Positions 1 to 64,000 of a stretch of 64,000 nucleotides of DNA are shown here, in pieces. Under the pieces are notes generated by a model. That model did no database searches and was not told the DNA's origin. It saw nothing but the letters and a program-made list of their open reading frames with translations. This stretch comes from Ulota crispa (Eukaryota; Streptophyta; Bryopsida; Orthotrichales; Orthotrichaceae). Position 1 is the first letter of the stretch, and the number at the start of each line of letters is the position of its first letter. The translations under genes were made by a program, and so were the position numbers. Location of the stretch: positions 12,744,539 to 12,808,538 of the forward strand of contig OY987248.1 in the NCBI GenBank assembly GCA_963920765.1, given 5' to 3'.

Positions 1-1340
1 CAATGTCCACATGATTTGAGTGCTGTTGTGGCAAAACTTGAGATGCACGAAACTGCGCAAACATGCTAACATACAGCGTTCCCACTGTGCTCTCCAGAAT
101 TTTCATAGTTTCTAGCGTTCCCTGAGTTCCCAGGTCCCCAAGCTCCGTTCCCCTCCTCAAAACAGTATAAATATAAGCCTCGCGCGCTCACTATTTGGGG
201 CTTGCGAGCCCAAGGGAGACTCTGCGTGAGTCCTCCGCCCAAAACAAAAACCAAATCGGACCACCCCTCACACCAAAACCAAAGCAACACACAACAAAAC
301 ACAGGAACACGAAGAAATCAGCTCCCAGCGTCTCACCAAAAAAACACAAAAACGGTATCTTAGTGAAGGCTACGCCGGCGTGTAAGCCCAAGGCAGCGGT
401 AGAGAGCTAAGGAAAAACATCTTGCGAGAGGGTTTAGTAAAAGATCGCAGTGTCCATATAATGCACAAGCTAATACAAAACTCCTCGACGACGAAACCCT
501 CTCCGCCTTCACCTCGTTTTTCTGAAGCTTCTCTCGCTGAATTATCCATGTTTTTACAAAGCTCTCTCTATCGACTTCTACATGCGCTTTATAACAGCTT
601 CCGCTTCTGGACCTCCTTTTCCACACCCAGCCTCACGAAGGGCATTCATGTTAGCATCTGACACATGAAGAGAGGAGGCGGCATGACCCTACATACTCAA
701 AACACTAAACCCTAAACCCCAGACTTCAAAAAACCCTAGACGCGAACTCAAAACCTTGAACCTAATGTTAGTGTGATGCTGATGTCGTTTGGCAGTACAT
801 CCGCAACTCTCACATCAGAATTAACTTGACGATAGCTTAGACCCTATCCTAATGAGGCTGCAAATATCTCATGAAGAACCTTTGATAAAGCACCTCTTCT
901 TAACAATAAATTGCAATTTCATGAGTAAACGACTTCACTTTCCGTTTTCATTCTCCGATTGGCTACAGTCTAGCGCTCAACAACAAAGGGTCACAAATTG
1001 GTATACCAGGTAGATACAGATTACTTTGCATACTGTAACCCGCGTTCAAAGCACACGACACCTATAATCAAAGCTTTGGAAATATGCGACGGGTGAGGTA
1101 CGTACCCTTTGTATGTGAAGGCCATTGCGCTCTATTCCCTTCTCTTTCTTCCCTTCAACAACGAGAATAAGTTTAGCTCCGCACCAGTAGGCTCAGCAAC
1201 ATCGTCATCCGCAGTGGCCATAGCTGTGATACACCCGGAGATTTTACTCAGAAAAAGTCTCATCCCACGCCAAACTTTACTTTTATTTACCAGAAACAAA
1301 ATGGAAACATCGAACACAATGAAGACAAAAGACCAAAGTC
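1..1340. other. Intergenic, no gene recognised
   Basis: Only short overlapping open frames occur here and none resembles a known protein. Around 700-740 there are several copies of the plant telo-box core AAACCCTA, which is common near plant promoters and is not a telomere array. I see no RNA gene. Confidence 0.5.
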
Positions 1341-1402
1341 AATGCTCGATCCTCGGTTTTCTCGCCAAACCCTAGGATACAGCTCTACTATCACATTCTC
1401 GA

Positions 1403-2757
1403 TTGTCTCACCAAGCACTAGTGCTGAATGGGCTTTTACAGACAACACGATTCTATCAGAAGACTTCATGGAATCAATTTCAAAACAATATTCAAAAAAT
1501 TTATTCGCATTGCACTCAGCTCCATTCCTACTTTTCAAGCTCATCAAAGTGGCACCTGGAGTTCACTCGGCTTGCTGAAATTGTGGAGAATGCAGGGTCG
1601 AAGATTCTCAGCAGGGTTTGCACGAGATGGATATCTCTGCTGGAGCCGATGAAGCGAATCATGCTCTCTTACAAAACCCTAATTGTGAAGTTTAGCGAAG
1701 ACAGCCAGCAGGAAAGTGCAGCTAAGAAAAACCTATATTTGCTTTGCGATGTTACTACTGTCTTAGCGCTACCATGCGTGTTTCCATTGTTAGAGTGTGT
1801 CCAATCTCTTATTAAGTTTGCCCAATCTGGGTCAGTTTTTGTATCCGATTATGTGGCAGCAGTGAAAATCTGCCAATCAGAGTTGTACACAATATATGTT
1901 GACACTAGTACCTCCTACCCGGCTACTCACTTTTAGTTGTTCAATGACATTGTGAGCAATTATTCTCATATAATAACCCAAGATTGGGTTATCGATCTAA
2001 ACAACAGGGAGGAGAGCCTTTCATTCCGCATAGACAGCTACTATTACGCCGCCCACCGTGTCAATGGGGTGACAGGGGTCCAGCAACCAGTGAGCCGCAC
2101 AAACTTTCAGGCGGCAATCAAGTCCGTTAAGGACCAGTGCACATCTGCGGCAGAGGTGCTCATCCAGCAACTGTATTGTAGGTTCCTCCATTTGGAAATA
2201 ATGGAGCACTAGGAATAGTATTCCCCTAGTATTGTCTGGACCCTAAGTGTGAGGATTTGTTCCCCTTGCACATGCAGGTACTGAAGACCTGGTTTTGTGC
2301 CATGAAGTTCGTGTGCTTTGCTTGGGGTGAAGCAGCAAAGGTGAGGCAGTTTGAGGGCCTCCTCTATTCTTGTGAGTTAGACTTGCAGACATCTATGTTC
2401 AAGCTCACCATGCAATCATAGGCCGCACATGCCATGGAACCGCCTTTTGACACTAACCCTATGACCAAAATGTGACAAAAGGTGGGGGCTAATGTCTTGC
2501 TGCGTCACAAACTTGGCCAGTTTATTAAATTGGTGGAGTTTGCCATTACTGCAGTACTAGGCAACGTTGAGGACGAGAGGACCTTCTTGACCCTCAATTT
2601 TGCGAAGGGAAAGCTCCAAAATCGGTTGACTTGCCATCTTGACAACGTCATTGGCATGTACTCCCAACAATTTTATAACATGGAGAGCTTCCCTTACTCA
2701 GAGGCGTTTGACAAGTGGAGGGATTCCCGCTTGCGAGTGGGAGCAGAGCAATAGACA
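1403..2757 (+). pseudogene. Degenerate hAT-family transposase
   Basis: The first segment (1403-1936) contains a TRW-x-S-L-L-x-P-x-K-R block followed by a long helical region typical of the catalytic-domain half of plant hAT or BED-type transposases. A TAG stop at 1934-1936 interrupts it and the same frame stays open to 2212. The C-terminal part (2482-2754) lies in another frame and carries the hAT dimerisation-region pattern: VEDERTF, a leucine-rich stretch, then Q-x-FY. At least two stops and one frame change are therefore needed to read the protein, so it is a relic. I could not find convincing terminal inverted repeats or an 8-bp target duplication. The family call rests on motif recognition. 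Confidence 0.6.
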
Positions 2758-3081
2758 ATGCTTGTAAGCTCTAAACTGCAATCATGGTTCCTTGATTACT
2801 ATTTGTTTGTTTACTGATGAGGGTGGGGTGGTGGGATTCTACGTTGCAACAGGCAGGCTCTTTTGAGCGGGTTCCACTCCCTCGTAGAATTGTTGCATGT
2901 TTGTGTTCTTTGTTTTTGCATGTTTTGTTGTTTGTTGTTGCATGTTTTTGTTCTGATTGTGTAGCATGTTTTTGTTGTGAGTGGGTGGCATGCAATTAGG
3001 GGGTTTCAAATATCTCAAAAAAATGGTGAATAAGTGGTCGTGAACGAATTTTCGTTCACAGGTGAACATGAAGTCACCAAA

Positions 3082-3128
3082 GTGAACCACCCATGAGGAC
3101 CTCCAAGAGGTCCTCATGGATGGTTCAC
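3082..3128. repeat. 22-bp-arm hairpin
   Basis: The arms at 3082-3103 and 3107-3128 are reverse complements with a single mismatch, separated by CAA. It lies inside the foldback element at 2997-3636. Confidence 0.85.
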
Positions 3129-3184
3129 ACGTGAACAATGTGAAAGCGTGAAGCCTCTCCCTCTCGCTTGTGTTCTTGTCTCCA

Positions 3185-3385
3185 CTCCCACACCCGTCCT
3201 TGTCGCTCCCCCGCCTCTCCCTCTCGCTCTTGTTCTTGTTGCCGCTCCAGCACCTGTCCTTGTTGCTCCCTGCCTCTAGCTCTCACTCTTGCTTCCAACC
3301 TCTTGCTCTCCCTTCCAGCCTCTTGCTCTCACTTCCAGCCTCTTGCTTTCGCTCCCAACCTCTCGCTCTCGCTCCAAGCTGCCAG
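3185..3385. repeat. CT-rich degenerate minisatellite
   Basis: Repeats of roughly CTCTTGCTCTC plus CTTCCAGC or CTCCAACC, with periods near 19-24 bp. Open frames across it encode Ser/Leu/Pro-rich nonsense and are a by-product of the repeat. Confidence 0.7.
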
Positions 3386-3639
3386 GTTACAAGCACTCAA
3401 AGGTTCAAGCTGAGGGGACTCGGATTAGAAGTGGCAATGGTGGAGCTCAAGGGATCCGGATTAGCTTATGAGATTGGTGATTCTAGGCAAAGTTGAAGGG
3501 ATGGTCTGTAGTTCACTAAAATATGGATATTTGAATGGGTGAACAAGAGGACATGAATAGTGACTTACCTAAGTTGTTCACCAATTTCATTCACGTGAAC
3601 AAAATTGATGATGAACGACATATTTGAAACCCCCTATTG

Positions 3640-4300
3640 TATAGGTTGGTTCAATCCTTCAGTATCTTCTAATTTTCTTGATGCTCTGAAGCTCTCCTTC
3701 AATTTCCTTAATCCTAATCATTCACAGTTTCTGGGATTGGCAACAAGTATCAGGATACTCTTATGCAAACAAACCTTCAAATCGCCAAATTGAAGATACC
3801 TTGGAAAATTAAGTCGCCACTTCAGTTCTCCAGGAACCTTGAAGGCGCCAAAATCCAGATGCCATAAGTAAACCCAATCGCCACTTCAGTTCACATGGGA
3901 TATTGAAATAGCCAAATTCTATAGGGAAAAGCAAGAAATTCGCCACTTGAGTTCACCCTCAAAAAATTTGAGGATGCCAAACCCTCACTGGAAATATGGG
4001 GCAGGAGCCAAATATAAATTTTAAATTTTAAAAAAAATCGCCAGTGAGGCTTCTCTGTCGTGACGTGGAGTGCAAGTCGCGCGGTCAAAGAAATGGTAAA
4101 TTAAACCCTGAGCCAGTGAGGGCCCGCCCTGGCCTGTCCGGGGCCGGACGGAGCCCCCATTAATAATCGACATGTGCGCGGCCTTAGTGATAGCGCACAT
4201 GTGTGCGACTTTCTTCTCAATGCATCTGGCATGCATCTTTTTCTTTTTTGTAAATTTCTACACAAACAGTCGATGTCCATGTCAAACCGAGCAACACATG
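3640..4300. other. Intergenic with degenerate short repeats
   Basis: Three copies of a CGCCACTTCAGTTC-like motif occur near 3815, 3879 and 3940. No gene is recognised. Confidence 0.4.
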
Positions 4301-7300
4301 CTCCGGCTTTTTTTAAGCCATTTGAGCACCTCAGACTTCAGAAAATATTGGGCTCCGAGATGGAATTGTGGAACCAGCTTTACTGTGGAATCAAGACTAG
4401 AAAATCAAACGTCCAGCAGGAAAGCAGTCTGAGTGCTCCTGCTTTCCTGAAGGCCCGTTCAATGTGCGGGAAAAACCAGATGTTAGTTCATTGTTAGCTG
4501 GTGGAATTGGAAAAAAATCAGTTGTATTTTGAAATTCCGGTTGAATACAGAAAATGCTGGCTTTTAGGTGGTGAAGGTCAAAAAAATTCCCAAACACTAT
4601 GCCTGTTCCCTCCAAACTGTTCAACGTGTTTTGGTGAGAGAGCTTTTGTCATCTTCCTTAAAGTGGGTTCATATAAATGCCTCAAGATGTTTCCCTCAAA
4701 CGTTTGGGAGAATGCATTAGTGAAGGACGTTTTCTCTAATGACGCATTTCCTTGTTTTTAGAGGCCAATGGGATGATGCCATGTTACCTCAAAAGAAGGG
4801 AGTAATCAAGTGGGACCTTCTAAAGTGTTGGGTATCTAAAACTTTTTTGTGCTTTTAGTTTCATTTATAGTTTTTTATTCCTATTAATCCTTTGACTTAT
4901 ATTGTCAATGAGAATGAGATTTTTGGTTAATCATTTGTTAACAGTGATCACGTTGGACGGATTAGTTGGTGAACATGCCAATGAGAATAGGGCATGAGAT
5001 CAATACGACGTGCAAGCCCGAGGTTTTTTTTGTTTGTTTTATGATCAATGCTTGTGTGGAATTCTTTGAAAATAGTTTGTAGCTTGCAGGCTCCATCCTA
5101 TTTTTTGTTGAAGTTGAAGGTGGCCAATGTGCATGGATTTTTGTAGCATCATGGGATTTTTTTTGTAGGCAAAAACTAATCTTTGACATTTATTTGAAAA
5201 TATCCAAATAACCATTGACATTACTTAATTATTGCATGGAGTTGCATTCGACAATACTTCAAACATTTTTAAAGTGATGGCATCAATTATTGATTTGACA
5301 AGAATTATATGAAAACCTAGAGTGCAATGCAATTTTCTTTCTTGCAATCTAGCATTTTTTGAAAAAAAAATCCCCTTTTTTTCTATAGACTTGAAGCTCA
5401 CATCTTATTTAAGGCAAGTGGGCCTTAAATATTGAAAATAGGCCTGACAATTGCCCATATTTCAAAAACAGTCCTAACAATTTAGAAATGTCAAAAATAG
5501 GCCTCATCTGGGTCCTGAGTTTTTGCAGTTGATTTTTGTCGATTTCCGAACCAATTAGTCAAGGAACTTTTTTTGTTATTTTCTCTATATCATATTATAA
5601 ATATTGAAAAATTAGATTTTAAACCAACTTTTCAGCCAATTGCAAACGGTTTTTTCTCATTTTAACCGGCTAGCTTTGAACTAGTTGTTGGTTCTTCCCA
5701 AACCGCCTCATCACATGTAAAAGTAGGTCTTGCAACTAAGGTGACCAAAATTTTGTGCATGTTTATATATGGGAATCAATATGAACACACTTGGGGTTTG
5801 ATATAAGCACACAAGGAGAGGGGTACATTTTAGATATTTACCATCAACAAGCTGATATTGGAAAGTTCAAATTTAGATTTGGATTTAGAGACCTTGATTT
5901 AGTCTAGAACCATAATGGAGGTTACAATTGAACTATGCCCAATGCAAAAGCTTAACTTTTTTTACAAACAAGGGCAAAAGTAGTAATTTGCCTCCTAGCT
6001 AAGCTTTTGCATGGGGCATAGTTCAATTGTAACCTCCATTAACCTCATATCCATTAAAATGGGAGTTTTCCATTGAAATGAGAAGTAATGTGAAGGAAAA
6101 TTGACAAAAGGTTTTATGTCAATTCAACTCGATTTGAGGTGAATTGACATAAAACCTTTCAGATTTGACTTAGAATTAGAAGGTTTTATTGCAATTTAGG
6201 TCAACTCAACCTAAATTGTAACAAAACCTTTCAAAATTAGTCTAAAATTGAAAAGTTTTATGTCTCCTTTGATTATTTTGGGAGGTGCCCAATCTCCCAT
6301 TTTAATGAATATGGTGTTCATTGTGGTTCTATAATAAATCAAGGTCTCTAAATCCAAATCTAAATTTGAACTTTCCAAATTCAGCTTATTGATGGTAAAT
6401 ATCTAAAATTTACCCCTCTCCTTGTGTGCATATATCAAACCCCAAATGTGCTCATATCAATTCCCATATATAAAATGCACATGTCACCTTAGTTGCAAGA
6501 CCTACTTTTTATATGTGATGAGGCGGTCCGAGAAGAACCAACAACTAGTTCAAAGCTAGCTAGTTGAAATGAGAAACAACCGTTTGCAATTGGTTGAAAC
6601 ATTGGTTTAAAATCTAATTTTTCAATATTTATAATATGATATAGAGAAAATAACTAAAAAAAGTTCCTTGACTAACCGATTTGGGAATTGAAAGAAATCG
6701 GCTCGATTTACTGCACATACGTCAATCAGGGCCCCGCCCTTGTCATGCCCAACAATAAATTATCTCCTTGGCTGTCCCTCGTGACAAGGTGCCCAGACTC
6801 TAGTTGGGAAATTTTTTGGACTTCACCAGCTAGAAATCGGCATTTTGTGTACTCAACTTGTTTATTTTGCCAGACTTTGCTGGATATTTTTCTAAATTTA
6901 CATAGTAATGTACTATATTTAGATATTTTAGTAAAATCCAACCAATTTTTTGCCGGCAATTTCAAAATGCAACTAGTTTTTTTCCCAATTCCACTAGCTA
7001 ATAATGAACTAGCAGCCGGTTTTTCCTACACATTGGCCCAAAGCGACTTTGGCTTTTTTCATCAAGCTTCATGTCACGTCCAAAAACTCTCACCTACACA
7101 CATGGGTGGGACCTCATCTGAAATCTCAAGGCTCATAGTTTCAAGACCTCTCACATAAGCTTGCGGGCATAGGAATTTGACTGGGAGCTGTCACTTATGG
7201 GCGTTGGAGTTTTGAAGCTGTCAATCTAGGGTGTTGGAGTTTTTCAAAACCACTCCATTGTTTTGTTGTAAATAAATCTTTGCTCTTGTATAGTACCAGT

Positions 7301-8230
7301 TAATAAAGATAGGTAATTCCCTACTTTGCGAGTCAAAGAACTTGCACAATATAAAGTATAGTTAGCATTTTCTTGTCTTGGCATCCTTTTTTTTAATTCT
7401 TATGCAATCCCGATCAAGCATACCAAATAGTAGTTTCAAAAAACCTAAAACCTAATTTCGATGAGTTATTTTGTATTAAATTTAGGATTTTACGAGATAA
7501 ATGATTGACAAACATTGGTGATGAATTTTTCAGATTTGATTGCATGGGTATGTAGGAAACATCCATTTGCACATCTTTCCTTCTTACAAACATCTTCCAT
7601 AGTTTTAAAACTCCTTCAATACCAATTTTAATGCCAGGGTGATCATGACCAAATTTAGAAAAAAAGATATCCTTTTATGGTAATTAGATTTTGTTACTTG
7701 ACTCATATAGTATGATAAAGTTTGCACCCCTAAGCATGATATATTAGTGCCTCCCTAAGATGAACCTTTATAAGGAAAAATGCTTGGCTAAGATGAAGTA
7801 GATGACTGTCCCTGGTGGTTGGGGAGCTACAAAAGCTTATTTAGTTACAATGAATGTTTTCCTTACATGAAAGGAATATGTTGTTTGGATACCTTCATTG
7901 TATCTAGGCACTATTGTAGTATGTTTCTTTTGCCAAAAGCTAATTTCAAAATCTAAATATAGTACACGACTATGTAAATTTAGAAAAATATCCGGCACAG
8001 TTTGGCAAAAAAGCCAGTTGAGAACAAAAAATGCCAATTTTTAGCTAGTGAAGTCCAAAAACTTTCCCAACCAGAGTCTAGGCACCTCGTCACAAAGAGC
8101 AACCAAGGAGATAATTTATTTTTGGCCATGACAGGGGCGGGGCCCAGATTGACATATGTGCAATAAATTGAGCCAAAGAAATCAACCGCAAAAACTCAAG
8201 ACCCAAATGAGGCCTATTTTTTATATTTCT
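4300..8230. repeat. Cluster of nested large inverted repeats
   Basis: Several long inverted pairs overlap here. About 5505-5955 pairs with about 6290-6690 (diverged, around 80-90% by eye). About 6690-6930 pairs with about 7930-8190. About 4395-4620 pairs with about 6790-7060. An inner palindrome (about 5918-5960 with 5998-6040) is split by a MITE at 6041-6318. No coding capacity is visible. The structure looks like successive foldback insertions. Confidence 0.65.
6041..6318. mobile_element. MITE, 4-bp TSD family (copy 1)
   Basis: A 278-bp element begins AACCTCATATCCATTAAAAT and ends with the inverse of AACACCATATTCATTAAAAT. It is flanked by CATT on both sides (6037-6040 and 6319-6322). It interrupts one arm of a palindrome, and the other arm shows the empty site. 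It has no coding capacity. Confidence 0.8.
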
Positions 8231-8233
8231 AAA

Positions 8234-8396
8234 GGGAATTGATATGTCTACCACACCCTTTCAAGTATTGTACCACACCCCAAGGTAAATTTTAGATTTC
8301 TACCATTAAATTCACCTATTTGACGGTAGAAATCTAAAATTCACCCTAGGGGTGTGGTACAATATTTGAAAGGGTGTGGTAGACATATCAATCCCC
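8234..8396. mobile_element. Short palindromic MITE
   Basis: The ends GGGAATTGATATGTC and its near-perfect inverse enclose a CTACCACACCCTTTCAA / TTGAAAGGGTGTGGTAG pair and an inner palindrome. A relative lies at 20523-20934. Confidence 0.7.
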
Positions 8397-8403
8397 ATTT
8401 TTG

Positions 8404-8516
8404 AATTGTCAGGACTGTTTTACCAATTGTCAGGACTGTTCTACCAATTGTCAGGGCTGTTCTACCAATTGTCAGGACTGTTCTACCAATTGTCAGGACT
8501 GCTTTACCAATTGTCT
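8404..8516. repeat. 21-bp tandem repeat, about 5.3 copies
   Basis: The unit AATTGTCAGGACTGTTCTACC is repeated with few substitutions, directly beside the MITE at 8234-8396. Because 21 is a multiple of 3, two frames encode 7-residue repeats. I see no support for a gene. Confidence 0.9.
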
Positions 8517-8519
8517 ATT

Positions 8520-11500
8520 TCGATATTTTCCCAAAAAAAAACGCACTGTGCAGGCCTGCCCACGAACTGCATGCTGGGAGTGGCACTGCCGGGCCCGAGA
8601 CCTGGGATTGGATACCTCAATCTCCAGTCTCCACGTGCTGCTAGTTTGCCTGATCGAATCAATTACAGGGGTGGGTACCGGAGTTCCGTCTTCGTACCAG
8701 TGTACAATTGTACATCCCTCTTTCTTTGATGCCTGCGACTCGATCGCCGGATCTGAACAAACGCTCCTGAGTCCTGACAACGCTGCAGACGGCCTAGCTA
8801 AGTCAGGCTATGTAGAATCACCGGAAAAGTATCATAGACATGCTACCCACTGTGCACATTCATGGTTTTCCGCAAGGTCGGTACCATTTTTTTTTTGCTA
8901 ATTCTTTAAAATTTTATGGTTAGTAAACGAGATGAAAGTGCTGTGATAAAACGAAATGATAATTTTATCTGAAAAGTTGTGACCTTTCTACAATCAACTT
9001 CACATATACGTACACTAATGTGTGATCAATTTGTCATTCACTAACCATGCATGATAGGCTTCATTATGAGAGCTACAAATGTTGCCTTCTTTTTTGTAAG
9101 CATACAAAATTGATGAAGTTTTGCCATGTGACTTGTCAATTGCTATCAACTGATTGCAACATTTTAAATCATCAACACACTTGAGTTTGAGAAATATAGA
9201 ACAATTGAGATTACATGTGAGTTGTTTTGAAGGCTCAAATCAGAAATGTATGGTGAGTGGTAGTGCACATTATGAACCTCTGCATAGTAAATAAGGTAGG
9301 AGCACCCATGGGTGTCACGTCCCCATGGGACAAAGTCAGTGTGGTTATGGGTACTTAATTGATAGTTATGTGTGACAAAGTGATTGTTGTGGGTGACAAC
9401 ATGACTATTTTGAGTACCCATCTCACTATTTAAGAACCAACAAGCCTTGTCTTTAGCATCTCTTACACATGGTTCCTACTACTTTAGTGATTTTGGACTT
9501 TTAATAAATCTTTGTGAACAAATGCTTGCAATTGGAACCTTGAAATTGATGCCAATATTTTTGGTTTCCACTTCCTAACTTACAGTATTTTTTTCAAAGT
9601 TAGTCAATTGTTTTACATACTCCAAAATCCTTATTTCTATGCTCATGGGTGCACCTACCTTAGTTGTGCACAGGACATGTTGTACTTACAATATACGGCC
9701 TAATCTAGCTATTCAAAATCACCAAATACGTAAACACATTCATCGATAGATTCAAAGCCTCATGAGCCGTTGTAGTCAATGATTGAGGTGGTCAAGAATA
9801 TCTAAACCCACAAGAATGTACACCGATTTCTAACTGTTAGGATTCTTACTTTGGGCAAGATTTGGCTGTTAGATAACACAAGCGGACACACAAAACAAAC
9901 AGCATACAAGGACGCACAAGACAAGCAGGTAACCACTCTCTTGTGTTTTTAAGGGCATTTTTTAGGGTTCTAGACCTAAAATAGGAAGAATCAAATTACT
10001 ATAATTTTTCATTTTCCATACTTCTTATGGCTTTCAACCCATGTTTGGACTTCATGTTGGCAACAATGAGTGTCACCAACATATACAAAATAAGTTTTTT
10101 GTCATTTTTTGAAGTCAACTATGAGTTGACTACTTGACTACATTGGACAAACTATGAGCTCAATCAGGCACTCTAGGTGTACATGCAAGTACTACACAGA
10201 CGAGAGGTCCAATGTGACAACCATGCCCTAACATAATTATACGCTGCTATCTCAATTACTAACTTACTGCTAAGCAGGGTTTAATCCCTAAGCTCCTAGT
10301 CTTGAACCAAAAAATGCTTGATCTACTTGCAATCAAATTGAAGTGCCCTTCTAGATTGAAAAATACAATCTACAAGATCTTACCATACAAATTGTTGGTG
10401 GAAAGCGTCTCTATTATGCTGGATTTGATTGGAGGTGGTCTCACAAAAAAAATGATGATATTACATCAGTCAAACTTGCATTGACCCAACTTTTTGAGAG
10501 ACAATATATTGTCTCTCGGGCGCTCAGGGTTAATGGGACTGGGGCATTATTCATGATTTTTTTGCACTTAGAGCTTTTTGGAAAATCCAAACTTTGCAAG
10601 CTATCGACTTGAATCAAATGTTGTTGGGTGATTGTTCTTCCGCAGGTGTGCTCTAATTTCCTAAAATGGCCGTACTCAAGTGACAAAAATAGCAAAGTAC
10701 TAAGCTTAGTGTCTGAAAGTAAAGTGTCAAAGGCTTGAAGTATTGTCACCACTTATTAATCATGGAGACCATAAATGGTAGGTGGGTCAGTGGGTGTGAT
10801 GAATGCTTGGTGCTAATTGAAACCCGGGTAGATCACTTAGCGCATTTTACAAATGATGTGCAGCATAATATAGCAAGGATTTTATTCATTGGAGATAAAA
10901 GCTATAAGAAAATTACAAACAAAAATGGGAACATTCAAAGTGTTAAATCCCGTATAAACAATACAGCTACACAAAAAACATGGAATATTATCATTTTTTA
11001 TATAAGTAATGTAGAGTAATAAGTATTCAAGTATCCCATGTAGTACTATGTATACTCATTTATTCAGTAAAGGTCAGAGGTATCCTATGCAATATTGTAT
11101 TCGTATAAATCTTTATTGAAGGGGTGGGTATACAATGGGCTAGCTGTACTAGATGAAAAGTCTAAGATGTGACTGTTGATGGATGTTGGATGACTCTGGC
11201 TTTTGGCTTAGGGTTTGAACAAGCTTGATTTGGGAAATTTGAATTCAGATTTGGATTTAAAAATCTTGCTTTATTCTAGAACCTTAAAGGAGATTATAAT
11301 TGAATAGTGCCTAAAAGAAAAGCTTAGTTAGGGAACAAATTATTACTTTTCCATTGTTTGTAAAAGAAGCTAAGCTTATTCATTAGGATTTGTTCAATTG
11401 CAACCTCCTTCAACGTTCTAAACTAAAACAAGGTTTTTAAATCCAAATTTGAATTCAAACTTTCCAAATTCAACTTGTTGATGGTAAATATCTAAAACTT

Positions 11501-13070
11501 ATCCCTCCCTATGGTAAACTGCTTTGCCTATGAACAGTGCATGACTGAGTGGTGAGATACTGCAGTGGATTTAGCAAAAAGCATGGTGGATTTAGTAATT
11601 CCCTTTATTTAAGAGTTTATTTTTCTACTTTATAAAGAAGACAGCTTAGGAAAAGATGGAATCTCCAAAGCCGTATTAGTAATTATATAGTGCCCTAAAA
11701 TAGGTCATTTTACCAAATTATATAATTATAGATGCCCTTTTATTTTTGCCTAGGAGATAAATAGCCCCTTAAATATTACAACCTCTTTCCGCATGTGGGG
11801 TACCCAAACATACTAAGAGTGATCTACCTGAAGATTGAAACCATACACCAGTGAGTGAGCATTTGCAAAAGTGTAAGAATAGTCTGTGCCTTTTCATTTT
11901 CAACTTTTGTAGAAATATGTGGGTGCCAGATGCTTGGACCAATTTTATGTGTTTTTTTGTTTCTTTTTAATAGTAAAAATTCAAATTCAATTAATTGGTA
12001 GCATTCATGGTTGTCATATCAGGGCCAAATTTGGATGTTAGACACAATATGCAGGCATACAAACCAAAACAAACAAAGTGGTTATCCATGCTAGAGTCAG
12101 GGTGCGGACATTAGGGGATTTAGGGTGTGATTGTAGGGTTGCATTTGAATCCATGCTTTAAAAGAAGAATATAAAATAAATTTTTGAGTTTGAACCTTCA
12201 TTGTTTGTGTTTATATTGGACAAATTGATGATTTAGGTTTGGTCCAATGTGACAACCATGGTAGCATTCATGCACCAAAAATTGTGACAAATATCTTCAC
12301 AAATATCCAATATTAATCCATCAAGTAGGACTAGTATAGATTTTGTGTTTAGGGCTTTAGGCCATGCACTATGAAGTCTTGAATTGTGCCAAAGTAATGG
12401 ACTAACTGCATATTGTCAATGTAACTAGATTAAAGTTATAAGGTCATGATGTTGCGTCCACAATCCACCATTGCAAGAAAATTTGATTAACATCACTTAT
12501 TCAGATGTTCAAATGTTGAATTCTTGGATCTAAGCAAAGTTATTTATTTTAGATAGTCAATTTGATCCTTGCAAAAACATAACTATTATATTAATTTTGG
12601 ACTAAACTAGAGTTTTGAGGAAGGAAAAGAAAAAATTAGCCTTGCATAAATTGAAGCATCTTGCTAAATGTAAGACACATGATACTTTCTTTGGAGTTGC
12701 ATGTTTAATCAAAAAGCATGTGAGCATGCACACAATTGTTCCAATTATAGTGAGACCTCCCACAACCTCCAAAGGATCAAGAGAGTCTTGAGACTTGAAG
12801 TAAGTGAGTGGATTCTTTAGAGAAGTTTCCTTACTATACTACAAATATCTTAGTAGGAATCTCAAGTTTCAAGAGATAAATCGCTTTTTACAAACAATTT
12901 TCTAGACTTTTAGGAAGAAGATTTTACATGCACAATCTCCTTACGCATGTTGTGATTTTATATTTTCATCCACATTGCAGACCCTAGTTTGAGACTTTGA
13001 GTCCTAAATTTTGTTCAAACAATAAGAAATATTTCAAGGTTCATTGCATGTTGCACCATGGAATTACTTA
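8520..13070. other. Gene-free region with diverged dispersed repeats
   Basis: No gene is recognised. About 10730-11060 resembles 16720-16920, about 11650-11880 resembles 17410-17610, and about 9840-10220 shares blocks with about 12000-12260 (for example GGTCCAATGTGACAACCATG). A palindromic foldback unit occupies about 11215-11515, related to those near 5850-6440 and 20590-20885. The repeats are probably old transposon remnants. Confidence 0.5.
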
Positions 13071-13076
13071 ATTCTA

Positions 13077-13233
13077 GCACTAGTAGAAAACTGCACTAGA
13101 ACCCATGTTTTCATATCATGTAGTTTTTGTTGAGTTCCTTGTTTCCAACTCAAATTCTGCGTTGGAAACAAGGAACTCAACAAAAACTACATGATATGAA
13201 AACATGGGTTCTAACGCAGTTTTCTACTAGTGC
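13077..13233. mobile_element. Near-perfect foldback MITE, CACTAGTAGAAAA ends
   Basis: Arms of about 73 bp (13078-13150 and 13162-13232) are inverse complements with two mismatches, separated by about 11 bp. The ends read CACTAGTAGAAAA. The very high arm identity implies recent origin or hairpin-templated repair. No matching 3-bp target duplication is visible. Confidence 0.85.
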
Positions 13234-13234
13234 A

Positions 13235-14242
13235 ATTTCCTAAAGCTCATTTCAAGGGTGCCTATTGCCTACATGCAAGAGCATGCTATCTTTGTGCCTA
13301 GGCAAAAAGTGGTGGCCTTGGCCTTATAATTGTTGAAAACCATGTTTGAAATAGCAAATGTGCCATTATACAAAATTGCAAGTGCCATTTAAATTGTTTA
13401 CCATTATAATGCAAATAATCTTAGCATTTTCAAAGTTTTAATAAAGAGTGTGCATTTGGTTTGGAGGAAAAGCCCCATGCTTGTAGGCATGACAAGGGGA
13501 GCTGGGGAGTGGCTCTTAACTTGCATTTAGGTGGATGTTTTTTATAGTGAAGCTTGAGAGATACATGGGTGGTGGAATCACTCTAGTTTCAAGTAAAATT
13601 ACATCGTTTTGGTTTAACTCATTGAATATTTGAACAATTTCTTTTTTTTTTTGCAGTTTTACTCCTCTAAAATTCTAAATAAGCAAATTTTGTTAAAAAT
13701 TGCAACTTTAGCAAAAGTTGATTTCTCTTCTAGACTTACAAGTAGCAAGATGCTTCAAATAGTACTGGCAAGCTTTCTACTTTTGCACATTAGGAAACTT
13801 TTTTTTGGATTGAACTTGGAATTTAGTATAGTAGGTTCTAGCTTGGAGGGAGGTGTTTGAACAAAACAAATAAATAATCCAACTTTCTTATTTTAGAGGA
13901 CAAAACATTAGTAAAAAATCTGTCCTACATAGTAAGTTTCCAACAATTACAAAAGTCCACAGTGATTATTAAATAACTGATTAGAATTATTGTGGACTTT
14001 CACAATTCATGAGCAAAGTTTTGAGCCCTCCAAGAGTCCCCTCAGGTTTGACAAACTAAGCTATTAATTGGGTAGCGTGAGTACAAGAAAAGGGCACTCA
14101 TATCCATCACTATCTTGGACAAAGGACCTAAGCCACATGCACAACCCAAAACAATATAAAATTCATTGTGCTCATAAAATATGTAAATGTACTCACTACT
14201 CACTATTCAAGTACTTCACTCATCTATTCAATTAGAGTAAAG
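13235..14242. other. Intergenic, nothing recognised
   Basis: AT-rich DNA with only short open frames (longest about 76 codons, Leu/Phe-rich) and no recognisable feature. Confidence 0.4.
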
Positions 14243-14525
14243 AATGCCATATTTGTTAATTTGGGACTAAACACCCATTTGGGGACTAAACTAGGTTTAA
14301 GGTAATCACTAATCACCTTAAATTGAGTTCTAGGTTTAAGCAATGTTTTTTTTGGTACATGTGCCCTCATGTGAGAGGAGGAATTTGCAAGGGACAAAAT
14401 CTTAGTGGCTCAAATTGCATTGATACCTTAGAATCTGGTGTTTAAATGATTTAAGGTAACTTTTTGGATTTAAGGTGAAGTGCAATATGGGAATTGTGTT
14501 TTCCCACTTTAACAAATATGGCATT
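14243..14525. mobile_element. MITE, 4-bp TSD family
   Basis: A 283-bp element has inverted ends AATGCCATATTTGTTAA and is flanked by AAAG on both sides (14239-14242 and 14526-14529). It is non-coding. Confidence 0.8.
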
Positions 14526-15026
14526 AAAGTAGAATTTATGGTCCAATTATACGTTTGTACCCATAATTTTTGTCCAATATGGATAACGTAATAATATAGT
14601 TTTCATGATTGCATTAAATTTATAGGGTGAGTGAAAATAGGAGATTAGTAATTTGTTTGTTGTAGTAAGTACATGCTGTAAGACGGTCCCTTTAGAAACT
14701 TTGTAGTGGGCTCTTTGAATGCTCAAAACTTTGCTGATCTGTTGTGAACCTCTTGAGTAGGACAAGTTTTCCTATTAGCAAAATTTTTAATGGCAAATGA
14801 CTCATGAAGATTTCTTGAATTGGTGTAGACTAATGTAATTAGTGTTGTTTTATCACAATTTGAGATACTTCAAGGTTTGCAAATCTAGTTGTGACACAAT
14901 TAACACCCTTAATTTGTTAACTCCCAATTATAGATCTAGTCATGATTTCAAAATCACTTGTAGACGATGATGAATGTGCAAATAAGTTACAAGTAAGTTT
15001 TCTGGTGCAATGAACTTCTATGAAGA

Positions 15027-15177
15027 CACTACAAGAAATTGTGTCCTAATTGACATGTCTAAATGTACTAAATGTGTCGAAAATGACAAAAAGACTATCA
15101 AATTGGACAATTTATGTAAATTTAACCATGTTGATTTGGACATATTTTTATCATTTTGGACAGTTTCCCTTGTAGTG
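15027..15177. mobile_element. CACTA-type MITE
   Basis: A 151-bp element starts CACTACAAGAAATTG and ends TTTCCCTTGTAGTG, with AGA as a 3-bp target duplication (15024-15026 and 15178-15180). CACTAC ends plus a 3-bp TSD are diagnostic of the CACTA/EnSpm superfamily. It is closely related to 48033-48173. Confidence 0.88.
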
Positions 15178-15460
15178 AGAGGAGCACCTCGTTCCTCTCG
15201 CGTGTCAAAATCATTTTAACAGAGGGCAAGGTAGTCTAACTAAGCAGGAGCTCACAAGGAAATTTCCATTTATATTGGCACTATTTAATACACATTTTCT
15301 AAACGGAAATTTTTACTATCAAAGAAAAAACCACTTGTGCATCTAACTATTAGCAGTAGAGAAACTTGCCAATTTAGTTGAAATTGTCATTCTGCTCATA
15401 CCTAGGCTCATCATGTCGAGCTCATTGTGTTAGAATGTTATGAAAGATGGATTAATTAAA

Positions 15461-15714
15461 AGGAATATTTCATGGACACCCCTGAAGTTTGAAGTTTGCA
15501 ATACTTTTAGAGATACCCCTGCTTTTTCAGAAATTACACAAATATTTTTGATTAAAATTTTCAGGCATTTGTTTTATTGTACATGTCACTTTCTTCTCCC
15601 TTTATGTGCACACTACTTCTTTCTTGTTATGCGGACACACAAAGAAAGAAGAAAAAAGCAGGAATATTTACAAAAATATTGCAAACTTCAGGGGTATCCA
15701 TGAAATTATCCCTT
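15461..15714. mobile_element. MITE with ~29-bp TIRs
   Basis: The left end AGGAATATTTCATGGACACC and the right end (inverse of AAGGGATAATTTCATGGATA) are inverted copies extending through CCCCTGAAG. The interior is AT-rich and non-coding. It sits next to TTAATT on both sides. Confidence 0.65.
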
Positions 15715-15719
15715 AATTG

Positions 15720-17785
15720 AAATGATGGATTCCTGTAAAATAATGCTGTGATAGACCGGTAAGCTGTTCATGAATCCGGGGAGCAGCTATCTGATCACTT
15801 CCGGTCCGTCGACATGATCGGACTTCTCAGCATTTTGGCTACAATCACTGCAACACAGGCACCTAACACTCTAGTGTAGGTTTACATCAATCGTTCAATA
15901 CTCGTGCATTTTTGCATTTCTTTTTCTTTTAGCCTGATGTATTTCGTGTCAAGCCATTGCATATCACGTTCCATGATTAGCATCATTGGAGAAGAGGGGG
16001 GAGTGTGCTTTTTTGTGTACCGTACAGTGTCGATACTCATTCCAGAATGACTACACCAAATAGTGCATTTAGGTTGCTCCATATTAATTTCTCGACATTT
16101 CACATTATTTAAATACTTATTATTGTTACAATAATTTTCAGCAATAATTATTGCAATAAGCAACTTTTGAAGTTCTTGGCAATAACAACATGATTGCAAG
16201 ATGATAAATTAGCTAAGTCCATGTGGTAAACCATGTGAAATCTTAGTATCCAAACAATTCCATGCACCTCCTAGTGACCAAGGCATAAATTATGAAGTAA
16301 CTTTCCATGGTAAGGCAACCTAATTGTTAAGGCAACCTAAATGCATGTAGCGGAGTTCAATTTCAGTCGACATGGCTTGCTGTAGCAGTGCAATGAAGAT
16401 GCATTATTCATCCTAAGCTTTGCTAAGACCTTCCAAATATCGATAAAGGCCCATTCGCACTTGGTTTTACTAAAGAACGGTGTTTTATAGTAAGAGCGGC
16501 TGTTGTTTTTGGAGCCGCAGGTTGGGAAAGTGGTTTCTAGTATTTTTAGGGGTATGACTATTTGAGGTGTCAAGTAAGAGCTGCACATTCACACATACGA
16601 CGTTATGTATTAAATAAGACATATTAACACTGCCAACAAGGCAGATAGGACCGGCTGGTGGAGTGGGCGATCACACCCAAAAAGATGTTTCTTTGGTTTC
16701 TTTATACTTATGCTTCACTGGACGGTAGTTGGTATATGGTTGTGTGTTGTTGTTCATGCATTCACGCTTGGGTGGATAACTTAATGCATTTTAGACTTGA
16801 CGTGCGGCATAATATAGAGAGGGATTTATTCTTTTGAGGTAATAATTATAAAAAATTTACAACTAAAAAAGGGTTCATTCTAATGGCAAAATTGAGTATA
16901 AGTAATATAGGTAGGTTTTAAACATGTTTCATTACTTTTTTTTACAAGTAATGAAGGGGCCAATATTGTGGGGTGTCTTATGGTCCTACTGTATTTATGG
17001 TGGGTATAGTGTATCTGATGTTCCAATGAGGGTGCCAAGTGTTGGGTGATGAAAAATGAGGGCAATGAATGGATGAATGGTTAGGGTCTACTTCACTTTT
17101 GGGTTAAGGTTTCGTTGCTTGGTGTTAGGGTGCACGTTCTAGCCTTCCAGGTTTCAGCTTGTTTCATTTGTCTTGTGCGCAATAGAGTCTTTTTTAATAC
17201 ATACATGTAAATGGAGTTCATTCACATGCTTTGACTCTTAGTTGGTTTACTCTTGATTTTTTGGAGTGAAGAGGTTTTTCTAATTGCATTGTGTATTTCC
17301 ATGAAGGATTTGATTTTTGTCTTGAAATTACTTATGAAAGCATAGTGCATTCATTTCCTAACCCCTAAAGCTTAAATTGTTAAATTACTTAACAATTCAA
17401 AAATTTCAATTTTAAAAAAGATAGCTTAAGAAAATAAAATTGCTTAGCCCTAATAGGTAATTAAAGAGTGCCCTAAAATTGGCCATTTGACCCAATTACA
17501 TAATTATAAAGACCCTTTTATTTGGCCCAAGGAACAAAATAGCGCCCTGTAAATTACCCCCTTGTCGCACGTGGGGTACCCAACATACAAAGAGTGATCC
17601 ACCTGAGCATTCACGTGCAAGTCACTCTACATTGTTGTTTGGTTGTATGTTGTTCTTGTTGGGAATTAACATGTCATTTAGTGCTAAAGTACTTTTACGG
17701 TCCCAACTAGTTTAGGGTTGTTGTTTGTTGGGAATCAACAGGCGCGTTCACCTTCAAGTCCCTTTGCAACTTCAAAGAGAGAGGC
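15720..17785. other. Gene-free region with diverged repeat copies
   Basis: No protein is recognised. 16720-16920 and 17410-17610 match segments near 10.8 kb and 11.7 kb in the same order and spacing class, implying a shared ancient repeat of about 1 kb or more. Confidence 0.45.
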
Positions 17786-17789
17786 TTGG

Positions 17790-18056
17790 AACACCACAAT
17801 AGGTAAACTAGGAAAAAGAATACATTCTGGGACTTTCACTATTTCTATCATTATGTAAAATTCAGCATATTAAAAAAAAACGTGCAACTTCTTGTACAAC
17901 ATTAAAGTCTCAGTGATTGCCAACAAGAATTTCAAATAATTTTCAACTTTGAGTTATATCTATGCCTTATATCTATGCCTACATTTATTGTATGTAAGAT
18001 TAAGGTGGAGTACAAAATGGTACCTCCATTTTCCCCAATTTACCTAATATGGTGTT
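17790..18056. mobile_element. MITE, 4-bp TSD family
   Basis: It begins AACACCACAATAGG and ends AATATGGTGTT. The interior is strongly similar to 24024-24283 (for example a shared GAATACATTCTGGGACT-like stretch). The flanks TTGG and TTAG differ by one base, consistent with an old duplication. Confidence 0.7.
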
Positions 18057-18654
18057 TTAGGTCCTTCTCTATTTGGCAGCAAAGGCTCTCATTGATTTTC
18101 AAAGGGTCTGACCTTGCGACTGTTAGTCCTACATTGGCATAAATCCTTGGAACCAACAATTTGAAGGGCAAGTTCTCTCTATATTGTAAATCTCAGAATT
18201 ACAATCATTCTTTCTCAAAGCTTTCAAAGGTGATTATTGAAAATTAACTATGGGAAGCCATGTTCCTCTACAGCACAAAATCAATTAGTTTGCAATATGT
18301 CTACCTTGTTATTCAAGACATGCATTACAAGTCAGTTTATGCACCCACATGAAAGAAATCTTGTTGCTGCAAAGCCAAGGGACAAGGTGCATCAAGGGTT
18401 CCATGTTGCATTCCAAAGAGATCATAAACCAATGCATTCCACTAATAAAGACAAACCTAGATGAGTGCAACACAAACATTTTTAGTTTTAACACCATTAC
18501 TCCGCAATCAATGTGAGGCCAAGAGGGCAACCTTTGCCATCACACAAAATAAATTATTATTTGACATCATATTTCAAAGTTAAAACTCACAAATTTGGGA
18601 CTAGGAAGAATTCTAAAATCAAAAACTTCCCAACAACACAAGATTATAATATGC

Positions 18655-18904
18655 AACACAATATTTGTTAATTTGGGTAAAAGTCCTTCCTAAAATTGAT
18701 ATTGGATATTTATTTTTGCATTTATGATAATATTTTGGTGATTTAAAGTAAGCTTTTGGATAATTCCATCAAGACACTTCATCAGTAATGTATGGTCTTG
18801 AAGAAATCATCATAAAATTCACACTAAATCACCTAAAAACTCTTAAAATGAAAATTAGAAGTCCCAAAATGGAGATTACTTCTCCAATTAATGAATATTG
18901 CTTT
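18655..18904. mobile_element. Degenerate MITE, 4-bp TSD family
   Basis: The left end AACACAATATTTGTTAATTT and a degraded right end (AATTAATGAATATTGCTTT) match the family, but the target duplication is imperfect (ATGC against ATGA). The interior resembles the copy at about 62512-62751. Confidence 0.5.
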
Positions 18905-19189
18905 ATGATCTCCAAAATCATTTGTTACAGATGGTAAGAAATTATAAATGACTCATTTGGCTAAAACCCAGTATACTCTTGTTCTTGAGATTCAGATCCT
19001 AAAATTAAGAATCAGGCCATTATATGAAGAACCACTAGTAGAAAACTCTGTTCAAAACAACAGAAAACCAATAGTTTCTTGTTGTTTTGGACACGTGCCC
19101 ACGCTAATTGACTAATTTAACATAATTTTGTAAAAAACTAAATACGTTTTGTTGATTTGGACATCACTATCTAAATCAACAAAAAAATT

Positions 19190-19800
19190 GGAATCTTTGA
19201 GAATCTTTTGGAAATCTTTTGGAAATTATTTGGGTATTTTTTGGGAATTTTTAAGAATCTTTAAGAATCTTTTGGAAATTATTGAAAATCTTTTCAAGAT
19301 TTTTAAGAATATTTAAGAATCTTTTCAAGATTTTTGAATCTTTGAGAATCTTCTTGGAATCTTTGAAAGTCTTTTAGGAATCTTTGAGAATCTTTGGAAA
19401 TCTTTGGAAATCTTTTCAAAATTTTCTGGAATCTTTGAAAATGTTTGAGGACAATTGAGAATCTTTGAGAATCTTTGAGAATCTTTTTGGAAATTTTAAA
19501 AATCTTTGAGAATCTTTGAGAATTTTCAAGAACCATTTTGGAATCTTTGAGAATCTTTTTAAAATCTTTATGAAATTTGTTAAAATACTTTGAAATATTT
19601 ATAGAAATAGAATCTCTTAGACTAAATTAGAGTCCTTTAAGAATCTTTTTGTAATTCATCAAAATACTTTAAAATACTTTTAATAAAAAAACTATTACAA
19701 TAGTTTAGGTTTGTTTTTGAAATCTTTCTAGAATCTTTTTGGACCTCATTAAAATGCTTTGAAGTTTTAAAAAATAAAAGAAGTTTTCAAAAAAATAGAA
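19190..19800. repeat. Degenerate AATCTTTGAGA-type satellite
   Basis: Dozens of 9-12-bp variants of GAATCTTTGA and GGAAATCTTT run in tandem. Reverse-strand open frames across it encode repeats of FSKISKDSQRF and are artefacts. It lies in the left part of the CACTA-like element. Confidence 0.8.
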
Positions 19801-20522
19801 TCTTTTCGAAGTTTGAGTGTACATTGACTGCTTTTATTTTCTTTACTTTTCACAATTTTGTTAGATTTAAAATTAGCAGCCTTTAAAGTTAAGTAAAAAC
19901 ATGACCGTAATAACAAAAAAATCAATAGTTTTTTGTTGATCTAGACACATTTGGACACAACTTCACTAATTCAACAAAATTTTATATAAAAAGTACAACA
20001 TCTTGTTGTTTTAAATACCAAAATTTCTTTACAAACAATTATAAAAGATGCTCCTCAATTCTTTGAAAACATCATATATGTCCCTCAAGGATTAAAAGTA
20101 CCAAAAATATCTTTCCTTTTTGTATAAATATCAACAATGCTTCTCATATATTGGGAAAATATTAAAAATTCTCCTCAACTATTTTAAATTATTTATATCT
20201 TTGTGTTATATGATAACCAAGTGTATAGTTTAATACAAATTCTTACAAGAAACCAAAGGTGTTTTTTACATTTCAAATAACACAAGGATATATTTAACAT
20301 TTCAAAATAGAAGAGCTTTTATATTATTTTTCTAAAATACTAGGAGTATAATTGATATTTTTACAAAAAATAAAGAACATTTTTTATGTTTCAAATATTT
20401 TCGGCGTAAACTTGATATTTTGAAAGACTTAAAGGGTATTTTTAGTATGTTTCCTTCTATTACTAACCAAATGAATTAAAAAAAAACAATCTTATAAAAT
20501 ATTCTTATAAGCTTTAAAAGAT

Positions 20523-20934
20523 GGGAATTGATATGTGTATCACACCCTTCCAATTATTATACCCCACCACGGAGTAATTTTAAGATTTCTACCATCAAAA
20601 AGTTGAATTTGAAAATTTTGAATTCAGATTTGGACTTAGAGACCATGGTATTGTTTAGAATCATAAAAAAAGTTGCAGTTCAACAACACCCAATGAAAAA
20701 GTTTAGTTAGGGAGAAAATTGTTAATTTTACTTTTGTTTGTAAAAAAAGATAAGTTTTTTCACTGGGTGTTGTTGAATTGCAACTTTTTTTATGGTCCTT
20801 CATAATATCATGGTCTCTAAGTCCAAATTTGAATTCAAGATTCTCAAACTCAAATTTTTGATGGCAAAAATCTAAAATTTACCCCGAGGGTGTGGTACAG
20901 TAACTCAAAGGGTGTGATTCACATATTAATGCCC
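20523..20934. mobile_element. Palindromic MITE nested in the CACTA-like element
   Basis: The ends GGGAATTGATATGTGTATCA and the inverse of GGGCATTAATATGTGAATCA match the element at 8234-8396. The interior holds a further palindrome (about 20590-20885) shared with about 5850-6440 and 11215-11515. Confidence 0.65.
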
Positions 20935-21454
20935 TTAAAAAATATCTGAAACTATTCAAAAGTTTATAGAATTTTGATTTTGTAATTGCAAGGTTTTAAT
21001 TCCGTAACTTTTCACAATTTCATGTTATTTAAAGCTATCAAACTATGGAGGCTATTTTAAAAGAATAAGGTTGTTTTTACAAAAAAATTAGCATTAAATA
21101 ATAATTATTAATGAATCCAACCTTTGGCTGCAACAATCTTTTTGAGATTTGTGAATTCCAAAAAAAATTTATAAACAAAATCAAAAAGATAGAAATAAAC
21201 AATTTATTTAAAATTTTTAAACACCTTCTCTGATTTTAGCTCATAATTTTTGATAAAAAGATTGAAATCCAAAAAAAATTGTTGAAGGTGAAAATAAAAT
21301 ACATCTACCAAGTTTTCTTGGTTCTAAGTTTTGTGAAAAAAGTCCTTTAATGGGCGGAAATAGCCTCCAAAGTCCACTGGTTTACTAAAAACATAAACAT
21401 TTAATGTACAAATACAATCATGATTCTATTGTGCACATGTGTGAATGCATGTGT

Positions 21455-21540
21455 GCTAGTGGTTGTAAATGATGTGGTAGTCTCGTAGTTTGTGAACCCG
21501 GTGGTGGGAGGTTCAAACCCCACTACCGGCAGCTCTACCA
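21455..21540 (+). mobile_element. Possible SINE head with pol III B-box
   Basis: GGTTCAAACCC at 21510-21520 matches the tRNA-type B-box, and a TGTGGTAG-like A-box candidate lies about 45 bp upstream. It does not fold into a recognisable tRNA by eye. It is followed by short GAGCCGTAGGCAGCTGCCC-like repeats. This is a weak call. Confidence 0.3.
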
Positions 21541-22310
21541 GGAGCCGTGGGTAGATGCCCTGCTTCGCGAGCAGCTGCCCAGAGCCGTAGGCAGCTGCCC
21601 GGCATTATAGGCAGTTGTCTGGCCCCTAAAAAATTTCACTTCTTTGTTAAATTTTTTAAAAAAAGGAAAATAAATAATTTTTAAATTAAAAAAATAGAAT
21701 TCAACAACATAAAATATGTGAAAATTAACAGAAAATCAACAGAAAATTAACTAAAAACAGCAAATAATCAACAAAAAATCAACAAAAAATCAACATACTT
21801 TTGCTGAAAAGTATCCAAATCAATTTGACCAAATCAACAGAAAAAATCAACAATTTTTGGTCAAAATTCTATTGATTTTGTGCTAAATTTTTTACTAGTG
21901 AACCCCTCGAGGAAGCTCATAATTCAATAATCTCTTTTTTGAGGAAAAAATTCATGAGCACTACAACTATGCATACCTTAATCCTTAAAGGACCATAGGG
22001 CATAGTATATATGCTGCAGTATAATTGGTATTTGCTACCAGTAATAAGTTTTAATTTGGAATCTCAAGTAGTTCACTAGAACCGCTTTGATATATTCTCC
22101 AACTTCTTTGTTGATCTCAAATGTAGTAGAGGTGTGGATCCAGTCTAAATATAAGAAAAATACGCCATATTGTACTAGTCGTAGCGGCACCCTCGGTCTT
22201 TTAGGGGTTAACTCTTAAAGAACCAAAGAGCCCACTTTGGGCTTTTTGGATATTTGGGCAGGCATTTTTTGTGTAAATACTAGAGATAAGACTATGAAAA
22301 TAAGGGTGTA

Positions 22311-22463
22311 GCACTAGTAGAAAAACGGGTCCTAAATGACTAAGTGACAATGACTGCAATGACTATACAACAACTACAAAATGACTGTAAAATGACTGTA
22401 TAGTCATGGTTTAGTCATTGTCACTTAGTCATATAGGACGTTATTTTTTACCTGTGTAGGTGC
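22311..22463. mobile_element. Foldback MITE, CACTAGTAGAAAA end
   Basis: It begins CACTAGTAGAAAAACGGGTC. Inverted TGACTAAGTGACAATGACT blocks form a stem and the right end is degenerate. It belongs with 13077-13233 and 19033-21900 by its end motif. Confidence 0.6.
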
Positions 22464-22469
22464 TCATAT

Positions 22470-23880
22470 TGAAAAGCTTGCATTCCTCCCAAAAAAATTG
22501 GAATTGAATAATTTTTGCGTGAGATATGGTACCATATGTGATTTAGGTGTCAATACGGACACCCCTACAAAAAATCAAAAACAAAGAGATAGGGAAGGGT
22601 GTTGCCCCAATAGTGCTCAAAAACACTTTACAATGGCTTGGTCAATGGGCAAAATTTGCGGTCAACTTTCCTTAACTATGTAATAACTTTTGTTATACTT
22701 TTTGTTTTTAGAAAAAAATGCCTTTGGCAAGTACTCTACATGATGCTCTAGGTTTTCACTATACATATTTTGTAATGGAGATTTATTACTATAAGAATCT
22801 CTTTAGTGAAGTTTTCTTAGTGTAATGACAATCTCAACAAAGTAGTTTCCGCTTCCAATTTTTTTCCACTATGCTTTAAGCATTAGATGATCATGAAATT
22901 TGTGAGGCATATAGCTAACTTCATGCTTTACAAGAAATTCAAATTGCATAAGAAATTTATAAAGTGGAAGGTATCATTTTGGATGACCAAAATAAAAATT
23001 GACACTTTAGAGAAGCTTTGAAAAAAGTTTTGATCCTACTTTGAGTGCTATTGTCTAATGAAATATGCCCTTACTAGGTCTGAAATTTTGAGAGAGTGTA
23101 CATAAGTAAGCAACAAAATAGATCTTATGAAATAGATCTTACGAAATAGATCTTACAGTTGAATTATTGAAAAGAATTCAAAAATTTGATCCACTAATCA
23201 TTTTATTGAGAGAGGTCAGTTTTAAGCCATTTGAGCATGTAAACACAAAAGAATTTTAGGGGTCAAAAACCTTAGTATCATCAACGTTGAAATATTGATC
23301 TAATATTCCAGTCTCATCAGCAGAGCTCTTTGATTCTCCGGAGTTTTTCCCAACACCCCAATATGTGACTGCAAACCCAATGTCTAGCAGATTAGAGCAT
23401 ACTTCAAAGAAAGTAATTGAACTCATAACTCTATAAAGCCTCAACTGCAATCCTGAAAATTTGACACCGTTCTTTGGTATTGGACCATCGGAGCAGCAGT
23501 TAGGAAAACCGCAGCTAAACCTCCAAGAATTTCTGAAATCTTCATTTAGTGGTGATTGAAAAGTTTTGTAACAACTACTTTTCAAAGCGGACTTCTCGTA
23601 AGTTGTCAACCACTTTTCACCTAAGAGCAGGGTTTTGAACCTGCCAGCACATCATCCATGTAGGATCGGGAAGATAATACCCATGCTGGTGTGAACCTCC
23701 CAAGCATTATCGATTAAGCTTACTTCCTCCGCACTTTCACTTGCCGTAAGGCCAGGTGAGAACGTACCATAAGCGGGCTACTTGCAAACAATTTCCGGGG
23801 CTGCTGTCAGGGTCCATTATTCATCCACTGTTAGTAACGCTCATCCCCAGTTTGGATACCTCGACGTACGACTATCTTTA
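22470..23880. other. Intergenic, no gene recognised
   Basis: A 117-codon minus-strand frame at 23256-23609 has unremarkable, non-repetitive composition but matches no family I know and shows no splice context. The rest is AT-rich DNA. Confidence 0.4.
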
Positions 23881-24044
23881 GGACCATCACAGGCGATCCC
23901 ATTCCATAAATGAATTTCACATGCTCGACTGCAGCAATTATAATACCATATTCATCAAATTGGGACCATCACAGGCGATCCCATTCCATAAATGAATTTC
24001 ACATGCTCGACTGCAGCAATTATAACACCATATTCATTAAATTG
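23881..24044. repeat. 82-bp tandem duplication
   Basis: 23881-23962 and 23963-24044 are almost identical. The second copy runs into the MITE at 24024-24283, and the first copy carries only the first ~20 bp of that MITE. Confidence 0.9.
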
Positions 24045-24283
24045 GAAAAGAGTACATTCTGGGACTATCACTATTTCTGTCATTATGTGATATTCAGCAT
24101 ATTACAAAAGAAAAAAATATGGAATTTTTTATACAATATTGAAGTCTCAGTGATTGCCTACAAAAATTTCAAATAACTTTCAACTTTGAACTATAGCTAT
24201 GTCTACATTTATTGTATGTAATCTGATTAAGGTGAAATACAAAGTGGTACCTCTATTTTTCCTAATTTAACGAATATGGTGTT
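24024..24283. mobile_element. MITE, 4-bp TSD family
   Basis: A 260-bp element has ends AACACCATATTCATTAAATT and its inverse, flanked by TTAT on both sides (24020-24023 and 24284-24287). It is non-coding. Confidence 0.82.
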
Positions 24284-24289
24284 TTATTT

Positions 24290-25500
24290 GTTTAAAAACA
24301 AGTACCCACAAAGTCATAGTAAAAGTATTCCATGAGTATCCCGTGGCTGTGATGAGAACAATTGTTCCCTACAATCTTATCTCAGATCATTTATATTATA
24401 GTCTCTATTATGTAATGTTTTTTGCATGTAGATTTTGAAATCTAATGGCGGATGCCAAGGTGCTTTCTTGGGGTATGGTAGCAGTGCAAGTATTGGTTCT
24501 GCCTATTATTATTTTAACTCCTAAAGGCCCAAGGAACCCACTTTGGGCTTTATGAGAACTTGGGCAGGCTCTATTAACTTCATAATTTGGAATTTTTTCA
24601 TCAAATTATTAGGATGGATGCTACTCATCATAATCTACATATGAAGCTTTATTTCATGTCATTTGGATAAGTATTGCAAAAGTTATAAGGTTTTTTTAAT
24701 TTCAATGTCAAATCGGGCAGCAAGAAATATATTCTAAATTTATTTTTAATTTTTTTTATAGAATTGTATAGATTGATACCTACTCAAAAAAAATTAAATC
24801 ACTCAATTCCAAATAATGGGATAAGAGTTACAAGGAGTTTTCATTTGCAGGCAATGAAGGTAGGAAGAGGGTAGAAAAAACATTTAAAGTTATCTTTTAC
24901 TCTCAATTTTGAAAAATTACAAATGAAAATGAAAAATAAAGTTACTAGTTGTCTGTTAGAGCATTCTCACCATTGGGATTAACAATTTTCAATTTCTTCC
25001 AAAACTTATTAGCATATTGGTTATATCTTTCATTCATCAATACCTTTCACTTTACAATTTTTGTAAAGATGAATTCAAAACTTTTTTTGGTTAAAGTTTT
25101 TATATATGCTTTCAACCCATTTTCCAACATATTGCAAAAATTGCACAAGAAATACAACATAAGTGTTCCATTCTAAAAAGTTTGAAAATCAAAACTTCAC
25201 CTTTTGGAAAGACTAGAAAAACCTACATTTTGAAATTTAGGCACATTGATCTTGCAATTGGTGGGGATATTCATTTTGAAATTTTGGGACAATGTACTTG
25301 TGCAAGTCAACCAAAGGATCCTATGGTTGGATTTGTTAAAAAAAAGTTTCAATGAAAATTTTGACCCTATTTTGGGGACTAGTATTTTGAAGCAGTTTTG
25401 GGCCTCTAAACACAAAAGAATTTTAGGGGTTAATCAAAGGTCAGTCAACAATCTATGAAGTTTTTACAAAATTGCACTGTTAAGACGAATATTGCTGAAA
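24290..25500. other. Intergenic, nothing recognised
   Basis: AT-rich DNA with only short hydrophobic open frames and no family match. Confidence 0.4.
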
Positions 25501-25565
25501 GGGTCGTCAAGCTAGCGTCAGACATCTAGAAAGCTGTAACAAATCTAGGTTGGAATGCGATGCCA

Positions 25566-25677
25566 TATCATTGTTAAGGAGCATACAGTCTTCCCCGGAA
25601 TAATACCCCAGATTCCTGGGGGGTGATTTAGTTATAATAGCTTGATCTCATTGGCCGGGCTGGTACGCTCCTTAACA
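25566..25677. repeat. Inverted repeat, 16-18-bp arms
   Basis: CATTGTTAAGGAGC near 25570 is repeated inverted as GCTCCTTAACAATG near 25667, with a ~75-bp loop. It lies immediately upstream of the 50-bp tandem array. Confidence 0.75.
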
Positions 25678-25685
25678 ATGTTATG

Positions 25686-25872
25686 GCTCGTGATCACTAA
25701 TCAGGGCATGCTCTAAAAATCTGTTGGAATGCGATGCTCGTGATCACTAATCAGGGCATGCTCTAAAAATCTGTTGGAATGCGATGCTCGTGATCACTAA
25801 TCAGGTCATGCTCTAAAAATCTGTTGGAATGCGATGCTCGTGATCACTAATCAGGCCATGCTCTAAAAATCT
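25686..25872. repeat. 50-bp tandem repeat, about 3.7 copies
   Basis: The unit starts GCTCGTGATCACTAATCAGG and ends GTTGGAATGCGAT. The copies differ by single substitutions, mostly at one position (GGGCATG, GGTCATG, GGCCATG), so the expansion is recent. Confidence 0.95.
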
Positions 25873-26820
25873 GGATCGTCATTTCATCGGACGGCTGGTT
25901 GGCAGGCATTTTCGACGCCATTCTGATTAGCGATTGAACGAAAGATGCAGGAGGCATCATGCGAAGTTTGCGAACCTCATTGGTAAATATCGCTTGCTCG
26001 CCGGTCATGGTAAGATCCGTACTCAGTAATTCATCGACCTGGGCCCGGCTAAGCTTAGTCAAGGCAATTTTCTCGTGCGAATTCCGGCCCTTGCGACACG
26101 TTTGGTTTGTCATACTGAACGTGTTCTTGTTTGTCTATGTTTATCCTGTGTACATGACGCGGACATCTACGACATTGATTGTGTCCAGACATAGACATGT
26201 ACATCTTACGAACACCATAGGACTTTTGACTACCCAATACGACAATTATGGCTACAGCCTACATGAGAATGCATGTCAGTATCTCACCGACCAAATATTC
26301 CAGAGTTGCATGAGCTGCGTGTATATAAGTCTCGCCATCAGTTCTAGACTCCATCTATTCGCACCGCAACTATCATTCTACTCTACTTACGAGTTCTTCG
26401 AATACTGGCGCATACAACCTCTCACTGCTTTCTGTGCACGACCGATGGCACTCTTCAAGGAAGCTTGTGTGAGTGCGAGGCGGCCCCCTTGCATTAGTGC
26501 TATTCTCGTTGGTTTCGTTGCCCTGCCTGTCTTTGATGTATCATCTCTTACGGCACAACGTCGATAGTACTCTGTGTTAGATTGATTCATTGCTAGTAAT
26601 CATATCTTCTACGCTATTACAATCGTGTTTGCAGAATTTTGATCACTCCAGTGAGGTTTCGAATTTCAATCCTGATGGGTTTCGACTCCAGTGATCAACA
26701 ATTGCTTTCCTTTGGTGGTCTGCAGGTAGCTGGGGACTGAATTTTCACTGTCATTGATACTAGCCGGAGTGTTCTACATCTGAAGGAGGCGTTGTGCTGA
26801 GTTGGCACTGTTTGTTCTCC
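25873..26820. other. Unassigned moderately GC-rich region
   Basis: Overlapping frames at 25847-26113 (minus) and 25959-26567 (plus, 202 codons) are open but match no family I recognise and lie on opposite strands, so at most one could be real. I do not call a gene. Confidence 0.35.
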
Positions 26821-26837
26821 TTTCCTTGGCATCTCAT

Positions 26838-26848
26838 CCTATATAAAC
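26838..26848 (+). promoter_or_regulatory. Candidate TATA box upstream of the lectin gene
   Basis: CCTATATAAACTC is a good plant TATA match about 650 bp upstream of the first lectin ATG. If used, the leader would be long and would include the small open frame at 27036-27254 unless it is spliced. Confidence 0.4.
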
Positions 26849-27035
26849 TCAGTCTTGAGGCAGTCTTGTGAGATCTGCTGTTTGGCAATAGTGCGTAATT
26901 ATTAGCCTAAGGTTAACTTAGTAAAGTACAAGTCTAGGAGTGTGTTGGTTTTTGTACCAAAGGCTGAGTGTGCAAAAGCAACTGTTTCGAAAGCTTTTCA
27001 GGAGACCTCACCACCAGTAGCAAAAAGGGCTGTAA

Positions 27036-27254
27036 ATGTTGATGGGAGCATACAACGAGTTGACCGACCTCGAATTCTGCGAGAACAACAGGCGATCCCG
27101 AAGCTCCGGAAGAATTTTGCAGTCACTCTTTTCGATACCGAATTGGATTGTGCTTGCAGGAGGCATGGCTATTGGGACGATGCTTGGTCAATCCTCTTCC
27201 TCAGCAAGTCCTGTTGAGGGAGTAAATAGTGACGTACCGGTAACCTCATCTTGA
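27036..27254 (+). CDS. Unrecognised small ORF or uORF (72 codons)
   Basis: The 72-residue frame has a basic Arg/Ser-rich stretch followed by one hydrophobic segment (about residues 36-52, IPNWIVLAGGMAIG) and a Ser-rich tail. This resembles short single-pass plant proteins but I cannot name a family. It lies between a candidate TATA box and the lectin start, so it may be an upstream ORF or the remains of a neighbouring gene. Confidence 0.2.
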   Translation: MLMGAYNELTDLEFCENNRRSRSSGRILQSLFSIPNWIVLAGGMAIGTMLGQSSSSASPVEGVNSDVPVTSS

Positions 27255-27496
27255 GAAATCGACGCCTTCTCACTTTCCAATTTGAGATGCTGCTGTGAGC
27301 TTCGCTGAGTTGGAAAATGCTAGTCCGTTCAGTGAATATTATCCATGGCATAATGTCACAAACTAAAAACGCACGCGTGAAACCTTAACGTGTACAAACG
27401 TATCATCGTAGATCTGTATATGGATGATGTTTGCAAAGTCTGATTAAACAGTTCTGTTGAATTGCATGATTGTTTGCAACTTGAACGAATGAGAAG

Positions 27497-27715
27497 ATGA
27501 TGGAGAGCCACAGCACAAAAGAAATCGTCTCCTGTGGGCCGTGGGGAGGAGCAGGCGGAACCCCATTCTACGATGGGAGAGGCGACATTGTGGAGATCCT
27601 TGTCTCTCATAACGCAGAGCGTGTGCTGTGCATTGAGACCAGCTACAAGCAAGGAGACGTTTCTTTCAAAGCCGTGCCTCATGGAACCAGCAGCGCCGGA
27701 GCACAGTCCACTCAG
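27497..27715 (+). CDS. Lectin exon 1: start and N-half of domain 1
   Basis: It opens with a double ATG (27497 and 27500) and encodes 73 residues. GPWGG is followed by FYDGRGDIVEILV and a QGD turn, the first half of a jacalin domain. The exon ends CAG, donor GTAATA, phase 0. Confidence 0.75.
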
Positions 27716-30700
27716 GTAATAATTAACACATTCATACACTAACAGGACCCCCCACGCCCCAGGAGTCCAGGACCCATACTTCAATGCCAGCCAGTACCTC
27801 TGCCTCGTTAATTGATGAATCGAGCGTCGATGACTGCCGCATCCGGCCACAGTCCAATCAGAATATTTGAAGAAGTAAATTATTGTATCACTGTCATGAT
27901 GCCTGCAACCAGTACCTCCAAAATTATTTAACTTAGCAAGTAGGCAAGTACCAACTTACCAACATGTCCGATGTACAGTTTATGTTTTTTTGCCCCTTGT
28001 ACCTTGATGTAGTTATTTGGGTCATTTTTGTTTAGCCCCTAAAGGACCAGACCCTCGTTTTTTAGAAACATAGTGATTTTGAGCAGGTACTTGTGATTAG
28101 TGCTTTTCATGTTTTAGGCTGAAACTTTAATAGAAAGTGGCAACGAGGTTTATCTTTTATATGCACTAAATTTCATAGCATTTGGAATTATGAGTAACAA
28201 GTTATGGCCTAATATGTTGTTTTTTACGTTCATCGGGTATCCTGGGCACATTTTAAAAAATAACTTTTTTCAGAAACAAAGTTTTTACATTGGTTTAGGA
28301 GATTTATGTGAATGTAGAAAGCTTTGAATCATTCTGTCTCGATTAACAAGATGAAAGTTTTGAGGATTTTTAGTTTGTGGGTAGTTATGGATTCTCTACT
28401 CCAAAATAAACTTTGAAGTCCTTTATTTTACTCAATTTTCAACATTTTGAAAAAATAACAAAACCAAAGAATGAACATTGTTTATGACAACGTTATGACC
28501 ATTGGGATTGGCGTTTTTCATTTCCATAATGAAATTCTTAACAATTTAGTGTTTTGAATCATTCTCTATTACTTTTTACTTCTTAATTTTTTTCCATATT
28601 TTATACAACTCCAAATGATTTGAAACTTTTTTGACATGTACTTTACAGAAGTGGAATAAGGAATTTTGAGAAGTAGCACCCACATGGCCTCTTTTCCTTA
28701 GGAATTCCACCTTCTGAAGGACAGCTGCCCAGTTTTTTGCAAGACGTTTTTGAATACTCAAACCATTCTAACTTCCAATCTACTTGGTGGGAAACTCTGA
28801 ATTTTTTTCACATCTTCTAAAGCCATTCTTTTACAAGATCCTACGGTCACATATGCATAAAAGCGTTTTTGTTTTCAAATTTGATCGGTGCTCTAAAAAT
28901 GGTAGTTTTGAAGAGTTTTTGGTGAAAACTTTGCTTGGTCCTTTAGGGGTTAGATATCAATTTGAGATTACTTTTTTCTAGACACTTATTGAAAAACTCA
29001 CAAATTTTGTTTAGAAACATGATTTTTTTAATTTAACCTTTTTACATAAAATCTTAGCAAAAAATGTCACTTACATTTAAAACATACAAGAATTAGGGAG
29101 AATCTTATGGACACCAATGGAGCTGTCAATCAAGCTTGTTGTGTTGGGCAAGTGTCTAATCTCGTAATGGACAATTATACATGAAACATCTATGCAAACA
29201 TTCATTGTCTTTATAGATGTCTCATACTCTCATGCGCATTTATGTCTCACACTCTTAATCTCTCATGCACATGAATGCCTCATGGAATGTTAAGTGCATA
29301 GGAACTTGTCCAACTTCACTATATGAGTCATGAGATTATGACTAATTGACAACCATGCAGTTCATAACTTCATGCTAATAATTCCTCAAACTCATGGCTT
29401 ATTCACATAGCTCATAGTCTAAAAAACATTATTCTTTCAAATATTGTCAAAGTTAGTGTATTCTAAATTTCTAATGATGAAAATTATGCTGAAATGGTTT
29501 GTGTACATGATTTTACACCACTTTACAATTTAAAGTTTAGATCACGTAGGTCAAATACTCTTATAGTCTTATGTGATTCATATACAATATTACAATTCCA
29601 TACTTCTATGTGTAAGTCCCATACTTTTTACTTCCATGCATAAGTCCCTTATAGCTTCCAAGCCTTCCTTGCATCAGTTGCATGTGTAAGTTCCTTAAGG
29701 ATTCCTAGCATGTGTAAGTTCCTTAAGGATTCCTAGCATGTGTAACTTCTTAAGGATTCCTAGCATGTGTAAGTCTTGTACTTTGATGTGGAAGTCCTTG
29801 TTTATATCCACCCATCTTCAAAAAATTACATTTGTCTGTGAGTTTGTGACTTTATCAATATTGTTTTTTTCACTTATTAAAGTGACTTTATTAACATTAT
29901 AATAGACAATTTCTTTATACTATCATAAATGATAAAAAAACTCCATTTTCCAATTCAATAGATTTAAATCAATAATGACTTTTTGTTATTTTTCTTAAAT
30001 GTATATTTTTTCCATAATTAGAAATTTGTTAACTAAAAATGAATTTTTACAAAAATAACTATAACATAATTGATCCCTATTTGGAAATTGAAATAAAATT
30101 TTAAGAAAATATTTATCACCTCCCAAAAAGGCCCTAGTCCCTACACTAAATATTGCATTCATTTAGGTTGCCTTGACAATTAGGTTGCCTTACTTTGGTA
30201 AGTTACTTCATGACTCATCATTTGGCCACTTGGAGGCATATGCAACTCTTTAAATATTTGGATTTCCCATGATTTATGACTTGGAGTTGGAAGTGGCGAG
30301 TTTGTTTTGTTTGTAGCTTCTTTATTGTTGACACTTGTAAAATGAAAATCCTTTAAAAACTATTTGTTGCAATAAATTTTGATGAAAATTATTATAGCAA
30401 CAATAAATATTTATATAGTGTGAAATTTCAAGAAATTAGTGTGGGGGAAACCTAAACGCAATATTTAGTGTAGTCCCAACAAGGAATCTAATAATCTCAT
30501 ATTCAGTAAAATGGGAGATTGGGCACCTTCCAAAATAACCAAAAGAGACATAAAACTTTTCAATTTTAGGTTAGTTTTGAAAGGTTGTATTGCAATTTAG
30601 GTCAAGTCAACCTAAATTGCAGTAATACCTTCTAATTTTAGGTAAAATCTGAAAGGTTTTATGTCAATTCAGCTCAAATTGAGTTGAATTGACACAAAAT

Positions 30701-33700
30701 CTTTTGTTGACTTTCCTTTACATTACCTCTCATTTCAATGGAAAACTCACATTTTACTGAATATGAGGTTTAATGTGATACCAAGGTGGATGCACAAAAC
30801 TTACAAATATTTTCATAGATAGTTTCCCATATACTAAAGTCCATAGACTAGTTGTGCACTTTAATAAGAATGTACTCATAAACATCACTTAGCTTTCCGT
30901 AATCAAAACACAAAATCAGAACCTAAGTTGAGTGAGAATGTTAATAAACAGCAGTTATGATAGAACCAGGCAGCCAGGCATGTACTAGTGCGTCATTAGT
31001 ACAAGAAACATAGGAATTATGGTCATATTCCTAGGTTAGAGCGTTATCAGCAGTGTGCTACTAGGATGGTACCAAAATGATTATTAGATCTTAATTGATA
31101 AATGCTGCATGTGTTGGTGCTCCAGGTTACACTGCAGTTCCCAGAGGAGTACGTCATGCAAGTGAAGGGAACAATCGACATGTGGAAAATCATGCAAGCC
31201 CATGTGGTGTCATCGTTGACGCTAGTCACCAACAAGAGGGTGTACGGGCCTTTTGGACGGGAAAGCGGGGTGCCGTTTGAGAGCTTGCCGGGTGGTCAAG
31301 TGGTGGGGTTTTTTGGTAGATCCGGCACTTTGTTGGATCAACTAGGAGTGTTAAGCCATCCCTCTAGTTCCTTTTTGACAACCTCGACGACCTCAACAAC
31401 CTCGACAACCTCAAAAACTTCAAAAACCTTGACAACCTCAATGACATCTTTTGATGATCAGGAGAATTGGGTCGCCGTGGATGGACCTTGGGGAGGCACT
31501 GACGGCTTGCTTTTCCACGACGGCCATGGTCGCATTTTGGAGATTGTCGTCACTTATCACGAGAACCAGGTTAATTCCTTGCAAGTCATTTATAAATACG
31601 GCACTGCTCAGTTTGCGGGCTCTGTTCACGGCGTTCCTGATGGGAAAGAAAGCAAGGTATCAACACTGATTCACCTTTGTGCTCAATGAAACATTCTCTT
31701 CTACAAAACTGAATTTGTTGATTGCCTTTCACTTTATTTGTTTCAATTTTTCATTTTCGAGAGTCTCTTTCTATAGCTATACTTGCACATTTGAACATGT
31801 TCCCATATTTGTTTTCATTTTCTCTTGAATGTTGATTCCTTGTTCATAGAGCATAGTGGCAAGGTCTCCCTTGTAGCAAGTGCTTGAGAGTTAGATTTTG
31901 CAAATCTTTGCAGTTTTAGATCTAGCACACTTAGGTTGTTAGCTAGGTCAAGCATTCAAATTCCAACATTTTTAACTTGAGTACGTAATTAAGTGGTTTG
32001 GTCAAGCTTGTCGGTGCACCACGATAACTTGGATTACAATATCATCACACTGGTACAAAGTAATTATCTTGATTTATTTCTATGATGAGTTATTTGTGTA
32101 GATGTTGAGAATTAGTATAAGTTTGTCAAGTAACTATGTGGTTGAAGCGGTTCATCAGGGGGGATTCATGATTTTTAGGGTTGTTTGAAACCTATCGTGC
32201 TCAACATTTTACTCATGTATTGGAGTGTGTACCTCAATGTAAATACAGATTTCGTTCCACCTTCCAGAGGAGTATTTGGTCAAAGTGAAGGGAACCATTG
32301 GGTGTATTTTAGGCCACAACACTGTCACGTCGCTATCATTCATCACCAACAAGTGCCAGTTTGGACCCTACGGCAGCCCCACGGGAGTAGCATTCAAGAG
32401 CTCCCCAGGTAGAGAGGTAACTGGATTTTTTGGCAGGTGTAACTCTCATCTTGGTCAAATTGGAGTCATCACTGGGACTCTGGGGCACTCAGACACCGCT
32501 GCAATCCAAGGCCCTTGGGGTGCTGAATATGGCTCTCAATTTTGCAGCGGAAGAGGGGAACTCACAGAAATCTACATCATGCTTACCAATGCTCATCTTG
32601 TGGGGCTGCAAACTACCTATAGTTTGGGTTTGGACATGGGCAACTTTAAAAGTGACTCTTGGGCTGGCAAGAGTCTCGCCCAAGTTGAGAAGGTAACAAT
32701 TTCTCTTGATATCACACCTGGTTTGCACATGAAAATTAGGTTATGCTTTCACTGGAACTCAATAAGAAAAATTATAGTAATCCTTGATTGAAATCAATGT
32801 GGTGGAATGTGGATTCTAACATGTAATGGATGCTTGCAACAGATTTCCTTGCATTCTCCTGAGGAGTATCTTATCCAGGTGAAGGGAACGATTAATGTTG
32901 TCAATGGCAAAGAGGCGGTGACATCGTTAACCTTCATCACAAATCAAAGAACTTATGGTCCTTATGGTTTGACCTCCGGAAAGAGCTTTGAGAGCACACC
33001 TGCTAAAATTGGGGGCTTCTTTGGACGCTGTGACTCTCACATTCACCAGCTTGGTGTCATCACTGAGCTCTCTTCCAACATCCAACTTCAAAGGACGTTT
33101 ACAAAGACAACCGTTGTCACCAGAAACGGCACCGACATAGGAGAACACCTATTAGATCAAGGTAAGCTCGTTCTAAATGGCGAGGAAAGCGACAACCACA
33201 TCAATACTGCACAGCAAATAGAGCATTCGAACAATGGGATTGCACATTATTTGAGAAGTGGTTCTAGCTACATAACCAAAGACCTCGTCAGCTCAGATGT
33301 TTTGGTGATTCAACAAGGTCCGTGGGGTGGTTCGAGTGGCCAAGAATTCTACGATGGAAGAGGTGATATTGTTGATCTGAACATCAGCTACAACAACAAT
33401 CTTATTACTTCAATTCAAGTTGGCTATGAGCAAGGAGGCACAAATTTTCAAGCACCACTACATGGCAGCAAAGGCACTCAACACGTGGAGGTGTGCAACT
33501 AATTCACCAAATTTATGTGTCTGTTTATCCATTCCCCAAATAGTACTCAAAGTTTTGGGTTAAAGGTGTTTGGGTTCAAGGATTTTGGGTTTAGGATTCA
33601 AGTTTAGGGTTGTTATGTAGGTTACTTCCATTAACTAGTGCATTGCTATTTAGAAGTTGAGGCACAAATGAAATTTCCAACAATTATAGTTACTACTGTG

Positions 33701-36700
33701 CTTGCAATTGATGAACTACAAACTCAAGAGATTCCTTGGCTATTTGCTGCAGAGCCTGCAGTATCCATGGAATGCTTATTAAAAATAATTAACATCTTTA
33801 TGGTTGGAAATAGTGAAGTCCTATAGTTCTTTATTGAGATATCAGTTGAACTCTCAATCTATAAATGTCTTCTTCTTGACCCTTAAGAATGTGACTTCTA
33901 TAGTTAGGCATGAGTACATATTAGTTATAAGGTATAGATGAAGCATAACTAGATGAAGAATGAATTTTGTGGATGTCAAAACCTAACATAGATTGTAGAG
34001 GACTAGAGATAGTGTTTCTCTTAGCAATTGAACAAGATTGCATAAGAATGTCCATCACTCTATTGACTTTTTTGTACTCACTTTTGCTAAAGTATCTAGA
34101 AATTTGAGTGCAATTATGCAGATTAATATGGATTCAAGTATTGAGCATGTGATTCAAGTAAAAGGGACAAGAGGATTAGTTGATGGTGCTCCAGCCATTA
34201 CGTCCCTCACAGTGGTCACTAACAAAGCCACATATGGGCCATATGGAAGCATGCAAGGCCAACGGTTTCAAAGTTCACAAGAGGGGATGGTGGTTGGAAT
34301 TTTTGGTCAAGCAAGTACAACTTTGCACCAGCTCGGAGTCATCACGTTGATAAACACAGCACCAAGAAATGGGCAATGCATACGTTGCTCAACGCACTAT
34401 ACGTACTGCAGCAAATGTAGCTTGCAAGATTTGCAAGTACCTAAATCCATCAAAAGTGAAAAGCAAACTATAGTGCATGAAACCAATATTTGTTTAACTA
34501 ACACACTTGGCTTGGAAAACCAACAAGATAACCTACACACAAGAAACCCTTGGACTCTAGAGCCAACGCCAAAGATGGCGCCAAAGCCGCCGCATGAACC
34601 GTTGCCGCCTCCAACGCAAGGCACAAGGGGGCCGAAGCCGCCGCAAGACCAGTTGCCGCCTTCGACACCAAGCACAAGCAGGCCGAAGCCACCTCACGAC
34701 CCATTGCTACCTTCGACACCAAGCACGGGGGGGCCGAAGCCGCCGCAGGACCCGTTGCCGCCTTTGAAGCCATGCACGGGGGGGCCAAAGCCGGCACACG
34801 ACCCGTTGCCTCCTTTGAAGCCATGCACAGGAGGGCCGAAGCCGCCGCAAGACCCGTTGCCGCCTTCAAAGCCATGCACAGGGGAGCCAAAGCCGCTGCA
34901 CGACCCGTTGCCTCCTTCGAAGCCATGCACAGGGGGGCCAAAGCCAGCACACGACCCGCTGCCTCCTTTGAAGCCATGCACGGGGGGGCCGAAGCTGCTG
35001 CAGGACCCGTTGCCACCATCAAAGCCATGCACGCGGGAGCCAAAGCCGCCGCACAACCCGTTGCCACCTTCAAAGCCATGCACGGGGGAGCCAAAGCCGG
35101 CACACGACCCGTTGCCTCCTTCGAAGCCATGCACGGGGGGGCCGAAGCCGCTGCAAGACCCGTTGCCGACTTCAAAGCCATGCTCGGGGGGGCCAAAGCC
35201 GCCGCAAGACCCGTTGATGCCTTTCACAGCAAGCACGGGGGGGCCAAAGCCGCCGCACGACCCGTTGCCGCCTTCGACACCAAGCACGGGGGGACTGAAG
35301 CCGCCGCAGGACCCGTTGCCACCTTCAAAGCCATGCACGGGGGAGCCAAAGCTGCCGCATGACCCGTTGCCGCCTTCGAAGCCATGCACGGGGGGGCCAA
35401 AGCTGGCACACGACCCGTTACCTCCTTCCAAGCCATGCACGGGGGGGCCAAAGCCGCCGCAAGACTTGTTGCCGCCTTCGACACCAAGCACGGGGAAGCC
35501 GAAGCCGCCGCAAGATTCGTTGCCACCTTCAAAGCCATGCACGAGGGAGCCAAAGCCGCCGCACGACCCGTTGCCGCCAACAAAGCCATGCATGGGGGGG
35601 CCAAAGCCGGCACACAACCCGTTGCCTCCTTTGAAGCCATGCACGGGGGGGCCAAAGCCGCCGCAAGACCCGTTGCCACCTTCGACACCAAGCACGGGGG
35701 GGCCAAAGCCGCCGCAGGACCTGTTGCCACCTTCAAAGCCATGCACGGGGGAGCCAAAGCTGCCGCATGACCCGTTGCCGCCTTCAATGCCATGCACGGG
35801 GGGGCCAAAGCCGGCACACGACCCGTTGCCTCCTTCGAAGCCATTCACGGGGGGGCCGAAGCCGTCGCACGACCCGTTGCCGCCTTTGACACCAAGCACG
35901 GGGGGGCCGAAGCCGCCGCAGGACCCGTTGCCACCTTCAAAGCCATGCACAGGGGAGCCAAAGCCGCCGCACGACCCGTTGCCGCCTTCAAAGCCATGCA
36001 TGGGGGGGCCAAAGCCAGCACACGACCCGTTGCCTCCTTTGAAGCCATGCACGAGGGGGCCGGAGCTGCCGCAAGACCCATTGCTGCCTTCGACACCAAG
36101 CATGGGGGGGTCGAAGCCGCCGCAGGACCCGTTGCCACCTTCAAAGCCATGCACAGGGGAGCCAAAGCCGTCGCATGACTCGTTGCCGCCTTTGCAGCCA
36201 TGCACGGGGGGGCCAAAGCCGCCGCAAGACCCGTTGCCGCCTTCGCAGCCATGCATAGGAGGGCCAAAGCCGCTACACGACCCGTTACCACCTTCGAAGC
36301 CATGCACGGGGGGGCCGAAGTCGGCACACGACCCGTTGCCTCCTTCAAAGCCATTCACGGAGGGGCCAAAGCCGTTGCAAGACCCGTTGCCGCCTTTGAC
36401 ACCAAGCACGATGGGGCCAAAGCCGCCGCAGGACCCGTTGCCACCTTCAAAGCCATGCACGGGGGAGCCAAAGCCGTCGCATGACCCGTTGCCGCCTTCG
36501 CAGCCATGCACGGGGAGGCCAAAGCCGGCACACGACCCGTTGCCTCCTTCCAAGCCATGCACGGGGGGGCCAAAGCCAGCACATGACCCGTTGCCTCCTT
36601 CAAAGCCATGCACAGGGGGGCCAGAGCTGCCGCAAGACCCGTTGCCACCTTCAACACCAAGCACGGGGGGGCCAAAGCCGCCGCATGACTCGTTGCCACC

Positions 36701-39700
36701 TTCAAAGCCATGCACGGGGGAGCCAAAGCCGCCTCAAGACCCATTGCCGCCTTCGCAGCCATGCATGGGGGGGCCAAAGCCAGCACACGACCCGTTGCCT
36801 CCTTCGAAGCCATTCACGGGGGAACCAAAGCCGCCGCAAGACCCGTTGCCGCCTTTGACACCAAGCACGGGGGGGCCGGAGCCGCCGCAGGACTCGTTGC
36901 CACCTTCAAAGCCATGCACGGGGGGGCCAAAGCCAGCACACGACCCGTTGCCTCCTTTGAAGCCATTCACGGGGGGGCCAAAGCCGCCACAAGACCCGTT
37001 GCCGCCTTCGACACCAAGCACGGGGGGGCCGAAGCCGCCGCAAGACCCGTTGCCACCTTCAAAGCCATGCACGGGGGAGCCAAAGCTAGCACACGACCCG
37101 TTGCCTCCTTCGAAGCCATGCACGGGGGGGCTGGAGCTGCCGCAAGACCCATTGCCGCCTTCGACACCAAGCACAGGGGGGCCGAAGCCGCCACAGGACC
37201 CGTTGCCACCTTCAAAGCCATGCACGGGGGGGCCGAAGCCGCCGCATGACCCGTTGCCGCCTTTGCAGCCATGCACGAGGGGGCCAAAGCCGGCACACGA
37301 CCCATTGCCTCCTTCAAAGCCATGCACGGGGGGGCCGAAGCCGCCGCAAGACCCGTTGCCGCCTTCGACACCAAGCACGGGGGGGCCAAAGCCGCCGCAC
37401 GACCCGTTGCCACCTTCAAAGCCATGCACGGGGGGGCCAAAGCTAGCACACAATCCGTTGCCTCCTTCGAAGCCATGCACGGGGAGGCCGGAGCTGCCGC
37501 AAGACCCATTGCCGCCTTCGACACCAAGCACAGGGGGGCCGAAGCCGCCACAGGACCCGTTGCCACCTTCAAAGCCATGCACGGGGGAGCCAAAGCCGCC
37601 TCAAGACCCATTGCCGCCTTCGCAACCATGCACGGGGGGGCCAAAGCCAGCACACGACCCGTTGCCTCCTTCGAAGCCATTCACGGGGGAACCAAAGCCG
37701 CCGCAAGACTCGTTGCCGCCTTTGACACCAAGCACGGGGGGGCCGGAGCCGCCGCAGGACTCGTTGCCACCTTCAAAGCCATGCACGGGGGGGCCAAAGC
37801 CAGCACACGACCCGTTGCCTCCTTTGAAGCCATTCACGGGGGGGCCGAAGCCGCCGCAAGACCCGTTGCCGCCTTCGACACCAAGCACGGGGGGGCCGAA
37901 GCCGCCCCAGGACCCGTTGCCACCTTCAAAGCCATGCACGGGGGAGCCAAAGCTGCCGCACGACCCATTGCTGCCTTCAAAGCCATGCTCGAGGGGACCA
38001 AAGCCAGCACACGACCCGTTGCCTCCTTCAAAGCCATGCACGGGGGGGCCGGAGCCGTCGCAAGACCCGTTGCCGCCTTCGACACCAAGCATAGGGGGGC
38101 CAAAGCCGCCGCAGGACCCGTTGCCACCTTCAAAGCCATGCACAGGGGGGCCGAAGCCGCCGCATGACCCGTTGCCGCCTTCGCAGCCATGCACGGGGGG
38201 GCCAAAGCCGGCACACGACCCGTTGCCTCCTTCAAAGCCATGCACGGGGGAGCCGGAGCTGCCGCAAGACCCATTGCCGCCTTTGAAACCAAGCACAGGG
38301 GGGCCGAAGCAGCCGCATGATCCGTTGCCACCTTCAAAGCCATGCACGGGGGAGCCAAAGCCGGCACACGACCCGTTGCCTCCTTCGAAGCCATGCACGA
38401 GGGGGCCAAAGCCGCCGCAAGACCCGTTGCCGCCTTCAACACCAAGCACGGGGGGGCCGAAGCCGCCGCAAGACCTGTTGCCGCCTTCGACACCAAGCAC
38501 GGGGGGGCCAAAATCGCCGCAGGACCCGTTGCCACCTTCAAAGCCATGCACAGGGGAGCCAAAGCCGTCGCACGACCCGTTGCCGCCTTTGAAGCCATGC
38601 ACGGGGGGGCCAAAGCCGGCACACGACCCGTTGCTTCCTTTCAAGCCATGCACGGGGGGGCCAAAGTTGTCGCAAGACCCGTTGCCGCCTTTGACACCAA
38701 GCACGGGGGGGCCGAAGCTGCCGCAAGACCCGTTGCCACCTTCAAAGCCATGCACAGGGGAGCCAAAGCCGTCGCACGACCCGTTGCCGCCTTCGAAGCC
38801 ATGCCCGGAGGGGCCAAAGTCGGCACACGACCCGTTGCCTCCTTCGAAGCCATGCACGGGGGGTCCGAAGCTGTCGCAAGACCTGTTGCCGCCTTTGACA
38901 CCAAGCACGGGGGGGCCGAAGCCGCCGCAGGACCCGTTGCTGCCTTTGACACCAAGCACGGGGAGGCCAAAGCAGCCGCAGGACCCGTTGCCGCCTTTGA
39001 AGCCATGCACGGGGGAGCCAAAGTTGCCACAGGACCCATTGCCGGAGCTACAATATGAGGTAGTACTTGTCGTCCTTCTTGGGTTTAATTGTGTTGGGTT
39101 AGATTGAGCTATATGAGCTCTGGTTTATTATCGTGCGAGTGTCAATTTAGTCAATTTTGTAATGAGGACCCTTTGATGCATGTACGTAGTGTGACTAGTG
39201 CCTTTTCTTGGTTGCCATTGATCAGGAGCGTGCGCTTGCTTGTATTGGTGGACGCTCCTTGTTTTGCAAGGGCATTTTGTTTCTTGTTTATGGCTTCCAT
39301 CATTGAGATTATGTTTGAGGTTTTTTGTACTTTTTAGTTTGGTGAGCAACATACAAGACGCATTCTCATCCAGAAGTGCCCGCTTAATTCAGGAATGTCA
39401 CCCAATTTGACTGGGTTTCATCCTTGAATTTGAGCTTCTTGTTTAGTGTGGACAATGCTTTGGTCTCTTCAGCTGTCCGGGAGTTTTTATCTGACCTATC
39501 AAAGCTTGCAGAGAATGTAGTCAGCAGTAAAGTGTCACTAATTGAGTTCAGCTCCATGAAAACTGGTTGCTTTTGGCTCAACTAGAATACTGATGGTATA
39601 TACGTCATGTTGCAATAGGATATACTAATCTATTTGTTTTTACAATATAATTGCTAGAAAACTAGTTGAAAACAACTTCAGAACTAAATTCTTGAAATTG

Positions 39701-42700
39701 GGTGACTACTAACTAGACTAAATAAACAAACAAAGTCTAGTTTCAAACTAGGGCATCAAATTAATTTCCTAATAGTGTTGTTTTTGTGTCTCAAATGCTT
39801 ATGTCATTGAGGAGGTGCCCTTTCAAGGCTGAAATCACAACATCCGAGACATAAAGTTGAGGCAAATGGCTCTAAAGGTGCAAGTCAAACGGTTTGGGAT
39901 GTTGGGCTGATGTAGCTTTGCCTTGTTTGGGTGTCTTTGGTAGGGCACAATGGAGCAATGGTGGTTTGATTGGATTCGAGGAATCCACGTTGACAAGGTT
40001 TTCAAGGTTCGAGGACCGTGGGGACGGAAGGGAGAGCCCAACTTTTATGACGGAAATGGCAACATTAGTGAAATAGAGGTTGCGTACTCCAAGGAGTTCA
40101 TCTTGCGTATTCAAACAACTTATGTTTTGAATGGGATGAGCTTCAAGCAATCTCCACAAGGTGGCCCAGGTGGTGATGTGGCCAAGGTGAGTGGCTTGTT
40201 GAAAATGCTTTCCTTGTGGTCTGAGGAGTGGTTGTATGGTCAATGCAGTGGTAGGTTTTATTAAGAAACATATTGCTGATGTGATGCTTAAGCAATGATG
40301 TGCGTCCTTTCATTGAATGTCAATCAGACAAGCATTCTTTGCAGTGGCAAGTTGAGTGCCGTCATTTGTGGGTTCATTTCTAAAACTTTCGAAGGTTGTT
40401 GCCTAGGTGCAATTGAGCTAAAAAGACAAATTGCTTGGTGGAGTTTTGAGTATTATACTGTTGCACTGTGCAGGTGACGCTGCAATATCCAGATGAGTAT
40501 TTGGTCCAAGTGAGGGGAACCACTTGTGAGGTCTCTTCAGTGGGTGTTGCAGTGACGTCTCTCACTTTCGTCACCAACAAGCGGACCTTTGGACCCTATG
40601 GGTCTACAACGGGAGGCTCTAGGTTCAAGACTCAGCATGGACGGGTGATGGGCTTCTATGGAATAGCAATGTTGTGCTTGCATAGCATTGGAGTCTTGAC
40701 GGCCAAAGTGAAAGACCCATGGTACACGGAAACTATGGTCATGCAAGAGGCTTGGGGTGGTCAAGGTGGAGTGTCGTTCTACGAATGTGGTGGCGAGGTG
40801 ATCGAGCTACTAGTCTCCTACAGCGACCAACAAGTTGTTTCTTTGCAAACAATGTATAGACGTGGAGGAAAAAGCTTTAGAAGCAACCAGCACGGTGGAC
40901 AGAATGGCGCCGCTGCTAAACAAGTCAAGGTGCGTGAGATTAGGACTAAGAACTTTGATGTGTGGTGCTCCATGGCCACTTGCATGTGCAACAAATCGGC
41001 ATGGCAAGTGTGCTCAAACGACAAACCGCTTTTGTAACGCATTTGGGATGTTTTTTGAAACCTCAAAGGCTTGGCATGAATCAAAAAGCCTAGCTTGCTT
41101 ACGAAGACTGACGATGGAGCAATGTGATTAGCAGATCACTCTGGAGTCTCCGGAGGAGTACCTAGTGCAAGTGAAGGGCAGCAGCTACCATGTCAATGGG
41201 TTGCTTGTCATCGAGAGCTTGGAGTTTGTGACAAACAAGCAACGCTACGGGCCTTATGGTGCATCAAATCCGCAAGGGCAGTTGAGATCTACTCAAAAGG
41301 GCGGCAAAGTGGTTGGTTTCTTTGGGAAGGCGGGAAATTTCCTGGATCAACTAGGCATGATTGTCAGCCTCCCATTGCAAAGGCATGATTTGGTGACGTG
41401 CCAAGGGTCTTGGGGAGTTCCGGGAGGGAGTCCATTCAATGACGGGAGGGGCGAGATTGTTGAGCTCTTGATGAAGTACAACAAAAAGCAAGTTGTGTCC
41501 TTGCAGGTGACATATGAGCAAGGGGGGTCTCGATACAAGTCGCAATTGCGCGGTGGAGTTGGCAATGGCCAGAGCATACAGGTTGGACCTTCAACTCGTA
41601 GGCTTCCATGTCGATGCACTATGGCAAAGATGCAAGAGGGCTGTAGCGGGACATGGGGGTGGTGTGCGGATCCATTTGCCAAGTAGGTGATTCCATGGAG
41701 CTTACACGTTGATACTATTGGAAATGCTTGTGCAGGTTTCTTTTAAGCCTGGAGAGTACCTAGAGCAAGTGAAGGGAACAACAGGAGGCATACTCTCGGG
41801 CGGAACGATGGTGACGTCTCTAACCTTCATCACCAACATGCAGACGCATGGGCCATTCGGCTCAATGATGGGCAGTGCATTCGAGACAAAGGCATTTGGA
41901 AAGGTGGTGGGCGTATTTGGAAGTTCGGGGAGCTTCTTAAACTCCATTGGCTTCATCACAGAGCTGCGACCGGGGAAGGCGCTACCCCCAACAATGAAGC
42001 TAGGCCCGTGGGGAGGTCAAGGAGGGCGTGAGTTTTGTTGTGGGCAGGGAGACATTGTGAAGGTGGTGGTGTACCACAACCGCACTCAGATCAACGGGAT
42101 CCAGGTCACATACGAGCAGGGCGGAGTGAGTTTTGAGCCGGTAACCTACGGAGGTACTAGCGGCACAGCGTCAGAGGTACTATTTGTACTGGATTCTTGG
42201 CTAATGAGATGAGGCTGATTGTGAAATGCATAAATTTCTGTGGGTGGAAGGTTTGGAAGTAGGGGTTTGTTATGTTCCAAGTATGTAAACAGATGCGTGC
42301 AACCATGCACTTGCAATGGTAGTGCATTGTCATAGCCCCGTCTTTGGTTCTTTGAAAGCTTTGTTGCAGCCATGACAAGTGGCCATGGAAGTGTACATTG
42401 AACTAAGACGGACATAATGGTTGTGGATGCAGATATCTGTGGACTTTCCGAATGAATACTTGACTCAAGTGCAGGGAACCACGGGAAAGGTGGGGATCTT
42501 GGGCTCGTACGGCCAGGTGATCACGTCCTTGACGTTCATCACCAACAAGCACAAGTATGGTTCTTATGGCTCGCTGAAGGAGCCCGTGAAGAAGTCAGAG
42601 TTTGAAAGTCCTCCAAGCCGTTTGGTGACGGGATTCTACGGTAGGGCTAGTGATAGCTTGGACCAGCTTGGAGTGTTCACCACCGTGGACTCAGAGACGT

Positions 42701-45700
42701 CAATTGCATACTTGCAAATATATCACGTGGATTGTACTACCACCCCACATATCTGGTATGAGCCTGGCACTTCAATGACTACAAGTTCACCCATTTCTTC
42801 CAAGCCAGATAGTTCATCCGAGTCTGAAAACTCATCAAGGCCCTCTTTGCCAGGGACAGGCAAAATACTAGTGGAACTGGAACCTGGATTACCTGACATT
42901 CCCGTTTTTGGAAATTTCCCTGAGTTGTATTCAATTACTGGATCCACAAAAGTTGAAGGGCCGTGGGGTGGTGATGGTGGTGATGTGTTCTATGATGGAA
43001 CTGGGGATCTACATGAAATTCGAGTTGCTTACTCAAAGAAGCATGTAACGTCTTTGCAATTTGTATACATTTCTGATGGCATAGTCATAGAGGGGACAAA
43101 AATTGGTGGAAGCCTTAGAGATGAATGCATCAAAGTAAGTTCCTTGCCTCTTACTTTGGTTTTACAGTTTCAATGTGCTTAATGTTGTCTATTGTTCTTC
43201 ATCTATGATCTTTAGAGGAATAGTTGTAAGCCAACTGTCATTCCTTTCAGTGAATTGTTGATGGAATATCTGTGTTTTGGTTACCTCTTACAGGTGGTTC
43301 TAAAGTCTCCAGAGGAGTACATCATTTGCATCAAAGGAACTATTGGTGTTGTTTCTAGTCACAAAATCATCACGTCACTTACATTTGTTTCCAACCAAGC
43401 TGTCTACGGTCCTTACGGTAAGACTGAAGGGCAACAATTCACTAGCTCTGGATTTGGAAAGGTGGTGGGCATCTTTGGCAGCGCAAGGTCATATATTGAT
43501 CGGCTGGGAGTGTTTTCCACATCGACGATTGTAACTGCTTCTTCGAGTATCGAAGGTTCATGGGGTGGAGATGGGGGCTACGCATTTTCTGATGGAAGAG
43601 GCGATATTGTAGAAATCACGGTCACCTACAACCGTGACCAAATTGTCTCTTTCCAAGCAATCTACAATCAAAATGGAACTCGCTTCCCAAGTCGTTTGCA
43701 TGGTGGTTATGGTGGAAAGAGCCAAAGCAAAACGGTACAATTTATCTCAACTTCTCAAATTTCACAATTGATTTGGTTGTATTGCATTTGCTCAATTGAA
43801 ATCCAAGTACTAAATATAAAAATTCACTTATTTATGTTATATGTGCAGATTGTGCTAAATTTTTCCAACGAATATCTTATACAAGTCCAAGGTACTTATG
43901 GAAGAGTCCGTGCACTTTCAAATGTGATTACTTCTTTAAGCTTCATCACTAGCAAGAAGACTTATGGCCCATTTGGTGCCATTGGTGAAGAAGATTTCAA
44001 GACCAGTGAAGGAACACAAGTTGTGGGATTTCATGGTCGCTCTTCTGATTTCCTTGACCGCTTCGGAGTCTTTACAACTACAAAAGTACTTGCCCAAAGG
44101 CCATGGGGCGGTGTAGGAGGGTCAGCTTTTTATGATGGGAGAGGTGACATTGTTGAGATTTTGATTGAATATACGGAGGACTGCATTGTTTCTTTACAAG
44201 CAACATACGAGCAAGGCGGTGGTGTTTTTAAGACCACTGCTCGATTTGGTCCTGGAGGAGAGACAGCCAAGGTAATGTGTAGTATTGCTTTGCAATGTAA
44301 GCCATTGTAGTTAATAACAACAATTGCCATGTGTCACATTCTTCTCATGGCTAGCAATAGAACTTTCGATTTTAATGCTTGAAGCTTCTTCTTTATTTGA
44401 AGGTTTTACATGTGACAAGAGCTGAATAGTTTTGTAACCGTCTAGAGTTTTAATTTTATATTGCCACGTGTAGATCAAATTTGATCAAGAGCAAGAGCAG
44501 CTTCTTCAAATCCAAGGTTCCATAGGAGACACATTTGACACAGACATGATTACATCATTGACCTTCATCACCACCAAGAAAACCTATGGACCTTATGGAA
44601 CTGTCACTGACAAAAAGTTTGAGAGTAAGAAGCACGGAAAGGTTGTTGGGTTCTTTGGAAGGAGTGAAATTTTTTTGGACCAAATAGGTGTTGTAACTGA
44701 ATATTCACCAAAGGACCATGATGTCATCCTCTCTCAGGGCCCTTGGGGAGGGAATAACGGAAACGTTTTCTATGATGGAAAAGGTTCTGTGGTTGGAATC
44801 ATTGTGACCTACAACCAAAAGCAAGTCATCTCTTTTCAGGCTATTTATAGTCAAGGCACTGCCATTTTCAAGGCAGATTTTCATGGAGGACCTGGCGGAA
44901 ACATTGCCAAGGTATGCATCATTTACCACAACTCTTTTTGTATACAATTTCTTTGGCTATGCTAATTAAAGCAAAATCAAGTATATCAAAATAACGATTT
45001 GTAACAATTTTTGTTCATGGAAACAGATATTTTTCAATTCTCAAAGCGAAGAACTTTTGCAAGTAAAGGGAACAATAGGCGAGGTTGGTGGAAACCTTGT
45101 GGTCACGTCACTCACATTTTACAGTAATAAGAGAGTTTTTGGCCCTTTTGGAAGTGTGAGGGACACCAAGTTCGAGAGTTCTCCAAGTGGCAAAGTGAAG
45201 GGATTCTATGGAAAAGCTGGAATATGCCTTGATCAGATTGGGTTTATCACCCAGTTTTCTCCCAAGAAATTGGGTGATGAGGTTGTTGTGCAAGGACCTT
45301 GGGGTGGGCCTAATGGCAACAATTTCTATGGTGGTAGAGGAGAAATTCTTGATATCGTGGTTTGTTATAGCAAGACTCAGATCTTGTCATTGCAAATGAC
45401 GTATGAGTACAACGGAGCATCTTATAAAGGAGAGAAGCAAGGAGCAGATGGTGGAGATTTGAGAAAGGTGCAAATATTTTCCTATTGCATTCTTCTTTGC
45501 TTTGCTTGCTTTATGATAACTAAATATAATATTGGGTTAGCCAACTTCAAGCTTTATGGACTAACCTCATAAAACAAACTTCATATTGCACAGATCTCAT
45601 TCAAAGAGACCAATTCATACTTGGTACAAATCAAGGGAACCTTTGGAAAGGTGGCTAATACAATTTGCATAACTTCCTTGACATTCGTCACAAGCAAGCA

Positions 45701-48700
45701 CTCTTACGGTCCTTTCGGATCTGCCCGTGGAACACAATTCCAATCCTACAAAAGTGGAAAAATTGTTGGACTGTTTGGAAAAGCTTCCACGTCAATTGAC
45801 CAGCTTGGAGTGATTACACAAATTTGTGCTGAAAGCCAAGTTTCCAAAGTTCAAATGAAAAACATGGGACCTTGGGGTGGACAAGGAGGTGTAGAGTTTC
45901 ACGACGGCCACGGTCATATCCGTGACTTAGATGTTCAATACACTGACCATCAAGTTGTTGCATTCCAAGCTATCTACGAACAAGGTGGCATTGTGCTTCA
46001 CGGTACAAACCATGGTGGAACATCAAAAGAAAGCCGTCACGTTCATCATGCTAAGGCAAGCTCTCTTGGATATTTGCTTGAAATGCTTCATGTGATAACA
46101 TAAAACAAGCCCTCTTCTTTGTACAGCTATTTTTCAAATAAGGAAACTTTGAAATGCATAGCTTATCTGTTCTAATATACTGGCTTGTGCTTTCACCAGA
46201 TATCATTTCACGGCCTAGATGAGTACTTGATACAAATCACCGGTACATATGGTCTCATCTCCGGTGGAGAGATGATAACGTCATTGACCTTTATCACCAA
46301 CAAGCAAAAGTATGGTCCATTTGGTCATGAAGATGGAGAATCTTTTGGCACTCCAAGCGGACAAAAGATAATGGGGTTCTTTGGAAGAGCTGCAGCATAT
46401 CTTGATCAGATTGGCGTTGTGGTGTCTGAAGAACCTCTACACCAGCCTCTGGCAATCAGCCCAATGTCACCCAAGCTCGATGAAATTGAAGAGAGGGTCC
46501 ATATCGAAGGACCATGGGGTGTGGACCAGGAGACCAATTTCTATGGTGGAAGAGGCAACATTGTTGAAATAGAAGTGGCCTACAACAAAGATACCATCTT
46601 GCGCATTCAGACAACTTTTCAAGAAAATGGAACTAACTTCAAACAAGAAGCATTAGGTGGTCCTGGTGGTGAAGTAGCCAAGGTAAGAGACGTAGATTAC
46701 TTTTTCTTAGCATGTCTTGGATTTTTTTTCTTATTTTTGACCTGAGGATACATGAAAAAAAGTAATAGACATGATTCTAAAAACCCCAAATTGCAATGAA
46801 ACTTTTGCAATGATTGACATGAGATGTTTACTCACATTTTTGGTAATTGCTATTTGGTGTAGATTATGCTCCAATATCCGGATGAGTATCTGGTCCAAGT
46901 GAAGGGAACCACCCGAGAGGTTTCTTTGGTGGGTGTTGCAGTGACGACCTTCACATTCATCACCAACAAGCGGTCATACGGACCGTATGGATCCGTGAAG
47001 GGAGGTACAAGTTTTGAAACAACTCAACATGGAAGAGTGATGGGCTTCTACGGCAGAGCAACATCTTGCCTGCAAAGCATTGGAGTCCTTGCTGAAGTCG
47101 AGGATCTTCCGAACATGGAAACTGTCATTGTCCAAAACACTTGGGGTGGTCGAGGTGGAGAGCCTTTCTTTGATGGTAGAGGCAATGTAACAGAAGTACT
47201 TGTAACCTACAATGATCTTCATGTCGTTTCTTTGCAAATAACCTACAGACAAGGAGGGAAGATTTTCAAAGCCAAGCAACATGGAGGGCAGAAGGATGCC
47301 GGAGCCAACCAAGCCAAGGTGAGAGAGATGCATTGTTATTTCATTGAGAGTTGCGGATGTGGTCCAACCATATGTTGCATCTGCACTGGATTGAGGACTT
47401 TTCTCCAAATTTTGGTAGCTAGGTAGGACAGAGGAAGCTCAGTAACTAATCTTGGGGCACTATGTTTGTCAGATCACTTTGAACTATCCTGATGAGTACT
47501 TGATGCAAGTGAGGGGTAGCAGCCATAACATTGACGGTTTACTCATCATAGAGAGCCTGCATTTCATTACAAACAAACAAAGCTATGGGCCTTACGGTGC
47601 ATTGAAGCCACAAGGACAGTTGCAAACTACCCCAAAGAACGGCAAAATAGTTGGTTTCTTCGGAAGGGCAGGGTATTTCCTAGATCAACTAGGCATGATC
47701 GTCACCTTTCCGTCGCAGAGGGATGATTTGCTAATATGCCAGGGATCTTGGGGAGGTCCGGGAGGGCACTCGTTTTGTGACGGTAGGGGCGAGATTGTGG
47801 AACTCCACTTGAAGTACAACCAAAAACAAATCATCTCGCTCCAGGTGACGTATGAGCAAGGAGGCGCTCAGTACAAGTCCCAGCTGCACGGTGGAGGTGA
47901 CGGTGGCAAAAGCAAACAGGTCCCACCTTTGAACTCGTAGACTTTGATGTTGTTGCCGTGTTCTAAGCTTGCAAGCAAGCTTCTATGCATTAAGGAGATT
48001 GGCAATTGTCTGCGGATTCTGTTGCCAAGTAGCACTATAAGGAATTGTGTCCTAATTGACATGTCCAAATTGACTAAATGTGTTCAAAATGACAAAAAAA
48101 GCTGTCAATCTGTAGGGTTGGCCATGTTGATTTGGACAAATGTTTGTCATTTTGGACAGCTTTCCTTGTAGTGTAGGTGAATCCATGGCGGAGTGGAGCT
48201 TACATGTCAAGCTTGCTGGACACATATGTGCAGATTTCTTTTGAGCCTGGAGAGTACCTAGTGCAGGTGAAGGGAACCACAGGCATCATAGTTCCGGGTG
48301 GAATTATGGTGACATCTCTCACCATCATCACAAACAAGCAGTCACATGGACCATTCGGGGCGGTTGCTGGCTATGCATTCGAGACAAAGGCATCTGGAAA
48401 GGTGGTAGGTGTGTTTGGAAGATCGGCGAGGTTCTTGGATTCCATCGGTTTCATCACAGAGCTGCATCCGGGGAAGGCGCTACCCGCAACGGTGAAGTTG
48501 GGCCCGTGGGGTGGCCAGGGAGGACGTGAATTCTACGCTGGGCAGGGTGATATTGTGAAGGTGGTGGTGTACCACAATGAAGATCACATCAACGGAATTC
48601 AAACCACATATGAGCAAGGCGGAGTTAGTTTCAAACCTGTGACTTTTGGAAACACCAACGGCCTTGCATCCGAGGTATGAATCCCTTGCAACTCCTTGTT

Positions 48701-49372
48701 GATCAATTGTGGTTACACCAAATGAGCACAATATGCAAACTTCCATCTCTTTTTCCACAAAATGGAGTGTTTGTAAGTACTTACATGTCAATCTTAGAAT
48801 GATAACTTGGAGTAGAAACTTTGGATCATGTTGTGCATAATCACAAAGAAACAATTACAAGAAGTGCAGACCCATGAATCCATCTCAAAAACATCTTGAC
48901 TTGGTGCTGATCTTTGGTCCAGATATCTCTTGACTTTCCAAATGAATACTTGGCGCAAGTCAAAGGAACCACGGCCGAGGTGGACTCGCACCAGGTAATC
49001 ACGTCATTGGCGTTCATCACCAATATGCAGAAATACGGTCCTTACGGACACAAAAAGGGATCATACTTCAAAAGTCCCTCAGAGCGGTTGGTGACGGGAT
49101 TCTTTGGACATGCTGGAGATGCTCTTGACCAGTTTGGAATTTTTGCCACTGTTAGCTCAAGAGCCACAGAGAGATACTTGCGTGTTCACCTCGACGATTG
49201 GAAGAATTTGCAGGGAGCATCTATCAAAAAAGAGGTCTCTTCTACGGAGAAGTTTTTTGTGGAGGAGTTTGGGAGACTGCCTTCCATTGGCCCTAGCCAC
49301 AACCAAATGGGAGAGTTTTGCAGCAAGACGAGGGAGTTTGGCAAGCCTATATTCACGGCGTCCCTTCTTTAG
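27497..49372 (+). CDS. Giant multi-jacalin lectin with proline-rich repeat region
   Basis: The model has 20 exons and 19 introns, and the total coding length is 13,551 bp (about 4,516 residues). It contains 18 jacalin-type lectin domains (known family role: mannose or glucose binding; beta-prism fold). Each domain is encoded as an N-half (GPWGG...FYDGRGDIVEI...Y-x-QGG) at the end of one exon and a C-half (PEEYL-x-Q-V-KGT...SLTFITNK...YGPYG...VGFFGR-x-G-x-x-LDQLG) at the start of the next. All introns are phase 0. Between domains 4 and 5 lies a proline-rich region of 87 x 17 residues (about residues 772-2251). The start MMESH has no signal peptide, as in cytosolic mannose-type jacalins. The weakest joint is exon 5 to exon 6. 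Two adjacent genes, or a short isoform ending at 39107, are the main alternatives. Splice sites are by eye and not confirmed by transcripts. Confidence 0.7.
29681..29775. repeat. 28-bp tandem repeat, ~3.3 copies
   Basis: The unit CATGTGTAAGTTCCTTAAGG plus ATTCCTAG is repeated inside lectin intron 1. The last copy has lost one base. Confidence 0.9.
30493..30770. mobile_element. MITE, 4-bp TSD family (copy in lectin intron 1)
   Basis: It is 278 bp, the same length as the copy at 6041-6318 and in inverted orientation relative to it. The ends are AATCTCATATTC and its inverse, flanked by TAAT on both sides (30489-30492 and 30771-30774). Confidence 0.82.
31126..31656 (+). CDS. Lectin exon 2: C-half of domain 1, Thr/Ser linker, N-half of domain 2
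   Basis: 177 codons, phase 0 at both ends. The C-half has FPEEY, TNKRVYGPFG and G-T-L-L-D, a complete GXXXD sugar-loop motif. A linker of TTS repeats (about 31375-31445, 9-bp DNA period) separates it from DGPWGG of the next domain. Confidence 0.8.
32249..32692 (+). CDS. Lectin exon 3: C-half of domain 2, N-half of domain 3
   Basis: 148 codons. LPEEYLVKVKGT opens the exon. The sugar-loop Asp is replaced by Gly (SHLGQIG), so this site may not bind mannose. GPWGA is the start of domain 3, which is less conserved than the others. Confidence 0.75.
32843..33490 (+). CDS. Lectin exon 4: C-half of domain 3, long linker, N-half of domain 4
   Basis: 216 codons. The sugar-loop Asp is replaced by His (SHIHQLG). 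A linker of about 80 polar residues precedes GPWGGSSGQEFYDGRGDI. The intron before it is short (150 bp). Confidence 0.8.
34122..39059 (+). CDS. Lectin exon 5: C-half of domain 4 plus 87-unit proline-rich region
   Basis: 1,646 codons in one exon. It opens with a jacalin C-half (VIQVKGT, TNKATYGPYG) whose sugar-loop Asp is His (TTLHQLG). Next comes a Cys motif CIRCSTHYTYCSKC (34377-34418), a polar stretch, then the repeat. The exon ends TATGAG, donor GTAGTA, phase 0. Without splicing, the frame runs on to a stop at 39105-39107. Confidence 0.75.
34593..39032 (+). repeat. 51-bp minisatellite encoding 87 Pro-rich 17-mers
   Basis: The consensus unit is PLPPSKPCTGGPKPPQD. The distance from the first HEPLP codon (34593) to the last QDPLP codon (39030) is 4,437 bp, exactly 87 x 51, so register is kept throughout. 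Units fall into four types that usually recur in the order PST-type (no Cys), E-type (CTGEP...H), A-type (PKPAH) and Q-type (PPQ), a 204-bp higher-order repeat. By my count about 56 units contain Cys. The DNA is GC-rich and nearly stop-free in all frames. Confidence 0.92.
39060..39943 (+). other. Lectin intron 5 (884 bp)
   Basis: The donor GAG|GTAGTA and a T-rich acceptor tract ending TTTGGTAG (39943) are plausible. It contains an alternative stop at 39107 and no recognisable feature. Its existence decides whether the locus is one gene or two. Confidence 0.5.
39944..40186 (+). CDS. Lectin exon 6: N-half of domain 5
   Basis: 81 codons. VRGPWGRKGEPNFYDGNGNISEIEVAY...GGPGGDVAK closely matches the N-half in exon 16. 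The acceptor at 39943 keeps phase 0; others at 39997 or 40006 would also fit. An ATG at 39950 could instead start a second gene. Confidence 0.65.
40474..40929 (+). CDS. Lectin exon 7: C-half of domain 5, N-half of domain 6
   Basis: 152 codons, YPDEYLVQVRGT start. The sugar-loop Asp is His (LHSIG). The N-half of domain 6 reads AWGGQGG, with Glu-Cys in place of the usual Asp-Gly. Its paralogue is exon 17. Confidence 0.82.
41135..41581 (+). CDS. Lectin exon 8: C-half of domain 6, N-half of domain 7
   Basis: 149 codons. Complete GXXXD motif (GNFLD). The domain 7 start is SWGVPGG. The donor CAG|GTTGGA is weak but matches the equivalent site of its paralogue, exon 18. Confidence 0.8.
41736..42176 (+). 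CDS. Lectin exon 9: C-half of domain 7, N-half of domain 8
   Basis: 147 codons. The sugar-loop Asp is Asn (GSFLNSIG). GPWGGQGGREFCCGQGDI starts domain 8. Its paralogue is exon 19. Confidence 0.82.
42433..43134 (+). CDS. Lectin exon 10: C-half of domain 8, ~90-residue linker, N-half of domain 9
   Basis: 234 codons. FPNEYLTQVQGT start, sugar loop S-D-S-L-D (Gly replaced by Ser). A Ser/Pro/Glu-rich linker precedes GPWGGDGGDVFYDGTGDL. The donor AAA|GTAAGT is strong. Exon 20 is a truncated paralogue. Confidence 0.82.
43294..43734 (+). CDS. Lectin exon 11: C-half of domain 9, N-half of domain 10
   Basis: 147 codons. SPEEYIICIKGT start, sugar loop R-S-Y-I-D keeps the Asp. SWGGDGGYAFSDGRGDIVEI starts domain 10. 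Confidence 0.85.
43849..44271 (+). CDS. Lectin exon 12: C-half of domain 10, N-half of domain 11
   Basis: 141 codons. FSNEYLIQVQGT start, sugar loop S-D-F-L-D. RPWGGVGGSAFYDGRGDIVEI starts domain 11. The preceding intron is only 114 bp. Confidence 0.85.
44474..44911 (+). CDS. Lectin exon 13: C-half of domain 11, N-half of domain 12
   Basis: 146 codons. The usual PEEY start is replaced by a Gln/Glu-rich DQEQEQLLQIQG. The sugar loop E-I-F-L-D keeps the Asp. GPWGGNNGNVFYDGKGSVVGI starts domain 12. Confidence 0.83.
45027..45467 (+). CDS. Lectin exon 14: C-half of domain 12, N-half of domain 13
   Basis: 147 codons. SQSEELLQVKGT start, complete GXXXD (GICLD). GPWGGPNGNNFYGGRGEILDI starts domain 13. 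Exons 13 and 14 share the non-canonical start and look like a local duplicate pair. Confidence 0.83.
45594..46055 (+). CDS. Lectin exon 15: C-half of domain 13, N-half of domain 14; GC donor
   Basis: 154 codons. Sugar loop S-T-S-I-D. GPWGGQGGVEFHDGHGHI starts domain 14 and the exon ends in a His-rich HVHHAK. The donor is AAG|GCAAGC, a GC-AG intron. No in-phase GT lies at the homologous site. Confidence 0.78.
46200..46682 (+). CDS. Lectin exon 16: C-half of domain 14, linker, N-half of domain 15
   Basis: 161 codons. Sugar loop A-A-Y-L-D. The ~35-residue linker contains a short Pro/Ser run. The end of the exon matches exon 6, so exons 5 and 6 together correspond to this exon with an expanded linker. 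Confidence 0.84.
46863..47318 (+). CDS. Lectin exon 17: C-half of domain 15, N-half of domain 16
   Basis: 152 codons. The sugar-loop Asp is Gln (SCLQSIG). TWGGRGGEPFFDGRGNVTEV starts domain 16. Same length as its paralogue, exon 7. Confidence 0.84.
47473..47919 (+). CDS. Lectin exon 18: C-half of domain 16, N-half of domain 17
   Basis: 149 codons, the same length as its paralogue exon 8. Complete GXXXD (GYFLD). SWGGPGGHSFCDGRGEIVEL starts domain 17. Donor CAG|GTCCCA. Confidence 0.82.
48033..48173. mobile_element. CACTA-type MITE in lectin intron 18
   Basis: A 141-bp element starts CACTATAAGGAATTG and ends TTTCCTTGTAGTG, with a TAG target duplication (48030-48032 and 48174-48176). It is closely related to 15027-15177. 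Confidence 0.87.
48234..48674 (+). CDS. Lectin exon 19: C-half of domain 17, N-half of domain 18
   Basis: 147 codons. Sugar loop A-R-F-L-D. GPWGGQGGREFYAGQGDI starts domain 18. Paralogue of exon 9. Confidence 0.84.
48923..49372 (+). CDS. Lectin exon 20: C-half of domain 18 and C-terminal tail
   Basis: 149 codons plus TAG (49370-49372). Complete GXXXD (GDALD). The last ~70 residues match the linker of exon 10 (Y-L-x-V/I-H and FG-x-x-P blocks) but stop before any further jacalin half, so the gene ends where the duplicated block was cut. Confidence 0.82.
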   Translation: MSLDFPNEYLAQVKGTTAEVDSHQVITSLAFITNMQKYGPYGHKKGSYFKSPSERLVTGFFGHAGDALDQFGIFATVSSRATERYLRVHLDDWKNLQGASIKKEVSSTEKFFVEEFGRLPSIGPSHNQMGEFCSKTREFGKPIFTASLL

Positions 49373-49531
49373 AACTTGAAACAATTATAGAGAGTTTAGC
49401 TCACTCTTAGGGATCATCGAGGCATGAAATCCTAGTATTTTCTTATTTTCCTATATCTTCTTATGTAAAATATAGAATGATGCACTTTTAGTTTTGCATC
49501 ACAGGTGCAATCTTCATGTAGGTTGTTTTGG

Positions 49532-49537
49532 AATAAA
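49532..49537 (+). terminator. Candidate poly(A) signal of the lectin gene
   Basis: AATAAA lies 160 bp after the stop codon. A genomic run of 19 A follows at 49578-49596. Confidence 0.45.
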
Positions 49538-49599
49538 CTAGTGTGTTATGTCATGGACCATACATATATATAAATACAAAAAAAAAAAAAAAAAATCTA

Positions 49600-50570
49600 C
49601 TCCCCCAACTTGGTGGAATAGGCCATCAAAAAACATGCCTACTTCCACTAAGTTAGGTAGCCTCATTGAGCGGAACAGGGTATATTTTTCTCTAGTCTTT
49701 CTCATAAATTCAACTTGTACTTTATGTTCAGTCCCTTGTCTCAAAAAAGGGAGAGTTTTGAGGAAGCTAGCTCAACTACTATGTGTAACAAACTTATGGC
49801 ACTCACTATGGTTGCAACGCTATTTGTGAAACATAAGTGCTGTCTACTTGAAGTCCATTTTCTATACGATTTCTACTATCCTATATGTACCGCAGGTGCT
49901 TGATGTATCTGTTCCCAAGGCTCTTCCACACAAATGATTTGGTCCATTTGATTAGTTCTTGAGAAGAAGATGATATGCCTCACTCTCCTCTTGCTATTTC
50001 ATCACACAAGCTTGTCAATGTGCAAGGAATGAAGGTATGTAGGAACTTGTCAATCTGTGGCATGGGGACATTGAAAAGTGTAAGTCACATTGCAAGGAAA
50101 AATGTATAAGCTTCAAGAGCTAGAGAAGATAAAATGTGCACATGCTCAATCGCTTCAATTGAATTCTTGCGAGAGGACAAGACGTCTTAGCAAACATACA
50201 ATTTGATGCCCCAACGCCTTAGTTAAAGCAATGTCAATTGCAAAATATAAAAAACAATTGAAATTTGTCAACTTAGCTAGTACTTAAGGATGACTACAAA
50301 GGTCACAAAAAGGAAGAAAAAGATCAAAGATGAAAATGATAAAATATGATCATATGTGATGACCAAATTCTCTAAGGAAGTGATAATAGGGCAATTTCAA
50401 ATTTGAGTTCAACCTTGACCTTACCTCATTGAAACTTTGATAACTAGCTTATACTTCACTCATTTAGGAATTTGAAACTTGATACAAACCTTGACACAAT
50501 TAACTTTTGGATGACAACATAACCATGACATTTGCTGTATTATATTGTAGCTCTTATAATTAATTTTGGA
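49600..50570. other. Intergenic, nothing recognised
   Basis: AT-rich DNA without a recognisable gene or repeat. Confidence 0.45.
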
Positions 50571-50571
50571 A

Positions 50572-50853
50572 TTAAGACCCACTGATAATAGGGGTAAACT
50601 GGCTGCCTTGGTTCAGGAACAAGGTGCCTACTTGAGCAAACACGGCCGAGTACATGAGATTCGTCCACCAGATGGGCAGCATTCGCACCAGCAGCTTCAC
50701 TTCCTCCACTTGCGTCACGGTGCACAGCTCCCACGGGCTCGGTGATCTGCTCCCCTTCCCCGCTTTGGGTCCGCTTGCTTGCTCGGGAGGTCTCGCAGCC
50801 GCCTTGTCCAGGAACCTGTACACTACTGCATTTGGATCATTGCTACGTGTACC
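50572..50853 (-). pseudogene. NPF/PTR-family transporter fragment
   Basis: Reading on the minus strand, a YRFLDKAA motif is followed by WELCTVTQVEEVKLLVRMLP and an IWW...YSAVFAQ-x-x-TLF-x-NQG segment. This is the cytoplasmic-loop to transmembrane-helix signature of NRT1/PTR (NPF) proton-coupled transporters. Only about 90 residues of a family usually near 550-600 are present, and a stop follows. It directly adjoins the fucosyltransferase-like sequence on the same strand in another frame, so it is a captured or truncated fragment. Confidence 0.7.
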
Positions 50854-51555
50854 TGAGAGCATCACCAAACATAATCCGAGACGTGAAAGCCTTAGACGAC
50901 GTCGAGGAAGACGAGGTGGTGTTTGCAACGGACAGTGGACCGGAGCTCGTCGATGAGGCGATTCCAGTTGGACGCAATGGCGCCCACGAAGCCGTCGCAC
51001 ACCAACGCCAGCTCCAGGCTGAGCAAGCTGTTGAGGAACTCCCCATCCCACCCAATCTTCGCGGCGAAATCCTCGGGGCTAACGTTGGGATCCCCCACAC
51101 GCTTCACATTCGTGTACTACACGGTCCAATTGCTCAGATGGGCGAAGAATTTCACCGTATTAGGATCCTCCGCGCTCAAGAACATCTTGCGCTGCAACGT
51201 CGACGGCTCCACGTCGTGCTCCATCAGCAACTCTTCCGCCGTCCGTAAGAACGTCGCGTCCCCCTCCAGTTTGGCTTCCTTCCATTTGTCATCATGGCGC
51301 ACATGCACCGACACCGTGCCTGGGTCGATGCGTCCACCCTTAAACACAGCCCCTCGCCGTCGGTCCAGGTCGCGTAACGTGCGCAGCGTTGGGCGGATGA
51401 TGTACGCCGAGCTTTGCACCCGCCACCAGTAGAAAAACTCCGTGGAGACGCCGCCGCGTTTCAGCAAGCTGTGGAACATGAGCGGCGTGCCGCGCATCAG
51501 GAACGGCAGCAGATTCGACCCCATCTGCCCTACCGCGCTCCGCAACACTCTCTCG

Positions 51556-53245
51556 CTGTTTCTCTAGTAAGTCTCCTCACTGAGCTCCGCGACATCTTGT
51601 CCATCCGCCATGCTTCACATAATCCCCAACTCCACATCGTAAGTCTCGTAGCAAGTATCTATTAAATCAGTAAACATAGACATATACGGAATCCATCATT
51701 AAACAACATGGAAGGGTGATGGCACGATCAGGTACCCCAACATGGCCTCTCTGGACCTCCGGACAGGACTCCAGTCTTGTGAGTTCAGATTATTTTTGTG
51801 TGTTGGAAAAATTTGAATTTGCAAGTGATGAGACATTTTTCTTAAGCTTTCCTTACATTTAGATATTCATTTAGAAAGTGTTCCTTCCATCAAAAGGACT
51901 TCCTTGATTTTTTTTCACACCATAAAAGTGATTAGAACCCAAATGTCTTGATCTAAACTTTTTTTACTTGTAATTTATAATGGCTTAGTCCCTGAAATGA
52001 ACTATTAACATTTTAACAATTTTGACTATACGTGCACCTAGAAACAAGTATATGTGCATGCTTTTGCTACTTAAAAAGAAAATTTACAAATTTTTAATGT
52101 TCTTTATTAGAAACTTGCATGAAAATGTCCCTAAAAGAATTTATCACAACTAATTTTGATAATGTATGGATTAATACACTTTAAATTCATGGACCAAAGA
52201 AGCTTACACACCTATAAATGTATTAACCTAATTCCTAGTAACCAAATTTGTAGTCCGGATGAGTCCTTTACTTCATTTTGTGAAATGAGATAGTTCTAGA
52301 ACTTCTTACAAAATCTCTCATTTGGACATGATAACATTCATCATTTGAAAAAATGTATTTTTTTTCTACTAATCTACAAGTATAAGCAACTTCTTGCCAA
52401 AAAATTAAGAGCATAGCACTCTCTAGTAAAATATAATAAATAGAAGAAGTATTATGGGTATGGCCAAATCAAAGTTAAGCAATCCTTTTTGGATACCCTG
52501 ATAGTGCCATCACCCGGAATCAAGACAAAAATATCTCAATTTCATGAACAAGTAAACAGTCATAATATACTCCCTTTGTCCCTTTAAAATCGTCCAAAAG
52601 GCTTCCTCAGGAACCTGGATTAACTGTGTTTTTAGTTTTTGCTAGTGACACATGCATTCTAGAATCAATATACCATCTACCAAATGTATGCAAAACCTCC
52701 AGCTTTGATGTTGTCGTTTGGGCACCCAAATTTCTTACCAAAAGTACCATATTAGTGCATGCTACCAGCTCTTCATTATTAATGACTTAAATATTAGTAG
52801 CAACAATGGTACCTCATATGGGCAAGGCCAAGCTTGCTACGAGTGGAATGCTCTGTAATTGCTTAACTTGCCCCATAAGACCTTTGAACATGAAAATGCT
52901 TTCTCAGCGTTTGATATCAGCAAAAAGGGAGCGTTTTAGTGGTACAAGAAAATAATGTGTCTGAATTGGAGCTTTTTAGAGGGACAGAGGGAGTATCTCT
53001 TCAAATCTGAAACCGACAATGGAATGGAATTCAACAGGGAGTTAATGCAACTTTTCATCATAGCTCAGGAAACTCCAAGGAATACAACAATTCTGGATAA
53101 GTACTATTAAATCGAAACCACCGTGTTTCTTAGAGTTTTCTAAAGGAGAGTGTCGGCACAGCATTATTCGAACTCCGCTAGCTGGAGGTCAAGATTGTTA
53201 CAGTAAACTTTCGAGAGGCAGGGCTTTTATGAGTAGAGAACTTAC
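51556..53245 (-). other. Intron of the fucosyltransferase-like gene
   Basis: A 1.7-kb GT-AG intron on the minus strand. It contains a Stowaway-like MITE at 52570-52993 and no other recognisable feature. Confidence 0.6.
52570..52993. mobile_element. Stowaway-like (Tc1/mariner) MITE
   Basis: A 424-bp element starts CTCCCTTTGTCCCTTTAAAA and ends AGGGACAGAGGGAG, with TA on both sides. This matches the known plant Stowaway terminal consensus (CTCCCTCCGTCCC-like). Confidence 0.85.
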
Positions 53246-53569
53246 GCGTCCACGGTGGTGCAGGACGAAAGGGACTCAAAGTAACACTCGTCCAAGGTGT
53301 CCATGCCCGTGCAGAACTTCCCCTGGACCCATTCGAAATTCGGTTGCGGCACCAGCACCAGGATCCGGTTCAGGTTCAGTGCCGCTTGCAGCGCTACGCT
53401 GAGCACATGCACCACGGAACCGATGCCGTGGTCGCGGCCCAAGGCCTCGTACGCCAGGAACATCTTGTCCTGGCAAGCACGCGGGTGCTGGTGCTTCCAG
53501 ATCGCGTGCTGCGCCACCACCGTCCCGTACATTTGCTGTCCATGGTGAGCTTGGACTGTTGCCACACAT

Positions 53570-54179
53570 AAAAAACCCTCATTAAAATGTCATTATTTGA
53601 TTACCATCTAGTATCTTTCATGCTTCATTGACATAACAATATTCACTTATCATGGCTCTTGCCTTGTTGAACAACGTTATGGAGTGCACAAACATCAAAC
53701 ATTGTTAACTTGTGCATCCGCGGTTCTAGGTAATTTCAAAAGTGGTTCCTTGCATCCACCACAATGGCCCAATGTCTAACACTGCCTCCTGTTGCCACCT
53801 TGCAATGGGATCTGCAAACCCAGCCCCAAACTTAACTGATCACCTTTGGATGTGGTCCCATTTTTAGAATTGGATTGAGACGAATTTTTAATACTTTTTG
53901 TGGTTCTCATCCTCATCCCCCAGCCCCCTTATTGTGTATTCTTTTTTGTGAACTACAAGCTACACACCTCGTGGTACGGATACTTTTAGCGTACATCTAT
54001 TACATGCAACAGCGAAATAAAAAGCAACAGAGAACCATGAAAGAAAGGGTGTCCTCCACCTTCGCTGCAAAGCACACAAAACTCAATTACAAGAGAGAGA
54101 ACTCACCCCCAAATGCACAAAAAACCTTCCTTCTTCAACTTAGAATCTTGCTCATCTGTTTGCAACCAGGTTAAAATCG
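53570..54179. other. Intergenic, nothing recognised
   Basis: Spacer between the two minus-strand genes. I could not identify the missing first exon of the fucosyltransferase-like gene here. Confidence 0.4.
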
Positions 54180-56110
54180 TCAATATGGATACAGAGACTC
54201 GTAGTCGATAGACAAGCGCGGCCTCGGTGGAGGCACGAGAATCTCCTTGAAATCCCAGATGTTTTGAGCCGGGGGAAGCAGCTCCAGCTTCCTCAAAGCA
54301 CGCTTTGTCTCCTCGTGCTCAGCGTTTTTGCTACAGAAAAGGAGGTAGTCGCCCCGAAACTCCAAGTTCACGTCTCCATTGGGCTCTTGGATGCGCTTGG
54401 GGACGATAAACCTCTGCAGCAAACTCTTCTCAATACTCCCAAGCTCCTCCCAATCGAGTCTCAGGCTCTTAGCAGCTTTCATGCGCTCCTTCAGAAGACG
54501 GCGTTCTTCCTCCGGCAGCTGATCCTCTACCACACCACCATTTCGAATGGGGACTCTGTACCTGGCAGCACACTCGGTACCGAACTCTTTGTACGTTCTC
54601 GCCGACCGAAATCGCTTCAGTTTCATGGTCAATGTCCTCACACAGCTGCTCCGGATGGCAAGCCTCAGGTAGCTCGTCAGCTGGTAAAAATTGTCCACAA
54701 ACGAGTAGTACGTGCAACAGCCCCGCATCACCCAATTGTAGTATCGAATAATCTCATTGTGAGTGCACCTGGCCAAGTACGTTAGAGGGTGAGGAAGAGT
54801 ACCGCCGACTGATACCATGCCAAGCTTGACCAATTCAACGATGATCTTGTCCATGGGCGCTTCCAACCTAACCCTCCCTTCCTTTGATACCATGATTTTC
54901 GACCCCAAGAAGAACGCATGGCTACCTTGAAGACGGGATAAGTTGAGATCTCCTTCCAGTTGCATTTCTTTCAGAAACTCCTCAAGGTCAGTCTTCAAGC
55001 TCAGCATTTCCTGTTTGCTAGCAACGCAGGACAGGAGGAACTCGTCTGCGTACCGCACATAGAACAAGCGCCGAACGCTCACCCTTTTGGTTCCCTCAAG
55101 CTGGGCTTTCCGAGCATTCAACACCTTCACCCTCGCCAGCTTCCCTTCCAGTGTCAGACGTGTAATCCTGTGCGTAAGACTCACCACTAAAGGATCCAGT
55201 GGAGCTGGTGCCCTGTCGAACGCCTGCTTCTTATCACGAACCCAGCAGTCGAGGGTATGGAAATATATGTTGGAAAACAAGGTGGAGAGTGACATAGCCT
55301 CGTGTTTCCCATCCCAGACATTTTTAATACTCCAGACATGATGCTTTCTACGTCCATGACCCGCTTTCAATGCCTTCCAGAGGAGCCGTATGCACCTCGC
55401 ATCCCGAATCTTCTGTTCCAAAAGCTTCACCAACACATGCGAATTCAACTCATGGCTGTCGAAGTGGGCTACAATCGCCAGTTTGTGATGTCGAAGCTCC
55501 CCTCGCACTGACTTCAGCGCTGTGTGTCGGCTTCGAGAGGGGCGAAACTCATGCGAGCACTCCAGGAAAATGGGCTCGTAGATGTGCTCAAGCACGATTC
55601 TCATGGCCTCCATGACAACGTTGTCCCGAAACGGAGTTGGGGAGTACACCTCGAGAGATCCGCCTGTTGGATTCACAAAAGGAAAAGCAAAGAGAACGTC
55701 AGTTATTAACACGAGAATTGTAAGAATCCAATTGCGAGCGTCGTCAGTCTACTGGAGAGGGATGAGGAAGAATATTGCTCACCTTTGGGTGGAGGCAGGC
55801 ATTCAAACTGGAACTTCTCACCCTGCAGCGCATTTGCAATCTCTCTCACCAATCCTGGCCTTTCGTAGAAGTCTTTCGGATGTGTTGCTACAACGAGGCT
55901 CCTGTGAGCCAACCGGAGGAACTCGTCCTCCAGAAGGAGATTGTAAAGGTTGTAATTCACGAGATTAGGGTTGCGTTTGTTGTCGTCGAAAATCTGGTTC
56001 AATTGGGACCGAATTCCTGTCTCGGCATCGATGTCGACGCTAGATGGTTGCCTCTCGATGGCCTGATGAGCTAAGAACTTAACCGATATGCCACTGATTG
56101 TTTTGAAAGG
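54180..56110 (-). CDS. Nuclear group II intron maturase-like protein
   Basis: Two exons are visible. Exon 1 is open from at most 56110 down to 55783; exon 2 runs 55663 to 54180 (494 codons plus stop). They are joined by a 119-bp GT-AG intron (CCCAAAG|GTGAGC ... CCAACAG|GCGG). In order the protein shows an RT-0 like N-terminus, RT fingers ([27 protein letters not shown]), a palm with YADE instead of catalytic YADD, and a C-terminal domain X ([11 protein letters not shown]...[12 protein letters not shown]...FG), the RNA-binding maturase part. No HNH endonuclease is seen. RT activity is probably lost while splicing function may persist, as in plant nMAT proteins acting on mitochondrial introns. 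No in-frame Met occurs in exon 1, so an upstream start exon or a fusion with the atp1-like ORF is needed. Confidence 0.75.
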
Positions 56111-56316
56111 TCATCATAAATGATTAATGCGTGCATTCCATTATCCCGAAAAAATTCTCCCATAGCGCAACCTGAATATGGCGCCAGGAATTGCAAGGGA
56201 GCAGGATCCGAAGCAGAGCTTGAAAAGAATCGCACAAACTGGTCCTTCTGCGTCCAAACTGGCAGTGATGGAGAAGACGAAAAATTCCATTCTCTTGAAA
56301 GTCTCCTGATCTGCAA
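56071..56316 (-). pseudogene. atp1: Mitochondrial atp1 (ATP synthase alpha) fragment with leader
   Basis: An 81-codon minus-strand frame. Residues about 35-78 match the conserved core of ATP synthase alpha ([37 protein letters not shown]) and stop short of the next conserved block. The first 34 residues are Arg/Ser-rich and could resemble a mitochondrial presequence. It lies just upstream of the maturase exon, overlapping it in another frame. It is a transferred organellar fragment, not a functional atp1. Confidence 0.72.
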
Positions 56317-56520
56317 GAGAATCGTGTTTCAAAAACTCATATCCAGGGCCCAGAAAACACTGACGATATGCCAAATGATGGGATAGATTCTGAAAACAGG
56401 TCCTTACAGAAATTGCAGAAAATTTAGTCTTGAGAGACGCTGGCCTTACTTACCAAGCGGTGCATTTTTCGTTGGAGGGAAGAATCACAGTTCCGCAGAG
56501 CCAGGTACGGAAGAATTCTT

Positions 56521-56548
56521 AAACCCTAAACCCTAAATCCTAAACACC
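56521..56548. promoter_or_regulatory. Telo-box cluster
   Basis: AAACCCTAAACCCTAAATCC is a tandem telo-box, often found near transcription starts of plant housekeeping genes. It lies upstream of the maturase gene, and an inverted AGGGTTT motif recurs near 57386. The role is inferred. Confidence 0.35.
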
Positions 56549-56549
56549 C

Positions 56550-58246
56550 TGATACTGCAACGGAGTTGACCTCCAGAACTCGTCGCTCTCGAAATTGGCT
56601 GCCAATTTCGATTGATCAACAGCGACACCAACTCAAGTAGCATTGTTGTGAATGTCTCCTGACGTTGACCTCTCAAAGGGACAAAAACAACCGAACCCTG
56701 ATATCAAATCGCCTAACAATTACTTGGATTCTTCAAACTACTTATCAACAACGGCGTTCGGAATGTACTAAATTCCTAGCTCAGCAGTGAACCGAACATT
56801 TTTTCACAGGTTTCATCTGAAGAACACGGATCTCTAGAGAACATCTTCTGAAATTCTACGCAAAAAATACAGTCCAAAGTTGGGGAATGTGAGATATTCG
56901 ACCGTTTTTCGCATCAATTCCTCGAAGAAACATCGCCACAAACTGCTATAAACTTAACTTATACATTTTCCCGGGCTCATGTGATACTCTTCTCAAAACC
57001 TCTGTTTTCATGAAGTGGATGAATGACGGAAGTCTCATCCACGAGGGTTTTCCGGAATTGGGTCTTTCAGGCTCCAATTGATCCTCCTCGACTTCAATTA
57101 CATTGTGAGATAATATCAGCAATCGCACTATAACTCCAGCAATGACGGGTTTGCAAAGGAATCGTGAAAAAGGGCGAGCGAGGACGCGGCTTCGTGAGCA
57201 GTTCCGCCTACGGTATTTGGTGAGAAAATCAACCCAAATTGAAGTAGCGCTAGTCTGGTAGGAGAGCATTGAATTGGTGGAGACTGGAGATCCCCTCGCA
57301 AGTGCAAGTTCTGCGGCGATCATAACGAAACAGATTATGGTTCCTGTGGAATTTCTCTGTCCGAGTTTAGGCTGTTCGGGTTTAGGGTTTGGGGTTGTTT
57401 TTCAGTTTATGCCGTCTAAGGTACTGTCGCAGATGAAAAGAGCAGCTATGTGTGCCTAGCGTGCTCCTCGCCGAGGATAATGTACCGGTTACTCCCCCTG
57501 ACCAAGAATTTGTTTGTATTTCCTGTCAGAAGTTGAAATTAGGTGAGAATTTAGAACTTGCTTCAGCAGCTGACGGCGCAGTTTTGTAGTGATTGTGAAT
57601 GACGTAAACGTTGGTTTTGCAGTAACGTGGTTGCACTTCTGGGGAGCATCAATTGAGGAGACTCTCCTCGCTTGCGTGCTTCGGATTGCTGGCTCTGGAC
57701 CGTCAAGCGCAACAACTAATGGACAGAAAACGACCTGGAGAAGAGGTCTTCTCAATTCAGTGGCAGGGCGATGATGTTAAGGAGGTGAGTAACGTACTCA
57801 TAACAGAGAAGCTCTCAAACCGTAATCATAACGGAGAAGGTCTTTTGAGGAAGATGTTTTAGCAATCTTCTTTGCAAATTTTTATAATGTGATTTATGGT
57901 TTTTCAAGGAATTTTTGGAAACTCGTGATTTCTTCAATTGGTCTCTGGATCAGTTTTTGAAACAGCTATGAATTAGGTATTTGTTGCTTTGATATTAGTA
58001 TCACGTGCACTGTAGTCAAAATGGGAACAACCCTACTCGCTTCATTCAGTAGATTTTATGCTTTGCGAGTGTTCTGGAAGAGCATTTTGGAGATCTTCGC
58101 CTGCAGGGATCTTGAAAGGAGGAAGGAATACTATAACATGCTGGGCTTCCTCCTCCATGTCCTTTATATGATATACTAGCCATGTGATGGTTTTTTCGGT
58201 CAGCCCGTCTTTAGTGCAACTGAGTGGGATGTAATCTATTGCAACA
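56550..58246. other. Spacer between divergent maturase and PPR genes
   Basis: No gene is recognised. Open frames at 56946-57323 (minus) and 57589-57774 (plus) match no family. The region probably holds the promoters and 5' leaders of the two flanking genes. Confidence 0.4.
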
Positions 58247-60794
58247 GTGAGGTTGTTTGTCAACAACTGCAACGTCGGGAACTGGTCGATCAACACCACC
58301 GTTCCACTTGCCTTACTCCAAAGATGGAGCCGACTGGACAAGGCTTGGATCCCCACCACCAAGGATGGCCGGACTGGTCCATCAGATGTGCTGCAATATC
58401 TGCACCAAAAAGGAAGCTCTCAAATAGACTCCTACGTCTACGTGAAACTGTTGCAAACTTGCGTGAAGGCTAAAGACTTGGTGGTGGGAAGGCAGGTGCA
58501 TGACCACATCAACCGCTCTGAAGTGCAGCCCATCGCTTACATCACCAACACTCTTCTCAAGTTGTACACCCACTGTGGCGACGTCGCTGGAGCAAGGCAG
58601 CTGTTTGACAGCTTTCCCTTCAAGACAATCGTGTCATGGAACGTCATGATTTCAGGGTATGCGCACCAAGGCCACACGCAAGCAGCGTTTACTCTGTTCA
58701 ACCAAATGCATGCAGCAACAAGGCTTGGCACCGGACAAGTTCACATTCGTCAGCGTTTTGACTGCTTGCTCCGACCTGAGCTCGGGGAGGGAGATCCATG
58801 ATCAGGCTGTCAAAGCTGGATTGGTGTCTGATACTAAGGTTGGAAACGCCCTGGTTAGTATGTATGCCAAGAGTGTGAACATACAAGAAGCTCGCCAAGT
58901 CTTCGACGACATGGCGAACCGAGACGAAGTATCTTGGACTACGTTGACCGGAGCGTATGCTGAGAGCGGCTGTGGTGAGGAGTCCATAGAGATTTATCAG
59001 CAAATGCTGCACGAAGGGTATCAACCAAGTAAGGTCACGTACATAAACGTCTTGATCGCTTGTGAAAACCTGAAGGATTTGGAACAGGGAAAACAGGTCC
59101 ATACTCACATCATGAGCTCTGGCTACCAGTCGGATCTCCGCGTCGAAACTGCGCTCATGCAAATGTACCTCAAGTGTGGCGCCATGGGGTGTGCAAGTCG
59201 GGTTTTTGAGCACCTCCAACGGCGAGACGTCATTGCATGGAACACTATGATAGGGGGGCTCGTTGAAAACGCTCGCTGTGATGAAGCCTATGGAACCTTC
59301 TGTCAAATGCTGCAAGAGGGCGTAGTGCCCAACAGGACAACCTACTTGAGTGTTCTCAACTCATGTGCGCGTTCCGGAGGTTTACTTCGTGGGAGAGAGC
59401 TGCATGCTCGGGTTACGAAAGCTGAAATTCTCTCTAACACCAGAGTGGGGAATACGCTCATCAACTTGTATTCCAAAGCTGGAAGTGTCAAAGACGCCCG
59501 CCACGTGTTCGACAAAATGCCTCACCGAGATGTGGTTTCGTGGACAATGATAATCCGAGGGTATGCCGAAGGGAACCTCGTGGAGGAGTCCATCATGTTC
59601 CAACAGATGCTGTAGGAACGCATTGTGCCGAACAAAGTCACGTACCTGTGCGTTCTCAAAGCGTGTGGGAGTCTCGTAGCGTTAGAACGGGGCAAGGAGA
59701 TTCACAGCCACGTCGTGAAAGCCAGGCTCGTTTCTGATCTGCAAGTGGCAAATGCGCTCGTGAACATGTACTTCAAATGTGGAAGTATTACTGACACGTG
59801 TCAGGTATTTGAGTGTATGTCCACTCGAAGTACTGTTTCATGGAGTGGAATGATTGGAGGACTTGCCCAGAACGGAAGAGCCCTGGAGGCATTGCAGAAA
59901 TTCGAGGATATGAAGGCCGAGGAGAACATCAAACCCGACGCAGCCACGTTCGTTAGTGTGCTTTCAGCATGTCGTCACGCTGGACTTGTTGAGGAAGGGC
60001 GTCGTCAACTCCTGTCCATGAGCAGCGACTACGGTATTGTCCCAACCGAGAAGCACTACAGCTGCATGGTGGATATTCTAGGGCGCGCAGGGCGTCTGGC
60101 AAACGCAGAGGACGTAATTTCCACCCTGCCACTCGCACCCACTGCTTCAATGTGGGGAGCTCTTCTTGCAGCATGCCGAATCCATGGTGACATAACAGTT
60201 GCAGAGCGAGCTGCAGAGGAGTATTTAAAGCTGGAGCCTCAAAACGCAGGAGTGTATGTTTCCCTTTCGAATGTCTACGCTGCCGCTGGCAGGTGGGACG
60301 ACGCAGCCAAAGTGAGGAAACTCATGAAGGAGAAGGCGCTCTAGAAGGAGCCCGGGCGCAGGTCCATTGAAGTGGCAGGGAAACTGCATTCCTTCGTTGT
60401 AAACGATCACTCTCATCCACGAGCAATGGAGATTCACGCACAGCTGGAGTTGCTGACGAAGGAGATGAAGAGCCTGGGCTATGTCCCGGACACCCGGTTT
60501 GTCATGCACGAGGTCGGGGATGCAGTGAAAGAGCAAGCCGTCTGCCAGCACAGCGAGAAGCTGGCCATTGCGTTTGGGCTCCTCAGCACTCCCCCTGGCA
60601 GCCCCATTCGAATTTCCAAAAATCTCCGTGTGTGTGCTGATTGCCATACTGCCACTAAGTTCATCTCCAGAATCGTTGGCCGGGAGATCGTTGCTCGGGA
60701 TGCTCATCGCTTCCACCACTTCAAAAATGGAGTGTGCTCTTGTGGTGATTATTGGCGAGCTGAGCAATCCTTGCCGAAACCCCATTTCCAGTAA
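58247..60794 (+). pseudogene. PPR-DYW RNA-editing factor, frameshifted and with two TAG codons
   Basis: It encodes a PLS-type pentatricopeptide protein (many repeats with patterns such as VSWNVMISGYA, GNALVSMYAK and A-x-x-VFDDM) followed by E/E+ regions and a DYW cytidine-deaminase domain. The DYW part keeps the zinc and catalytic signature HSEK...CADCH and ends CSCGDYW (W codon 60753-60755). Known family role: C-to-U editing of organellar transcripts. Breaks: the ATG-initiated frame shifts near 58706-58713, where ATGC is duplicated (4-bp insertion). TAG at 59613-59615 and at 60342-60344 stand where Gln is expected. The stop after DYW has become CGA, adding 12 residues. Intronless within this span. 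The full-length protein cannot be made from this copy. Confidence 0.85.
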
Positions 60795-61093
60795 GCACAC
60801 ACTTGACACCTCCAAATAAAATGATATTACATTTTGCACCTGACCTAGCAGCAGCCTGCATTTCGTCTCTTAGCGAATTGGGACCATGTGAGGTGAACCC
60901 TAAACCTTCTGGAACTCTCCCCACAATTGTGATCGTGTTTGAATATCCAAAATTGCGGCGCTGATGTTGTAGAATTTTTATATTTATAAAGTTTGCCCAT
61001 TCATGACGAAGCGATTCTTAATACAAGATGCCTGGATATTTTACATCTTTAGTCTATATACATATCTACCCATTTGCTAATGTTTGTACTAAA
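60795..61093. other. Spacer between convergent genes
   Basis: 3' flanks of the PPR gene and of the oxygenase. No feature is recognised. Confidence 0.45.
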
Positions 61094-61404
61094 TTAGTCT
61101 CTGTTAATGGCAAAGTCAGAGATTTGTACGTTCTCTTCGCTCAAAACCTTGTAGTTGATGGTGATTCGGTGTGTATGAAACTCGCCGAACTTATAGGGTA
61201 GATACAGGGGAGGGTCCTGGCCCAAAATCTCGGGTACTGGCGCCACGTCAGTTTCGGAAGAGGGCTGGAAAAACAGCGGAAATGAGAGGCGTTCCTTGTT
61301 CTCATTCACCACAACCCGGTGCTCAATGCTTCGGTACTTGTCGTTGCTCCACACCTGCAGTGCAGATCTGGTTAGATGAAGTCGTCACCCTCACAACCAT
61401 GAAT

Positions 61405-61438
<34 letters not shown>

Positions 61439-63573
61439 CCACCAACCAACACCTGCTATTACTCTAAAATCCGATTCCAATGTAACCTGCATTTTTCCGT
61501 TCTACTAACATTTAGAGGTCACAATTACGAAAACAGTCATGGTTTCTTTCCATTGTCAGATAAAGTCCATTCTTTGCAAACGGCAAAGCAAATTTCCTGT
61601 ACTCTCTCCCTCAGTCCTCTGAACTTCAATGGGGTCTTGATCAGATGGTTCACAAAGCATGTATATGCGGTTCTACACAAGCATTTGAATAACAAGAGCC
61701 AATTTTCGAATCTTTGCCAGTCTAACAAAGATAACGACTCTCGAACTCTTCTATTATGAAGTTGAATTACGCTACCACGGAATCGGAGTTGGAATGCGGC
61801 TCAGATGTTACATCTCAATTAGCAACCGCTCTTTTATGCGTTGTTTTATGTCCAAATTTGGCCTTGTAATAGGATTGCTAGGAAGGGATTTGTATAGCAC
61901 CTGAAACAAGTCGCCTACGTTGATGACGAAAGCGTCGCGACGAGATTGAATGCCGACCCACTGGCCGTCCTTCCGCCGGACTTCCAGGCCTCCCACTTCG
62001 TCTTGCACCAGCACTGTCAAGGCGTCGGGGTCCTTGTGGCGGCTGACGCCCAGCACCACATCCGGATGCGGGCACTTGGGGTAGTAATTCAAGCGGATGA
62101 CGTTCATGTGTTGCTTCCAGTACTCGTGGAAATGCGTTGCGGGCAAATCCAGGCTCTGTGAAATCAACCCCAGCACCTCATATGCCAGGCCTTCCACTGC
62201 TCTCGACCATTTCTCGCACACCTCCCTGGTAGTCCCATGTCCCACAGTGCCTCATCGGTTCATCTACCCCTTGAAAACTGAACAGGAATCTAAAGGAAGA
62301 AGATACCACTCTCCAAAACACGTGTCACTCTCTTCACTGGCATTGGCAGAAACAACAATTGCTATACCAACGCTTTCATTTTGGAGATGTAAGACGATTT
62401 ATGTCAAGTGACAAAGAAGTCTAAGAATTGGCCCAACGTGTTCACAGCTTTTTTCACGAGAGTTTTGGAAATAGCCTTACGTTGAGCCTGAGGACGAAGG
62501 TGAAGGCTCAGTATTCGTTAAATTGGGAAAAAGAATACATTTTGGGACTTTTGAATTTTGCATTTGTGTGAGTATTTTGGCAATTTACATTGACTTTTAT
62601 GATAATTTCTTTGAGAACCTACATCATTGATGTAAGATCTTGAATAATTCATCATAAAATTCACTCAAAAAAATCACCAAAATACTCTCACAAATGCAAA
62701 ATTCAAAAGTTGCAGATGTATCCTGTGTCCCAATTTAACGAGTATGGTGTTGGGCCGGACCAAACTCACCTCAGTGCTGGAGGTGTCGACGGCCACTGGT
62801 TGTGAGTTTTAGGCAAGCTCTCGTCGCCCAAATGCTGCTGCAACTTGAAGTCTCCACTGGGGATGAAATCAAACACCACTTTCCAGTCCCTCCCGTTCTT
62901 CGTCAACTCGGTGTCTTTCATTATCCAGAGTGCGTCGCACCTGCCCAGCAGCACCCACCAGGACAAGGAGTGCAAAATTCAGGATAAACGAACCACACAT
63001 CAAAAAACTCAATCAAGCACTAAAGTCTTTAGACAGTTGAAAATTAACCGCACTACCCAAATTAGGAAACTGATGTTAATTCCCGTTAACTAAATTCCAA
63101 TGAGCATAAACTATGTTGCAGGGGAATTGGATTAACTCTTCATCGACAACAGAAAACTTCGACACATCAAAATTCTCTCCAACTCGAGTGTAACGCGAGC
63201 ATCAGTCAGTGGCAATTGGTACTTCCCGCTTCGCCTCGAGTGGTAGGTCGCAGAACTGTTTGGCAGAGGCCTCCAATTCCTTCAGGAGCGCAAGCGACAC
63301 GCCATGGTTCACCACTTGGAAGAACCCCCATTCCTCACACGCTTGGCCCACTTGCGTAACGATGGATTTGAGTGCCTCCTCGGAAGGGGTTGTGGGGTGG
63401 TCTCGCAGCAGGGCGAGGTCGACGACGGGGACTTGACCGCCCGAGTCGACGGAGTAGTCGTTGTGCTTTCGCTTGGGCCGGTGCTCGGGGTCCAGCACGA
63501 ACGCCGGGTCTATTTGCAAATCGGCCAAGGACTTCTTCTGCTGCTGCAGCGCCACTGCCCCTTCCACACCCAT
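61094..63573 (-). CDS. 2-oxoglutarate/Fe(II)-dependent dioxygenase (DOXC type), probable frameshift
   Basis: Four exons on the minus strand: 63573-63223 (start MGVEGAV), 62940-62770, 62225-61901 and 61354-61094. Exon 1 carries the N-terminal DIOX_N domain (VPVVDLALL, WGFFQVVNHGV). Exon 2 has TKNGRDWKVVFDF. Exon 3 has NYYPKCP and the iron ligands H-x-D (SRHKDPDALTVL). Exon 4 has the distal His (SIEHRVVV) and the 2OG-binding R-x-S (ERLSFP). All catalytic residues are present. The class covers flavonoid, gibberellin and other specialised-metabolism oxidations, and the substrate cannot be told. Exon 1 ends in phase 0, but the conserved frame of exon 2 needs a one-base shift near its start, where a P-x-GY block also seems missing. 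It may be a recent pseudogene or a mis-read splice site. Confidence 0.72.
61403..61437. repeat. (TA)n microsatellite
   Basis: About 17 TA dinucleotides with one interruption, in the last intron of the dioxygenase. Confidence 0.9.
62512..62751. mobile_element. MITE, 4-bp TSD family, in dioxygenase intron 2
   Basis: ATTCGTTAAATTGGGA on the left and TCCCAATTTAACGAGTATGG plus TGTT on the right are inverted copies. The outermost left bases are degraded and no target duplication is visible. The interior resembles 18655-18904. Confidence 0.6.
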
Positions 63574-63888
63574 GTTGCCACTCCAGCGTCTTGTGCGAGA
63601 TTTCTCACTGTCACTTGGCGCAGTGCCCTCTGTAAATGATCTCGTGTAACCCTTCCTCCCTGTTGATTTTTCCTCCGAGCTTAAAGATCTTGTACAATTG
63701 CGAAGAGCAGTGGTGCGTACTAATGGCTGGTTGGCGCTATTGGAGTACTCTGCTTGGATCTCACTATCTTGACGACCTCAGGAGAAGGCTTCTGAATCGT
63801 TCTAATCGAGGGAGCTCGCGCTTAGATTTGCAAGGTGTCGTCGTCGTCGTCGTCGTCATCATCGTCTCTTGGGAATCCGTCGGAAAAC
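63574..63888. promoter_or_regulatory. Head-to-head intergenic region (315 bp)
   Basis: It separates the start codons of the dioxygenase (minus) and the NDUFB9-like gene (plus), so it must hold both promoters and leaders. A (TCG)n/(TCA)n microsatellite lies at about 63836-63867. No clear TATA box is seen. Confidence 0.5.
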
Positions 63889-64000
63889 ATGAGCGTGGCA
63901 GCGATAGCAGCCAGGCGGGCGCTCCAGGAGCAGCGAGTGCGCGTTCTCTACCGCGGAGCTCTTCGCAATGTGCTCAGCTACGCCGTGCACCGCTACATTT
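63889..64000 (+). CDS. NDUFB9: Complex I LYR subunit, NDUFB9/CIB22-like (partial)
   Basis: Thirty-seven codons are visible before the window ends. MSVAAIAARRALQEQRVRVL leads into LYRGALRNVLSYAVHRYI. The L-Y-R triad at residues 20-22 followed by a basic helix and a HR-x-I block is the start of the B22 subunit of mitochondrial NADH dehydrogenase (about 115-120 residues in plants), part of the peripheral membrane arm of complex I. Other LYR proteins are possible, but the R-A-L...AVHR pattern favours this one. Confidence 0.75.
   Translation, partial: MSVAAIAARRALQEQRVRVLYRGALRNVLSYAVHRYI

Follow-up and report, generated by a model that had tools for sequence, protein, structure and literature searches.

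A candidate gene for a giant jacalin-type lectin with a long proline-rich rod in the moss Ulota crispa

The 64,000-nucleotide stretch of Ulota crispa DNA analysed here (the window) contains what is, on balance, probably a functional gene for a giant nucleocytoplasmic jacalin-type lectin (JRL), most likely one gene but possibly two adjacent ones. The product would consist of two lectin heads on an extended spacer, largely disordered or in polyproline-II form, and would bridge or cross-link glycans of the mannose/glucose type. Judged from the family to which it belongs, its likeliest role would be that of an intracellular agglutinin released on damage, serving in defence or stress. This reading is drawn from the sequence of the locus, referred to here as A, and of two paralogues, B and C.

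Structure of the gene

At 27497-49372 on the + strand, 20 exons splice into a single frame of 4,516 residues (~480 kDa). Twenty exons, all in phase 0, had been proposed in an earlier note, and the splice sites and the 13,551-nt coding sequence agree with this: every exon length is divisible by 3, and the sole stop is terminal. The introns are GT-AG in 18 of 19 cases; the one after exon 15 (46055) is GC-AG.

Exon 1 (27497-27715) provides the start codon and the N-terminal half of the first domain, d1. Exon 2 (31126-31656) joins the C-terminal half of d1, with its GTLLD motif, to the N-terminal half of d2. In exons 3 (32249-32692) and 4 (32843-33490), the C-terminal halves of d2 (reading NSHLG) and d3 have lost the motif and are followed by the N-terminal halves of d3 and d4. 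Exon 5 (34122-39059), which is open over 1,646 codons, completes d4 and includes the proline-rich rod (34580-39044), with a four-cysteine motif, CxxC-x6-CxxC (34377-34418), between the two. The next stretch, 39060-39943, is intron 5 if there is one gene, or a 3' end and intergenic DNA if there are two.

Exon 6 (39944-40186) holds the N-terminal half of d5 alone. Each later exon up to exon 19 combines the C-terminal half of one domain with the N-terminal half of the next: d5 (motif lost) and d6 in exon 7 (40474-40929), d6 (GNFLD) and d7 in exon 8 (41135-41581), d7 (GSFLN in A, GSFLD in B) and d8 in exon 9 (41736-42176), and d8 and d9, with a Ser-rich linker between them, in exon 10 (42433-43134). 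The series continues with d9 and d10 in exon 11 (43294-43734), d10 and d11 in exon 12 (43849-44271), d11 and d12 in exon 13 (44474-44911), d12 (GICLD) and d13 in exon 14 (45027-45467), and d13 and d14 in exon 15 (45594-46055), where the GC donor is also found in B. It runs on through d14 and d15 in exon 16 (46200-46682), d15 (motif lost) and d16 in exon 17 (46863-47318), d16 (GYFLD) and d17 in exon 18 (47473-47919), and d17 and d18 in exon 19 (48234-48674). Exon 20 (48923-49372) ends the protein with the C-terminal half of d18 (GDALD), a tail and the stop.

An upstream ORF of 70 codons (27042-27254) was considered as a first exon with a membrane segment and was rejected on splice scores, its best donor reaching 4.1 bits and the exon-1 acceptor -1.35, each below all 36 reference sites. 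The ORF is conserved and was found solely upstream of the three lectin loci.

Lectin domains and sugar binding

A Pfam search of the translated exons assigns four jacalin (PF01419) stretches to exons 1-5 and a further 14 to exons 6-20, as the claim of 4 + 14 complete domains had it. They score 371 and 1,287 bits, against a curated cut-off of 22. For domain 12, the closest solved structures by sequence are 1zgr (E 1e-32), 4mq0 (3.7e-30) and 1c3k (1.3e-16), and these matches suggest that the domains adopt the beta-prism I fold.

The letters GxxxD in the C-terminal loop, which we take to be the JRL carbohydrate-binding motif, are also present in the sequences of 1zgr and 1c3k. The motif is complete in 5 of the 18 domains of A, and its Asp is kept in 12; the corresponding counts in B are 7 and 13 of 18, with B d9 read by eye. 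In neither A nor B is the Asp present in d2-d5 or d15. Polyvalency in the sense of an 18-valent sugar binder was thus overstated. Going by the motif, the number of domains predicted to bind sugar lies between about 5, those with the full GxxxD, and 12, those retaining the Asp; d1, d6, d12, d16 and d18 are predicted binders and d2-d5 predicted non-binders. The remainder, including those adjacent to the rod, may act as structural beads.

With exon 1 as the start, the highest 19-residue Kyte-Doolittle mean among windows in the first 70 aa is 0.74. There is no hydrophobic N-terminal stretch, which agrees with the claim that a signal peptide is absent. Prolyl hydroxylases sit in the ER/Golgi; with no secretion signal, the prolines of the rod are not expected to be hydroxylated.

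Paralogues and selection

Paralogue B lies on another contig; it retains the full set of 20 exons and an open frame of 4,301 codons. Between A and B, dN/dS is 0.257 over 2,957 aligned codons (exon 5 being represented by its first 150 codons alone) and is less than 1 in 20 of 20 exons. When the same substitutions were placed randomly, a mean of 32 internal stops arose (minimum 22, 300 trials), versus none observed. As read from these codon comparisons, the lectin exons are under purifying selection.

Copy C, 65 kb downstream, is decayed. It was rejected as a third working gene: stops interrupt the frame of exons 2, 5 and 8, exons 3 and 7 have frame-breaking changes in length, and the exon-6 acceptor is lost. 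Exons 9 and 10 have no acceptable match in C, and no further jacalin matches were found downstream, in a search where single-exon queries went up to exon 10.

The proline-rich rod

In rod A, TRF reports a 51-bp unit in 87.5 copies with 0% indels, and the coding frame has no stop, in agreement with the 87-unit proline-rich segment described earlier. The 87 tandem units of 17 aa have the consensus GPKPPHDPLPPSKPCTG; an example unit peptide is GPKPPQDPLPPSKPCTG. All three copies of the gene have a rod that is in frame and inserted at the same point. Rods A, B and C are 1,501, 1,268 and 1,149 aa long with 36, 31 and 42% proline, and their repeat units differ, being 17 aa in A, 12 aa in B and an irregular 13/17 aa in C. 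The description as a Pro/Cys region is apt for proline in every rod, but for cysteine in rod A only: the Cys counts are 56, 0 and 0, and cysteines as functional cross-links were rejected as a general feature of the rods.

Compared by blastn at E 1e-3 with matches of any length, the three rods show no match to one another, and a two-unit query from rod A finds A as its sole match in the genome. Right beside the rod, DNA from the different copies aligns at 75-87% (plus-strand matches of at least 150 nt). By eye, the A and C rods share a register of 13 + 4 residues and differ in sequence, while B is wholly different. The CxxC-x6-CxxC motif before the rod recurs in B, C and two of three database relatives of exon 5. 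At the rod's place these three relatives have short, non-repetitive tails (88-177 residues, 5-15% proline). Since the relatives have a short tail where A, B and C use different repeats, the rod, by this comparison of sequences, arose by lineage-specific expansion: its place and make-up have lasted, but its sequence has kept changing.

The coding frame of the rod contains no stop in A, B or C (about 1,488, 1,253 and 1,104 codons). Among the other 15 rod frames, 11 have 10-132 stops and four have 0-8. The open frame alone was rejected as proof of coding because the +2 frame of B is also fully open, and frames -1 and -2 of A and -0 of C have just 3, 8 and 1 stops. Changes in rod A fall on third codon positions ~2.5 times as often as on the others (279 versus 109 at first and 118 at second positions, of 1,479 each); in rod B, first positions vary as much as third (230 versus 234). 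Distinct synonymous variant types number 22 in rod A versus 19.7 expected, indicating little constraint, and 15 in rod B versus 15.1 expected, indicating none.

These variant counts fit a tolerated coding minisatellite, in which the in-frame expansion is neutral and the units differ through mutation alone. This explanation, compatible with either gene model, is a contender that we would place a little short of even. The shared register without shared sequence in A and C, and the entirely different B, also favour it, as do the short-tailed relatives of exon 5, which imply that the gene can do without a rod. However, neutral arrays would be expected to contract as well, whereas two intact copies and one decayed copy all keep long proline-rich rods with a stop-free coding frame; the third-position bias of rod A likewise argues against it.

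If instead the rod is the spacer of a giant lectin, it would be preserved for length and stiffness and not for sequence, which would leave unequal crossing-over and conversion free to replace the unit. Its reach had been put at ~0.45 micrometre; by our estimate the spacer of ~1,500 residues could span up to ~0.47 micrometre if stretched out completely, with 0.31 nm for each residue. We tentatively suggest that a spacer of ~0.4-0.5 micrometre has been selected for physical length and extension alone, each copy having built its rod anew out of a repeat of its own. The protein would then be a giant two-headed cross-linker with conserved heads and a linker that evolves like a satellite, joined after d4 and the four-cysteine motif. 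The paralogous rods offer a natural experiment on the evolution of low-complexity protein, in which place is the same, composition similar and sequence different, and comparing them makes selection on spacer physics instead of residues testable.

One gene or two

The single polypeptide envisaged at first has one open spliced frame in its favour; its weak point is the splice between exons 5 and 6, which is good in A but has a weak acceptor in B and none in C. The intron-5 donor of A scores 6.62 bits, which 2.8% of 1,358 background GTs reach, and the acceptor 9.58 bits, reached by 0.28% of 1,437 background AGs. Neither falls outside the scores seen at the other 36 sites, though the donor is near the bottom. 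The acceptor of B, at 1.03 bits, scores worse than all 36 reference acceptors, of which the poorest reaches 2.0.

Because of the weak acceptor in B, a reading as two adjacent genes deserves consideration, and we regard it as plausible but doubtful. A four-domain lectin with a rod tail (exons 1-5) would end at a stop at 39105-39107 on the + strand, to which exon 5 reads on, and a 14-domain lectin (exons 6-20) would start at ATG 39950. That ATG has the context cacaATGGag, which we take to be a good plant start context, and is matched by ATGs at the same place in B; in C it reads ATA, although C is decayed. Exon 6 encodes an N-terminal half only, as do exon 1 and the first exon of a two-exon, single-domain jacalin gene on C6. 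The last 226 aligned nucleotides before exon 6 are 85% identical, versus 77% in the first 633 of intron 5; yet the identity of intron 5 as a whole between A and B is 79%, inside the 77-95% of the other introns. Other evidence against two genes includes the well-scoring splice sites of A, the GT donor at an identical codon at the rod end in A, B and C, and the read-through tail past that donor, which varies between copies and has no stop in C.

An array that is decayed or untranscribed, with a frame produced by chance in GC-rich repeats, is very improbable as an account of the locus: rod frames are open or nearly open on both strands and the neighbouring copy has decayed, but the low dN/dS, the intact frame of B and the conserved splice sites speak against it.

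Relatives and comparison with known systems

The candidate giant lectin is most readily compared with the Parkia lectin (1zgr/4mq0), which shares PF01419 and several domains in one chain and has the closest solved structures. Tandem mannose-specific JRLs such as this one are of the cytosolic type without a signal peptide. Unlike the 18-domain, 4,516-aa product of locus A, the Parkia lectin has three domains in ~450 aa and no proline-rich rod.

The Solanaceae chitin-binding lectins of the potato type also combine lectin modules with a proline-rich segment. They have the hevein fold and are secreted and hydroxylated/glycosylated. Locus A differs in having no signal peptide and a single SP dipeptide in rod A, and no hevein domain was found in the translated exons, where PF01419 is the only Pfam family. 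SPPP of the extensin type is absent from rods A and B and occurs eight times in decayed copy C. Extensins and hydroxyproline-rich glycoproteins are marked by a signal peptide and SPPP-type repeats, whereas locus A has no hydrophobic N-terminus and no SPPP in its rod, and the likeness to hydroxyproline-rich chimeras proposed in the earlier note is a loose one, extending to the lectin and proline segment but not to secretion.

The same architecture was not found in protein collections of 161-513 aa and 1,538-4,895 aa (7,986 and 7,984 candidates scored), and the 7,986-candidate search of long proteins, which used words from the first 500 residues, returned no match. A search for long jacalin proteins (7,984 candidates) gave two matches, of which only P0046 (4,292 aa) exceeds 4,000 aa. 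It is 28% identical over 14% of the query and has three C-terminal jacalin stretches, no other Pfam match and, unlike locus A, no proline-rich rod in its sequence.

Nor did such an architecture appear in the accessible text of the literature searched, including PMC5485960, PMC5536079, PMC11707655, PMC8197871 and PMC6362431; within these collections and texts, the earlier claim of a new architecture is supported. Fusion partners of JRLs include dirigent, kelch, kinase and F-box domains (PMC5536079). The JRLs of Arabidopsis and grasses are multi-domain like locus A, with far fewer domains (tandem arrays of up to five in Arabidopsis and up to three in grasses; PMC11707655), and the accessible parts of both papers (PMC5536079, PMC11707655) mention no proline-rich rod. 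Eighteen jacalin domains in one frame compare with up to five per protein in that source (PMC11707655), and the whole is the largest plant lectin architecture in the collections and accessible literature searched, its rod alone ~3 times the length of an entire three-domain lectin.

The genome gives 56 matches to chlorophyll a/b-binding proteins and 5 to radial spoke protein, which mark a green plant that forms flagellated cells. In the 161-513 aa search, the best-scoring named proteins are angiosperm lectins (32-36% identity), and a conifer (Araucaria) lectin matches at 39% identity over 46% of the query. Database proteins that best match one particular exon were found for exons 2-5, 7 and 11-15, which marks the array as old.

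Gene model and domain architecture

The lectin locus (copy A; 27497–49372, plus strand) lies on contig C7 in a genome of 275 Mb in 157 contigs. Chlorophyll a/b-binding proteins and a radial spoke protein encoded in this genome mark a green plant that forms flagellated cells. Its 20 exons, each of a length divisible by three, splice into a 13,551-nt coding sequence with a single, terminal stop. The 19 introns are all GT–AG except intron 15, a GC–AG intron common to copy A and its paralogue on contig C1 (copy B). In most exons, the C-half of a jacalin domain is followed by the N-half of the next; exons 1 and 6 hold an N-half only, exon 5 a C-half and a proline-rich repeat segment (the rod), and exon 20 a C-half and a tail. 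Pfam, run on the translated exons, finds four jacalin stretches in exons 1–5 and 14 in exons 6–20, which bears out the 4 + 14 division of 18 complete domains proposed in an earlier note. The predicted product of all 20 joined exons has a mass of 480 kDa and a pI of 8.2, and a hydrophobic N terminus, looked for in this protein, is absent.

By domain content, the copy A protein belongs to the jacalin family. A search for long jacalin proteins returned two matches: an Oryza punctata protein (1,678 aa) that combines NB-ARC with jacalin domains, and a protein of 4,292 aa whose C terminus carries three jacalin domains. No protein of 1,538–4,895 aa among the candidates scored had a comparable architecture. 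Up to five jacalin domains per protein are reported in PMC11707655.

One gene or two

On balance we favor, by a modest degree, reading copy A as one gene, which would encode a single polypeptide. The GT donor past the rod occupies an identical codon position in A, B, and the downstream copy on the same contig (copy C). Compared with the scores of 36 reference donors and acceptors, a set that excludes intron 5 (39060–39943) itself, the copy A donor (6.6, with 4 of 36 references lower) and acceptor (9.6) of this intron fall within the reference range. Copy B has a good donor (7.9) and a poor acceptor (1.0 versus a lowest reference of 2.0), and the copy C acceptor is lost. A somewhat less probable arrangement is two genes, the second starting at exon 6 (39944), which resembles a first exon in carrying only an N-half and has an ATG in A and B. 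The first exon of a single-domain jacalin gene on contig C6 is likewise of the N-half type, and reading through exon 5 reaches a stop 15 codons beyond the donor.

Paralogues and constraint on the lectin exons

At least 63 jacalin exon matches are listed genome-wide, a lower bound; as tallied from match rows, 61 fall in the three lectin loci and 2 elsewhere (C6 and C4). Outside the rod, the three copies are colinear at 75–98% identity, introns included. In copy B (minus strand), all 20 exons of A align with conserved splice sites, and the frame runs for 4,301 codons with one stop.

Constraint acts on the lectin exons. Over 2,957 aligned codons, taking in just the first 150 of exon 5, A and B differ with a dN of 0.071 and a dS of 0.276 (ratio 0.257), and the ratio is below 1 in all 20 exons (maximum 0.64). 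When the 933 A/B differences were randomly placed on A, a mean of 32 stops arose (minimum 22 in 300 trials), against 0 observed. Exon lengths differ in 7 of the 18 exons compared (all but 5 and 20), always by multiples of three, a result that is partly by construction given boundaries set by alignment and splice consensus.

Copy C, ~65 kb downstream of A, is decayed, as seen from stops in exons 2, 5, and 8, broken frames in exons 3 and 7, and the lack of an acceptable match for exons 9 and 10. Downstream of these, the genome search lists no more jacalin matches. Exon 1 of A (27497–27715) is identical to that of C (C7:12837316–12837534; dS 0). Since five other exons compared between them have a dS of 0.28–0.42, this suggests recent conversion of the 5' end.

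Turnover of the rod

The rod sequence has turned over between copies. Rod A consists of 87 units of 51 bp, rod B of 12-aa units (PPTQPPVVTKPT), and rod C of mixed repeats with dominant 39- and 51-bp periods plus 12-bp elements. In the order A, B, C, the rods have 1,501, 1,268, and 1,149 residues, 36, 31, and 42% proline, and 56, 0, and 0 cysteines. Blastn between them gave no matches even at E 1e-3; at the protein level, A and C share by eye a PPxDPLPP core.

The coding frame has no stops in any of the three rods. Eleven of the 15 noncoding frames have 10–132 stops, but openness alone is modest evidence for coding because the other four are also open or nearly so (B +2, 0; C −0, 1; A −1, 3; A −2, 8). 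Third codon positions in rod A are ~2.5 times more variable than first or second positions, and rod B has no such excess (234 versus 230 and 140). When each distinct variant is counted once, synonymous changes only just exceed expectation in A (22 versus 19.7) and match it in B (15 versus 15.1). Our own reading is that constraint would be weaker on residues than on frame and composition, and selection may act on rod length; a neutral account of the rod is also plausible.

Relatives and age of the array

Among 44 proteins found in a database search, translations (sources jgi, lgn, and ena) best match exons 2, 3, 4, 5, 7, 11, 12, 13, 14, and 15. Some lie on contigs of equal length, perhaps the same contig within each pair, and these pair as exons 12 + 14 (twice), 2 + 4, and 14 + 15, as would be expected if exon order were conserved. 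Because of these exon-specific matches and pairs, the array likely predates the A/B split.

Three relatives (P0030, P0032, and P0034) match exon 5 at 59–69% over 75–102 residues and continue beyond the half-domain for 88–177 residues with 5–15% proline, although the translations may end at a splice site, stop, or contig end. No jacalin N-half occurs in these tails. A CxxC-x6-CxxC motif stands ahead of the rod in A, B, and C and in two of the three relatives. Given these short, low-proline tails and the shared motif, the joint after domain 4 (d4) and the Cys4 motif are old, and the giant rod is most simply explained as a later expansion of a short tail.

The C6 gene (4.235 Mb; positions 3159–4000, minus strand, of stretch L027) has one domain in two exons, split at the corresponding point, and may represent the family's plain form here.

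In the domain tree, d5, d6, d7, and d8 pair with d15, d16, d17, and d18, and each A domain adjoins its B partner, which points to a four-domain block duplication older than the A/B split. Exons 6–10 (39944–43134) and 16–20 (46200–49372) resemble an internal block duplication.

Predicted sugar sites and proposed function

The jacalin sugar-binding site carries the GxxxD motif, whose letters are visible in aligned 1zgr and 1c3k. The full motif occurs in d1, d6, d12, d16, and d18 of copy A, with Asp kept in 12 of 18 domains; copy B has 7 full motifs and 13 Asp among 18 (one domain by eye). Asp is missing from d2–d5 and d15 in both copies, so the rod-flanking d4 and d5 are probably nonbinding and the N-terminal head likely holds a single binder.

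The evidence best fits a multivalent cross-linking lectin, in which two lectin heads would be joined by a long proline-rich spacer. It would reside in the cytosol, unless it uses an unrecognized export route, and may bind mannose/glucose-type glycans. It would act after damage or under stress, in line with the role proposed for cytosolic members of the family (PMC5536079, PMC5485960).

Neighboring features

An open frame of 70 codons with a hydrophobic stretch (27042–27254), 93–97% identical between copies, occurs three times in the genome, once per lectin locus and always ~240 nt ahead of exon 1; its use as a spliced exon is not supported. A 522-codon open frame (54180–55748, minus strand) matches the Pfam Type II intron maturase family, with a reverse transcriptase match below cut-off, and DNA overlapping it adjoins copy B at ~95% identity, a closer match than most lectin exons show. 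By eye, translations show a PPR protein with a terminal DYW-type motif (58235–60794, plus strand) and 2-oxoglutarate oxygenase-like exons (61808–63777, minus strand). Further tandem repeats have units of 21 bp (8404–8515), 82 bp (23881–24045), and 50 bp (25686–25873).
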